64,000 nucleotides of DNA from Dysidea avara (lineage: Eukaryota > Porifera > Demospongiae > Dictyoceratida > Dysideidae). Positions 1-64,000 of this stretch are shown here, piece by piece; the stretch's first letter is position 1; each line of letters begins with the position of its first letter. The stretch lies in assembly GCF_963678975.1 (NCBI RefSeq), contig NC_089275.1:22319977-22383976 (forward strand), in the 5' to 3' direction. Both the position numbers and the translations under genes were made by a program. Under the pieces are notes generated by a model that was not told where the DNA came from, searched no databases, and saw only the letters and a program-made list of their open reading frames with translations.

Positions 1-66
1 CTGATCCAATAAGAAAAATTATCAACTCCTTGTACAGCAAGAAAGTCAGCGTGGTTCTATATAATA

Positions 67-810
67 ATGAAGATCATCTACATACAAATTGTAGCTCTGG
101 TGGTATTTCTATCATCTGTCAATGCTGATGAATTTTGCAGGAATTATGTTGACCAGTACACTAGATTCAGATCAGAATGTAGTGTGAGCAGTATTGTACT
201 CAACAGCTGCTGTGACCTACAACCATTCCAACTTTCAGTAGCTCCATCTGGTGTGTACAGGATAAGAAAGACACCATTTGATACTGCTGATGCCTACTGT
301 GACATGAACACTACTGATGGAGGATGGATGGTCATACAAAGAAATAGGATCAACAGCACCACTAATTTCAACAGGAATTACACAGAATATGAACAAGGAT
401 TTGGAAATCTATTGGGAGACTTTTGGTATGGGCTTGAAGCATTGCACTGTCTCACTCAAAGAGTTGCATGGGAGATGAGGATAGATTATCAACTTGCTAC
501 AGGAACTACATCATTTCTTCATTACAACACATTCAGTGTGAACACTGCTGCTACAGGATATCAACTCATTGCTACTGCATTTACTGGGATAGGAACTAAC
601 TTCCTTAGTACTAATACTGGTCGGAGGTTTAGCACAGTAGACAATGACAACTCAAACTGTGCAAGGACTAGAAGCAGTGGATGGTGGTATAGCAGTTGTG
701 GTGTAGTAGCTCTTAATTCTCCACTACCACGTGTCCAACAAGTTGCATCATTTGTGGAGATGAAGATCCGTCCCAGGAATTGTAATGTGCAGATCTTTCA
801 GGAGGCATGA
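67..810 (+). CDS. Secreted fibrinogen-related domain (FReD) protein
   Basis: A 247-residue single-exon ORF. Residues 1-20 are a hydrophobic signal peptide ending in VNA. A fibrinogen C-terminal (FReD) fold follows. Visible hallmarks are a cysteine pair before the core (around C48/C49), GGWMVIQRN at 85-93, the FGNLLGDFWYGLEALHCLT block at 112-130, the calcium-site-like DNDNSNCA at 192-199, GWWYSSC at 205-211 and VEMKIRP at 230-236. FReD proteins of this kind (ficolin, tenascin and angiopoietin tails, invertebrate FREPs) are secreted glycan or protein binders, often in innate recognition or adhesion. There is no collagen or coiled-coil segment, so it is essentially a bare FReD. Several N-glycosylation sequons (e.g. 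NTT, NST, NYT) are present. The start is chosen because it opens directly on the signal peptide. Only 66 bases lie upstream in the window, so the promoter is not assessed. Ligand unknown. Confidence 0.9.
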   Translation: MKIIYIQIVALVVFLSSVNADEFCRNYVDQYTRFRSECSVSSIVLNSCCDLQPFQLSVAPSGVYRIRKTPFDTADAYCDMNTTDGGWMVIQRNRINSTTNFNRNYTEYEQGFGNLLGDFWYGLEALHCLTQRVAWEMRIDYQLATGTTSFLHYNTFSVNTAATGYQLIATAFTGIGTNFLSTNTGRRFSTVDNDNSNCARTRSSGWWYSSCGVVALNSPLPRVQQVASFVEMKIRPRNCNVQIFQEA

Positions 811-1231
811 CAGAACTTACAGTACATAGGGAATGCTTATTATGTCATTATACTGATATTGTAAATCTTTATTACATGCATTATTTTTGGATTAGAATAT
901 TCGACTGCAGGTGTTAATAATGAATAGTTGAAATTCATGTAGTTCAACACTACAGGGTTATGGTGGCATATCTGGACCATCTGCATAATTTAGTAGGACA
1001 CAAGCTTAAGAATACCAAACATAGCACCAATTTAGTGGGGTCTCCACAAATTTGCAATCATAGAAAATTAAAACTTTTCAGCATATATAAGTATCACTGC
1101 TACAGTACATGAACTAGTTTAGTTTTGTAACAACAAACAAGATTGCCACATAATTGCTTTTAATCATTTGATGCAACATGAACATGTGTACTATTATAGC
1201 TCTAGCAAAGACTGCCATATAATTGCCACGT
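811..1231. other. Intergenic, no feature seen
   Basis: AT-rich sequence downstream of the FReD gene. No ORF of note, no recognised repeat and no canonical AATAAA close to the stop codon. Confidence 0.5.
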
Positions 1232-1239
1232 ATAATGAA

Positions 1240-1675
1240 TAGGGACCCGCCGATTATGCTCATAATTTTACCTATTATGCTGTGCTGCATTGCTCAAAAA
1301 TTTACCTATTATGCTTAAATTTATGCTCAATACTTACCTAATATGCTCAAATTATGCCCAATTATTTATGCCTCAGTTCTCATGCTCTGCTAATAATTTC
1401 CAGTTTATGGATAAATAATAAGTGGCTGAAGCACAAACTTACTTGTCAAAATGCATATTACAGAAAAGACCGATATACTCTAATAGAACAGTCAGCTATA
1501 TTAGAGTTACTGACTGTTCTATTAGAGCATATCGATCTTTCTGTGATAGCTATTTTTATAAGCAAGAATTCATACTGCCTTACAAAATATTCTACCTATT
1601 ATGCTAGCATTATGCTCAATGCTTTCAGGCACCTATTATGCTCATAATTATGCCAGCATAATCGGCGGGTCCCTA
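1240..1675. mobile_element. hAT-type MITE with 8-bp TSD
   Basis: A 436-bp non-autonomous DNA element. The terminal inverted repeats are TAGGGACCCGCCGATTATGC at the left end and its exact complement at the right. The 8-bp direct repeat ATAATGAA flanks it at 1232-1239 and 1676-1683, the TSD length of the hAT superfamily. The subterminal regions repeat CCTATTATGCTC several times. It encodes no transposase; the small ORFs inside are chance. The middle holds two opposed copies of the CTCTA-N-TAGAG module. The subterminal sequence resembles that of the element at 27337-28369, so the two are probably related families. Confidence 0.85.
1469..1537. other. CTCTA-N-TAGAG module, inverted pair
   Basis: CGATATACTCTAATAGAACA followed by GTCAG at 1471-1495 faces a complementary copy ending in ATATCGATCT at 1511-1537, making a hairpin at the centre of the hAT MITE. 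Confidence 0.8.
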
Positions 1676-1683
1676 ATAATGAA

Positions 1684-2764
1684 AGATCATGATGCTAAAA
1701 ACATATAAAAACATCAAACAAAACTTTTATTATATTAAGGATGTCAAACCCCTCAAAAATTACGAAATTTCTTCTCCCGTAAAGTTCATTAAAAAGTGGC
1801 ACAATGAATTGTGAGTCTTGTAGACAGTTTATCCACTAGATTTTTTCGTTTCATAATGATGATCTGGTCAAGGTAGTACTCTTCTGGTGAGTTTCCTCGT
1901 GATTAGAATAGCTAGGTGCATGTGTAAACCCCAATGTTAGATCCCTGCCTAGAAAATGTATGGAAGATGTTTTGTCGATCGCCATGCACAACAACATTCC
2001 AGTTAATCGATAGGTTGGTTTTCAGTTAGTGTAAGATGCAACTTGAACGCCTGTATTAGTTTCCTGGCAATACTGTGCAATTGATAATACAATACTGTGC
2101 AATTGATAATACAAAGTGACATAATCACCCATATGTCACTTGTTTTTGTTTTGTGCCATGGCTAGCTACCAATGGTGATCAATAGAGAAGTCTGGAGAAC
2201 CGCCTAGTTTGTATATTTAACAATAATTACTGGCTACTAAAAAAGCAAATGTGGCAACCCCATACTATCATTTTGTATTGTATTGTATTGTATTAGTGCT
2301 TTACAGTGACCAGCACTGAAGGCCTGACAGCAACATGTGCTGCAGCCTTAGGATTACCTAACCTAATTTCAAGGACTTAGACTTAGTTTGCAGCATTTTT
2401 TCGAGCTCTACAAGATGCTGTGGCTAAAACATGCATTTATGACACTTTTAAAATCCATTGGACATCCCTAATAGACTATATGAGTGGTCTATTTACTAAT
2501 CAAAATATGATCAATTAGTGCTGTTCAGCAGCGCACCCGAGAATTTTTGATGGTGAACAACTATCGTAAATCCCATACAAAAGTGCGGGTACAGTGCAGC
2601 TCGACTCTGCTCGAGTTATAACCCACCACTGATACTACGGACACAGCTCCTCTTTTCAGTTGTTCTGCTATACAGGCAGAAGAATTTATCGATCTGTAAG
2701 AAGTACTGGTAAGTGGTCTCAGTATTTCCTGAGATTTTGCGAATTTTGCATTTTTCTATGTACA
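1684..2764. other. Intergenic with a 22-bp duplication and a SINE tail
   Basis: No gene seen. AATACTGTGCAATTGATAAT plus AC is directly duplicated at 2069-2090 and 2091-2112. At about 2267-2345, on the minus strand, lies a 3' tail with the same ending as the SINEs elsewhere in the window (GGCCTTCAGTGCTGG, then CTGTAAAGCACTAATA), finishing in a (TACAA)n tail. The rest is unremarkable. Confidence 0.5.
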
Positions 2765-2767
2765 TTA

Positions 2768-3893
2768 GGCCACACCAAGTCAAACCTTAGTTTCTGGTCA
2801 CCCGCCCGCATGGTAAACCTGGAACCCTAGTTTATGAGGACTATTATTAATATTACAGGTGCTTAAGTGCATGTGACCCAGCAAGACACTTATTTTTTAC
2901 TGCAAAAGATCGAGATACTCTAATAGAGCAGTCAGGGATTCCAATAGAGCAGTCACACTACTCTTAACTCTAATATTAGGTATATATGCCACACTAATAA
3001 AATGTTTCTAACTATAGCTAGTTTTGTCCTTGATTATATAGCTGTTCAGATTATAACTGTTACTAATGCTTCTATAACCAAAGTAATTTCAGTAGCATTA
3101 ACTACTAGCCCATGCAGATGGGCCATAGCTTTAACTTTATAATTCAAATGTAGTCCTCTAATGATTAGTCTAGTAACTTCAAATTCCTTATCACTGAACA
3201 CTGCAGGGGTATGGAAAGCCGGCAGCATTCGGTGAGCTTAAACTTAAACTTTTCCATAACTAAAATTAGATTGGCAAGTAGAAACCCTTATAGTTTAAAC
3301 ATTCCCAGATGATCACTAAAAAACACTAGTCTGGAGCACTCAATGACTCAAAACTTTGACAGTTACTTTTCTCAAGGTTACTGAATAGAAGGCTGGAAAC
3401 ACATAGCTAATGGGTTAAGACTTCACATTTGAATGAAGAATTTCTGATGTGAAAATAGAAGTTAAATTTCATTTTGGATCATGATCATTTGAACAACTTA
3501 GCTATAAGTCATAGTAATACTTTCCTGACATAGCTAATGAGACATTTATTTCACTTGGAAAGCATAAGTAGCTACATGAGCAAAACATTTCCTATAGTAT
3601 ATTCTAAATAAATAAATAAATATACTTAAATGCTATACATCAGTGTATAGCTAGCCATGATCCATCAACAACTTTCCTAGTGCATTTTTTGCCGAAGCAC
3701 AACTACTTATGTTGTTGGTTAAGTTTGACTAAAAACAAAATCAACATGAATTTGCTAAATTGAGTAAATAATAATACCATACAGTATATTGTCACGGTAG
3801 AGTCTATAGTCCTGAAGTCCTGATCATCCGCCCGCCCGCATCCATTTGTAGGCTTGGGAGTGACCAGAAACTAAGGTATGACTTGGAGTGGCC
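2768..3893. mobile_element. PIF/Harbinger-like MITE with TTA TSD
   Basis: A 1126-bp element. Its roughly 35-bp inverted termini begin GGCCACACCAAGTC on the left and end GACTTGGAGTGGCC on the right, with matching inner blocks around CCTTAGTTTCTGGTCAC. The flanks are TTA at 2765-2767 and 3894-3896, fitting the 3-bp TWA duplication of PIF/Harbinger elements; a GGCC start also fits. No transposase ORF is visible; the 60-codon minus-strand frame inside is not convincing. A CTCTA-N-TAGAG module lies in the left third. Confidence 0.75.
2908..2956. other. CTCTA-N-TAGAG module
   Basis: GATCGAGATACTCTAATAGA then GCAGTCAG at 2908-2935, followed by a partial second unit (CAATAGAGCAGTCAC) to 2956. Inside the Harbinger-like MITE. 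Confidence 0.85.
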
Positions 3894-3896
3894 TTA

Positions 3897-4559
3897 GATC
3901 CCATTCGTTCACCGTCGTGACGTATTAAAATATCACGTGTTTTTAGAATGTATATGGCAGTGCATATAGTCAATTATATTAGCAAAAACTGAAGAACTAC
4001 TAAAGATTTTCTGATATGGCTTTCATTCGTTGATACAGTATCTACTATGTTCGTATGTATGTGTCCCTCCAAAGAGGAAGAGCGGCTCTGCTAATCATTT
4101 GAGAGGTAAAATATTTAGCTATCAATCAACCAATCAATCTGGAACAATCACAAAACATAGCATAGGGAACAGGGGTCATGAACTGTAGACTTTTACAAAA
4201 CTATACATACAAGTCACTAATGTATGGCATTGTTATAGTAGCGAATTTGACTGTTCCATTGTGAGTATCTCAATTTCACATTCAAAAAATCTCTGCCCAT
4301 ACATACACCATTGCTACAGAGGCAAGCAATATATTGGTCACCTAACACTATTAGACATCATAATTCTATTAGGACTGGTAGATAAAAAGATTATCTAGAT
4401 ACCTAAATCACGTATCATAAATAAGACCATATTCTTTCAGCTTATTGTAATGACTGGATAGTGACTCTTCAAAGAACCATATAGCTAGTAGCTCTAGCCT
4501 GACATATAGATTTATTGATATATAAATTTATTGATTTGATTATCAATCTGGTCAGTGTG
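3897..4559. other. Intergenic, no feature seen
   Basis: AT-rich DNA between the Harbinger-like MITE and the TGCDT gene relic. It contains a short run of AATCAATCAACC-type repeats near 4120-4140 but no supported gene. Confidence 0.4.
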
Positions 4560-7295
4560 TTTAGTGAGCCACACCCATGCAGTGACTGGATACTTACTCT
4601 TCAAAAGACATTTGCATTGAAGCTGGCCATGGGCTTGCTGCTGAGGAATTATTCCAGATACTTCACTGTGCATTGTGCTGAAATGTTAGCTCTCCCAAAG
4701 AGTAAGCCTGAAGTTAATCAAGGATTTAATGCTGAACAGTTTTCAGTTCAATTGTCTTGTCTCAACCCTTTTGGACGAATGCAAGCTACTGAGGTGACTG
4801 TGAACAAAGATACTCAGACTCCAGGAGGTACCACTGGATTTAGTTTGAAGCCAGGTGTTGTTCAGTGGTTTTACATGACAGCAGAGTGTTGAAGCGCCTT
4901 CTTGGCACAGATAAGAAACATTGTTGATGGAAACACAGCATCCTGATTTAAGAATTCAGAAACATGCAGAAGCAGTTGCAACAGTGTGTGAACTAGTTCA
5001 AGGTTAGATTAATCCATTTGCTGAGAACCAGAATCTACTGAGTATATCAACAGCTAGGAAACCCCCTAGAGAAGTTGCTTCTCATCTGATGAAGGCACAT
5101 GATATTGGTCAGCAATGTTATTTGGATTTTAAAGTTTAGCGTCTAGAAAAAGATCCTCCAGTCTGTGTAAAAGGAAGCAAGTGAAATCTAGTGGCAGAGT
5201 GGTTATATTGAAGGGGGACAGATCTCTTTTTGGGAGAATTATTGTGATGGCTCAAGGGCACAACCTCAAGACGGAAGCTATTCCATCTTCTTGGGCTTTG
5301 TCCACACCAGATGGATTGTTTAGAAAAACCAATAAAGCTGACATCTCTTCAAAGCAATGTAGCACCAGTTGAGTAGTTACCAGATAATTTTGCATTGATC
5401 ATAGATGGAATGAGCTTAGTGCAAAAGGTCAAAGGTGAGCAAACTACATTTGGTGATGTTGCTACTGCAGTGTTGCAAATGGTGCTGAGAGAAGGAAAAG
5501 ATAGCAACAGAATTGATGTTGTTTTGACACATACAAAGAAAATTCAATCAAAAACAGTGAGAGGTTGTTGCGAGGGGAAGAGACTGGTCATCAGTTTCAG
5601 AGCATTGCTAGTGCACAGATCGTAAAGCAATGGAGGAATTTCTTGTCAAGAACCACTAACAAAACCAGCTTAATTGCCTTTTTAATAAGTGTACACAGCA
5701 TAGAGAACAACTGGGCGAGAAAGTTTTGTATGCTACCGTTAGTAAGGTTTATTTCAAAATTACATCAGAGGAATGCGTGCAAGTACCTTTGTCTACAGTG
5801 TAATCAAGGCCCACTGATGGACGCCTTTTGCTACATGCAGCGAAAGATGGATATCAGGCTGTAGTTATCTGCTCAGAAGATACAGATGTTTTCATCGTGT
5901 TGTTAGCTTTCCATGATGCCATTTTAGTACCCCTATTTCAGAAGTGCGGCACAAAAATTAGGAAAAGAGTTATAGACATCAAAAAAAGTTGGTTCTGGTA
6001 TGGGAATATCTGTGTGCCAAGCCCTAATTGGTATACACGCATATACTGGGTGTGACACTGTCAGTGCATTTGCTGGTATAGGTAAAGCTCTGAATAATGC
6101 AGACTCACAGCAAGGATTACCAAAATATTCTTATGGAATTGGGTTGAAAGTTGGATGTGTCATTAAAGTTAATGAACAAGCACATGCCACCTCTATGCTC
6201 CCAAGACATCTTGTACTAAAGTCAACGAGCCTAAGTATCATCTGTTCTGTGCCAAGAAGGGTGAGGTTAAGGGTGCTCTGTACAGTTAGTACAAGGCTTC
6301 CCAAGACATAGTCTGTTTTGCACTAAAATAAATATTATGGTCACTTAATTAGTCTGTGACATGTTGACGCATTTAAGTACCTGTAAATTAGGTATCCCAT
6401 AGCAACAAGTGCACGCATCTTGCTATTCTACACCTATCACTTAAATTAGAACTACTCTGTCACTTTTAATCCAGTAGGCATGAAATTTTCACACAAGCTA
6501 CTTTAGTAATTTTGCCAAAGAAGAGCGTTTTCCATTTTTAAATAGCAAGTTCAGATGATGAATAAAGTGGAAGTAAAGAAAAGGATTTCTGGGAGTGTCA
6601 ACCCGAAAGATAAATATGAGATGATTGAGAAGCTAAAAGACAAAAATAAAAACGCACAATGGTTTGTGCTGTTTAGCATAGTGTATCATAAAAGTATCAA
6701 GGCTCTTGTGAGTAAACCGTGGGACTAGTTCTAGTATAAAGGGAAAAACTGTAACTCATGTTCTAAAGCAAATTTAGCAGTTGGGTTTGGACTAAACTGT
6801 GTACTAGTGTTAGCTTATATCCAGTAAAAAAGTACAGAACATTTGTTAAAACCATTTGTAAGTTATAGAACAAATTAATTTTCATGGGAAGCCATATAAG
6901 CAGACTGTAAAGAGCACCCTTAAAAGCCATCTGCTTCCACCTTGTAAAGATTGCCTAGTTCAGCATGCTCTTCAATCAAATTTTCAGGCTGCCATATGGT
7001 GAAGATGTTTGGAACAGAACCATAGTATTCCAAGTCCTGAAGGCAAGGGATGGAAGGTTGAAATAGAAGGATCAGACACTGAACTAGTGGTACACTGGAT
7101 GACTGGTCAACCAGTACCCCAAGCTAATTTAGATCTTCTAGCTTGCAATAGTGTGAACTTCCAAGGTGCATTTGTATGATTAATGGGCTCAACTGTACAG
7201 AAATGTGTAGACTGCAGGACTGTGACAATAAGCTCAGATGGTACTGGCTGACCCCTCCAGCTCATGAACTATGTAACCTGAAACCTCAGTTTACT
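4560..7295 (+). pseudogene. Relic of TGCDT-motif / CXC-domain mobile-type gene
   Basis: Decayed coding sequence of a large family of multi-copy invertebrate and fish proteins, usually uncharacterised and transposon-like in distribution. Identifiable blocks in order are VTVNKDTQTPGGTTGFSLKP near 4795, a VILKGDRSLFG block near 5205, IDGMSLVQKVKGE near 5400, IDVVLTHTKK near 5515, EDTDVFIVLLAFHDA near 5875, IGIHAYTGCDTVSAFAG near 6025 and FCAKKGEV near 6245. Beyond an inserted MITE (6271-6919) the frame resumes with LLPPCKDCLVQHALQ near 6933 and WKVEIEGSDTELVVHWMTGQ near 7050. A cysteine-rich tail follows (INGLNCTEMCRLQDCDN, near 7180), matching a tesmin/TSO1-like CXC motif. Frameshifts and stops break it throughout, so no protein can be made. 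The function of the intact family is not known to me; the acidic DTDV and GCD motifs suggest a nuclease-like core, which is inference. Confidence 0.75.
6271..6919. mobile_element. TTAA-flanked MITE inside the TGCDT relic
   Basis: A 649-bp element with TIRs GGGTGCTCTGTACAGT (left) and ACTGTAAAGAGCACCC (right), 15 of 16 positions matching. TTAA lies on each side (6267-6270 and 6920-6923), the TSD typical of piggyBac and Kolobok elements. Joining the flanks at one TTAA brings two conserved coding blocks of the host gene together in frame (GEVK then SHLLPP), so the ends are well supported. There is no transposase inside. Confidence 0.85.
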
Positions 7296-7479
7296 GTTAG
7301 GCAGGACTTGTGGTTTCCACCAAACCATCCACATATAACTTAATTATATGCCAGACACAAATGACATTCATGCCAATAGTACAGTAAATTTGACAGCGAA
7401 TAACCAGCTTGGTGATAATACCGTGGTATCCTGGTATATTGTCAGCTCTAGTTGAAGTGGACTGCGTGCATAACGTATT

Positions 7480-7790
7480 TATTTATTATCAAACTGGGTA
7501 GGCAGCACTGCTGATACACCCAGGAAAAAAAGAAATAATTTACAATTAGATTAGTTAATTAGATGCTAGATTGAAATATAGTTAATGAATTGGATGCTAC
7601 AGTGGTTGGAGGTAATGTGTTCCATTCCTGGGGAAGAAACTGTTCATACATGAAGATGTTCTGGTAAATGGATGTATAAAGGAAGATTGGTGATGAAGTC
7701 TTGTTTGAGTAGGACGTGTTTGGTAGTACTTGAAGTGCAATAAGGTTATTGTTAGCTTTGTAGAGCAGGGATAACTATGAATGCCAGTCC
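7480..7790 (-). pseudogene. LINE reverse-transcriptase 3' fragment
   Basis: On the minus strand a block reads FMYEQFLPQEWNTLPP near 7590-7660, the C-terminal signature of CR1/jockey-type LINE ORF2 (the usual form is FFPRTIREWNSLP). A TTATTTATTATC stretch near 7480 is the probable 3' tail. Only the last part of the element is present and it cannot encode an active enzyme. Confidence 0.6.
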
Positions 7791-7807
7791 ATTACTGCTC
7801 CTAGATC

Positions 7808-8420
7808 CCACAGTGATACCTATGACTGGAAGCCCATTTTTTCTTCTTTTTTGCGGCTACATGCTGGTACATTATTGCATATGAGTATATACTATAAAGC
7901 ATAATTGAAAGATCCTGTGGTAGCTGGATGCTGATCCATTATTTCACTGAGCCACTAATTCTGTGGCTGAACACTAAGTTACCGCAGTGACTGACTGGAC
8001 GCTGGTCCAGTATTGCTTTTACATACAAATCTTGAAGCTGGATGTTGTTCTTAGCAACTAAGTCCGTGGCTTAACACTTTAATAGCACGAAACACTTAAT
8101 CCTGAAGCGGGATGCTGGCCCATTCTTACTCTCAGCTTCCAATCCTGAGGTCCATTCTGAGCTTTTTACTCAACATATTTCATGGACGCTGGTCCGTTCT
8201 CGCTCTTAGGCAATTAATTCTCAGTTATTGCATGAGATACTCAATCCTGAGGTTGGACACTGGTCCATTATTGCTCTTAGCTCCTAATTAATTATGTGGC
8301 TTAACACATTTAAAAAAAAAAGTTTTTTTACAGCTAGTCAACGTCACTGCGGACGCTGGTCCATTGCTGCTTTAGATAAGATAGCACATTAAATTCCTCA
8401 CTAGGACGCTTGTCCACCCC
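7808..8420. repeat. Irregular repeat field around GGACGCTGGTCCATT
   Basis: About nine diverged copies of a short core (GGACGCTGGTCCATT and variants such as GGATGCTGATCCATT) recur at roughly 40-85 bp spacing. Each is often followed by ATTGCTCTTAGC, a CTAATTCTGTGGC-type segment and GGCTTAACAC. The core contains the inverted pair GGAC/GTCC. Spacing and flanks vary, so it is a decayed minisatellite rather than a clean array. It sits just upstream of the reverse-transcriptase ORF and may belong to that element. Confidence 0.6.
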
Positions 8421-8680
8421 ACATGTAGCTGGGTTGCGAAATCAGCCTGGTTAAATTTGTGGGGAAGTTAAATTCATTGGTGAGCACTAATTAAGGCTCG
8501 TAACCCCATACGGGGTAAGGCTTGTAATTGATTGAACAAAGGCTTAGCTACCATTATTACCAACACGACGAGGCGTCAGTGGCTAGCAGGGCAGCTTGAC
8601 GAATTAACAGTTGTTCGGATGTAAAATGATGCATGGCCTCCTTCCTTCGTTTCTTTACTGCCGCATGGTCCTCACGCGAC

Positions 8681-8862
8681 TTTCAAGTTTCAAAACGCAG
8701 TTAAGTGCAGTTTGTTAACGCAGTCAAGTGCAGTTAACGCAGTCAAGTGCAGTGCAAGTGCAGTCAAGTGCAGTCAAACGCAGTCAAGTGCAGTTTGTTA
8801 ACTCACGCAGTCGACTTTCAAGTTTCAAAACGCAGTTAAGTGCAGTTTGTTAACGCAGTCAA
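8681..8862 (+). repeat. Short tandem repeats built from the adjacent RT coding sequence
   Basis: ACGCAGTCAAGTGCAGT-type units repeat many times. A longer block beginning TTTCAAGTTTCAAAACGCAG occurs at 8681 and again near 8813, spaced about 132 bp. The unit GTTAACGCAGTCAA is the same sequence that encodes VNAVK at the start of the reverse-transcriptase frame, so the repeats look like local slippage copies of the coding sequence. Confidence 0.7.
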
Positions 8863-10285
8863 ATGCTGGTTAGTTGTCAAGGAAGGTTTGTTGCAGAGGG
8901 CTAATCATGTTTTCATGGGAACTGGCGTTCAGGTCACCTCTTCTGGTCGTCCATACTTGGGTGCAGCATTGGGTTCCACTACCTTCATTGACTCGTTTAC
9001 TGAACAGCGTGTTGATGAATGGATTCAAGGAGTCTCTCGCCTATCTTCTTTTGCTGAGACACAGCCTCATGCATCTTATGCCGCTTTTGCCCATGGTTAC
9101 CTTTCTAAGTGGAATTATTATTTTCGTACCACTCCAAATATTTCCAACCGGCTTTCACCTCTTGAATCTGCTGTTCGCAGCCATTTTCTTCCTAAGTTGG
9201 TACTGTATCCTGTTGGTGACGTTGAGCGAGAATTGTTTGACCTTCCTGTACGTTTTGGAGGTCTGGGCATCAGTAATCCCACCTTGACATCTGATGAGCA
9301 GTACACTTTTTCAAGGGAGCTGCTGCATGGCTTAATAGATATGATTTACCATCAAAACCCTGCTTTGTCTGAAGATGTAGTTCATCATCAGCATGAGATT
9401 TTTCGTCATCTTTCTTCTGTCAAAGAGCGATCCTTATCTAACCAATTACAGTCCACACTTTCCAGCTGCCCTCCACCTTTGCGCTGGGCTGTTGAATGCT
9501 GCACCGAGAAAGGTTCTTCTTCTTGGCTTACTGCTCTTCCTCTAGAACAGTATGGCTTTGCACTTCACAAGGGTGAGTTCATTGATGCCATTTGTTTAAG
9601 GTATGGCTACATGCCATCACGACTTCCATCTCACTGTGTGTGTGGCAAGGATTTTAGCCTATCCCATGCCCTTAGCTGCCCACATGGTGCCTTTCCAATT
9701 ATTCGGCATAATGAAATTAGGAATCTGACAGCTAGTTTGATGTCTGAAGTCTGCCATAATGTCCAGATTGAACCACAGCTGCACCCTTTGTCTGGTGAGA
9801 CCTTACATTATCGCTCTGCCATTCAAGATGATGACGCAAGGGTAGACATCAGGGCTTCCGACTTTTGGAGGTGCCTACGCCACCATACCTTCTTTGATGT
9901 GAGGGTTTTTAACTGTTTTGCAGCTTCTAATCGTTCCTCTACGCTATCTACTGCTTTTCGAAAACATGAACTAGAGAAACGTCGTGCCTATGAGGAACGG
10001 ATTCGGGAGGTGGAGCATGGGAGTTTTACCCCCCTTGTTTTTTCGACTTCAGGTGGCATGGGAAGGGCTGCCACCACCACTTATAAACATCTTGCCCGCC
10101 TGCTGAGCGAGAAGTGGAATTCCCCATATTCTGTGGTGATGGGCTGGCTCCGTTGTAGTTTGGGGTTTTCCTTGCTCCGTTCTTCAGTTATGTGCATCAG
10201 AGGATCACGCTCAAGATCCAAGTGTCCGTGTGTGCCTCCAGCAGTTGATCTTGCTGTCGCTGAGGGGCACCTGCCTGCCTATTGA
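8840..10285 (+). CDS. 5'-truncated retrotransposon reverse transcriptase, C-terminal part
   Basis: An uninterrupted 481-residue frame resembling the C-terminal half of a retrotransposon polyprotein common in cnidarians and sponges. From the N-terminus there is a post-catalytic RT region (GRPYLGAALGS near 32-42, then TQPHASYAAFAHGYLSKWNY) and LPVRFGGLGISNP near 135. A C-x-C-x7-H-x3-C knuckle follows at about 266-280 (CVCGKDFSLSHALSC). A segment with DDDARVDI near 328 and FFDVRVFN near 351 could be a restriction-like endonuclease (inference). KRRAYEERIREVE near 380 and SEKWNSPYSVVMGWLRC near 425 are further family blocks. The catalytic palm (xADD) is missing, so this is a truncated copy. The nominal start lies inside the repeat block at 8681-8862 and is probably not a real initiation site. 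Similar copies would be needed to define the superfamily. Confidence 0.75.
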   Translation: MQFVNAVKCWLVVKEGLLQRANHVFMGTGVQVTSSGRPYLGAALGSTTFIDSFTEQRVDEWIQGVSRLSSFAETQPHASYAAFAHGYLSKWNYYFRTTPNISNRLSPLESAVRSHFLPKLVLYPVGDVERELFDLPVRFGGLGISNPTLTSDEQYTFSRELLHGLIDMIYHQNPALSEDVVHHQHEIFRHLSSVKERSLSNQLQSTLSSCPPPLRWAVECCTEKGSSSWLTALPLEQYGFALHKGEFIDAICLRYGYMPSRLPSHCVCGKDFSLSHALSCPHGAFPIIRHNEIRNLTASLMSEVCHNVQIEPQLHPLSGETLHYRSAIQDDDARVDIRASDFWRCLRHHTFFDVRVFNCFAASNRSSTLSTAFRKHELEKRRAYEERIREVEHGSFTPLVFSTSGGMGRAATTTYKHLARLLSEKWNSPYSVVMGWLRCSLGFSLLRSSVMCIRGSRSRSKCPCVPPAVDLAVAEGHLPAY

Positions 10286-10680
10286 ACCCTGGGCATGCTG
10301 TAGGTTCTTTTCTGTAGGTTATAATTAATTTTTCAAATATTTTGTTAGCATTCTATAGAGATGTGTGGGAGGAAGGGAGTGCCATTAGGGCCGGAGGATA
10401 AAAATTTTTTTCAAGTTTCAAAACGGAGTCGTCTCAACTCGACCTTGGTTTTTTGGCGCCAACCCATCGACTACTGCCACTCTGAGAAAACTCTATCGTT
10501 CCGTCTTCTCCACTTAAGTTGTTCGCTTCTCCCTGCCTATTCAAAGTAGCACAACAGCTTTTTTCACCTTGCCATGTGGTCCCCACAATTTCGTCTGTGC
10601 ACTTCTAGCAAGCACATTTCAATAAACGCCCTCTCCTGTAGCCGCGCGCCCTCCGTACTTATTAACCTTGTTTAACTATT
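10286..10680 (+). other. Probable 3' UTR of the retroelement and flank
   Basis: No gene seen. TTTCAAGTTTCAAAACGGAG at 10409-10428 matches 19 of 20 bases of the block at 8681-8700 upstream of the ORF, so the ORF is bracketed by a short direct repeat. The rest is unremarkable. Confidence 0.4.
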
Positions 10681-11640
10681 TATTTATTATTTATTTATTG
10701 TTAATCAGCAGGACCCTCCAGGGGTATAATGCTGATGTGCAATTACATGTGTACAATTTCCATTAGTTACTTAACTATATAAGTATGTACAATTACGACG
10801 ACAAGTTACTTAATTATATACATATGTACAATTACAATAATAAACTATAAAAATATATACAATTACGATAAGTTACTTAACTAGATACATAGAAGGGGCT
10901 AATTTTTGCTTAAATTCTTCAACACAGTCAGTCTCAATAATCTCATCATCTAATCTATTCCATTCTGGTACAGTTCTTGGGAGGAAGGAATATTTATATA
11001 CATCAATTCTTGGTTGGTAAGGTACTAGTTTAAAGTTGTGTGAGTGTCGGGTCCGTAATACAGTAGATTTAAATGGGAGATAACAGTTCGGTATAATTAA
11101 TAAATCATGTAGTACTTTATATAGTAAAACTAGTCTAGCTGATTTGCGACGTTCTTGTAGTGTAGGCCATTGCAAGTTTTCAAGGATGTTAGTGATGCTG
11201 TCTCTATTATTTCGTCTCCATGGTTGACCTGTGACAAAACGAGCAGCTCTATATTGGACCATCTCTACTTGATTTATGTTGGTTTGGTGATATGGATCCC
11301 ATATTGGGGAACAATACTCTAAAATAGGCAAGACAAATTGTTTATATGCTAGCTCACGTAGATGGCTAGGACAATGCTGAAGATTTCGTCGCAGAAAACC
11401 AACAGCTCTGTTTGCCTTATTGCAGATGTAATCTATATGTGGCTTCCATGAAAGTCTGTGATGTAACTTTACTCCAAGATACAAATGTTGTTCTGTAACT
11501 GCCAGTGAGGTGCCATTCATTACATACGAAAATAAACTTTTGCTATGGTGATTAGAAATTTGCATTATCTTACATTTGCTGATGTTAAAAGCCATTTGCC
11601 ATTTATCTGCCCACTTTGACAGTATTGTCAAGTCTTACTA
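10681..11640 (-). pseudogene. 5'-truncated LINE, reverse-transcriptase C-terminus
   Basis: A 252-residue minus-strand frame (10873-11631) matching the part of a CR1/jockey-type RT downstream of the catalytic core. Blocks are WADKWQMAFNISKCKIMQIS, YLGVKLHHRLSWKPHID, KANRAVGFLRRNL, ILEYCSPIWDP, VQYRAARFV and YKYSFLPRTVPEWNRL. A TTTATT-rich stretch (10681-10700) is the 3' tail in this orientation. Palm motifs (YxDD) are absent because the copy is truncated at about 11635, so it is dead. The frame itself is intact, suggesting a recent insertion. Confidence 0.85.
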
Positions 11641-11917
11641 GTTAACCTTCATGTATTGGTGGGGAAAACGTTTGTTCGAACAACAGATGCAATTATCGGA
11701 AACCAATACCAAGAATGTTAATTATCTCGTGCATGCACTTATTATGTAGCTACTTGAAGTTGCGCAACAATCGTATGATTGATGGCCTCATCGAAAACAC
11801 GTGGATATCGCCCGACTAGTACAACCAATCAAATCGCAGCATTATTTCATATGGTCTAGCTATAAGGGTCACAGGCAATTAATCTTAGCTACAAGCTAAG
11901 CAGACTGTCTAAGAAAG

Positions 11918-12514
11918 ATGAAGCTCTTCTACGCTGTAGCGTTGTTGTTTTCCGCGGTCTTTGTGACTCAGGCAGTCATGTTCAAGGACTGCGGTAAAGT
12001 ATACGTAACTGAGTAGCTCAATAGCTAATCTACGGTGTTTTACAGGTTCTGTTTCTTGTAAGATAAACTCTGTGGACGTAAGAGGTTGTGCAGAAAATGC
12101 TCAAACCTGTGACGTGGTCAAAGGGCAAACAGTCAATATGACACTGAAATTCACCACAAGTGAGTGGCAGTCAAAACCATCCGGAGCTAGCCTCTCCTTT
12201 GTCTGATTTACAGGTAGTGAAATGAAAGATTTGAAGAACAGTGTTGAAGGATTAGTTGGTGGAACTTGGGTTCAATTTAAAATGGAAGATGCTTGTTCCA
12301 ACACCACCCCGGCATGTCCTGTTCCCACAGATGCAACGTACATTTTTAGCCTCACTATAAGCAAGCTATACCCTGAAGTAAGTTAACTTAGTGAATGGCA
12401 TCCTATAGTGATAGTGTGGTATAATTACAGATTTCTGTGGTAGCTAAGTCTAACATGACTGACGACAGTGGAGCTGTTTGTACCTGCTTTGAAATACAAG
12501 TGAAAATTGTGTAG
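11918..12514 (+). CDS. NPC2-like ML-domain secreted sterol/lipid-binding protein (4 exons)
   Basis: Spliced gene with exons 11918-11993, 12046-12159, 12214-12377 and 12431-12514. Introns are 52, 54 and 53 bp, all GT-AG. The product is 145 residues. Residues 1-19 are a signal peptide (MKLFYAVALLFSAVFVTQA), then an MD-2-related lipid-recognition domain begins with FKDCGSVSCKI. Family landmarks are the early cysteines, a central GGTWVQF turn, the ACSNTTPACP cysteine pair, YIFSLTISKLYPE, and a late CTCFEIQVKIV strand. NPC2 proteins carry sterols or lipids in lysosomes or extracellular fluid, and invertebrates often have many secreted copies. The reading frame is continuous through all junctions, which supports the exon calls. 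A TATA-like GCTATAAGG lies about 60 bases upstream of the ATG. It could be another ML-family member rather than the NPC2 orthologue. Confidence 0.88.
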
Positions 12515-12638
12515 GACAAATGAATGGAGTGTGATTTTTTTGCAGTGTTGTATATAGGAAGAGTTCAGTCATTTCTTGTATTATTACTTGGTTGTAGCTA
12601 TCATGACATTGTAAACCGATACCAATCATACAGTACGG

Positions 12639-12914
12639 CAGTGGCAATTCTAGACCTGACCTACAGGGGGACGAAGTAGGGAACAGCATGACTATCGCTG
12701 TATGGCTGTAATACAAAGCAGAATTTCAGGGGGTTGGAAATGCAACCCACAGAAGCTGCAGGATTTTTACAATCTGAAGGCTTGAAAACAACCTAAAATT
12801 TATGCTAAAAACATGCAAATTCAATGCCAATCTATAGTACAACTTTACCCCAAGATTTTTTAAAACTTGTTTTTCAGCAGGGGGGCCATGCCCCCTACCT
12901 TAGAATTGCCTATG
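12639..12914. mobile_element. Probable small MITE
   Basis: A 276-bp stretch with inverted ends CAGTGGCAATTCTA and TAGAATTGCCTATG; just inside are a G-rich (left) and C-rich (right) run. Flanks are CAGTACGG and CAGTAGTA, a poor 8-bp match (the first five agree), so the TSD length is unresolved. Non-coding. Confidence 0.5.
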
Positions 12915-13345
12915 CAGTAGTAGTGTATGCTAGGGATCAGGCATTCTTCTAGATGGGTTTTCTGGATCTGGAAACTATATTACAGCTAGTTAGCTTTTAA
13001 AGATCGAAAAATTGTAAGATTCTAATAAAAGCTCTGTACATCAGGAAAGTTTTATGGAAGAAAACAGTTCATGAATTTGACAAATTAGTTATATTCATCA
13101 GCTGTTAATTCATCAAATGTCAGGCGTATAATGAGTGTTAGTCTCATGTAGCCAGACCCCTTTCTTTCTTTGGTGTGGGGATTTGGAAAATAGGGTTTGG
13201 TGAACATGGTATAGCATCATCATTGGCCTATCCGGAGGTTGTGGGGATTCTATTGCATAGCTTCCAGATAGTTTAGACTTTCCTTGCCCCCACATGAAAG
13301 ATAGAAAAGAGGTTGGCTACACGAGACTAATGTAGTGTAACTATT
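12915..13345. other. Intergenic, no feature seen
   Basis: AT-rich sequence between the small MITE and the giant inverted repeat. The 60-codon frame on the minus strand has no family resemblance and is ignored. Confidence 0.4.
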
Positions 13346-13645
13346 ATCTAATCAAAAACAGCCAAACTGTAAAAAAAGGTGCAACCCCTAAAAGACCATG
13401 GTGAAAAAAGATGTGAAATTCAAGGTGGTGGCCAAGAAATGGCTGTGATGGTAGGTTAATGATAAAAATTTTAATAACGACAATTCATGTGAATTTGTGT
13501 TTCGTGACGAAATTCACCTGAATTGTTGTAATTTTACCTACCATCACAGCCATTTCTTGGCTGCCACCTTGGATTTCACATCTTTTTTCACCATGGCCTT
13601 TTAGGGGCCGCACATTTTTTTACAGTTTGGTGTTTTTGATTAGAT
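13346..13645. repeat. Left terminal hairpin of the giant inverted repeat
   Basis: A near-perfect palindrome of about 300 bp with arms of roughly 140 bp around a centre near 13497. The outer arm starts ATCTAATCAAAAACAGCC and the inner arm ends in the complement. Arms contain CAAGAAATGGCTGTGATGGT and its mirror. Confidence 0.9.
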
Positions 13646-13849
13646 ATCACTTCTTTTTGTATTTGTATACCCCAAAGGCGGCCATAGGCCGGATTTGGGG
13701 CTTTTTTAACCTATCCTTTTTCTTTACCACAGGAAGAATAAAAAGACAAAGCAGATTTTTAATACTTCAACTGTTTTTGATTTTATCAGTAATTATACAA
13801 ATTATATACATATATTTATTACATGTCTATTATTCCCTACTGGATAAAT

Positions 13850-16140
13850 TGTTCACAGCTGATCTCTCTACTAAGCAACTTGAAATGTAGCTGAACTCTC
13901 TACAGGGTGATTTGCTTGTAGCTGAACTCTACACAGGATTCTCTCTAGAGGGTGAATTGTTTCTAGCTGATCTCTTTACAGGGTGATTTGTTTGTAGCTG
14001 AACTCTCTACAGGGTGATTTGTTTCTGCTGATCTCTCTACAGTGTGATTTGTTTGTAGTTGAACTGTCTACAGGGTGATTTGCTTGTAGCTGAACTATCT
14101 ACAGGGTGATTTGTTTGTAGCTGAACTCTCTACAGGATAGTTTCTTTGTAGCTGGTCTCTACAAGGTGACTTGTTTCTAGCTGATCTCTCTACAAGGTGA
14201 CTTCTCCTACTACAGGGTGACTTGTATCTATTACAGGATGATCTGTTTGTAGCTGAAATCTCTACGGGGTGATTTGTTTGTAGCTGAATTCTGGATAACT
14301 TGTTTCTAGCTGATCTCTCTGTAGGGTAACTTGTTTCTAGCTGAACTCTCTACAGAGTGGGTTCTTTGTGGCTGAACTCTCTACAAGGTGACTTCTTCTA
14401 GCTGATCTCTCTATAGGGTGACCTGATCTCTCTGCAGGGTGATTTTTATCTTGCTGAGCTCTCTACAGGGTGATTTGTTTGTATCAAAACTATCTACAAG
14501 ATGATACCTGAAATTTCTACAGGGTGATTTGTTTGTAGCTGAACTCTCCACAGGGTGATCTGATCTCTCTACAGGGGGTGATTTGTTTGTAACTGATATC
14601 TCTACAGGTAGATTTGTTTGTAAGTGAACTCTCTACAAGGTGATTTGTTTGTAGCTGATTTCTCTACAGGGTAATTTGTTTGTAGCTTAACGCTCTACAA
14701 GGTGATTTGTTTGTAGCTGAACTCTCTACAGAGTGATGTGTTTCTAGCTGATCTCTCTACAGGATGATTTTTTTGTACCTATATTGTGTATAGTTTCTAG
14801 CTGATCTCTCTACAGGGTGATTTGTTTGTAGCTTATCTCTCTACAGGGTGATTTGGTTGTAGCTGATCTCTCTACAGTGGGTGATTTGTTTGTAACTGAA
14901 ACCTCTACAGGTTGATTTGTTTGTAGCTGAAGTCTCTACAAGGTGTTCTGTGTGTAGCTGATCTCTCTACAGGGTAATTTCACTAATTTGTTTGTAGCTG
15001 AACTCACTACAAGGTGATTTGTTTGTAGCTGATCTCTCTACAGGGTGATTTGATTGTAGCTGAACTCTCTATAGGGTGATTTGTTTGTAGCTGAACTCTC
15101 TACAGGGTAATTTATTTGCAGCTGAACTCTATGCAGGGTGATTTGTTTGTAGCTGAACTCTCTACAGGATGGTTTCTTTGTAGCTGAACTCTCTACAACT
15201 TGACTTGCTTCTAGCTGATTTCTCTAGATGGTGACTTCTTCTAGCTGATCTCTCCACAGGGTGACTTGTATAGCTGAACTCTCTACTGGGTGATCTGTTC
15301 ATAGCTGAACTCTTTACAGGGTGTTTGTTTGTTTGTAGCTGAAATCTCTTACTTCAAACTGATTTCACTGTAGGGTAACTTGTTTGTAGCTGAACTCTCT
15401 ACAGGATAGTTTCTTTGTAGCTGAATTCTTTACAGAATGATTTTTTTGTATGATTTTTTTTGTTTGTACCTGAACTTTCTACAGGGTAATTTGTTTATAG
15501 CTGAATGCTCTGCAGGGTGATTTGTTTGTAGTTGATCTCTCTACAGGGTTTCTTTGCAGCTGAGATCTCTACAGGGTGACTTCTTCTAGCTGAGCTCTCT
15601 CTTGTTTCTAGCTGATCTCTCTACAGAGTAACTTGTTTGTATAGCTGAACTCTTTACAGGGTGGTTTTTTGGTTGCTGAACTCTCTACACGGTGAATTGT
15701 TTGTAGCAAACTTCTCTACAGAGTGACTTGTTTGTAGCTGAATTCTCTTCAGAATGACTTACTTGTAGCTGAACATTATATAAACTATGAGGTGACTTGT
15801 CTGTAGCTGAACTCTCTACAGGGTTACTTGTTTGCAGCTGGTCTCTATAGGGTAACTTGTTTGTATAGATGAACTCTCTACAGGTAGTTTCTGTGTAGCT
15901 GAACTCTCTCCACAGTGACTTGTTTGTAGCTGAATTCTCTAGAGAGTGTAGCCGAACTCTCTACAGGGTGCATGACTTGTTTATAGCTGAACTCTCTTCA
16001 GTGTGACTTGTAGTGTTCTGAATCACTACAGCGACATATTTGTCTATAGGGTGACTTGCTTCTTGCTGAACTGTCTATAAGATTAACTGTTTGCAGTTGA
16101 ACTCCCTACAGAATAACTTGCAGTGTAATAGAATTATATA
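13850..16140 (+). repeat. 31-bp satellite array, left arm
   Basis: About 2.3 kb of a tandem unit of 31 bp, consensus CTCTCTACAGGGTGATTTGT then TTGTAGCTGAA. Many units are diverged, shortened or fused, for example with CTTCTTCTAGCTGATCT variants. The array ends in the CTCTA-N-TAGAG module at 16161. It is non-coding. Confidence 0.95.
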
Positions 16141-16160
16141 ATGGAGTAAATAAATTAGCT

Positions 16161-16204
16161 GAATGCTCTATTAGGGTGACTGTTCTATTAGAATATCTCG
16201 ATCT
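16161..16204. other. CTCTA-N-TAGAG module, inner edge of left array
   Basis: GCTCTATTAGGGTGACTGTT then CTATTAGAATATCTCGATCT. It is continuous with the satellite: the GCTGAA and AGGGTGACT segments of the array unit are retained on either side of the TATTAG core. Confidence 0.8.
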
Positions 16205-16270
16205 CGCATTTGCTACACGGAGTTGGCTTTCGAATCATAACTCAGTGGTTTGTAATCCGATTCTTCTGTA

Positions 16271-16863
16271 GATTGATTGATTGATTTTGAATTTTACCTC
16301 AAACCAGTCAGCAATACCATTCTTCCCTGGCAGAGGAGCAAAGACACAACATAGGTACATACATAATACAACAGAATACATACATTAACACATGTACAAC
16401 CAAACAATTACAACATAAGCACACAAACTATTACACACACAAATTACTATGTAAATCAAAATTAACACATATATATAAATAAATCGTCTTTGAAGGTTGG
16501 TGAAGTCAAAATATCATAAGGTACTGTATTCCACCAGTGAATTGCTTTAAATCAAAAAAAACGCAGAGTAAAAGAAAGATGACATCTAGGTGGCTGAGCA
16601 AATATATAGCTGAGTAGTTCTAGTGACATATTGATGTTGGCGTCCAAACTTATTATAATAGGTGGAACCGAGTGGAACACGTTGCGGCTGAAAATACTGA
16701 TGGTGCATAGCACAGAGTGAGCAATACTGAATCTCACTACATGGTGGTAACCACTGTAAAGAATGGAATTGATGTGTGACGTGGTCGCACCTCCGAAGGC
16801 CCAAACAAAGTCGAACAGCTCGATGTTGTAAACATTTCAAGCGATTGATACTAGCCGGTCACC
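16271..16863 (-). mobile_element. LINE 3' fragment inserted in the giant inverted repeat
   Basis: A 593-bp minus-strand insertion with a (AATC)n-type tail at 16271-16285 and RT C-terminal blocks (LQHRAVRLCLGLRR, FHSLQWLPPCSE). TCTGTA at 16265-16270 and 16864-16869 is the TSD. The corresponding place in the right arm, near 19387, lacks it, giving an empty site. Internal stops make it dead. Confidence 0.85.
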
Positions 16864-17032
16864 TCTGTACTGCTGCAAGGACTTTCTATGAAGATTATTC
16901 CAGCTATACATCGATTTTCAGCTTATTGCTTTAAGCGGTTTGCCTAGTAGGCATAAAAACTAATACTTTTTTATTCATAAAAATCGATCGCGTAATTTTG
17001 ACACAGGTTGGGCTTTGTGTTATATTTCCATG

Positions 17033-17952
17033 CAGGGGCGTAGCTAGCCAGAAGGTGATGGAGGGGCAGGCATGCCCCCACAAAACACTCAAAATCATTC
17101 ATGATTGCAAAAACGGCTAATGACCCAATGGTGGGCTAGCCAACATACGGTGTTGTATTATTACAACCTAAATAACTAGCTACGTAACTACTTCAGCACT
17201 GACTGCTTCCAATCGAGGTAGCTATATTCGTCGAGCATCATCGCACGTGCCACAACTGTACTCCAACAAATTCATCCACAGTCCGGTAGAGTTAATACTT
17301 CAGTGCAAATACAAGTTACTTTACGTTAGCCACAGCCTGTGCTGCAGTCCTAGAACTCCGCTGACAGGATGACGTATTCACTCACTTCACTCGGCGAAAT
17401 TCAAAAGCCATGTATTGCACGAAATCCCACCTGTCTTGCTATCAGAACTTGTAAGCTTGACTGATCCACCTGACTGACTGACAAAGTAAAAACAGACTGC
17501 ACTGCCGTACGTACAAAGGTCCAGTGTGATTGACTCGATAAAATAAACTTGGTGGCTACATTTATTTAGCTAACACTTTATCACCTCGTAGGCAGTAGGT
17601 TCGTAGCGTCATCTGGTCTCCTTTGTCACTTGTGAGTTGTGACTCCTGCCGCGGAGAAGCGGGTCACTCTTTTTAGATTCAAAAATGTTCTATCACGCGA
17701 GTTATCTAGGCTAAATATAGAAGTATGTCTCTAATATTTTCGTTCGATGGATTCAACAGCGAATTGAATGTTGTGTGTGCGCATTCACTAGCAACCCCTG
17801 GTGATACCGCGTAGTAGTGTACATAATTTACAGTCATTTGCGTGTCAGTTTAATACTGGTAAACTTGTGACGAAGGTTAAAAAAAAATCATTTAGCTAGT
17901 GATGGGGGGGGGGGCAAATGCCCCCCCTTGCCCCCCCTTAGCTACGCCTCTG
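17033..17952. mobile_element. hAT-like MITE, CAGGGGCGTAGC ends
   Basis: A 920-bp element starting CAGGGGCGTAGCTAG and ending TAGCTACGCCTCTG, with G-runs and C-runs just inside the right end. The flanks TTTCCATG (17025-17032) and TCTCCATG (17953-17960) form an 8-bp TSD with one mismatch. The right arm of the giant inverted repeat has the uninterrupted site near 19231. Non-coding. Confidence 0.8.
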
Positions 17953-19453
17953 TCTCCATGGTCTTTATCTTGGCTCCTTTCAAACCACTAAAAGGCACTC
18001 CTACGATGGTTACTCCATCTACATAGCAATTTTCAACTCATTCCATGAAGCGGTTTACTCTGTAGGCGTGACAACAAATCGATCTTGTTTTACGCGAATA
18101 ATTGGTCATAAATCCTTAACCGTTCATCCGATTTACACCAAATTTGATACTATAGGATTCACCTTTGGACTCCCTTTCTGTGTGCCAAATTCCAAGGAGA
18201 TCGGAGTACGCGTTGCGGTTTATAACAATTTTTGCAAGTGTGCGAAAACACGAAGAATAATAATAATAATAATAAAAAACGAAACTTTGGCTGTTCGTAT
18301 TTCGGAAAATGGCTTGAGCGATTTTCTTCAAATTTGGAATGTGAACTCCCCTAGCTGGCGGGCAACGCTGCAGCAAATTTGGTTCCAATACGATAAGGTA
18401 TCACAGAGATACAAAGGTGTGAAAATTACATTTCCTTTCTTCCTGTCACGTCAACCACGGTGTGGCGCGCCGGCTTCTTGTGCCGCATGACACACTATCA
18501 TGTGTCTTGATGTATTGCATGGATGTGCGTAGCTGAAAAGCAGTAAATTTTATACTGAAGCAGTCTCCCTCTTAAATGAAAAAATAATAAAAGTATATGT
18601 TTAAATCTGAGTTTAGATCTATATGATTTCTTGATTTTCAATTAATTTTTGTAAAAGCTGATGGTTCATCATCATCAAGACACACGGTAGTGTGTCGTGC
18701 GGCCCAAGAAGCCGGCGCGCCACACCGTGAGTATATTTACAGGAAGAAAGAAAACGTCATTTTCACACTTTTGTATCTCGGTGATAGCTTATCTGATTGA
18801 AATCAAATTTGCTGCAGAGTTGTCCGCCAGTCTAGGGGAGTCTACATTCCAAATTTGAAGGAAATCACTCAAGCCATTTCCGAGATATGAGCAGCCAAAG
18901 TTTCGTTTTTTTTTCTTCGTTTTTTTTCTTCTTCGTCTTTTCGCACACTTGCAAAAATTGATATAAAATGAAAACGCGTACTCCGATCACCTTGAAATTT
19001 GGCACACAGAAAGGGAGTCCAAAGGCGCATCCTAGCATCAAATTTGGTGCAAATCCGATGAATGGTTCAGGAGTTATGACCAATTATTCGCGTAAAACAA
19101 GATCGATTTGTTGTCACGCCCACAGGGTAAACCGCTTCATGGAATGAGTTGAAAATTGCTATGCAGATGGAGTAACCATCGTAGGAGTGCCTTTTGGTGG
19201 TTTGAAAAGAATCGAGATTAAGACCACGGAGATATGATACAAAACCCAACCTGTGTCACAATTACGCGATCGATTTTTAGTAATAAAAAGGTATTAGTTT
19301 TTACGCCTACTAGGTAAACCGCTAAGAGCAATGAGCTGAAAATCGGCGTATAGCTGGAATAATCTTCATAGAAAGTCCTTGCAGTAGTATAGAAGAATTG
19401 GATTACAAACCACTGAGTTATGATTCGAAAGCCAACTCCGTGTAGCAAATGCG

Positions 19454-19500
19454 AGATCGAGATACTCTAATAGAACAGTCACCCTAATAGAGCATTCAGC
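19454..19500. other. CTCTA-N-TAGAG module, inner edge of right array
   Basis: AGATCGAGATACTCTAATAG then AACAGTCACCCTAATAGAGC. Mirror of the copy at 16161-16204 in the other arm. Confidence 0.85.
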
Positions 19501-19559
19501 TAATTTATTTACTCCATTATAGAATTCTATTATATTACAAGTTATTCTGTAGGGACTTC

Positions 19560-21140
19560 AGCTGCAAACAGTTAATCTTATAGACAGTTCAGCAAGAAGC
19601 AAGTCACCCTGTGGAGAGTTAAGCTACAATTATATCACTGTAGAGATTCAGAACATTACAAGTCACACTAAAGAGAGTTCAGCTATAAACAAGTCATGCA
19701 CCCTGTAGAGAGTTCACCTGCAATTAAATCACTCTCTAGAGAATTCAGCTACACACAAGTCACTGTGCAGAGAGTTCAGCTACAAACAAATTACCCTGTA
19801 GAGAGATCAGCTACAAACAAAACACTTTGCAGAGAGTTCAGCTACAAACAAATCAATCTTTAGAGTGATCAGCAACAAGCAAATCAACTTGTAGAGAGAT
19901 CATCTAGAAACAAATCAACCTGCAGAAAGATCAGCTACAAACAAATCAGCGTGTAGAGAGATCAGTTACACACAAATCAACCTGTAGAGAGATAAGCTAG
20001 AAACAAATCACCCTGTAGAGAGTTCAGCTAAAACAAATCAACCTGCAGAGAGATCAGCTACAAACAAATCACCTTATAGACAGTTCAGCCACAAACAAAT
20101 TACCCTGTAGAGAGATCGACTACAAACAAATCAACTTGCAGAGAGATCAGCTACACACAAATCAACTTGTAGAGAGATCAGCTAGAAACAAATCACCCTG
20201 TAGAGAGTTCAGCTACAAACAAATCAATGTGCAGAGAGATCAACTACAAACAAATCACCCTGTAGAGATATCATCTAGAAACTAGACACAATGTAAGGAG
20301 TTCAGCTACAAGCAATTAATACACCCTGTTGAGATTTCAGCTAGAAACAAATCAACCTGTAGAGCGATCAGCTAGAAACAAATCACCCTGAAGAGAGGTC
20401 AGCTACAAAAAATCACCCTGTAGAGAGATCAGCTAGAAATAAATCACCCTGTAGAGACTTCAGCTAGAAACAAATCAACCTGCAGAGAGATCAGCTACAA
20501 ACAAATCACCCTGTAGAGGGTTCAGCTAAAACAAATCAACCTGCAGAGAGATCAGCTACAATCAAATCACCTTATAGACAGTTCAGCTACAAACAGATTA
20601 CCCTGTAGAGAGATCGACTACAAACAAATCAACTTGCAGAGAGATCAGCTACAAAAAAATCACCCTGTAGAGAGATCAGCTAGAAACAAATCACCCTGTA
20701 GAGACTTCAGCTACAAACAAATCAACCTGCAGAGAGATCAGCTACAAACAAATCACCCTGTAGAGAGATCAGCTAGAAACAAATCACCCTGTAGAGAGAT
20801 CAGCTAGAAGAGGTCACCTTGTAGAGAGTTCAGCTACAAAGAAACCATCATGTGGAGAGTTCAGCTACAAAGAAATCATCCTGTAGAGAGTTCAACTAGA
20901 AGAAGTCACCTTGTAGAGAGTTCAGCTACAAAGAAACCATCATGTAGAGAGTTCAGCTACAAAGAAACCACCATGGATGTAGAGAGTTTAGCTGCAAACA
21001 AATCACCTGTAGAGAGTTCAGCTAGAAACAAATCACCCTGTAGAGAAATCAGCTAGAAGAGGTCACCTTGTAGAGAGTTCAGCTACAAAGAAACCATCCT
21101 GTATATAGTTCAGCTATATTTTAAAGTCACCCAGTAGAGA
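19560..21140 (-). repeat. 31-bp satellite array, right arm
   Basis: The same 31-bp satellite in reverse orientation (TTCAGCTACAAACAAATCAC then CCTGTAGAGAG). It is about 1.5 kb, roughly 0.7 kb shorter than the left array. The 68-codon frame inside is an artefact of the repeat. Confidence 0.95.
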
Positions 21141-21363
21141 GATCAGCTGCTAAAAAATATCCTGTGGGGAATAATGGGCATGTAATAAATATATGTATAT
21201 AATTTGTATAATTACTAATAAAATCAAAAATAATTGAAGTATTAAAAATCTTCTATAAGTTCTTTTCTTCTTCCTGTGGTAAATACAAAAACACATGGGT
21301 TAAAAAAGCCCCAAAGCCAGCCATAGGCTGGTTTTGCAGTATACAAATACAAAAAGAAGTGAT

Positions 21364-21689
21364 ATCTAATCAAAAACAGCCAAGCTGTAAAAAAAGGTGC
21401 GGCCCCCAAAAAGGCCATGGTGAAAAAAGATGTGAAATCCAAGGTGGCGGCCAAGAAATGGCTGTGATGGTAGGTTAATGGTAAAAATTTTAATAACGAC
21501 AATTCAGGTGAATTTTATGCCACTTGGTCTTGGCATCAAATTCACCTGGATTGTCGTTATTAAAATTTTTACCATTAACCTACCATCACAGCCATTTCTT
21601 GGCCGCCACCTTGGATTTCACATCTTTTTTCACCATGGCCTTTTTAGGGGCCGCACCTTTTTTTACAGCTTGGCTGTTTTTGATTAGAT
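21364..21689. repeat. Right terminal hairpin of the giant inverted repeat
   Basis: A 326-bp palindrome with arms of about 155 bp, closely similar to the left hairpin. The centre lies near 21526. It contains CAGCCAAGCTGTAAAAAAAG just inside each end. Confidence 0.9.
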
Positions 21690-23689
21690 TTCCTTCCATC
21701 AAATTTCCTGTTGTACAGTACTCCAAAAGTCTAACTGTTGAAGATATTACCAATTGTACAACTTTCAGTGACCATGCAAATGCCATAAGTAAATTACTTT
21801 CTTTTGTTGTAAATTTTTCTCTTCCAGGCACCTCTAAAAATAATTGTTATTTCAATTTTTAACTCTGCACTGGCTTTAAGTCCAGGAATGGTAAGATTCA
21901 ACAGTGAAATGATTTAATAGGGTTATTTTACTCATGGATAGTAACCATGATTGCTTCAAGTGAAACCCCTTTTCAAATGTAAAGTGTCAGAGAAACCATG
22001 GACCATGACTATTACACTATGCATAAGTAAAGATAAGTTTCTTCTACTTTGGCCAGGAGATACATAGAGAAAATTTTCTAAAACTAGGATCATGGAAGTT
22101 TACCCGATCATTTCATGCCAAGAATAACAGCCTAGCATATACAGACTAAAGTCATAGACAAAACTCTTGTCATTCACTGACAACAGTACAATGTGATAGA
22201 AGCTGATATAAACTGCTAGGACAACAAAACAGAGCAACACAAGACAGCTTAGTGTATTGAAATTCCATGTTTAAATCTGGATTCTATATGACGAAAAACC
22301 TGCAGTCTCGCTTTTCCTTTTTGACAGCTTCACCTTGGCAGTACTGCATGGTTAGGTATATCAAAATGCTACCCAAACCCTTCCAAAAAGTTTCTTCAAC
22401 TTGTAAAATTTATTTAATATTGACTAGCTAACTGACTTACTAACTAACTGACGCCTTCAGCCAAGCAATACTCAAGGCTACAGGCTTGATTTCTTCACTA
22501 CTCAACGTCGCTTTGGCTCAATTGCAGACTTGCCTTTTTGCCAATCCCATGCAGTAGCTCATGCATCATAAACTTACCTTGGTCCTCCTTCGTGTCTCAT
22601 GTCTTTCTCCACTACCACGTAGGTGTTGATTAACAGTAATGTGTCATGGCTTCAGTGCTTTATTTTCCATAGTGTGACTGATTCATTGCAGAGATACTTC
22701 TCATACTGTTCTTCATTTGAAATGCTGTATAATGGCCATTAATGGGTGGAATATTAATATTGCTGAAACTGAAGCAGAGGGGCAGTAGTAACAGTAGCAA
22801 AGCACAATATAATTATTGAATTTTGACATGTGTACGTATTCACTGATATATCTTCAGGTGTAGGAATGCAACCTCCCTTGTTTCACTACTTTTATTTCTG
22901 TGATCCCTAAAATTCTTAATTTTTCCTTATACTTTTAGTTATATATCACTATGTCAGAATAACAAAAGTCGATGTTGTCAAAAATTGCACAACTATTGCA
23001 CTATTCCGCTCTACTATTAGTTACTCAAGATATTTTAGACTACTCGAGACGTTTTCACTTGAGGGATTTTCAACTACTGGAGAGATTTTTTTACTACCTA
23101 TTTGAGAGATTGACAGAAGATTCTACTTACTTGAGAGATTCTACTTAAGATCCTATTTATTTGTGATACTTTTAAACTATATGCTTGAACAATGTTTAGA
23201 TGTATACTCACTTTGTACTATTATTATAAATTACCTGTTATTGATACAGCTATAGTTGTGTATGACATAGAGTGAGCACTTAATCCTTTTTTAAAAAATA
23301 CTTTAGTTATTTGGGTTAACTAACAGAATTTACAAGTACAAGGATCATTGCAATAAAAAGTGCCACTGGCTCCTAAAGCCCTATCTTCTTTAGCCAAGCT
23401 CATATACTGTAGTAGGGTTATTAAATTTGCACTTAAGGTAATGATCCTCTTTGTTTAAGCACTTTTAAGAGTATATGTTACAGTACTCTTGATCGTAGTG
23501 ATCCCTAGCCTGTAAAATAAAATAGATCGATGTTTCCTTGCACTTGTCACAAGTATGCAGTAGCATTAATTATGCATTAAAATGATAATAATGGTATCTA
23601 CAATGGCACATGTTACCATTATGGATGAATTATACTTTAGATTACAGTACACATGCACTAGGAAGTTAGAGCTGATTCGCTGTACTTGT
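21690..23689. other. Intergenic, no supported gene
   Basis: A 2-kb stretch without a recognisable gene. A frame from 21690 to 21862 has ordinary composition but starts inside the hairpin, so it is not called. Loosely repeated TTGAGAGATTCTACTT-type segments occur at 23020-23165. Nothing else is clear. Confidence 0.35.
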
Positions 23690-23995
<306 letters not shown>

Positions 23996-24435
23996 CTTAG
24001 AGACCCATAGTGCAGTTAAGGCACGTAACACAGTACAAATGATATCTAATCAAAAAGTTGTGAGAAAAATGAGTGTACCCATACAAAACAAGCTACTGTA
24101 GTTTGGATATAGAAGCTTGTCGACGTATGTCCTATTGGAGATCACATATTTCTACTATAATAATAATCACTGGATCACCTGCCATTCTGTCGTCATTTAA
24201 CTCTGGGTGGCCACAATGAACTTCAGTCAGCTGCAATGAAACAATCACTCTGTATTTTAGTATATAACAATACATTGACACAATCATAATAATTTATGTT
24301 AAGTACAACGTTTACAAAAAGTTTTCAAATTGCCTTTGTTTAGCAGCATGTACAAAATAATAATTATCTTTCACAAAGCATCACACAAGTACTAACTAAA
24401 ATGCAGTACTTTCTGAGCATGTATATTGCTGAATT

Positions 24436-24800
24436 CTACTTGCCAAACTGACAGTTGACAAAATTACTGCAATTTTTTAGTAAACATTTATGACTGCTAT
24501 CAGTTTGTGTGGAGTTGCTATTCTTTGATAAAGTGTAGAGCAAAATAACAATACAAATTGTGAAAATAATCTGAACAACAACTGCACTGGTATACTCTAT
24601 TATACTAATGATTTGTGTGAAAGGATTAGCTACAAGCATGTCAGGGACATCTATACAATATCCAAGCTCCGAAAAAGTTTCTGTATAGCTTCCTCAGATA
24701 ATATAGTTTATGGCAGTGGTTAAATGTATAGAATACCGTAAGGACTTTTTCAGTTTCAAAAAGTTTGCACAAAGCTTGTAAGTGTTATTAAAACATGCAG
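24436..24800 (-). pseudogene. 7TM receptor fragment, TM3-end to TM6 (broken)
   Basis: The minus strand retains pieces of the 7TM family described at 29111-30247: FYTF-like and SEEAIQKLF (TM3 end and loop, near 24670-24770), then a TM5-like segment and LLYTLSKNSNSTQTDSSHKCLLK (24480-24560). TM4 is deleted and there are stop codons. It points away from the matching plus-strand fragment at 24812, so the locus has been inverted internally. Confidence 0.75.
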
Positions 24801-24811
24801 TAATGCAACTA

Positions 24812-25250
24812 CACTGCAGCTACCAGAGGTAAATAATAACATCAGCAGTTATTGTGAACGAGAAGATGATGAAATTAAATGTGACCTGCATGGTCTGACA
24901 AAATCAGTTTTATAGCCCGTCAAATTTTGACCATATTTTGAAATTCAGTAACTTTTTCTGTGGACATGATAACTATTTAAAATTTTCACCACTTTATGTA
25001 GAAATTTATGGATGAAACTTACAGAATTGTTATAGCTTACACAGAAATGGAGATCCACAATATAATGCGAACACATTAATTTTATTTTCCAGCTTTAAGG
25101 CTGATTCTGTCAGACTCGGTCACATTAACCACATCAACATTTGGTTTACATAGCTGCAAATTATGCAATTGGCATGATGGCACTTTTAACCAACATTGAA
25201 ACAGTAATTGTGATAATAAAGGAAAAGAAATACTCAACTTCGTTTGCTCC
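24812..25250 (+). pseudogene. 7TM receptor fragment, ectodomain end and TM1 (broken)
   Basis: The plus strand reads ATTLQLPEVNNNISSYCERE (24812 onward), the end of the family ectodomain. After a 246-bp MITE (24879-25124) it continues with AANYAIGMMALL and VIVIIKEKKYSTS, matching TM1 and the first loop. A frameshift and missing sequence make it non-functional. Confidence 0.75.
24879..25124. mobile_element. TTAA-flanked MITE in a receptor fragment
   Basis: A 246-bp element with inverted ends ATGTGACC...GTCTGACAAAATCAG and CTGATTCTGTCAGACTCGGTCACA, flanked by TTAA at 24875-24878 and 25125-25128. Related sequence (GTGACCCAGTCTGACAAAAC) appears near 60290. Non-coding. Confidence 0.7.
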
Positions 25251-25839
25251 TGGTATCCACAGTATTAGGGAACTTACAAGGATGTTGTTGTCCCTTGACT
25301 TACATACATGGTCATGTAGTAGGATAGCTGGTGCAGAGCCCCCATGGTGGCAGGAGTACTGTGTAAAAAATATCTAATCCTTATATTGAAGGAATGTGAC
25401 AGTATCATTAATGTTCAATTAGGACCTATATATATGCCCTCTATAGTTTGGTCTATTTTTAGTATAGTAAACCTTACTATAGTGGCTGCCACTTTAATGC
25501 CACCATATACGTAGTTGCCACCTCTAATACATGTAGGTTCAAATCAGTGATTTCTCTTTTAGAGGGGGGAGAGGAGATCAGGAATTTGGGGGACTGGGTG
25601 AAAGTCTACACAATAACTATGTAGCTACATACAACTAAAACATAATATGTAGTTGACTAGTTACTCAGACTTACTTCAGAGTGTTGATTGGGTAAAGCTA
25701 GGTCCTATGGTTGGCAGAGCTTGATGTATGAGTTTTACAATGATGACTTATATAATGATGTAATAGGACTTTGATGGCAACCGCATATACACAAATTAAT
25801 ATCATAATTATGTTGAGTCTGTTGAGTAATCAATTTGTG
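25251..25839. other. Intergenic
   Basis: No gene. The segment at about 25270-25360 (AGGATAGCTGGTGCAGAGCC) matches in inverse orientation the sequence near 52075-52130, so it is part of the duplicated material of this region. Confidence 0.4.
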
Positions 25840-26290
25840 TAAGCCATCATTATCATATTTGTATGATACCACAATGAGACACTAGCTAACTACAATTTAA
25901 AAGTTCTGTGTAGATGTCTTCCAAGATAAAATAAATTTTTAAAGCGAAGGAACTTTTTAAAATTAGGCATTCTGAGATTAAATCTGAGAGTTGTTTGTGT
26001 TGATTGTAAAAGTTTGTTTTAAAGCAAACTGGCTTGTAAATTTCACTTTTTGAAATTGAATTTGTGGTCATATTGATAGTTTTTAAAGTTGTTTGTGTAA
26101 TTTTTAAGCAAGCTTGAACTGGGAAATTTTAAGTAGCTTTTAAACCAAGCCTGAGAGCATTTTTGACAGTTTTGTGCACTTCTACCAATTAAGCTTAACC
26201 TAATACATATATGTATGTAGTTGTCACTTTTAGTAGGGAGTCTGAGTTTTTGAGAAAGACTTTTGAACAGCCCTAGACTAAACACTAGTG
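25840..26290 (+). repeat. Partial segmental-duplication copy
   Basis: Matches, with many differences, 61390-61700 and the inverse of about 51380-51680 (landmark GATACCACAATGAG). No coding content; the small minus-strand frames are shadows. Confidence 0.6.
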
Positions 26291-26527
26291 AAAATATACG
26301 TAGCTAAGGAACACTCTTTTCTGCAGCTGTGCATCTATACCACCCAATCATTTGATGGGGAGCTAGTGTCCTCAAGAGACTGCACAGTCTTCATGAATAC
26401 AGGCTTAGTGGTAGAGGAAGGATAAAGGAAGGATCATAATATTATTATCATAATGGGATTGTTATGTAATGTCAATACTGATGTTCAGTTTACACTTGTC
26501 TACTAGCCCAGACAAAGTGTAATGTGA

Positions 26528-26600
26528 ACATTGACGTGTACATTGACGTGTACATTGACGTGTACATTGACGTGTACATTGACGTGTACATTGACATGTA
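26528..26600 (+). repeat. 12-bp tandem repeat ACATTGACGTGT
   Basis: About six head-to-tail copies. The paralogous sequences near 38690 and 57370 carry only one to three copies, so the array expanded in this copy. Confidence 0.9.
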
Positions 26601-27796
26601 ACTATTACATTAGCTATACAGTTTCAGATTATTGATTCTCTAGTTATTATGTAATCACTTGACATGTATGTGTACTAACATCTGCAGCAATTCATGCATG
26701 AGTCAACTGGGCCATGTTGAATGCATTATAAATTGTGGGCTCTACATTCATATCCTGCTACATGCAGTTAGGGCAGACTTACTTACATATTTATGATTAT
26801 GTAATGGAGTCATGCAGTTATTAAAGGTAATAATTGCATGTAATAGTTTAATGCAGTTTAACACTTACTGTGTAATGTCAGCTTGCTGTAGCTAAACTGC
26901 TGTCTATCGCAAGATATAGCAATATTACCATCTCTATGTTATTATTTACCATGTAGAATTAACAAATGTGCACTTGTGCATATAAGCTTAGATTTTACAC
27001 AATAGGTGCCATGTAGGTTGACATACGGTGCAATGGACATTCACTCAATATAATAAATATGTTACTACTAATAATTGTATAGTTCCCCAGACAAAGTGTA
27101 AACCAAACATCATTATTCGTATTACATAATCGTCATTATAATATCCAACATGTCTTGATATGTAATTTCAGTTTAAATATTTAAATTCAGCGTATGTGTG
27201 GGGCCTACAGCTTGTGAAAATTTCTTGAATGTGATGATGTGATTCACAAATATCAGGGAGCATATAAGTTTCTCAATATATACATATTATATGCTCTCAG
27301 CAATGAGAAATGATAATTTGTAGCACATATCATTAGTAGGCCTGAGCCTATTATGCTCAAAATTTTACCTATTATTCTTTCCAGAATTTCCCAAAAAAAT
27401 TCTCCTATTCTTGTATCCAGCCTATTATTCCATAATTATTCTCATTCAGTATATATCTGTGGCTAGTCACTTAGTTTTCAAGATGCTGCTATAAGTAGTT
27501 TTGTCCGAATTATTAATAGCCATATATGAAGCATTCCACCTTATACATCATTTTTCTATCCATAATAGTTACAGCAGGGTTAGAATAGCTATCTACAGTA
27601 ATAATTCAAGTGTATTTAATTATTAGTGTATTATAATAATATGCTGTAACTACTCTATAGCTACTAAGTTAGGTAGATAATAATGCTCAAAGACTTGAAG
27701 AAGATACACTGGTATAAGATTTACAATTTCAGAATTGCAGATAATCATGCAGTTAAATCCATGATGCTGGCTGTAGATTGTTAACATGAAACTATC

Positions 27797-27846
27797 TGAC
27801 TGCTCTATTAGAGTATTTGAGTGTTCTATTAGAGTATATCGATCTT
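27797..27846. other. CTCTA-N-TAGAG module
   Basis: TGACTGCTCTATTAGAGTAT then TTGAGTGTTCTATTAGAGTA and TATCGATCT. Two direct units, inside the hAT MITE. Confidence 0.9.
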
Positions 27847-28034
27847 TTAGAGGCTTTTCAGCTCCTTTCAGCCAGCACTCCGTCAGCTTTGTATCATTTG
27901 TAGTACCTTACCTCTTTCTTCTAGGTAATCAAGAAGAGACACGCCCCCTAATTCCACTGATCATTCCCGTGGTCGTCCGATTATTCTAAAATTATGCGTG
28001 TAACCATCCTATTATTCCGGAATTATTCTCACGA

Positions 28035-28318
28035 ACTTAGAAATATTGAGTTACTCTCTAGAATTCCTATGGATATAATTACATGAAAATAACAAGGAGA
28101 AAACATCCTGACCACCTGGTAGACTCCTGTAAGCGTTCGAGCGTAAATCGGATGGCTGCAGGTTCGAGGCTACCTAGGTCCAGTCATGGATTTTTTCTCC
28201 TTTCTCCAACTTTTCAAACACACCTTATGTAGCTAAAGTCTTTGAGCTGGCTGTAGGACCAGGTGCCCTACAGACCTTCAGCACTTGTGCTGTAAAGCAT
28301 TAATAAATAAAAAAAAAA
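28035..28318 (+). mobile_element. tRNA-derived SINE (copy 1, nested, 5'-truncated)
   Basis: About 284 bp ending in an A-rich tail (AATAAATAAAAAAAA). It contains a Pol III B-box-like GGTTCGAGGCT preceded by CCTGGTAGACTCC, a plausible A box, so a tRNA-derived head is likely. The 3' domain ends CTTCAGCACTTGTGCTGTAAA. Related copies are at 52955-53224 and 60455-60770. Confidence 0.7.
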
Positions 28319-28369
28319 TTGGTGACCTATTATTCTCAAGATTATGCCGGCATAATAGGCGCAGGCCTA

Positions 28370-29064
28370 ATCATTAGTGCATTTTATAAAGCACAATTGT
28401 TATCAAGTAAAGCAGCACTTGAATATAATAGACATTACCAATTACCAGGGCACTGATGGAGCCAATGCAAAGCCTTTAAGGAAAACAGGATTATTGGATG
28501 ATTTGACAGAATTGAATTAAAAGCTGAAGCGGAACTTACACTAGTGTGTACACGCAACCAACACACATTATATGCTAATACAATAGGGTTCTGTAAATAT
28601 GGTGTGAAACAAACCAGTATCTATAATTCCTACAACTAGCTAGCTATATAGTTACTACTGTAACAGTGATGATGCATACATAACTATAACACATAAACAA
28701 GTATGCTATATATTTCAATTTGAATTTTAAATTTGCTTAATCGCCTTAATCACATAAATGCAAAATGCTGTAGGTATGCAGTATTTGGGTATAAACTTGT
28801 GGAGAGTAACTAAGCAATTGAACATGAATTTAATTCTTAATTTCTGTATATCTATTTATACTTGTACAGTACAGAAGATAATATGCACATTGACTATACA
28901 TAACGAATCCATGAACCTGTTTAACATTTTACACATGATGCAATTAATGCAGGAAATGAAGTTTCATATTACGTGCTATGTAGTTCTGTGTATATAGTGA
29001 TCTCAAATACATATCAAGTTAAGATTGTAAAGGTAATTTCTTCTAGTACAGAGCTAGGTGCACC
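28370..29064 (+). other. Duplicated upstream region of the 7TM gene
   Basis: Non-coding and colinear with the inverse of 36190-36865 upstream of the receptor at 34990-36121; the part nearest the gene also matches 55010-55173. A 79-codon frame at 28758-28997 is not conserved and is rejected. Confidence 0.6.
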
Positions 29065-29073
29065 TATAAATAG
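29065..29073 (+). promoter_or_regulatory. TATA box of the 7TM gene
   Basis: TATAAATAG, 38 bases before the ATG at 29111. The same box precedes the other copies at the same distance (inverse 54989-54997, inverse near 36159, 62283-62291, inverse near 50760), although surrounding sequence is diverged or the gene is broken. Confidence 0.65.
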
Positions 29074-29110
29074 AAAATGCACTTCACTGCTCCACATTCA
29101 CACTTTCAAC

Positions 29111-30247
29111 ATGTTCCTATCCCTGATAACAAGTTTGTTGCTTGGAGTTTGCATTGCAGCTAATGAATGTCCACTGGATCCTATCAACTGTACAATTCCT
29201 TATGATGACCTCAATATCAGTACTGTTGTGATACTTAATGCTACACAATATTGTCATGTTGATAACTGTACAGTAAAGATCATAAAGACTGGAGATGAAC
29301 TGAATATTGCATATCATAATGATCAATATCATCTGGGCTGTACAACCACTACACTGCAGCTACTGGAGGTCAATGATAACACCACCAGTTATTGTGAACA
29401 AGAATATGACGATAATAAACTAAGTTTGTTTCTCATAGTTGCAAATTATGCACTTCTCACAATAGGGTTTGTTTTAAACATATTGATATTAATTGTGATA
29501 ATAAAGCAGAAGAAGTACTCATCACTTCCATTTCGTTTGCTTCTGGTGTCTACAATATTGTGGATAGCAATGCATCTAATTATATATATCAATATACTCA
29601 TAAGGCATACAACGCAGGCTCCAAATGGATTTTGCATTACTATTTTGATAATGTTCACAAGCTTGCTTCAGGGTGCAAATATTATTGAAACTGAAATTGT
29701 CTTTACAATATTCTACACATTTTACCGCTGCTATAAATTGTATTCTGTACTATCTGAGGAAGCTACACGGAAACTGTTTAGGAGATCAATAGCTGTGATG
29801 GTTGGTGTCATTATCATTTTCAATATCAGCAGAGTTTTGATCATCGTACTTCAGGAAGCAAGCTATGTGTCTCCTGCTGGAAATTGTGTAACACTCTCTG
29901 ATGTGTATAGAGTCACTCCTTTCATACAATACATTGGTATAGCATTATATACCAATACAGTTATTGTTCAGATGGTCTTCTCAGTTTGTAGTGGTATTTT
30001 GCTCCACATTTTATCAAAGAACAACAACTCCACACAAACTGATAGCAGTCATAAATGCTTGCTAAAAATTGCAGTGATTTTGTCATCAGTCAGTTTGGCA
30101 AGTAGAATGGTTTACACTTTAGCAGTATATTTGCTTGGAGAGTATAGCACTTTACTTGGCACCTGTGTGGGAATTTGCGAAAGAAGTGTTATTCTGTGCA
30201 TGTTGCTAAACAAAGATGATATCAAAAAGTTCTGTAAATGTATTTAA
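29111..30247 (+). CDS. Single-exon 7TM receptor with cysteine-containing ectodomain
   Basis: 378 residues. Residues 1-17 are a signal peptide (MFLSLITSLLLGVCIAA). A ~85-residue ectodomain follows, with six cysteines (20, 27, 48, 53, 77, 95) and sequons at NCT, NIS, NAT and NTT. Seven hydrophobic helices lie at about 104-131, 139-164, 174-205, 224-247, 270-301, 316-342 and 345-366. C175 at the top of TM3 and C259 in the second extracellular loop are placed like the canonical GPCR disulfide. TM3 ends FYRCYKL in place of DRY, and there is no NPxxY, so it fits no class I can name. The short tail ends KKFCKCI, a possible palmitoylation site. The ATG is chosen for the signal peptide and TATA box; the frame is open further upstream but that part is not conserved. 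Ligand and signalling are unknown. Confidence 0.85.
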   Translation: MFLSLITSLLLGVCIAANECPLDPINCTIPYDDLNISTVVILNATQYCHVDNCTVKIIKTGDELNIAYHNDQYHLGCTTTTLQLLEVNDNTTSYCEQEYDDNKLSLFLIVANYALLTIGFVLNILILIVIIKQKKYSSLPFRLLLVSTILWIAMHLIIYINILIRHTTQAPNGFCITILIMFTSLLQGANIIETEIVFTIFYTFYRCYKLYSVLSEEATRKLFRRSIAVMVGVIIIFNISRVLIIVLQEASYVSPAGNCVTLSDVYRVTPFIQYIGIALYTNTVIVQMVFSVCSGILLHILSKNNNSTQTDSSHKCLLKIAVILSSVSLASRMVYTLAVYLLGEYSTLLGTCVGICERSVILCMLLNKDDIKKFCKCI

Positions 30248-32207
30248 CATGTACTTTATGCTTGTATCACTGTATGGTCATGTATTGAAATATAAATGTG
30301 TAGCAGTAGTTAAAATACGTATGTTAACTCTGACATCAATATATCTAGAAGCAATGTGACAGAATATACAAGTACAGTTAATAAGAAATTTCCATTTTAT
30401 TTGTATACTGGGTGTATAGAGCTAACACATTCTCCAACATTCCTTACTGCATATTCCTATAGTGCAAAATTTTATCATGAATTTTAAAATTCTGTTAACT
30501 CAGTATAGAATGTACGTACTATGACCATGAAATTTGTAGAAGATATGCACACACAATTGGACACTAAACCAATTTCAGATATTTTGAAAATTGAGTATAG
30601 GGGTTACTGATCTACTGATTTCCACAAACAAAAAAATGTCAAGACAGGAGAATATCATACATTTACAACATTTTAAGTGTTAATTCACTTATGGTAAAGC
30701 GGCAAAGAGTACAGAGCATTTTTATTGCTACTTTAGAATGAGTTTTACAAGCAATTATGAGAAAAGCTAACGAAAAAGCATCATCTACCACACACTTGTA
30801 GGAATCTAAATCCTTTTGACTGTAAAAAGAATGTATAATATATTATATGCACAAAAGTTACCGAGACATTTTTGCATAGCTTATTTGCTTAGGCATATAT
30901 TGCAGAATCTTGTGGACGTACAGTTATTTCCACTTTAAACTCAATTTTTTAAACATGTGATGACCTAAGCTGATTGGACAAAATTTTATTCAGCAGTTCA
31001 TGAGAAGCAGTGCAAAAGTGTGTGAAGTGGTAAGGAGTTCCTATAAGTAGTTAGTATGTTGTAACTTTAAATGTAATTTGTGCCTATGGCTGTTGGTGTA
31101 AGTTATCAACAGATCCTTGGCTTTACTACAAAGCAAATATTATATAGTATGCCAGTTATACCAAAGGAACAAGTACTTTGCTGGATGTATACACATGAGC
31201 TCTAGCCCAAGGACCACAGGGCTGAGGGTGAGTGTAGGCGAAGCACAGGTGCCATTTGGGTGACTCGCCTGCCAGTGCATGCCAGGTGTCTAGTAATCAA
31301 AACAACAATATGTAATAGCAAGAGTTCATGATATTTGTATAGGGGAAAGTGTCTAACTGGAGTACATAAAGCAAAGGCACAGCTGAAAGTAACACCTCGG
31401 GCTGAGAAGAAAGGCTTGACCTTATCAATGCCAATCATCAGCTATCAGTCATCATTAGAAGCATTAAGCAGGGTAGAGGTGTGCATATGAACTTGCAGCA
31501 GTGTATTTGTCCAGGCCATACTGGCAGTTAGACAGTGCAGGCTCTCCCTCCCCCATACTACAGCAGTGGTCTGTGCTAAACACAAAACAATAACATGGCC
31601 AAAACACTCACATACAGTATATACCATATATATTTTAGTGCACTGTATAGCACTGTATGTAATTTTATAGAATACTGTGAATGCCTGAATGGACTCTGTT
31701 AGTTCTAAGGTAATGTGACTTACGTGTTTCCTGGATTCACCCCTGTCATTGCATCACCTTTGATTTCTCATTAGCTGTGTTATAATTATTTATCAAGTGT
31801 GAACATATTATAAGTGTATGCATGCAAATAACAGGACAATGTATATGTGCCATATTATAACAATAGGTATAGACTACAGTATATTCTCATGCAATTATAC
31901 AACCCTCATTTATCTGTACCCTCGTTTGTCAGCAATTGGAAATGATTGTTCTGTTAGAGTATTTTGAGTACAGAGTAAGTTTCATTAGAGTATTTTAATG
32001 TGTAGATTGTGGGATTCAGATAACCAAGGGTCCACTGTATAATTATGTATAATATTAGGTGTGATGAAACACAGATGAATTTCACTATCTACATGCAGTT
32101 CCTTATATTAACATGTATAATTATGCAATATGGTTAATGTGTGTATCCATTAGTTGCAGTAACCATATATCGTGGGTGCATTATGAGCACCCACAATGTT
32201 TTATCAT
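30248..32207. repeat. Duplicated 3' flank shared with the 47.5-49.9 kb region
   Basis: Non-coding. The stretch matches, in inverse orientation, 47460-49917; landmarks are GGGTGTATAGAGCTAACACA (30411) and the GGTGCCATTTGGGTGACTCG block (31249). It also matches 63130-63440. Near 32169-32193 the hairpin GTGGGTGC/GCACCCAC sits just past the stop codon of the next gene. Confidence 0.7.
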
Positions 32208-33302
32208 TTATCCACATTTTAATAGGCTGAACAGAATAACACATCTTTCACATATCATAACAGAAGTGCCAATAGTAAAGTGATAGTCTGGAATGAATGC
32301 TGCAGCTACTACATAGGATACAATCATGGACAGTACACTTGAAGATACCAAAATTATTAGAATTCTAATCATGTCTTTCATATACTTGTGGCTGTTTGTG
32401 CTCTCAGTATAACTCTTATTTCTTATAAGGACAAGGAGTAAAAGTCCAATACAGATCAGTACCACAATTTCAGCAATAAGCACAAAGATCGGCAAAATTA
32501 TATTAATGCACAGCATGAATGGTGTCACTTCAGAGACAGTTCCTATTGCAGCAATACAATAACCATCATAAGTCAAGTAATTTGCCTCCTGAAATACTAC
32601 AACCACTCTGCTACTGTTGATAACTACAACTACACAAATTGCCGCAGTCACAGATCTCCAGAAAAACTTCTTTTTGGTTTCCTCAGACAGTAGCGGACTA
32701 AGTTTATAGCATCTGTAAAATGTGTACAACATTGCAAGAAACAATTGAAATTCAATGACTATTGCACAGTGACCAAGACTTATAGCCAGAAAAAGAGTGG
32801 TGATGCAAACAGCATTGGGAACCTTTAAGATGTATTTCATGAAGGAGTGAATAGTTGTTACAGCACAAAAAATTATCCATACAACAGTTGCTGCCAAAAG
32901 TAAACAAAATGGAAGTGAGGAGCACATCTTTTGCTTAACAACAGCAATTAATATTGAAATATGGATGGTGAATGCAACTATCCTAAGAACAGAATTCAGT
33001 ATTTGCAATAGTGTTCTTGTTTTAGTTTCATTTCTTTGTCTGCATAATTTATCATTGACCTCCAGTAGCTGCAGTGTAGTGGTTGTACAGCCCAGATGAT
33101 ATTGATCATTATGATATGCGATATTCAGTTCATCTCCAGTCTTTGTGATCTTTATTGTACAGTTATCAACATGACAATATTGTGTGGCATCAATAGTACT
33201 GATATTGAAGTCATCATAAGGAATTGTACAGTTGATAAAATCCAGTGGACATCCATTAGCTGCAAGGAGTGCTCCAAATAACAAACTTGTTGTCAGGAAC
33301 AT
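32208..33302 (-). CDS. Divergent 7TM receptor of the same family
   Basis: 364 residues on the minus strand. Signal peptide MFLTTSLLFGALLAA. The ectodomain is close to that of the 29111 gene (shared blocks include INCTIPYDD, ATQYCHVDNCT, KTGDELNIAYHNDQYHLGC and TTTTLQLLEVND). After residue ~88 similarity drops sharply. The seven helices are still clear, with landmarks IKQK replaced by VKQK, LPFCLLLAATVVW (TM2), YTFYRCYKL (TM3 end), LSEETKKKFFWRS (loop 2), EANYLTYDGYC (ECL2 cysteine), VTPF (TM5) and CERCVILFSLLK (TM7). It is convergent with the 29111 gene. The upstream flank lacks the TATA box seen in the other copies. The frame is intact. Confidence 0.85.
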   Translation of the reverse strand: MFLTTSLLFGALLAANGCPLDFINCTIPYDDFNISTIDATQYCHVDNCTIKITKTGDELNIAYHNDQYHLGCTTTTLQLLEVNDKLCRQRNETKTRTLLQILNSVLRIVAFTIHISILIAVVKQKMCSSLPFCLLLAATVVWIIFCAVTTIHSFMKYILKVPNAVCITTLFLAISLGHCAIVIEFQLFLAMLYTFYRCYKLSPLLSEETKKKFFWRSVTAAICVVVVINSSRVVVVFQEANYLTYDGYCIAAIGTVSEVTPFMLCINIILPIFVLIAEIVVLICIGLLLLVLIRNKSYTESTNSHKYMKDMIRILIILVSSSVLSMIVSYVVAAAFIPDYHFTIGTSVMICERCVILFSLLKCG

Positions 33303-34278
33303 GTTGAAAGTGTGAATGTGGATCAGGGATATGGATATTATGAGGTTTCAATTCAGCTGTTGACATGTGACATACGCAATAGTGTAATCAATATTTTAGT
33401 TTACAGTTAGATGATACAATTAAATATTATTACATGCAGAAACAATACCATATTTAGACATTGAGCAAATAAATTTTGGTTTTGCTGACCATGCATACAT
33501 ATATAGTGTCTGTCATGGCTAATATTAACACAGCAGGTGCATCAGTGCTAAATGAATTTGCTTTGTATATGGAACTAAAACTAAACACAACTCAGTAATT
33601 TTGTAAACCAGAGATGCAACAAACAACACAACAGCAATATTTAACAATGTTCTCTTAAGTTCTAAACTAATAAAGAAAAACAATGTGTTGCTAGCCCAAG
33701 ATGAGTCATGCGTAGATATAGTTACATTTATAGTGACTCTAATCCAGTCTATATACAGATCTATCACATCATACTTCAGTCGTTATTCTTTGTTGTTATT
33801 GCTAGTGTAACTAGTCAAGCAATTTTTGCTCCAAATTTACACCAGATTTAACCTCAGATGGGTGAATTCTCAAAAAATTTCCTACCCAGTGGGGGCATGC
33901 CCCCATGCCAGACTCCCCTAAATGAGAGCATGCTAACGCATGCTCTAGGTTTTGCACAGTGTATGTGCTCAAAACCTCTTAGTTTTAAACAACACACATC
34001 ATAGTCTGCTGATTTTATTACAGGCATTTTTCTAGCTCGATTTATACCTTGAAAAGTAGACTATCTCATTTGGCACCAGTTTCAGCTAGCTACTACTTTG
34101 GCGAAGTTTACTTGTAGGGGATAACAGAACACCTATAAGTAGTTGTATTGAGCTTTCTAAGTAAGGTCAGTGCTGGATTTGCCTATTAATGATGAATGAC
34201 GTAGTCTATACGTCAGAGAAGCACTTTCTAATTGGGCGCATCGCTGGACGTTTATAGACGGCCTAGAACCACAAGAAG
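33303..34278. other. Intergenic
   Basis: No supported gene; an 80-codon minus-strand frame at 33525-33767 is not convincing. Near 33888-33940, GGGGGCATGCCCCCA and AGCATGCTAACGCATGCT are small palindromic segments resembling MITE ends, but no partner end was found. Confidence 0.35.
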
Positions 34279-34356
34279 ATGGCTGTATTTAGCGTTGATT
34301 TAAACCTACATCTTAATGATGAGTTGAAAACTAACGGATTCAACCTACTTCGTAGG
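34279..34356 (+). CDS. Candidate lone first exon
   Basis: ATG in good context (AAGATGG) opens a 26-codon frame, MAVFSVDLNLHLNDELKTNG then FNLLRR, ending exactly at a consensus donor (AGG|GTGAGT). No later exon was identified, and the following sequence is a tandem duplication with a frame on the other strand. No family recognised. It may be the first exon of a gene whose remainder is lost or was displaced. Confidence 0.3.
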
Positions 34357-34413
34357 GTGAGTGAGTGTATTGTATGTTAAACCCATACATTTGTGCCTAG
34401 CTACTGAACCATA

Positions 34414-34820
34414 GTCAGTATTGCCACACGTAGAACATGTAGAAACGGACGTTAATCCTACCAAATGGGTCGTTAGTCCTCTATTTATACATATTTCATT
34501 ACCTTCACTACAAAGCGGACATTGTATAGCGCTATTTGAGATGTATTTCCAATCCAACACCGTATGTCAATTTCATTTTTAAGCAGTAGGCCCATGACCT
34601 CAAATATCTGGTATTGAGTCAGTATTGCTACATGTAGAACATGTAGAAACGGACGTCAATCCTACCAAATGGGTCGTTAAGACTCTATTTATACATGTTT
34701 CATTGCCTTCACTACAAAGCGGACATTGTATAGCGCTATTTGAGACGTATTTCCAATGCAACACTGTATGTCAATTTCATTTTTCAGCAGTAGGCCAATG
34801 ACCTCTAATTTCTGGTTTTG
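34414..34820 (-). repeat. 204-bp tandem duplication with a C2C2-type minus-strand frame
   Basis: Two head-to-tail copies start at 34414 and 34618. Both keep an open minus-strand frame reading CPLCSEGNE..CINR..LTTHLVG then STCSTC, a C-x2-C ... C-x2-C arrangement suggestive of a zinc-binding module, although they differ at several bases. The frames are short and no gene structure joins them. The protein family is not recognised. Confidence 0.5.
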
Positions 34821-34989
34821 TTCAGTACACTAAATATAAATAAAATGGAAGTTTCAACTGTACATTGTCACACTGCTTCTAGATATATAGCATTGTTTTG
34901 GTGTCAGAGATTGCATATTTTTAATTAGCTACTGCTACACATTATATTGTAATATTTCAATAAGTAACCATACAGTACAAGTATACATG

Positions 34990-36121
34990 TTAAATACATT
35001 TACAATATTTTTTCATATCATCTTTCTTTAGCAACATGCAAAAAATAATACTTCTTTCGCAAGTGCACGCAAAAGTACCAAGTAAAATGCTATACTCTCC
35101 AAGCAAATTTACTGCTAAACTGTAAACCACTCCACTTGCCAAACTGACTGATGACAAAATTACGGTAATCTTTAACAAATTACATTTATGACTGCTATTA
35201 GCTTGTGTGGTTCTTTGATAAAGTGTGGAGCAAAATACCACTACAAACCGTGAAAATAACTTGAACAATAACTGTACTGGTATATAATGCTATACTAATG
35301 TATTGTGTAAAGGGAGTAACCCCCATCATATCAGTATGTGCTATACAATATCCAGCTGCAGTCACATAGCTTGCATCCTGAAGTATGATAATCAAAACTC
35401 TACTGGTATTGAAAATAATAATGACACAAACCATCACACCTATTGACCTCCAAAATAGTTTCCGTGTAGCTTCCTCAGATAGTACAGAATGCAGTTTGTA
35501 GCAGCGGTAAAATGTGTAGAATATTGTAAGGACAATTTCAGTTTCAATAAAGTTTGCACCCTGAAGCAAGCCATTAAGAATTAGTAAAACTGCTATGCAT
35601 ACTCCATTTGGGGCCTGTATCGTATACACAGTGAGTGTATTGATAAATAAAACAAACTGCATTGCCATCCACAATATTGTAGACACCAGGAGCAAATGAA
35701 ATGGAAGTGTTGAATACTTCTTCTGTTTTATTATCACAGTTAATGTCAATATGTTTACAGCAAACCCTATCGTGAGAAGTGCATAATTTGCAACTATGAG
35801 AAACAAACTTGGTTTAGTGTTGTCATATTCTTGTTCACAATAACTGCTGGTGTTATCATTGACCTCCAGTAGCTGCAATGTAGTGGTTGTACAGTCCAGA
35901 TGATATTGATCATTATAATATGTAATATTCAGTTCATCTCCAGTCTTTATGATCTTTACTGTACAGTTATCAACATGGCAATATTGTGTAGCATCAATTA
36001 TCACAGCAGCATTGTTATTGATGTCATCATAAGGAATTGTACAGTTGATAGGATCCAGTGGACATCCATTAGCTGCAAGACAAACTCCAAGCAACAAACT
36101 TGTTATCAGGGATAGGAACAT
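34990..36121 (-). pseudogene. 7TM receptor, frameshifted copy
   Basis: Minus-strand copy of the receptor family. It reads normally from MFLSLITSLLLGVCLAA (36121) through TM1-TM5, then loses 8 bases at about 35210/35211 relative to the intact copy at 53811-54950. Read directly, the protein ends after LSKNHTS at about 307 residues, without TM6-TM7. The rest of the gene (TM6, TM7 and KKYCKCI) is still open in another frame down to 34990. The damage is therefore probably recent. A TATA box remains near 36159-36166. Confidence 0.8.
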
Positions 36122-37642
36122 GTTGAAAGTGTGAATGTGGAGCAGTGAAGTGCATTTCTATATATAGGTGGACCTAGCTCTGTACTGAGAAGAAATTACC
36201 TATACAATCTTAACTTGATATGTATTGAGATCACAATACACAGAACTACATAGTATGTAATATGAAACTTCATTTCCTGCATTAATTGCATCATGTGTAA
36301 AATGTTAAACAAGTTCATGGATTCATCATGTATAGTCAATGTGTATATTATCTTCTGTACCGTACAAGTATGCAGCCATAAGTTAATTGAATATAATACA
36401 GAAATTAAGAATTAAATTCATGTTCAATTGCTTAATTACTCTCCACAAGTTTATACCCAAATACTGCATACCTACAGCATTTTGCATTTATGTGATCAAA
36501 GCGATTAAGGAAATTTAAAATTCAAATTGCAATAGCATACTAAGTCTTGTTTATGTGTTATAGTTATGTATGCATCATCACTGTTACGGTAGTAACTATA
36601 TATAGCTAGCTAGTTGTAGGAATTATAGATACCAGGTTGTTTCAGACCATATTTACAGAACCCTAGCATATAATGTGTGTTGGTTGCATGTACACACTAC
36701 TGCATGTATATGCCAGTTCAGCTTTTAATTCAATGCTGTCAAATCATCCAATAATTCTGTTTTCCTTAAAGGCTTTGGGTTGGCTCCATCAACACCCTGA
36801 TAATTGGTAATGTCTATTATGTTCAAGTGCTGCTTTACTTGATAACAATTGTGCTATATAAACTGTACTAATGATATGGGCTACAAATTATCATTTTTCA
36901 TTGCTGAGAACATTTATATAGAAGCTTATATGCTCTCATTTGGTGTGATATTTGTGAATTACATCATCACAATCAACAAGATGTAGGCCCCACACATACA
37001 AACACCAGATACTGATAAATATTTGAACTGAAATTACATAATATCAAGACATGTTGGATATTATAATGATGATTATGTAATACGAATAATGATGTTTAGT
37101 TTACACTACGTGTGGGAAACTATACAATTATTAGTAGTAACATATTTATTATATTGAGTGAATGTCCATTGCACCGTATTTTATTTATTTATTTTTAAAT
37201 TGCTTTTTAATGTAGACAAGGCCTGCATTAAAGGTCTATGGGCAACTAATGCCCACAGCCAGAAAATGTATACGTACAACTTACATTTACAATTGAATGT
37301 ATAAAATTACAATCAAAGTTAAGCTAGCTGGCTAGAGTTATTACATACATTTTACGTTTGATATGTGCTTAAACAATCCTATAATAAAACAAATACAAGA
37401 GTATTTAATAATAAACTTACTTACATAAGTACTTATTTTAAAAGAGAGAGCGAGAAAAAAAAATTACTAATTACTGCTGAAGTTTGGTGTGCGGGGAGAC
37501 TTGGAGCAGGTACTACAAGGGCAAACAAAGTGCAGGCTGTGAGGATTGTCAGAGTCAAAATTATTTGTAAAATGCTGCCAGAAGATCTTGAGTAACTGTG
37601 ATTTAATGGCAGAAAAAGGTTGACTTAAGTCAAGTACCAGTA

Positions 37643-38146
37643 CAGGGGCGGATCCAGGAGCTGGCTAGGGGAGGGGCACAAATAGGGTAAGTTGTAGGTG
37701 GTTGCATGCATGGGGAGAACCATATTCTCTATAGTTCAGTGCTGCTTTTTTTAAGCAGCAAATAATCACCTCTTAGTGGTGTCTCACTGTTGATATTTGC
37801 CATTTTGGCCTTTTCAGATGGTTGTGAAGTCTTAACTGAAACTGTTTAAAAGGCTCTGAATGTCTTAAATAACAGCAACACGATAATTATTTTTAGAGGC
37901 GCTTATTACGCACGAAGGTGCTGAGTGACTATTTTACAGTTAGTTTGACTTCGGTTCGCTTTGGTCTCAGGGTGAATTTGTAAGAAATGCTAGTAAAATG
38001 TGCATATTTTCATAAGTTTTAAACTGATCTCGGTTGGCCTGACATAAAATTTACTAGCTGTTTTAATCAGAAGCATGGCTGGCTCCTCCACAAGGTGGAG
38101 AGGGGGGGGCATTTGCCCCAAATGCCCCATCCTGGATCCGCCATTG
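37643..38146. mobile_element. CAGGGGCGGATCC MITE with 5-bp TSD
   Basis: 504 bp. Ends CAGGGGCGGATCCAGG and CCTGGATCCGCCATTG, with G- and C-rich runs inside. CAGTA is duplicated at 37638-37642 and 38147-38151. Copy B reads straight through (CAAGTACCGGTAGACTG, near 56517), an empty site. Same family as 44705-45573 (inverse). Confidence 0.88.
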
Positions 38147-38985
38147 CAGTAGACTGTTGTAGGTTCTTGGTAATCTGTTGAAGTAGAAGTTGCTTTGTTT
38201 GCTGGATGATGTAAAATTGTGTTGAAACTTGTTGCTGGTGGAGGTTCTGGTAGGATTGCGACAAAAGAAGTTGACATAGTTACGTAAAATCTAAGCTTAT
38301 ATGCACAAGTACACATTTGTTAAATTTACATGATGATTAACATATAGATGGTGATATGGCTATAATTTGTGATGGACTGCAGTTTAGCTACAGCGAGCTG
38401 ACATTACACAGAAAGTGCTAAACTGTATTAAACTATTAAATGTATAATTATTACCTTTAATAACTACATATGCATGACTCCATTACATAATCATAAATAT
38501 GTAAGTAAGTCTGCCCTAACTGCATGTAGCAGGGTATGAATATAGAGCCCACAATTTATAATGCATTCAACATGGCTCAGTTGACTCATGCATAAATTGC
38601 TACACATTTAAGTACATATACATGTCAAGTGATTACATAATAACCAGAGAATCTGAAACTGTATAGCTAATGTAATAGTTATATGTCAATGTACACGTCA
38701 ATGTTCGCATTACACTTGGTCTGGGCTAGTAGACAAGTGTAAAATGAACATCAGTGTTGGCATTACATAAATTTCCCATTATGATATGATCCTTCCTTTA
38801 CCACTAAGTCTGTATTCCTGAAGACTGTGCCATCTCTTGAGGATGCTAACTCCCCATCAAATGATTGGGTGGTAGATGCGCAGCTGCAGAAAAGAGTGTT
38901 CTTTAGCTATGTATATTTGCACTAAATAGTTCACATCAGTTTATATATAAAAGTTCATATCATAATGGGATTGTTAATGTAACAG

Positions 38986-39689
38986 TATCTTGAGTGTGTC
39001 CATTGCTATACAACTATACTCATTCTAGTTAAAATAGTTTGTTTAGTCATAAGTTTGTGGACATTTACTATACTTTGTCCAATGGCAAAACCAAGGGCAA
39101 AACTGAGAACAAACATTTCATTTCATCTAGCTAACTATAGCTGTATGATTAGTAGAAATGAAATTAATTAGCTTCATGCCTACCTTTTGTCTGTTTAGCA
39201 ACTTTCCTGGTGTGATATGTGTAGAGCAACTCTGTGACCACAATGATGCCAGAATAAGCCCAATTCGCAGAAATGCTTGTATTGGGTGTTCTGGGGTCAT
39301 GTAATACTGTAGGTGGCATATCAACTGACCATGACACGTGATAGCTATAAACACCTCAGACTAGATTTGTGAAAGGCTATTTAAATGAGCTATATGAGAA
39401 GGATAGAGAAGGTGCAATGAAGAGCTACCTATCTTCTCCCACAACTACAGGATCTGAGAGACTAACACTATAATCATTACCACTTACCACTATGATCACT
39501 CCAATACAGACGTCTGAGTAGTGACCAAAGTGGTGACCTTTACACGTGAAAATTCTTATGAGTAATAACTTTAACACAGATTTAACTGATTTAGAGTAGA
39601 TGCTCAGTACAGTTATGAGACACATGCCTCCTATTCCAAGGGAAGGTGTTACCTTCTGCATTAATTTTAGGTCCCACACACTTTGAAAG
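38986..39689. other. Intergenic
   Basis: No supported gene or repeat end; the short minus-strand frames are not convincing. Confidence 0.35.
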
Positions 39690-40045
39690 TATTACATTGA
39701 TGGCAGTGAAATCACACCTACCGAATCTGTCAAAGATTTAGGAATTATTATTGACTCCACTTCTAAGTTCGATATGAACACTAGTACATTAGCTGCTAAA
39801 GTCAATTGAGTACTACCCTGTAGCTCTAATTAACAAGTTATTTGAGTACTTAAACACTAACATGCTGCTCCAACTGTACAAATCATTGTCCACCCTGTAC
39901 TAGAGTACAGAATACTGTTTGGGGACCTACAACCAACAGTGTTTAAAGAATCTAAGAGCCACTAAGGTAGTGAAAGATTTGCCATATGTTGACAGATTAC
40001 GTAGTTTCAACTTACCACCCCTTAGATATCGTTGTATTAGAGGTG
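39690..40045 (+). pseudogene. LINE reverse-transcriptase remnant
   Basis: Plus-strand blocks PTESVKDLGIIIDSTSKFD, then degraded LEYRILFGDLQPT and VKDLPYVDRL-like pieces, typical of the RT connection/thumb region of CR1/jockey LINEs. Several frameshifts. It is cut off near 40046, where an AGGGCCATAGCCAGG stretch resembling a MITE end begins. Confidence 0.65.
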
Positions 40046-40589
40046 ACAGGGCCATAGCCAGGATTTTTTGAAGGAGGGTTCCCGAACAGCAGTATATTAC
40101 CAGAAGCAGGCGTCTGGGAGTGCAGCCCCCAGCCACTGAGAGACTTTCAATATTTTAATGAATCAAAACTCAGCAAATTGCTATATTTTATGCAATAGTG
40201 CATTAATTATAATGCATATAAGTGCCCCTGGGATGAAACTAGTACTATCTAGTAGAAACAGACAGCATAACACTGACATAGAGAAACATAAAGTAATCTG
40301 TAAGTGATAGTAGTCTCACTGGTATAGAAACCATAAATCCACTGATACAGATGTCATGACTTACAGTCAAAACATTATACAAATATGATAACATGAATTT
40401 ATTTTGCATAACACACAAGGGCGGCCCCAGGAATTTTGGTGGCTGGTTTCCAAACTTTTGCTATATGCAAATTAAATCTAGGGGGGTATTTTCCAGAAAA
40501 TTGTGGAATTTGAAATTGAATCTGGTAGCAATATTGACAGTTTAATAATATAATTATGTGTAGGCTGCTTAATTGTGCTTGCTTAAATT

Positions 40590-41600
40590 ATGGAACATAG
40601 GAAACACAGGCACTCTATGGAATTGGTTTAACAGCTATTTAAGTAACAGATCCCAGTGTGAAAACCGCCTGTCAGATTGCCTACCTGTAATCTCTGGTGT
40701 TCCCCAGGGAAGCATTCTGGGTCCTTGCTTTTCCTGATCTTTATAAATAATCTGCCATCTACCATCATATCTCAACTATTTGAATTTGCAGATGATACCA
40801 TATGCTTTTGGCAAATCATTTCCATACTGGACATACAGCAGCTTCAAGAAGACCTTAACGTCTTATTTAATTGGACTATTAACAATCATCTGTAATTTAA
40901 CCTCTCTAAATATGTATTCATGATCTTCCATTGTAAATTCAACTCTCAGTACATTGTAAATGACCACATAATCAATGAATCACCCAGTTGCAAAGACCTA
41001 AGGATTATTTTCACTAACTCATTGTCATGGAGAAAGCATTATGAAATGATTTCCTCTAAAGCCTACAAGTCACTTGGACTGTTACATACGTAGAGTATTC
41101 AAGGATTTGCATTATCTTCAGGCTAGAAAATCCCTATACATATCATTAGTGAGATTTAAACTGTTATACTGCTCCACATTGTGGAGACCTTATTTGTTGA
41201 AAGACATAAAATTAATTTGAGAAGGTACAAAGGCGCGTTACTAAATTCATACTCTCTGATTACACTTCAGACTACAGGACTAGATTGACCCAACTAGGTA
41301 TGTTGCCATTGATGTATATTTACAAAATATCTGACATCCTTTTTTTCATCAAATCACTTAAAACTCCTACAGATAATTTCGATATCCTGACTTCAATACT
41401 GGTTCTACTAGATCTTCTGGCACCAAACTACACCACAAGACAGCCCATACCAATGCCGCTATGAACTCCTATTTTTTCGCCTACCTAGACTATGGAACTC
41501 TCTGTCAATAATTGATCATACACAATCACTAGCTGTAATAAAACAGAAATTGAAGAAATTTTTATGGAATCATTTCTTAGCTAACTTTGACAATTCTCCT
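40590..41600 (+). pseudogene. LINE reverse-transcriptase remnant
   Basis: A degraded RT core and C-terminus: SGVPQGSILGP (motif B, near 40692), FEFADDTICFW (motif C with ADD, near 40780), then LQEDLNVLFNWTINNHL, KDLRIIF, WRKHYEMISSKAYKSLGLL and a terminal FFRLPRLWNSL block near 41475. Stops and frameshifts are frequent. A different, older copy from the one at 58618-60217. Confidence 0.75.
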
Positions 41601-42199
41601 TGTTGTTCCATTACCTTTGTCCCTGTTCCCGTTGTTCCAAGAATCCTGCATCTAACAGTTTTAACCACTTGTAACTAAGTATGTAGATGTTAGTGTATAG
41701 TTATTATTTAATGTATGTTAGGCTATCACTGTAGGTTGCTGGTAGACCCTCAGAATTACTATTCTGTTAAGCATTATTATTATTAGTACACATGGCTTGA
41801 GAAGAATGATCTCTCTGATCATGAATGAGATGGGCAGGTTCTCAACAGGATTCACAAGCACTGCAGATGATGGAGTCAATGCTGAGAGAATGGCTGAAGT
41901 GGGGAGGGAGATGTAGAAGGATGCAGTCAATAACCTCAACCATGCATGGAAGTGAAGTTCAAGGTATGGGCCCTATATATTATCACACAGAAAGCTTACC
42001 AGAAGAAAATTCACTTTAGGTTCTTCAACCAACTGATAATTATAGCCTAATGAGATGTAACAGTTGAGACAAGCTTATATTATGAACTGACTTCCCTTCC
42101 TTTGTCCTTGTTCAGTAACAAAGATCATAAAATGAACAGGGCAAGCAAAGCAATTTTTCCAACACTAGCCTGAAGGTGTTGACTGACCCACTTGCTACA

Positions 42200-44010
42200 G
42201 TAGCCTGAGCTACATACACATGATACAGTATCTTGGCAGATACTCTCAGAATATCACTTTGATGATACACAGCAGCTCACATGACCACATCCGACATACA
42301 AAGAACTCCTGCTGTGATGTCCAGATCTTACCAAATATGATACATTTGACACCAAGGGCAAAGTTCCTGGACAACGCTCATAACAAGAGAAATCATCGAT
42401 CTCCTCTCTTCAGCATTCCAGAAACATAATATTATGATCACTGTAGAGCTGTGCAACAATAATGTTGACACTTAATTTGTGAAGGCCACACTGACTGGGT
42501 GTAAGGATGACCCTATAGAGCAGTTTCATGCATGTGAGATAATTATGTATTGCGCCAACATGGCGACAGTTGGTGCAATATGTAGTTATTTCACATGCAT
42601 GAAACCGCTCTATTGAGGTCAATTATTGAGGTCAATAAACCCCATGGGTAGTCGCTGTGCTGTTATTCTCCAACATTAGTCAATACTTCTTATTATGTTC
42701 AGGTGCAGGCGGAAGATGCTGATGTGCTAATAATGCTGATGCACCATAGCTCATGCACCAATCATCTACTCTTCTTTACTACCACATTAAAGGGTTGTTA
42801 TGATTTCAGGAGGATCCAAGAATCCAATAATCTCTGTCTGAAAGACAGAAGTGCTACCTATTCTATTGTCATGTCTTCACTGATTGTGATACTGTTTCTG
42901 CCATTTCTATCCAAGGGAAAACCACTCTATTCAACAGCTTTTGTGCTGGGAACATTGATTAACACATGGACACCTTCCTTGATGTACAAACTAGTAAGGA
43001 TTCGGTGATCAGGAGCACTAGTATTTCAATTTTCCAGTACTTTAACCATACACCAGGTAGTGCTTTAGCTCCATTTGATACAACGTGTTCACACAAAAGG
43101 CAGCAGCTGGGCTGATCAAACCAGAAACACAAAAGGTGCAGCTGCACAACATTTTCTCCGTGCCTATCTACAAACCCAGAACTGGATCCTTTTACAGAGC
43201 ATGTCTTGTACCCCAGTGGCCAGTATAGGAGTAATGATTATGAGCCAGCTGTTCCAACATTAGACACCATGGCACCTGAAGAGCTTCTAAAGTCATAAGG
43301 TAGATGCTGGTATTATAGGTCAAGGGGAATTAAGGGTCGCATAGCTTAAAATACGTTCAGAGAGTTAAATCCTGCAGATTTAGGAAGAAATGGATGATAC
43401 TACCTCAGATCAACATAAAAAGTGATCATAAGCTAACCACAAATCCAATTAAGAAATAACAGTACTTTAAGCAGGAATACTGTCCCAGATTAGCTACATA
43501 TACCCCTCACCATGTAGTAAGGAGTATGAAGATATAAAGTGCAAAACCAAGTCAACTATGATGTTTTGAATGCCATTAGAGCACTTATAAATATTTTCAC
43601 AACATTTACCATAATCAGATATGAAAATTTAATAATGAACTTATGAGGTAATGAATATTGTGACTCATGATATCCCCACATTACTCATAATAAGAGCACT
43701 TACTGTTAGACTTACAGTGCTTTAGAGAAAAGATCATACAGCCCACCACATGGTAGGATAACTTTTGAAATTTCAGGATAGTGTAGCTTATGGTTAGACG
43801 TTTGCCTACAAGTAGTATGAAAAATTGGGGTCACATTATTAGACGATAGGAATGCTTTTAAATTAAGTGACTCTTATTACCCACATATACCCCTTCAACT
43901 GTAATTGTAAAGGAAATTGTAACAATCAACAGTGCAGCTACAAAAAGAATGATGTCAAGTGCATCTCAGCATGTGGAAATTGCGAAGGCAATTTCATGCA
44001 AGAACTGCAT
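42200..44010 (+). pseudogene. Second TGCDT/CXC gene relic
   Basis: Decayed relative of the relic at 4560-7295. Pieces are a Y..SQNITLMIHSSSHDHIRH block near 42235, a KFLDNAHNKRN block near 42360, then (after a palindromic MITE at 42506-42622) QAEDADVLIMLMHHSS near 42705. A degraded DCDTVSAISIQGK block lies near 42870 (the equivalent of TGCDTVSAF), and EHVLYPSGQY near 43200. The cysteine-rich tail CNCKGNCNNQQCSYKKND then VKCISACGNC (about 43900-43990) is a clear CXC-type motif. Many stops; not functional. Sequence divergence suggests a different clade from the first relic. Confidence 0.65.
42506..42622. repeat. 117-bp hairpin (foldback MITE)
   Basis: Near-perfect palindrome with arms of about 50 bp (GAGCAGTTTCATGCATGTGA and its mirror GAAACCGCTC side) around a short loop near 42560. 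It interrupts the TGCDT relic. GAGGTCAAT is repeated just after it, at 42615 and 42629. Confidence 0.85.
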
Positions 44011-44704
44011 TGTTGATGGAGATTCTGGAGAAGACCCAGGCCTTTACTTCTGAGGCATTAGACATTGTTATACGTACTAGTCCTTAAGAAATGCATGAGA
44101 TAAAAATTAATTCAGCACCAATTAATAATAATAATGAGTGAGTGTGGTCTTTTTCATCAATTTCATCAAGGAGGGGTTTGATGCTTGCAATGTGTACAAA
44201 GTGTGATCTCTTATACAGCATTCCCAAATGAGGTCATGGGTAGTCCAACTTCCAGCAGCTGTCACAGGTTTTCCTAGGGGGAGTTGAATTTAAATCTTTT
44301 GAGGAATGTTAGTGGATACCTTTACAAACACTCTCGACTGGTAAAAAATTTCTTGATAAAGAATTTAATCCCAGATTTGCCAAATATCTGCTAACATTCC
44401 CTGACTATAACACCAGGAGTTGAACAATAGAAATTCCTTCTAAGTGGTAGAGCATCTTGCAGAGAGAGTGAATTTCAGTTTTTTCCTCTTTTTATATTCT
44501 ACTGATTTTAAAGTTAACACCATGATTGTTTGGTTCACTGTTTTGTGTTTGTTATTTCAGAGTCACTGTTTATTACGGTCTATATTTCAAAGTTTGTAAA
44601 TCTGAACCTTTTCTCCAATAGGTGCATAAGAGCTAGTTTGCAATTAGTTGATTAACAATTAACTTATTTCTTCATAGATACATATATATATATATATATA
44701 TATA
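44011..44704. other. Intergenic
   Basis: No gene recognised. It ends in a (TA)n tract that is the target of the next element. Confidence 0.4.
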
Positions 44705-44913
44705 CAATGGCGGATCCAGGATGGGGCATTTGGGGCAAATTCCCCCCCCCCTCTCCACCTTGTGGAGGAGCCAGCCATGCTTCTGATTAAAACAGCTAGT
44801 AAATTTTATGTCAGGCCAACCGAGATCAGTTTAAAACTTATGAAAATATGCACATTTTACTAGCATTTATTACAAATTCACCCTGAGACCAAAGCGAACC
44901 GAAGTCAAACTAA

Positions 44914-45272
44914 GGCCAATGAAACTTGATTACCAGTTTCTCGCTCAGATTTTTAAAAATTTGATGCGGGCGAGCGGTTATTATTCATTATTCATTATTT
45001 TTCCAAAAGCACAACACACATCCAAACATGAAGATTTCTGCCAAAAAAACAGTGAGATCTACACTGATTATTCTTGCATTAAATAGCTAAAGTACGTTAC
45101 TAATCTATAACAAGTGATTTTTCCATTAGAGTATAGCTGATTGCTCTATTAGAGTAAAAGTGACTGTTCTATTAGAGTATTTCGATCTGAAATACCAATA
45201 ATGAAATTCCATGCGGGTGTATCAAAAGCATGCGGGCGATGACGCGAAACTGCTAATCAAGTTTCATTGGCC
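44914..45272. mobile_element. Harbinger-like MITE with TAA TSD, nested
   Basis: 359 bp with ~30-bp TIRs starting GGCCAATGAAACTTGATTA and ending in the complement. TAA is duplicated at 44911-44913 and 45273-45275. The element at 37643-38146 has the uninterrupted site (GTCAAACTAACTGTAAAA in inverse), so ends and TSD are exact. Carries a CTCTA-N-TAGAG module. Confidence 0.92.
45124..45188. other. CTCTA-N-TAGAG module
   Basis: Three units: CATTAGAGTATAGCTGATTG, CTCTATTAGAGTAAAAGTGA and CTGTTCTATTAGAGTATTTC then GATCT. Inside the nested Harbinger-like MITE. Confidence 0.88.
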
Positions 45273-45573
45273 TAACTGTAAAATAGTCACTCAGCACCTT
45301 CGTGCGTACTAAGCGCCTCTAAAAATAATTATCGTGTTGCTGTTATTTAAGACATTCAGAGCCTTTAAAACAGTTTCAGTTAAGACTTCACAACCAATCT
45401 GAAAAGGTCAAAATGGCAAATATCAACAGTGAGACACCACTAAGAGGTGATTATTTGCCGCTTTAAAAAAGCAGCACTGAACTATAGAGAATATGGTTCT
45501 CCCCATGCATGCAACCACCTACAACTTACCCTATTTGTGCCCCTCCCCTAGCCAGCTCCTGGATCCGCCCCTG

Positions 45574-47049
45574 ATATATATATATATATTATAGCAAGCA
45601 TGTAATGTGAAATGTGAAACTGAAATTTCTTACATTAGAACCTCTGGAGTCATGGAACGTTAGGAACCTCTGGAACCCTGTATGGAACCTCTACTACATA
45701 GCTAACACACTTTATAGTAACATTTTGTTGGCAGCTTAGCAATGAGAAGTTATAGTAGGTGTTTGCCCATTTCTGAATGTAAATGGTATGGTACTGAACA
45801 TGCATAGCTACTTTATATCAGTGTTTTCAGCTGCTTAACTGCTAGGGCGGCAATGTTGTCTACTAATACTAAGTTAGCACCCTATTTAAATATTATTAAG
45901 ATGCACTAGGCTACAAACTTTCAAGGGTTACCACTAAGGAATGGGACAGACCTGAAAGTGCTACATTGCTTTATTACATGTTGCTAGTGCAGCAACATCG
46001 GTGAGACCAAGGGAGAGAATTGGAAAAGTAAACGTGTTCAGTTATCAGTTTTGCCATACTTCTGACTCCTGAATCAAAAACCAATTTAATTACACATGAT
46101 GTCCTGAGTAGTGCCGAGTGTTTGGTGAATCAATACAAATTGTTCCATTCTGTGTTTGATGGTTCCAATTAGCAAAAAGTAGCCATAGGATATGACAAGA
46201 TACACATTCAAATCTATTTGATGTATTGGTACAGTGGTCACTGCAGCATTTACATACATCTTTTAAAAATTAACCTATAGTTTACAAACTTGCTTAGTCA
46301 CCTGACATTCTAACTTAATCGGCTACGCATGTTCACTTAGTCACCTGTGTGCCCTCAAGAAATTTTGTTTGATAATCCTTAAAGTAGAGGAACTGGCTAA
46401 TGTTTGCTGTCATGAATTGTTGAGTAGCATTTTGGGAGCAGAGTTGGACTTTAATGCTTATTGCTAATACTGTAGTACTCTTCTTCTCTGCTTAATTTTG
46501 GATAAATGCTAGACTAAGCACATCTTAGCTACATCCATTACTCTGGTTACAGGTACCTACCCCTCAAATAATTATTTTTGTGGATGCTATAGGTACTCCA
46601 GGACGAGTGTTCAGCTGTTTTATTAATTTTTTGCTTTTTTTCCCATGCACACTTAGATATGTATTAACAAATGGGACCAGTACGTCTGCGTTTAATATTT
46701 TCAGTCTTGAATTTACACATCATTTTGTTTAAGTATAAGGTGTGTAAGTTAGAAACTGTTTATTATGTGTACAAATAAACTTAGATATTTATATGCTGTT
46801 AGCTACTCTGTTATCCCAGAACTTTCAAATAAAGATATGTGCATAATAGCAATACATAATGGCAGATTTGTGGTCCATTATCGTAGTATGGGACATGGGT
46901 ATAATGTCTTTCAACTGTTGTAATTCATGATAAGTTGTAATTACATTGAACTTCAATTTGTAGGTGTTTTGGAGTTGCTGCTTTGTGAGCATTTTCTGTC
47001 CGGCATAGACATTATTTCATGATATCGGATCTGGAACACTTTTATGGTG
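45574..47049. other. Intergenic
   Basis: No gene or repeat recognised with confidence. AT-rich. Confidence 0.35.
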
Positions 47050-47440
47050 TCTCATAGGATGTTCACTTAAATTTCATTGATAAGTTCATGAGATATTCAT
47101 GAAAATTTCATTGCTAAATTCATGTAAATTTCATTAATATATTCATGTCAATTTCATTAATTAATTCATGTAAAATTCATGAGACATTCATGTAAATTTC
47201 ATAGTGCACTTCATAGAGTGTTCATGACATATTCATCCATTGTATGGTAGTAGTTTCATGGTCAATTCATATGGGAGTCATGGGATAATAATTCATATTA
47301 AAGTCATGGTGTTTTCATGGGATGATTCATATATAATTCATAGGGTGCATAAAATTCATAGCCTATGAAACAGAAAGTATTCATAGGGTCATAAATATGA
47401 ATAACCCGTGAATATGAGTTCATAGGAAAACCATGGGTAA
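47050..47440. repeat. Field of TTCATG/AATTTCAT repeats
   Basis: TTCATG, ATTCATA and AAATTTCATT recur every 12-25 bp (for example TTCATGTAAATTTCATTAAT), with both strands represented because TTCATGA-type words are partly self-complementary. Not a strict array and not coding. Confidence 0.7.
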
Positions 47441-48974
47441 ATGAGTTAGTAGTGGTAGTCTATATCTGCTGTTATGGTATGGCACACATACATTGTCCTG
47501 TTATTTGCATGCATACACTTATAATATGTTCACACTTGATAACACAGCTAATGAGAAATCAAAGGTGATGACCAAATTGTCAGATATCTTGGCCATGCCA
47601 TGACAGGGATGAATCCAGGCAGTATATATAGGGAACGAGTAAGTCACATTACCTTAGAACTGATAGAGTCCATTCAGGCATTCACAGTATTCTATAAAAT
47701 TACATACAGTGCTACAGTGTGCTAAAATATGTATGGTATATATGTGAGTGCCTTGGCTGTGTTATTGTTTTGTGCTCAGCACAGACCACTGCTGGAATGA
47801 GGCTCAGTTAATGTTTAGTAAAGAAGGTGGTAATTTACCCAAGAAGACTATTTTTATGTTTCAATATGTAGGCACTTTGCCTCTGGTTTAGCACTAAAAA
47901 TGTCTATATTGTAAGGCGATGTGCTGATGATGCTATTGCTTGTAATGATATGTGATACACTGTTGGTATGTAATAAGTGTGGGTACATACATGTTATATA
48001 TATTGTACCTTAATCCAGAGAAGTGTGGTACTTTGCCATTGATATTTCTACAGTGGAGGTTAATACATTGATAATCTGGTGGTACAAATCATGTTAGTGA
48101 ATGTTTGCCAGCATGACCAAAGTAAACAGTTATCTGCATGAAGATGGATCACTCCTACTACATGTGTTCACAATTAATGAAGTGCACTAAAAGGGACATA
48201 CATGCATGTGATAGTACAACATCATGTAATAGTTAATAGTAATAGTGTCATGGTTACTAGTTCCTAAAAACCATTTCGGTATGCATAAAAGATGTCTCTG
48301 GAATGCCTCTTATCTGATTGAGGCGGTGGTGATGAGTCTGTATGTCAGAGTTTGTGTAATAATCATCATTAATGTAGTCATCAAGTTAAAATAACAGTAT
48401 CAATCTTTGGATTCAATGCAGTTTTCAACGTATTCAGGAGACATTCTTGTGGCATTTGATTGGGGGAGAGCCTGTGGTGTCTAACTGCCAGTATGGCTTG
48501 TACAAAGTACAAACAAGTTCACTTTTGATCATATGCACACCTCTACCCAGATGACAAAGAACTGTTGATAGCTTACAATTCGCATTGATCAGGCCAAGCC
48601 TTTCTTCTCAACCTTAGGTGTTACTTGCAGCAGTGCCTTTGCTGAATGTACTCCAGTTAGACACTCTCCCCCCATACAAATATTATGAACTCTTGCTAAT
48701 ATATATTGTTGTTTTCATTACTAGACACCTGACATGCACTTGCAGGCGAGTCACCCAAATGGCACCTGTGCTTTGCCTACACTCACCCTTAGCCCTGGGC
48801 TAGAGCTCATGTGTATACATCCAGCAAAGCACTTTGTTCCTTTGGTACAACTGGCATACTATATAATGTTTGTTTTGTGGTAAAGCCAAGGATCTGCTGA
48901 TAACTTGCACCAACAGCCATAGGCACAAATTACATTTAAAGCTATGACATATTATTAACTACTTAAATATATAT

Positions 48975-49180
48975 ATATAGTAACTTTGTTACTTTTAGTA
49001 ATAATATTACGTTATATTTCACCCATTACAGTAACTTCATTACTTAGGTAATGCATTATACATTTGTAAGTAAAGTAACATTACCAGTTTTTATAGTTAC
49101 TGTATATTGCTTTGTTACCACAAAAGTAATGATTATTATGTAACACATTACATAAGTAACGCATTACTTCCAAGATCACC
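48975..49180. repeat. GTAAC/GTTAC-rich element
   Basis: About 200 bp packed with GTAAC, GTTAC, TAATGCATTAC and AGTAACTT words on both strands. The equivalent place in the 31-kb copy lacks it, so it is probably an insertion. Element ends are not resolved. Confidence 0.5.
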
Positions 49181-49917
49181 ACATTTAAAAAAAATTGATT
49201 TGAAGTGGAAATAACTGTACGTCCGCAAGATTCTGCAATATATACCCAAGCAAATAAGCTATGCTAAAATAATACTGTAACTTTTGTGTATATTATAATA
49301 TATTACACATTCTGTTTACAGTCAAAAGGATTTAGATTCCTGCAAGTGTGTGGTAGATGATGCTTTTTTTGCTTTTCAAATAACTTGCTTGCAAAACTCA
49401 TTCCAAAGTAGCAATAAAAATGCTCTGTAATCTTTGCCACCTTACCACAAGTGAATTAACACTTAAAATGTTGTAAATATACAATATCCCCATGCATGTT
49501 TTGGCATTTTTGTGTTTGTGAAAATCAGTTGTAAAATGATAGGTCAGTAAACCCTATACTCAATTTTCAAAATACGTATCTGAAAATTGGTTCAGTGTCC
49601 AATTGTGTTTATCTTCTACAAATTTCATGTTCATAGTACGTACATTCTATACTGAGTTACAGAATTTTAAAATTCACAACAAAATTTTGCACTATAGGAA
49701 TATTCAGTAAGGAATGTTGGAGAATGTGTTAGCTCTATACACCCAGTGTACATATAATTGTTAAAATGGAAGTTTATTATTAACTGTACGTGTATATTCT
49801 GCCGTATTGCTTCTAGATATATTGATGTCAGAGTTAATTAACATACGTGCTTTAGCTACTGCTACACATTTATATTTCAATACATGACCATACAGTGATA
49901 CAAGCATAAAGTACATG

Positions 49918-50714
49918 TTAAAAACATTTACAGAACTTTTTCATATCATCTTTGTCCAGCAACATGCACAGAATAGCACTTCTTTTGCAAATTCCCACAC
50001 AGGTGCTAAGTAAAATACTATGCTCTCCAAGCAAATATATTACTAAAGCATAAACCACTCCACTTGCCAAACTGGCTGATGACAAAATCACTGTAATTTT
50101 TAGCAAGCATTTATGACTGCTATCAATTTGTGTGTTGTTGTTGTTCCGATAAAATGTGGGGCAAAATACCACTACAAACTGTGAAGACCATCTGAACAAT
50201 AACTGTATTGGAATATAATGCTATACCAATGTATTGTATGAAAGGAGTAACTCTATACACATCAGAGAGTGTTAGACAATTTCCAGCAGGAGACACATAG
50301 CTTGCTTCCTGAAGTACAATGATCAAAACTCTGCTGATATTGAAAATGATAATGACATCAACCATCACAGCTATTGATCTCCTAAACAGTTTCCACGTAG
50401 CTTCCTCAGATAGTACAGAATACAATTTATAGCAGCGGTAAAATGTGTAGAATATTGTAAGGAAAATTTCAGTTTCAATAATGTTTACACAAGCTTGTAA
50501 ACATTATCAAAATAGTAATGCAAAATCCATTTGGAGCCTGCATTGTATGCCTTATGAGTATATTGATATATACAATGAGATGCATTGCTATCCACAATAT
50601 TGTACAACCAGGAGCAAATGAAATGGAAGTGTTGAGTAGGGAATTGTACAGTTTATAAGATCCAGTGGACATCCATTAGAGTACTCCAAATGATAAACTT
50701 GTTAAGAGACACAT
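49918..50714 (-). pseudogene. 7TM receptor pseudogene, ectodomain and TM1 deleted
   Basis: Minus strand. The start (MCLLTSL) and NGCPLD-like region remain, then sequence jumps from CTIPY to the TM2 segment (TSISFAPGCTILWIAM). The ectodomain core and TM1 are missing. A frameshift follows. TM3-TM5 are open at 50123-50425 and TM6-TM7 with KKFCKCF at 49918-50100. The same deletion and frameshifts occur at 62337-63129, so the gene was already broken before that duplication. Confidence 0.85.
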
Positions 50715-51860
50715 GTTAAGAGTGTAAATGCACATTTGAGTAGAGAAGTGTGTGCGTGTCTATTTATAGGTGCATAATAGGTTGTAATTGTTTTGAAAGT
50801 TTCTAAACAACTACCCAAGTTTATTTCTTAATAATAGTAAGCATGTAATATGAAGCTAACTTTCCTTCAACAATGTTATGTTTCCATCATATAGTCAGTC
50901 ATTACTGTGTATTATATGAGTGCATGCATGTCATGCAACTGTATTGTACACTGTATATTATAATATTATGTTCCATTATGTAACAAAACCAAATGTTACA
51001 GCTTCAATGTATAATCAGATCAGTGTGTTCTTATATGCTTGTGAAATGTACAGAATAAAGTATACAATTTATAAGATGCGTGTATAGAATACTGAATAGC
51101 AATAAAATAAATTTCTACTCTGAGTACAACTTAAGAAGTACTGCGTACTAGATGATGTATTAGCTGTATATAGCTAGCATAGAACCTCTAGATGGTGAGA
51201 AAAGGAGATGGAGTTTTGCCATTTCTAGAAAGGTATATGTCTCCTTCCCTCCTTACATGGCAATAGGAAAGTAAGTGGCTAAAGAAGGTGCCATGTTGTA
51301 GACTACCCCTTTGAAAAGTGACATATATTTGGTTTTTTATTAGGACACAAAGCTGTCAAAAATAGCTATTTAAAAATTTCCCAAGTCAAACTTGCTTTAT
51401 AAATAATTGATATTAAACACTATATCAACGTGACCACAAATTCAATTTCATAATGTGAATTTTCCAAGCCAGTATACTTTTAGAACAAATTGTGCAACCA
51501 ACTCAAATTTAATCTCAGAAAGCCTAATAAAAATTCCTTTGCTTGAACAAACTGCATACCTCATATTCGAATCAATCTCGAGTATTTGGAAGACAGAGCT
51601 TTTAAATTGTATTTGGCTAGTGCCTCATTGTGGTATCATACGTACAAATATGGCCACTATAATTACAATGTCTCACACAAATTGAATATTCAACTGATGA
51701 TGTGTACATGAGATTTCCATGGTTGTCCTATTACAGTGCACATCATAATGTCGTTACTGCAATTCTCATGCATTAAACAAGGATTGCTTCACCCAATCAC
51801 AAAAATCAACACAGGCTTGACTAATCAGTTGACTATTTTAACTGTACAATACATGTAAGT

Positions 51861-52915
51861 GTTTGTTGTATGGTTGTGAACTTGAAACAGAGTAGCTAGC
51901 TATCATAGATTTTCTCCCAGTCGCCCTCCCAATTCTTGATTTCTCCCTAAGAACAAATGGCAGCAAAAATATATCAATCTAGAGGGTATATATGCAGCTT
52001 CCTAATTGAATTTTGTTGGTACTATCACATTCCTTTTGAGAAATAAATCAACATGCTAGAAGAAACTCCTGTTACCATGAAGGGGCTCTGCACCAGCCAT
52101 CCTGCTACCATGTAAGTCAAGAGACAAACACACTATACTGCATGTGTAGGAGTTGTACACCATGCAGCCTGCTTTAGCCTTTAGTATATACTTTCCTATT
52201 GCCATGTAAAGAGGGAAGGAGACATATACCTTTCTAGAAATGGCTAAAACTCCAACTCCTTATCTCACCATCTAGAGGTTCTATGCTATACTTATTGCAA
52301 GGTGGTTGCCAGACGAGTATGACCAATCATCCAAGCCAGAGCAGACTAATAGCCCATACTGTGCTGAGTGAACAATCACCCCAGCCACCCACCGGATTTA
52401 TTTTATAGACATATGCCCCACAACTTTGATGATGGATGGCAGGAGGTAATGTTGCTCTTATATTTGTTGATATGAACAGACAAGCCTTAGGAGTATATAA
52501 GTGCCACAATAAATTGTGCGTTGTGAATAATTGTGTGTTGTGAGCAAATTCAATCACCAGAGGAAGTCTACAAGCATGTCTAATATGCTAAACTATGGCT
52601 ATCATTCCTTTATTTCATTAAGTTAGTTTTTATATGCATTGTGTGCTAGTATTTTGTGTGGTGCATATTTTGTGTAGCTATATGGCTCATTATAGAGATT
52701 TTAACAAACCCTTCACCTCAAGGTTTATCAACAGTAAAGTAAATTTCCTCAACTTCAGGTTATACACCTCATATAGCCATGGTTTATATATTATATACAT
52801 ACTATAGCTACTTTGATTACTATAGACATCTGGTGTACAGTTTTTCACACTTGCATAATTGCAAGTGAGTCACCCAAGTGGCTAGTTATCCTATTCCACA
52901 GGCATGCATGCATTT
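51861..52915. other. Intergenic with duplication scraps
   Basis: No gene. The stretch at 52070-52290 contains pieces of the duplicated unit (GGGGCTCTGCACCAGCC, CTTTCTAGAAATGGC). Confidence 0.4.
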
Positions 52916-53224
52916 CCTGGCAGACCTTCAGCACTTGTGCTGTAAAACCTATAAGCTAGTGTCCATTTGGTTCCACATGGGGTACATTGAGATATTAAGT
53001 CACTCTCTAGAGTTCCTATGGATACATATACTTGAAATTGACAAGGAGAAAACATCCTAATTGCCTAGCAGACCCCTGTAAGTGTATGAGCATTAATGAG
53101 ATGGCTGCAGGTTTGAGGCTGTCCATGAATTTTTTCTCCGTACTCCACTTTTTCAAACATACTATCTTAAACAGAGGTGTCCTACAGACCTTCAGTTGTT
53201 GTAAAACCTTAGCAAATAAAAAAA
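52916..53224 (+). mobile_element. SINE copy 2 with an adjacent SINE tail
   Basis: A diverged full-length SINE occupies 52955-53224 (starts CTAGTGTCCATTTGGTTC, ends AGCAAATAAAAAAATT). Immediately before it, 52916-52952 is the 3' end of another copy (GACCTTCAGCACTTGTGCTG), so the two lie head to tail. The B-box here is degraded (GGTTTGAGGCT). Confidence 0.7.
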
Positions 53225-53646
53225 TTATTATAATATGTACTCGCCCTCTGGCCTCTTGTGTACACATCTAGCAATGCATATGTGTCTGTGCGCTGGTGCA
53301 CTTTATTATTTGCTTTACACTAAAACTAAGGATCTGTTGGTTACTTTTACCAACAGCCACAATTTACATTGAAAGTAACTGTATAATATGTATAGACATT
53401 AATTTTACTACTTGTAGTGTGCACCTATTAGGATAGTCAGATACTTTAATAAAGCAGTCAATTGCATATAAGGGCTTGTGGTAATCCTAATAGACCAATC
53501 ATCATCCCTATAGCCTTTTGTAATTTCATGCATGACAGACCTTAGTAGTCAAATCATAGTAATGCTTTGCTAATACCCATGATTCTCCCTCTGTGAGAAA
53601 AGCTAAGGAATCTGTACTAAGTAGCCACAGAATGTTGGAGAATGTG
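53225..53646. other. Intergenic
   Basis: No supported gene. At 53430-53465 there is a degenerate relative of the CTCTA-N-TAGAG module (TCAGATACTTTAATAAAGCA). Confidence 0.4.
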
Positions 53647-53810
53647 TTCAGTACACTAAATGTAAATAAAATGGAAGTTTCAACTGTATATTGTCACACT
53701 GCTTCTAGATATATAGCATTGTTTTGGTGTCAGAATTTGCATATTTTAGCTACTGCAACACATTATATTGTAATATTTCAATAAGTAACCATACAGTACA
53801 AGTATACATG

Positions 53811-54950
53811 TTAAACACATTTACAATATTTTTTCATATCATCTTTCTTTAGCAACATGCAAAAAATAATACTTCTTTCGCAAATGTACACAAAAGTACC
53901 AAGTAAAATGCTATACTCTCCAAGCAAATTTACTGCTAAACCGTAAACCACTCCACTTGCCAAACTGACTGATGACAAAATTACTGTAATCTTTAGCAAA
54001 TTACATTTATGACTGCTATTAGCTAGTGTGGAGTTATTGTTCTTTGATAAAATGTGGAGCAAAATGCCACTACAAACTGTGAAAATAACTTGAACAATAA
54101 CTGTACTGACATATAATGCTATACTAATGTATTGTGTAAAGGGAGTAACCCCCATCATATCAGGAAGTGCAATACAATATCCAGCTGCAGTCACATAGCT
54201 TGCTTCCTGAAGTACGATGATCAAAACTCTGCTGGTATTGAAAATAATAATGACACAAGCCATCACACCTATTGACCTCCAAAACAGTTTCTGTATTGCT
54301 TCCTCAGATAGTACAGAATACAGTTTATAGCAGCGGTAAAATGTGTAGAATATTGTAAGGACAATTTCAGTTTCAATAAAGTTTGCACCCTGAAGCAAGC
54401 CATTAAAAATCAGTAAAACTGTAATGCATACTCCATTTGGAGCCTGTATTGTATGCTCAGTGAGTATATTGATAAATAAAACAAGGTGCGTTGCCATCCA
54501 CAATACTGTAGACACCAGGAGCAAACGAAATGGAAGTGTTGAATACCTCTTCTGTTTTATTATCACAGTTAACATCAATATGTTTACAGCAAACCCTATC
54601 GTGAGAAGTGCGTAATTTGCAACTATGAGAAACAAACTTGGTTTAATGTTGTGATATTCTTGATCACAATAACTGCTGGTGTTATCATTGACCTCCAGTA
54701 GCTGCAGTGTAGTGGTTGTACAGCCCAGATGATATTGATCATTATAATATGTAATATACAGTTCATCTCCAGTCTTTATGATCTTTACTGTACAGTTATC
54801 AACATGACAATATTGTGTAGCATCAATTATCACAACAGCACTGTTATTGATGTCATCATAAGGAATTGTACAGTTGATAGGATCCAGTGGACATCCATTA
54901 GCTGCAAGGAATTCTCCAAGCAACAAACTTGTTATCAGGGATAGGAACAT
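53811..54950 (-). CDS. Intact single-exon 7TM receptor
   Basis: 379 residues. Signal peptide MFLSLITSLLLGEFLAA. The ectodomain has the same six cysteines as the 29111 gene, including CPLDPINC, YCHVDNC and HLGC. Seven helices, the TM3-top cysteine (NGVC), the ECL2 cysteine (AAGYC), FYTFYRCYKL at the end of TM3 and the C-terminal KKYCKCV are all present. It is very close to the frameshifted copy at 34990-36121 and lacks that 8-base deletion, so it shows the ancestral frame. TATA box at 54989-54997, 39 bases before the ATG. Ligand unknown. Confidence 0.87.
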   Translation of the reverse strand: MFLSLITSLLLGEFLAANGCPLDPINCTIPYDDINNSAVVIIDATQYCHVDNCTVKIIKTGDELYITYYNDQYHLGCTTTTLQLLEVNDNTSSYCDQEYHNIKPSLFLIVANYALLTIGFAVNILMLTVIIKQKRYSTLPFRLLLVSTVLWMATHLVLFINILTEHTIQAPNGVCITVLLIFNGLLQGANFIETEIVLTIFYTFYRCYKLYSVLSEEAIQKLFWRSIGVMACVIIIFNTSRVLIIVLQEASYVTAAGYCIALPDMMGVTPFTQYISIALYVSTVIVQVIFTVCSGILLHILSKNNNSTLANSSHKCNLLKITVILSSVSLASGVVYGLAVNLLGEYSILLGTFVYICERSIIFCMLLKKDDMKKYCKCV

Positions 54951-54988
54951 ATTGAAAGTATGAATGTGGAGCAGTGAAGTGCATTTTC

Positions 54989-54997
54989 TATTTATAG
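54989..54997 (-). promoter_or_regulatory. TATA box of the 7TM gene
   Basis: CTATAAATA on the minus strand, upstream of the ATG at 54950, in the same position as for the 29111 gene. Confidence 0.6.
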
Positions 54998-55173
54998 GTG
55001 CACCTAGCTCTGTACTAGAAGAAATTACCTATACAATCTTAACTTGATATGTATTGAGATCACTATACACAGAACTACATATATAGCACGTAATATGAAA
55101 CTTCATTTCCTGCATTAATTACATCATGTGTAAAATGCTAAACAGGTTCATGGATTCATCATGTATAGTCAAT

Positions 55174-55803
55174 CCTGTGCCAAAAACAGCCCAGCTGTAA
55201 AAAAAAGGCGAGGCCAAGAATGCACACGTACACGTTCATGGAGTAACTACAACCAAAAGACATGATATCAAAATCTGGCCAAGAAAGCATTTACAGTATA
55301 GGTACTTTTATGCATTCATTTTCTATATGCTTCACATTATCACATCCAGCTAGCTGTACATGTGTGCTTGCAATATAAACAAACAATACTACAGAGACGA
55401 TAAAAGATGATCACACTGCATTGTTACCAAAATTAATTTAACTAAAAATTTACAATTGGTTTCTACTTGGCCATCTTTTTGCACTGTATATTAAAATAAA
55501 AAGATGGCCAAGTAGAAACCAATTGTAAATTTTTAGTTAAATTAATTTTGGTAACAATGCAGTGTGATCATCTTTTATCGTCTCTGTAGTATTGTTTGTT
55601 TATATTGCAAGCACACATGCACAGCTAGCTGGATGTGATAATGTGAAGCATATAGAAAATGAATGCATAAAAGTGCCTATACTGTAAATGCTTTCTTGGC
55701 TAGATTTTGATATCATGTCTTTTAGTTGTAGTTACTCCATGAACGTGTACGTGTGCTTTCTTGGCCTCGCCTTTTTTTACAGCTGGGCTGTTTTTGGCAC
55801 AGG
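55174..55803. repeat. 630-bp hairpin with CAAAAACAGCC termini
   Basis: A near-perfect palindrome with ~300-bp arms and a short loop around 55485-55501. The ends read CCTGTGCCAAAAACAGCC and the complement; just inside is AGCTGTAAAAAAA. The same terminal motif caps the hairpins at 13346 and 21364, and both are followed by GATATCACT. It interrupts copy B relative to copy A. No TSD identified. Confidence 0.9.
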
Positions 55804-55867
55804 ATATCACTACTTTTTGTTGAATGGAGAACATACACTGTTACTGAAGATTGGCTATTACTTATAT

Positions 55868-56255
55868 CATAGGCGGTGGGGGGGTGGGGGGCTAGGGGGC
55901 TGAAGCCCCCCCCCCCCCTTTGGTCTGCTGAGGGGAGGCTTAGCCCCCCCCCTCAGAATGATATCACACCGAAATTATCTTTCTTGAAGTGGGGTTGAAA
56001 GCCGTGATAAAGATCGAGATACTCTAATAGAGCAGTCACTCTAATAAAGTAGTCAATGTGTAGCGAGCTATGTAAGGATTTTTATGTAGTTTATCAGCTA
56101 GAGATGGTAGCTGGTGAGGTGGAAAACTCTTGTCAGTTGGTTGTGACCTTTTTTTTTTTTTTTTTTTTTTTGGTCTCACCTTACCAAACTATAGAAATAA
56201 GTCTGGGTCAGCCCAGCGGAGCCCCCCCTCATATCAACTACTTCCTCCGCCGCTG
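55868..56255. mobile_element. Probable MITE, GGCGGTGG ends
   Basis: 388 bp between CATAGGCGGTGGGGG and CCTCCGCCGCTG. G- and C-runs lie inside the ends, and there is a long T-run near 56150. Flanks ACTTATAT and TTTGATAT match at 5 of 8, so the TSD is uncertain. Ends resemble the element at 56870-57154. Contains a CTCTA-N-TAGAG module. Confidence 0.6.
56011..56056. other. CTCTA-N-TAGAG module
   Basis: AGATCGAGATACTCTAATAG then AGCAGTCACTCTAATAAAGT. Inside the MITE at 55868-56255. Confidence 0.85.
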
Positions 56256-56869
56256 TTTGATATGTACTTAAACAATCTTACAATAAAAAAATACAAGTGT
56301 ATTTAATAATAAACTTACTACTTATTTTAAAAGAGAGAGCGAGAAGAAAAATTACTAATTACTGCTGAAGTTTGCTGTGCGGGGAGACTTAGAGCAGGTA
56401 CTACAAGGGCAAACAAAGTGCACTGTGAGGATTGTCAGAGTCAAAATTATTTGTAAAATACTGCCAGAAGATCTTGAGTAACTGTGATTTAATGGCGGAA
56501 AAAGGTTGATTTAAGTCAAGTACCGGTAGACTGTTGTAGGTTCTTGGTAATCTGTTGAAGTAGAAGTTACTTTGTTTGTTGGATGATGTAAAATTGTGTT
56601 GAAGCTTGTTGCTGGTGGAGGTTCTGGTAGGATTGTGACAAAAGTTGACATAGTTATGTAAAATCTAAGCTTATATACAAAAGTACACATTTGTTAAACC
56701 TACATGATGAATAACATATAGATGGTGATATGGCTATATCTTGTGATAGACAGCAGTTTAGCTACAGCAAGCTGACATTACACAGTAAGTGTTAAACTGT
56801 ATTAAACTATTACATGTAATTATTACCTTTAATAACAGCATGACTCCATTACATAATCACAGGGACGGT

Positions 56870-57154
56870 GGAGCAGGCCAAAGAGTGAGGGGGCCAGGCC
56901 AGCTGTAAGTTGAAGACCAAAAAAAAAAAAAAGGTCACAGCCTGCTGACAATAGCTGCTCTCCACCAATTATATCTCCTTATTTATAACTACGCATACGT
57001 AGCTAAGTAACTTGCTACACTGCTCTCTGAATACTGTGACTGCTCTATTAGAGTATCCAGATCCTGACTGCTCTATTAGAGTATCTCGATCTTTTCTTAC
57101 AAACAGTGTCCCATAAAAGTGGGTGGGCCATGCCCCCCGTCTCCACCGCCTATG
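56870..57154. mobile_element. hAT-like MITE, CAGGGACGGTGGAG ends
   Basis: 285 bp; ends CAGGGACGGTGGAG and CTCCACCGCCTATG. The 8-bp TSD CATAATCA/CATAATTA (56862-56869, 57155-57162) has one mismatch. Copy A near 38483 and the 26.8-kb copy read through without it. Contains a CTCTA-N-TAGAG module and an A-run. Confidence 0.85.
57036..57093. other. CTCTA-N-TAGAG module, tandem
   Basis: TGACTGCTCTATTAGAGTAT then CCAGATCC, then a second TGACTGCTCTATTAGAGTAT ending CTCGATCT. Two nearly identical direct units inside the MITE at 56870-57154. Confidence 0.9.
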
Positions 57155-57607
57155 CATAATTATAAATATATGTAAGTAAGTCTAGATCTGTCCTATAACT
57201 GCATGTAGCAGGGTATGAATATAGAGCCCACAATTTACGGTATAATGCATTCAACATGGCTCAGTTGACTCATGCATGAATTGCTGCAGATGTTAGTACA
57301 CATACATGTCAAGTGATTACATAATAACCAGAGAATCTGAAACTGTATAGCTAATGTAATAGTTACATGTCAATGTATACGTCAATGTATACGTCAATGT
57401 TCACATTACACTTTGTCTGGGCTAGTAGACAAGTGTAAAATGAACATCAGTGTTGACATTACATAAATTTTCTATTATGATATGATCCTTCCTTTACCAC
57501 TAAGTCTGTATTCCTGAAGACTGTGCCATCTCTTGAGGATGCTAACTCCCCATCGAATGATTGGGTGGTAGATGCACAGATGCAGAAAAGAGTGTTCCTT
57601 AGTTACG

Positions 57608-58480
57608 CAGGGGCGGATCTAGGATTTATAGGAGGGGGGGGGGGGGGGGCTAACTCAAGGTACTAATCTCTTGGGTAGAGGTGTGCGAAGTACACTTCCC
57701 AGCATGCAAAGCATGCTGGAACTAGGGGGGTCTGGGGGCATGCTCCCCCAGAAAATTTTCGAAAAATAGATACTAAAATACTGCAATTTGGAGACATTTC
57801 CACATAAAATTCATAATATTTTCTGCCTGTAGATATTTTATATACTGCCTTTAGATTATAGGTATGGCTCTCTGAAGCATTTTGCTAATGGAAAAGTTTG
57901 GGTAGGTACAGACAGCCAAGTACATGATGCACCCCTCTCACAATTGCACAACACTGAATAAGTGCATGTTAGAATAATAATGTTGAAAGTGGAAAATTTT
58001 GAAATTTGAACAATACAAGATTGAATCTGAGAGCATTTTCAATGGAAATTGTGTACCTGAATTAAGTATTGTCATACATATTAACTACACAAGTAGATGA
58101 ATGAAGCCCTTTAAACAGACCAATGCACTTCATTGTATGTATAGGTGCAGGCAGATTTGGCATAACAGAACCAACTACATGTTTCCAGTGAATGTTCTAT
58201 TAGAGTAGTTAGCTGACTGCTCTATTAGAGTATCTCGATCTTGTACACCTCCAATGCTGATCCGGGTCCTTGTTGCATAAACTTTAGCATAAATCCACTG
58301 ATAATACCTTGGAAAGATGTTTATAAGGTAGTTTTATGAGTATTTGTATTATTAGTGATCATATAATTATGCTAAGACAAAATTTCATTATAATACTCAG
58401 CATATTGATCAAGTAAAGCCTAAATATGAAGGGGGGGGCTTCAGCCCCCAAAGCCCCCCCCCCCCCTGGATCCGCCCCTG
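57608..58480. mobile_element. CAGGGGCGGATC element with 5-bp TSD
   Basis: 873 bp; ends CAGGGGCGGATCTAGG and CTGGATCCGCCCCTG with long G- and C-runs inside. TTACG is duplicated at 57603-57607 and 58481-58485. Copy A reads through (GCTATGTATATTTGCAC near 38910), an empty site. Non-coding; module at 58189. Confidence 0.88.
58189..58242. other. CTCTA-N-TAGAG module, tandem
   Basis: GTGAATGTTCTATTAGAGTA, then TGACTGCTCTATTAGAGTAT ending CTCGATCT. Inside the element at 57608-58480. Confidence 0.9.
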
Positions 58481-58617
58481 TTACGTATATTTGCACTATA
58501 GTTCATATAAGTTTATGTATAAAAGTTCATATCATAATGGGATTGTTATTGATATAATGTCAATATTGATAGCGTTTGAAGTTACATATGTGTATTTGTA
58601 TAAATTTTAAGCAAGCT

Positions 58618-60217
58618 TATTTTATTATTATTTAATTTTGCTGTGAAAACTTCACAAACAGAAAAATATACACAGATATAATATAATAAATAATGTTAGC
58701 TATTGATTGCAAAAGAATAGTTACATAGCAGAGATTTGAATATGTCAGTGTTTTCCGCTTCAAAGATGTAGCGAGGTAGTACGTTCCATTGCCTTGATGT
58801 TGATGGTATAAAGGAGTATTTGTAGGTGTCAGTGTTACAAAATGGTTCGATGAGTCTGAACATATGGCATGATCTGGTCTGTAGCTGGTACTGTGATGTC
58901 TGTAGATGAAACTCAGGTATGTATTCAGGTGGTAAATAGAAATTTTGTTTAAGAATGTTGTATAGCATAGTTAAGGACAGCTGTTCTCTTCGAGACTCTA
59001 GTGATTCCCACTTAAGTTCGTTAACCATCTGTGTTACACTAGCATGATAGGAGTATATACCTTTGACATGTCGTGCAGCACGCCTCTGAACTTTTTCTAA
59101 AGCGATCTTGTCAGTTGTTAAATGAGGGTTCCAGACTGTAGTTGCATATTCAAGTTTAGGGCGTACTAGGCTAAGGTAGGCTCTCTCTCTAAGGTGAATA
59201 GATGATGTCCTCAATTTACGCTTTAGCAGACCAAGCATCTGATTTGCTTTGGAGGTGATAGATTGGATATGTAGGTGCCACTTCAAATCACTCTGAATAA
59301 TGATGCCTAAATATTTGTAATGTTTAACAGGTGAGAGGAGATGATTGTGTAGTCTGTAGGGAGTAATGATTTTATTTCTTCTAGGATGTAAAACAGTCAT
59401 GGTAAAGCACTTTGATACATTTAGTCTCATCAGCCATCTCTGCTGCCATTCTTGTAACGCACATAAATCTTCTTGTAACCTCCCAGCATCTTCAGGGGTA
59501 CGGATAGCCCTGTATATTATACAGTCATCAGCGAAAAGTTTAATAGAACTATGTAAAATGGATTCCGGTAGATCATTGATATAGATGGAGAAAAGAGTAG
59601 GGCCAAGGACTGTGCCTTGAGGGACACCAGACAGTACTGGGCATCTGGGAGATGAAATACCATCTAGCACAATACACTGCGTTTGATGATTCAAAAATGA
59701 GGAGATCCAGTTTTTCAAATTTCCTCTAATGCCATACCAGTCTAATTTGTACAGCAGACATTGGTGTGGTACTGTGTCGAAAGCCTTTGCAAAGTCAGTG
59801 AAGATAATATCTGTCAGTATTCCAGTATCATAGCAACAGGATAGATCATGTAAAAGTGTGATAAGTAATGTTTCACAAGAACGAGAATGACGAAAGCCGT
59901 ACTGATGATCACTTAGGATGTTGTTGGTTTCTAAATGTTTCATGATGTTTGAGTTTACAATTTGTTCAAATAGTTTAGAGACAATGGAAGTTAGTGAAAT
60001 TGGTCGATAATTGGAAGGTTGTTGTCGGTTACCCTGCTTAAAGATTGACGTAATATTTGCAGATCGCCACTCATCAGGAATGACTCCAGAGTCTAAGGAG
60101 CACTGAAACAATGTTCTTAAGAAGGGGATATAACATCAGCTGTTTCTTTAAGTACTCTTCCATGTATTTGATCAATTCCACAAGTTTTATTGGGGTTGAT
60201 GTTAAGCAAGAGATTGT
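58618..60217 (-). mobile_element. 5'-truncated CR1/jockey-type LINE with RT core
   Basis: A 1.6-kb minus-strand insertion with an (AAT)n-like tail at 58618. It interrupts duplicated sequence that is continuous at about 26094-26120 (AAGCAAGCTTGAACTGGG). The main frame, 58696-60111, encodes 471 residues. They include SNYRPISL, the motif A aspartates in FTDFAKAFDTVPH, SGVPQGTVLGP (motif B), FADD (motif C) and a C-terminal YKYSFIPSTSRQWNVLP. The N-terminal part (NPNKTCGIDQIHGRVLKETA) is in another frame after a frameshift near 60112. The endonuclease domain is missing, so it is dead, but the catalytic region is well preserved and the insertion is fairly young. Confidence 0.9.
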
Positions 60218-60454
60218 AAACGCTTGAACTGGGAAATTTTAAGCAGCTTTGAAACCACCTTAGGTTAAGCCTGAGATGCATATATGTGACCCAGTCTGAC
60301 AAAACCGGGCTTATCGCCTATTTAAAAGTATCGAGAAATGCCGGTTTTAAGTATTTAGTGTGTTGTAGCTCGCCAATGGTTGAAGCTATGTGTACCAAAT
60401 TTTCACACGTTTTACACCAATTCCTTACCTTCCAGAGCATCCATTCCACCATAA

Positions 60455-60770
60455 ACTAGTGTCCATTTGGTTCTACTTGGGGTACTTAGAGATAATGAGT
60501 TACTCTCTAGAATTCCTATGGATATAATTACATTAAAATAACAAGGAGAAAACATCCTGACCACCTGGTAGACTCCTGTAAGCGTTCGAGCGTAAATTGG
60601 ATAGCTGCAGGTTCGAGGCTACCTAGGTCCAGTCATGGATTTTTTCTCCTTTCTCCAACTTTTCAAACACATCTTAAGTAGCTAAAGTCTTTGAGCAGGC
60701 TGTAGGACCAGGTGTCCTACAGACCTTCAGCACTTGTGCTGTAAAGCATTATAAAAATAAATAAATAAAA
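60455..60770 (+). mobile_element. SINE copy 3, full length
   Basis: 316 bp from ACTAGTGTCCATTTGGTTC to an AAATAAATAAATAAAA tail. B-box-like GGTTCGAGGCT lies at 60610-60620 and a possible A box (CTGGTAGACTCC) 40-45 bases upstream. The 3' domain CCTTCAGCACTTGTGCTG is shared with the tails at 2267-2345 and 52916. It is the reference copy for this family. TSD not resolved. Confidence 0.75.
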
Positions 60771-61190
60771 TCCACTGTGCGAGTCAGTAGCCAACAGCTA
60801 AGTTTCCCGCCATTTTAGATAGTTTTTAAACCGAGGTTGACTGTATCGGGAGGTGGGGGCCCTGGAAGGTGGGCAAGATGGTGTTCAAAATTTGAAAAAG
60901 AAGGCCAAGGGTTGAATTAGGCCAAGTTTTGAGCCATTGGGGTCTCAAAACTGGCTTAAATGAAAGAAAATTCACAGCAGAGGTACTTATTCAGCACCAC
61001 AGAGCTGTACAGCCACATACAGTCATTCCCTGGCTGACCAGAGCTCCATTAAGGCCCCACACCACACGTACGGATCACCACTGGGCTTGGGAAAAGGAGC
61101 CAGCAAAACCAGACCACTCAAGTCTAGCTGATGTTGAATGTGGAATTAGACATGTAGCTGTGTGTCCTGGGTGAAAAATCGAATCTGCTG
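60771..61190. other. Intergenic
   Basis: No supported gene. An 81-codon frame at 60929-61174 starts with a non-hydrophobic, low-complexity sequence and has no recognised relative. Confidence 0.35.
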
Positions 61191-63445
61191 AGATGGGCGA
61201 CAGTTAAAATAGTCGACTGATTAGTCAAGCCTGTGTTGATTTTTGTGATTGGGTGAAGCAATCCTTGTTTAATGCATGAGAATTGCAGTAATGACATTAT
61301 GATGTACACTGTAATAGGACAACCATGGAAATCTCATGTACACATCATCTGTTGAATATTCAATTTGTGTGAGACATTGTAATTATAGTGGCCATATTTG
61401 TACGTATGATACCACAATGAGGCACTAGCCAAATACAATTTAAAAGCTCTGTCTTCCAAAATACTCAAGATTGATTCGAATATGAGGTATGCAGTTTGTT
61501 CAAGCAAAGGAATTTTTATTAGGCTTTCTGAGATTAAATCTGAGTTAGTTGCACAAATTAATTTGTTCTAAAAGTATACTGGCTTGGAAATTTCACATTA
61601 TGAAATTGAATTTGTGGTCACGTTGATATAGTGTTTAATATCAATTATTTATAAAGCAAGTTTGACTTTGGAAATTTTTAAATAGCTATTTTTGACAGCT
61701 TTGTGTCCTAATAAAAAACCAAATATATGTCACTTTTCAAAGGGGTAGTCTACAACATGGCACCTTCTTTAGCCACTTACTTTCCTATTGCCATGTAAAG
61801 AGGGAAGGAGACATATACCTTTCTAGAAATGGCAAAACTCCAACTCCTTATCTCACCATCTAGAGGCTCTGTGCTAGCTATATACAGCTAATACATCATC
61901 TAGTACGCAGTACTTCTTAAGTTGTACTCAGAGTAGAAATTTATTTTATTGCTATTCAGTATTCTATACACGCATCTTATAAATTGTATACTTTATTCTG
62001 TACATTTCACAAGCATATGAGAGCACACTGATCTGATTATACATTGAAGCTGTAACATTTGGTTTTGTTACGTAATGGAACATAATATTATAATATACAG
62101 TGTACAATACAGTTGCATGACATGCATGCACTCATATAATACACAGTAATGACTGACTATATGATGGAAACATAACATTGTTGAAGGAAAGTTAGCTTCA
62201 TATTACATGCTTACTATTATTAAGAAATAAACTTGGGTAGTTGTTTAGAAACTTTCAAAACAATTACAACCTATTATGCACCTATAAATAGACACGCACG
62301 CACTTCTTTACTCAAATGTGCATTTACACTCTCAACATGTGTCTCTTAACAAGTTTGGCATTTGGAGTACTCTAATGGATGTCCACTGGATCTTATAAAC
62401 TGTACAATTCCCTACTCAACACTTCCATTTCATTTGCTCCTGGTTGTACAATATTGTGGATAGCAATGCATCTCATTGTATATACCAATATACTCATAAG
62501 GCATACAATGCAGGCTCCAAATAGATTTTGCATTACTATTTTGATAATGTTTACAAGCTTGTGTAAACATTATTGAAACTGAAATTGTCCTTACAATATT
62601 CTACACATTTTACCGCTGCTATAAATTGTATTCTGTACTATCTGAGGAAGCTACGTGGAAACTGTTTAGGAGATCAATAACTGTGATGGTTGATGTCATT
62701 ATCATTTTCAATATCAGCAGAGTTTTGATCATTGTACTTCAGGAAGCAAGCTATGTGTCTCCTGCTGGAAATTGTCTAACACTCTCTGATGTGTATAGAG
62801 TTACTCCTTTCATACAATGTATTGGCATAGCATTATATTCCAATACAGTTATTGTTCAGATGGTCTTCACAGTTTGTAGTGGTATTTTGCCCCACATTTT
62901 ATCGGAACAACAACACACAAATTGATAGCAGTCATAAATGCTTGCTAAAATTACAGTGATTTTGTCATCAGCCAGTTTGGCAAGTGGAGTGGTTTATGCT
63001 TTAGTAATATATTTGCTTGGAGAGCATAGTATTTTACTTAGCACCTGTGTGGGAATTTGCAAAAGAAGTGCTATTCTGTGCATGTTGCTGGACAAAGATG
63101 ATATGAAAAAGTTCTATAAATGTTTTTAACTTGTACTTTATGCTTGTATCACTGTATGGTCATGTATTGAAATATAAATGTGTAGCAGTAGCTAAAGCAC
63201 GTATGTTAATTAACTCTGACATCAATATATCTAGAAGCAATATGGCAGAATATACACGTACAGTTAATAAGAAATTTCCATTTTATTTGTATACTGGGTG
63301 TATAGAGCTAACACATTCTCCAACATTCCTTACTGCATATTCCTATAGTGCAAAATTTTGTCAGTATAGAATGTACGTACTATGACCATGAAATTTGTAG
63401 AAGATACACACAATTAGACACTGAACCAATTTTCAGATACGTATT
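61191..63445 (+). repeat. Segmental duplication copy E
   Basis: Inverse of 49540-51860 with high identity. It contains the receptor pseudogene, its TATA box (62283-62291) and the flanks. It continues past the MITE at 63446-63871 to at least 63930. Confidence 0.85.
62337..63129 (+). pseudogene. 7TM receptor pseudogene, partner of the 49918 copy
   Basis: Plus strand. MCLLTSLAFGVL, then a stop, then the same CTIPY-to-TM2 deletion as at 49918-50714. TM3-TM5 (YSVLSEEATWKLFRRS... SGILPHILSEQQ) are open at 62626-62925 and TM6-TM7 with KKFYKCF at 62938-63129. It differs from its partner by a shortened CAACAACA stretch near 62910 and CKC changed to YKC. Non-functional. Confidence 0.85.
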
Positions 63446-63871
63446 CAGGGGTGTAGCCAGGGGGGGGGGGGGGGGGGGTTCAAAGGGTTCGGACGAACCC
63501 CCTTTTCAGAGTTAAGTTTTTTAAATCGTGATACTGGTTAACTAGAACTGAATTAACTTACACAAATCCACTGAAATGGGTAGCTACAGGTCTTCAGGCA
63601 GAGGAATTCAAGTACCTCTACTCGCTATTGCGAATGAATTTATAAGAATACACATGTTTACACGTGTACACGTGTTTACATGTGCACACCTACGAAATAA
63701 ATGAAGCGTAAAAGTGCTACCTCAGGTGGAATTCTAAAGTTTTTTTCGAAAAGAATCCATGCAGAATCTAGAAGGCCAGATTCTAGTAAGTTGTAGCACA
63801 TAGGCATATTTCTGTGGAGATTCTATACTTAGGGCAGAACCCCCCTTTTGGAAATCCTGCCTACGCCCCTG
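63446..63871. mobile_element. CAGGGGTGTAGCC MITE with 5-bp TSD
   Basis: 426 bp; ends CAGGGGTGTAGCCAGG and CCTACGCCCCTG with a G-run inside. GTATT is duplicated at 63441-63445 and 63872-63876. The partner copy near 49571 has one uninterrupted GTATT, so the 5-bp TSD is exact. Confidence 0.9.
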
Positions 63872-63876
63872 GTATT

Positions 63877-64000
63877 TTGAAAATTGAGTATAGGGTTTAC
63901 TGACCTATCACTTTACAACCTACAGAATGATTTACATTGTCTGGAACATTAGGCAAACAAATGGTTTATGCAATTTAACCCAATTAAATGTGTTGTTTTA
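63877..64000. other. Duplicated flank, runs off the window
   Basis: Continues copy E (TTTGAAAATTGAGTATAGGG); the last ~70 bases are not clearly matched elsewhere in the window. Confidence 0.4.

Follow-up and report, generated by a model that had tools for sequence, protein, structure and literature searches.

Internal sequence common to MITE families with different ends has a precedent in the coral CMITE group, in which an internal 75-bp region is better conserved between families than are the terminal inverted repeats (TIRs) (Wang et al. 2010, PMC2872659). As that report presents the group, its members form TTAA duplications, are linked to piggyBac-like elements and number approximately 1,600 copies in one coral; tandem arrays are also described, and a role in transposition is suspected for the conserved region, the origin of which is given as unknown. 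In C. elegans, the HIM-17 m1m2 motif pair, a long motif in two parts that favor a few spacings and orientations, is described as lying mostly in copies of the MITEs CERP2 and CELE2, with binding by a THAP-domain protein and a germline promoter role (PMC9757741). A transposon-borne motif has further been reported to mark genome architecture in an early-branching animal, as the placozoan Mutator-TIR motif is found at loop anchors, while the ctenophore CTEP1/CTEP2 motif has CpGs and is bound in a methylation-sensitive manner (PMC12221973). Nothing closer to the phenomenon described below was found among the papers listed by our literature searches, and a full-text search with six stretches of the module and of a satellite described below found no paper.

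Here we describe a short module that is shared by elements with different ends and different duplication lengths in a 64,000-nucleotide stretch of the Dysidea avara genome (NC_089275.1, positions 22,319,977 to 22,383,976; hereafter the window). As described for the CMITE group, an internal region is common to families with different TIRs. In contrast to the TTAA duplications and piggyBac-like affinity reported there, the carriers have 8-, 5- or 3-bp or TA duplications, several end types and more than 22,000 exact cores. The module also resembles the HIM-17 m1m2 pair in being a compound two-part motif with preferred spacings inside MITEs; however, whereas CERP2 and CELE2 are presented as mutually related, the carriers here have ends of different superfamilies. 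Unlike the placozoan motif, which is reported as part of one transposon's TIR, the module is internal and common to many transposons.

A preliminary description of the window had placed this module, as a palindromic core usually in two units, at nine sites, and had proposed a genome-wide search. The module is present as described at all nine, and CTCTANTAGAG occurs 47,783 times in the 551-Mb genome compared with 486 times for a backward control; with at most one mismatch, 19 occurrences lie in the window, while 100 shuffles gave a mean of 1.99 and a maximum of 6. The palindrome is indeed part of the module, but what is invariant and conserved in it is an asymmetric 28-mer, TGACTGYTCTATTAGAGTATNTCGATCT, with 22,428 exact copies genome-wide and 0 backward, and agreement among nine aligned copies drops beyond either end of these 28 bp. 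At the first position of the palindrome, five of the nine have T and four have C, so about half of the copies are imperfect palindromes. Each unit reads TGAC-pyrimidines-TAG, and the layout consists of at least one partial unit, TGACTGYTCTATTAGAG(TA), followed by a full 28-bp unit ending TATNTCGATCT, with the order of units and tail identical across the families compared. In 17 of 20 family representatives the full 28-mer is preceded by one or two partial units at a spacing of 17-32 bp, and two units are the usual state (two in 14, three in 3, one in 3). Units stand at variable distances, for the most part 17-25 bp; such flexibility is easier to reconcile with protein sites than with a folded RNA or a recombination cassette.

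The carriers in the window are structurally diverse. A hAT-like MITE at 1240-1675 (carrier A; TIR TAGGGACCCGCCGATTATGCT, 8-bp target-site duplication (TSD) ATAATGAA), with further copies in L001, L036, L041 and L046, holds two opposed module copies with tails outward (1467-1538), and the region spanning them (1438-1566) is a 78% palindrome. A second hAT-like element (carrier B, 27337-28369; TAGGCCTGAGCCTATTATGC, 8-bp TSD ATCATTAG) has two units 21 bp apart on the plus strand (27797-27845). Two elements are Harbinger-like: carrier I at 2767-3894, with AGGCCACACCAAGTC ends, a TTA duplication and two units on the minus strand (2907-2955), and carrier J, a 361-bp MITE at 44913-45273 with a TAA duplication and three plus-strand units 23 bp apart (45115-45188). 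The neighboring modules at 56011 and 57036 belong to two distinct elements, 55868-56255 and 56860-57154. The former (carrier F) has ends CATAGGCGG...CCGCCGCTG, a duplication that is weak at the window copy and, by inspection, TGTACAAG at either side of its copy in L013, and its two units lie 17 bp apart on the minus strand (56011-56055). The latter (carrier E), with relatives in L038, L050 and L023, has ends CAGGGACGGTGGAGC...CCACCGCCTATG, an 8-bp duplication CATAATCA/CATAATTA that by inspection holds one mismatch, and two plus-strand units 28 bp apart (57037-57092). Carrier D (57608-58480; copies in L032 and L039) has CAGGGGCGGATCTAGG ends, a 5-bp TSD TTACG and two plus-strand units 25 bp apart (58189-58241). 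These seven carriers, in addition to their end structure, have the short length of MITEs, at 295 to 1128 bp (A, B, D, E, F, I and J). A relative of the module at 31948, previously thought to lie outside any element, sits in a decayed element at 31900-32037 with TA at both sides and two decayed units from 31943 (carrier K), which we tentatively take to be Tigger/pogo-like from the resemblance of its ends to those of Tigger. For a second decayed module (53433-53460, minus strand, six mismatches), no carrier element was identified in the window.

Across the genome, the observation that elements with different ends share the module was borne out and extended. Ten families, A-J, have TIRs and duplications of 8, 5 or 3 bp, some read by inspection, and further young copies are carried by Tigger-like elements with TA and by a satellite-bearing giant inverted repeat. 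The end types comprise TAGG..ATTATGC, CAGGGGCGG-like, CAGGGCCGTAGCC, AGGCCA and CAGTG.., the last with TA at both sides at 31900-32037 in the window and in L023 but not clean in L006. The earlier suggestion that all copies lie inside elements holds for young copies but not for sites of all ages. Matching ends and a duplication bracket 11 of 22 exact copies compared with 2 of 300 random places, and a pair of end motifs, taken in part from the very sites tested, is found around 9 of 29 young sites compared with 1 of 23 old sites and 15 of 600 random places. In contrast, a generic TIR and TSD test bracketed 1 of 32 all-age sites in 200 kb of random genome versus 14 of 400 random places, and flanks had a second copy within a 288-kb sample at 25 of 50 young, 11 of 36 old and 410 of 1200 random sites; both results count against the sweeping form of the claim. 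Candidates with TIR and TSD held the module in 1 of 10 cases in random sequence versus 5 of 6 in the window.

The reading that we favor, to which we give about even credence, takes the module for a compound cassette bound by a protein. Non-autonomous DNA transposons would have gained it repeatedly and retained it for an advantage in mobilization or against silencing. A sequence-specific host protein, or a transposon protein taken over by the host, would bind the module; the founders of many non-autonomous families would each have gained it independently; and families bearing it would have spread well, either because they stay open or unsilenced in germ cells with the protein bound or because the protein otherwise helps foreign transposases to reach them. 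While the sharing of the module is shown, we infer not only binding but also the identity of the protein, independent gain and a benefit to the element. Weighing against this reading are the low share of module-bearing TIR and TSD candidates in random sequence, the bracketing of all-age sites no more often than of random places, and a clean MITE that lacks the module. Among the functions proposed earlier, which included a regulatory, mobility or silencing-escape site, a DNA-binding cassette is the best reading, while a symmetric dimer site is unsupported. A broader version, which we advance only tentatively, is that of a transposase-independent mobility or anti-silencing cassette, in which one host factor's 28-bp site is now common inside successful non-autonomous DNA transposons of any superfamily, seeding tens of thousands of identical candidate binding sites that may organize chromatin or germline expression. 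The success of particular MITE families is usually explained by the transposase and the end sequence. If true, the presence of one cassette in several superfamilies would suggest that cut-and-paste elements share a requirement on the host side, one that a single motif and a single protein would suffice to test. It would also be a route by which a genome could acquire a uniform network of more than 20,000 long, exact binding sites.

A benefit need not be invoked if MITEs form by aberrant gap repair from nearby DNA, with an abundant module often captured and its shared units promoting template switching between families. This passive account, which we consider rather improbable, draws on the very high abundance of the module, on the existence of MITEs that lack it (a clean example is L019:23-468, with a 35-bp TIR and a TTA duplication) and on families C and E, which share approximately 200 bp at about 71% identity, module included, despite their respective 5- and 8-bp duplications. 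Capture should, however, carry along varied flanking DNA, and 58 young sites compared by BLAST (1e-8) with the module masked fell into 20 separate homology components; the core, moreover, stays exact, and family members agree at 95% over the 28-mer compared with 79% over the flanks, a contrast biased because the sites were picked by likeness to the consensus. The C/E pair also looks like one interior with changed ends, as expected if a single ancestral element had spread and had its ends swapped for those of other superfamilies until only the cassette was left. The preliminary description had named such rearrangement within one family as what would undo its case, and in part this applies, both to the C/E pair and to the hAT-like families A and B, which fall in one homology component. 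Descent from one element would also account for the constant order of units and tail and for the tail pointing to the nearer end in window carriers D, E, F, I and J. Yet hAT-like, Harbinger-like and Tigger-like ends with differing duplication lengths have little else in common, the tail of carrier B points toward the slightly farther end and Tigger-like L006 and L023 look contrary by eye, so that we regard this history as unlikely.

More doubtful still are two accounts to which we assign the same low probability. That the module is itself a very small mobile element, or else a repeat spread by gene conversion, inserting anywhere but mostly into MITEs as these are common, would suit its very high copy number and the many sites not placed in any repeat. 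The 20 family representatives, however, yielded no direct repeat of at least 5 bp at the module edges and hence no target duplication of the module's own, and their left edge, unit number and spacing vary. Furthermore, scoring the best 40 of 1,038 candidate genome places for family J gave 42 full-length matches with the module included (40 of them at 98-100%, the others at 95 and 90%), which show this family, at the places scored, to have amplified with the module inside; being a selection of the best, they cannot show that every copy has it. The earlier proposal of a tiny element inserting into MITEs is accordingly disfavored, and we rejected an autonomous, self-inserting form for its lack of fixed ends and of its own duplication. 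An RNA role, as a small-RNA target, short-transcript promoter box or 3' splice site, could draw on the closeness of 28 bp to piRNA length and on the branch-point-like and acceptor-like letters of the TGAC-pyrimidines-TAG unit, judged by inspection against the consensus. Against it, no Rfam family reached the gathering threshold in the window, and the module occurs in both orientations in carrier A and in the giant inverted repeat. A tRNA scan of the window found nothing. The core had no match in viral contigs and prokaryote genomes, and the three records that a 72-bp query returned from phages, with 25-bp matches at E 0.6, were put down to chance.

Like the ctenophore CTEP1/CTEP2 motif, with its reported CpGs, the module holds a CpG, in this case one. 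Copies of the 28-mer that differ from it by TpG at this position alone number 2,254, on top of the 22,428. At 18 sites with one to three mismatches, the two CpG bases take 11 of the 28 changes, and 9 of these 11 are transitions. This pattern suggests that the CpG is methylated in dead copies.

The giant inverted repeat (carrier L, 13941-21148) has 31-bp satellite arrays at 13941-15948 and 19581-21148 and a two-unit module in each arm (16157-16204, plus strand; 19454-19501, minus strand), located 62 bp, or two periods, past the last satellite-like unit. The satellite may derive from the module, an origin that is supported for the repeat's own module unit, which resembles the satellite unit more than do letter shuffles (p 0.0005), and weak for the general module consensus (p 0.07).

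We examined the nine window sites at which the preliminary description had reported a CTCTA-N-TAGAG palindrome and found the module at every one, although the palindrome itself is imperfect in about half of the copies, as position 7 is either C or T, and the conserved object is therefore asymmetric. When aligned on their last unit, the nine copies (one of the two giant-repeat arms omitted, and two copies derived from the carrier A palindrome) agree from TGACTG through GATCT, a core of 28 bp, with agreement declining on either side. The window corresponds to 22319977-22383976 on the plus strand of contig C4. Across the genome (108 contigs, 550.8 Mb), the 11-mer occurs 47,783 times versus 486 for its backward control and the exact 28-mer 22,428 times versus 0. 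At up to four mismatches, the 19-bp unit was found 94 times in 264 kb (the window plus 20 chosen 10-kb pieces from contigs C1-C3) versus 2 in the reversed sequence, and the 94 units make up 28 single, 24 double and 6 triple clusters, 58 in total. A locus elsewhere in the genome (L045:1450-1528) holds at least four tandem units with a 17-bp period reaching the tail, the end of the module, and shows a route from module to array.

A scan of the same 264 kb for terminal inverted repeats (TIRs) with target-site duplications, run blind to the module, returned 17 candidates versus 1 in shuffled sequence, and module units were present in 7 of the 17. With one case of the module pairing with itself removed, units remain in 6 of 16 candidates. 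These are 5 of the 6 window candidates, the exception being an internal fragment of the giant repeat, and 1 of the 10 from random sequence. The first 24 loci listed on C1 around exact 28-mers represent 22 distinct places, and a search with three end types that also required a duplication bracketed 11 of these versus 2 of 300 random places, with the end motifs drawn in part from those same loci and the window and the success at L032 resting on a run of C. The other 11 places were assigned by inspection and homology to a further family E element with GCTTGCAA on either side (L050), a hAT-like element without duplication (L049), truncated or partial family C copies (L030, L052), members of the family of giant satellite repeats (L034, L035, L040, L044, L045), a repeat with undefined ends (L031) and the edge of the L031 repeat (L029). 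Under this assignment, made partly by eye, the young copies are in repeats or at their edges, with duplications at 12 of the 22 places. When end motifs served as the test, 9 of 29 young sites and 1 of 23 old ones were bracketed, compared with 15 of 600 random places. A clean Harbinger-like MITE without the module (L019:23-468; 35-bp TIR, TTA) provides a natural control.

Duplications of 8 bp accompany the hAT-like families A (TAGGGACCCGCC) and B (TAGGCCTGAGCC) as well as E (CAGGGGCGGTGGAGC; GGGAGTAA), F (CAGCGGCGGAGG; TGTACAAG) and G (CATAGGCGGATCT; CCTAGAAA), while those of 5 bp accompany C (CAGGGGCGGATCCAGAG; about 343 bp; AATCA, GGCAC, TGTAT), D (CAGGGGCGGATCTAGG; TTACG, TCCAC) and H (CAGGGCCGTAGCC; ATGAA). 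The Harbinger-like families I (AGGCCACACC) and J (AGGCCAATGAAAC) have TTA and TAA, respectively, carrier K is Tigger-like with TA, and the giant inverted repeat, which has a 31-bp satellite, is carrier L. The ends of families C to G begin similarly, which may place these families, and perhaps H, in one broad group; A and B make up a second. This leaves four to six kinds of end, fewer than ten. The 58 young sites (at most two mismatches; 64 before duplicates were removed) resolved into 20 homology components with 12 singletons under single linkage, which joins A to B and C to E; as two components correspond to the two arms of A, and L052 is probably a member of C, the corrected number would be about 18. 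The giant inverted repeat (window 13345-21692) carries satellite arrays in both arms, is bordered by short hairpins at 13345-13646 and 21361-21692, both with arms of ATCTAATCAAAAACAGCC, and has relatives at L011, L016 and L026.

Scoring the best 40 of 1,038 candidate places for family J gave 42 matches spanning positions 1-361, 40 of them at 98-100% and two at 95 and 90%. The match spans of 344-364 bp leave no space for module loss and two places coincide with places in the genome-wide module listing, so the module moves as part of the family J element; these are the best-scoring copies, so module-free copies may still exist. The module does not resemble a separate insertion with constant ends: a direct repeat of at least 5 bp flanked it in none of 20 family representatives, among which unit number and spacing vary. 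In 32 pairwise within-family comparisons, 835 of 881 aligned bases matched in the 28-mer and 6,816 of 8,596 in the flanks, a contrast that is overstated because sites were picked by likeness to consensus and that comes from non-independent pairs sharing copies. CpG is the first to change in decayed copies; over the 264 kb, CpG observed/expected is 0.35 and TpG 1.32, as in a heavily methylated genome.

An exact asymmetric core with a shorter second copy at flexible distance would be the expected trace of a multi-domain DNA-binding protein with a cooperative partner site, and a host factor would be the simplest common denominator across carriers, with open chromatin in germ cells, silencing escape or transposase access as possible benefits to the element. 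The presence of the module in elements whose ends would need different transposases argues against a single-transposase function, unless ends were exchanged. Passive capture of the module is the strongest rival to a host-factor site, because C and E share interiors despite differing duplications. Among the window carriers, D, E, F, I and J have the tail directed at the nearer end, A has both tails facing outward, and B has its tail directed at the slightly farther end. Tigger-like L006 and L023 seem by eye to run contrary to this; because several families are related, this trend is a lead only.

No description of one cassette across transposon superfamilies was found in the open-licence literature searched. 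The nearest system is the coral CMITEs (PMC2872659), which likewise have one interior common to several TIRs but a single kind of duplication and one superfamily, whereas the module carriers span several. What a comparable site can do for a host is illustrated by the nematode HIM-17 motif pair (PMC9757741) and by placozoan and ctenophore architectural motifs (PMC12221973).

Domains of hAT transposases (PF05699) are plentiful in the genome (150 scored of 1,875 candidate places); some lie in open frames longer than 600 amino acids, and some are alike in both score and length of frame, so recent activity of hAT elements is possible. Among six ORFs searched against Pfam, one has a match to Fibrinogen_C and another to RVT_1. 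One receptor-like ORF family is locally expanded, and its members, some long and some fragmentary, occur in either orientation (28925-30247, 32208-33347, 35198-36157, 50123-50503, 53811-55028 and 62548-62925); these look by eye like membrane receptors, and the two members tested matched no Pfam family. The ORF content suggests an animal source; a demosponge is one possible candidate. Directly upstream of one receptor-like ORF lies a near-perfect hairpin of a different foldback type (55172-55805), with 281-nt arms that are 98% complementary and a 17-nt loop.
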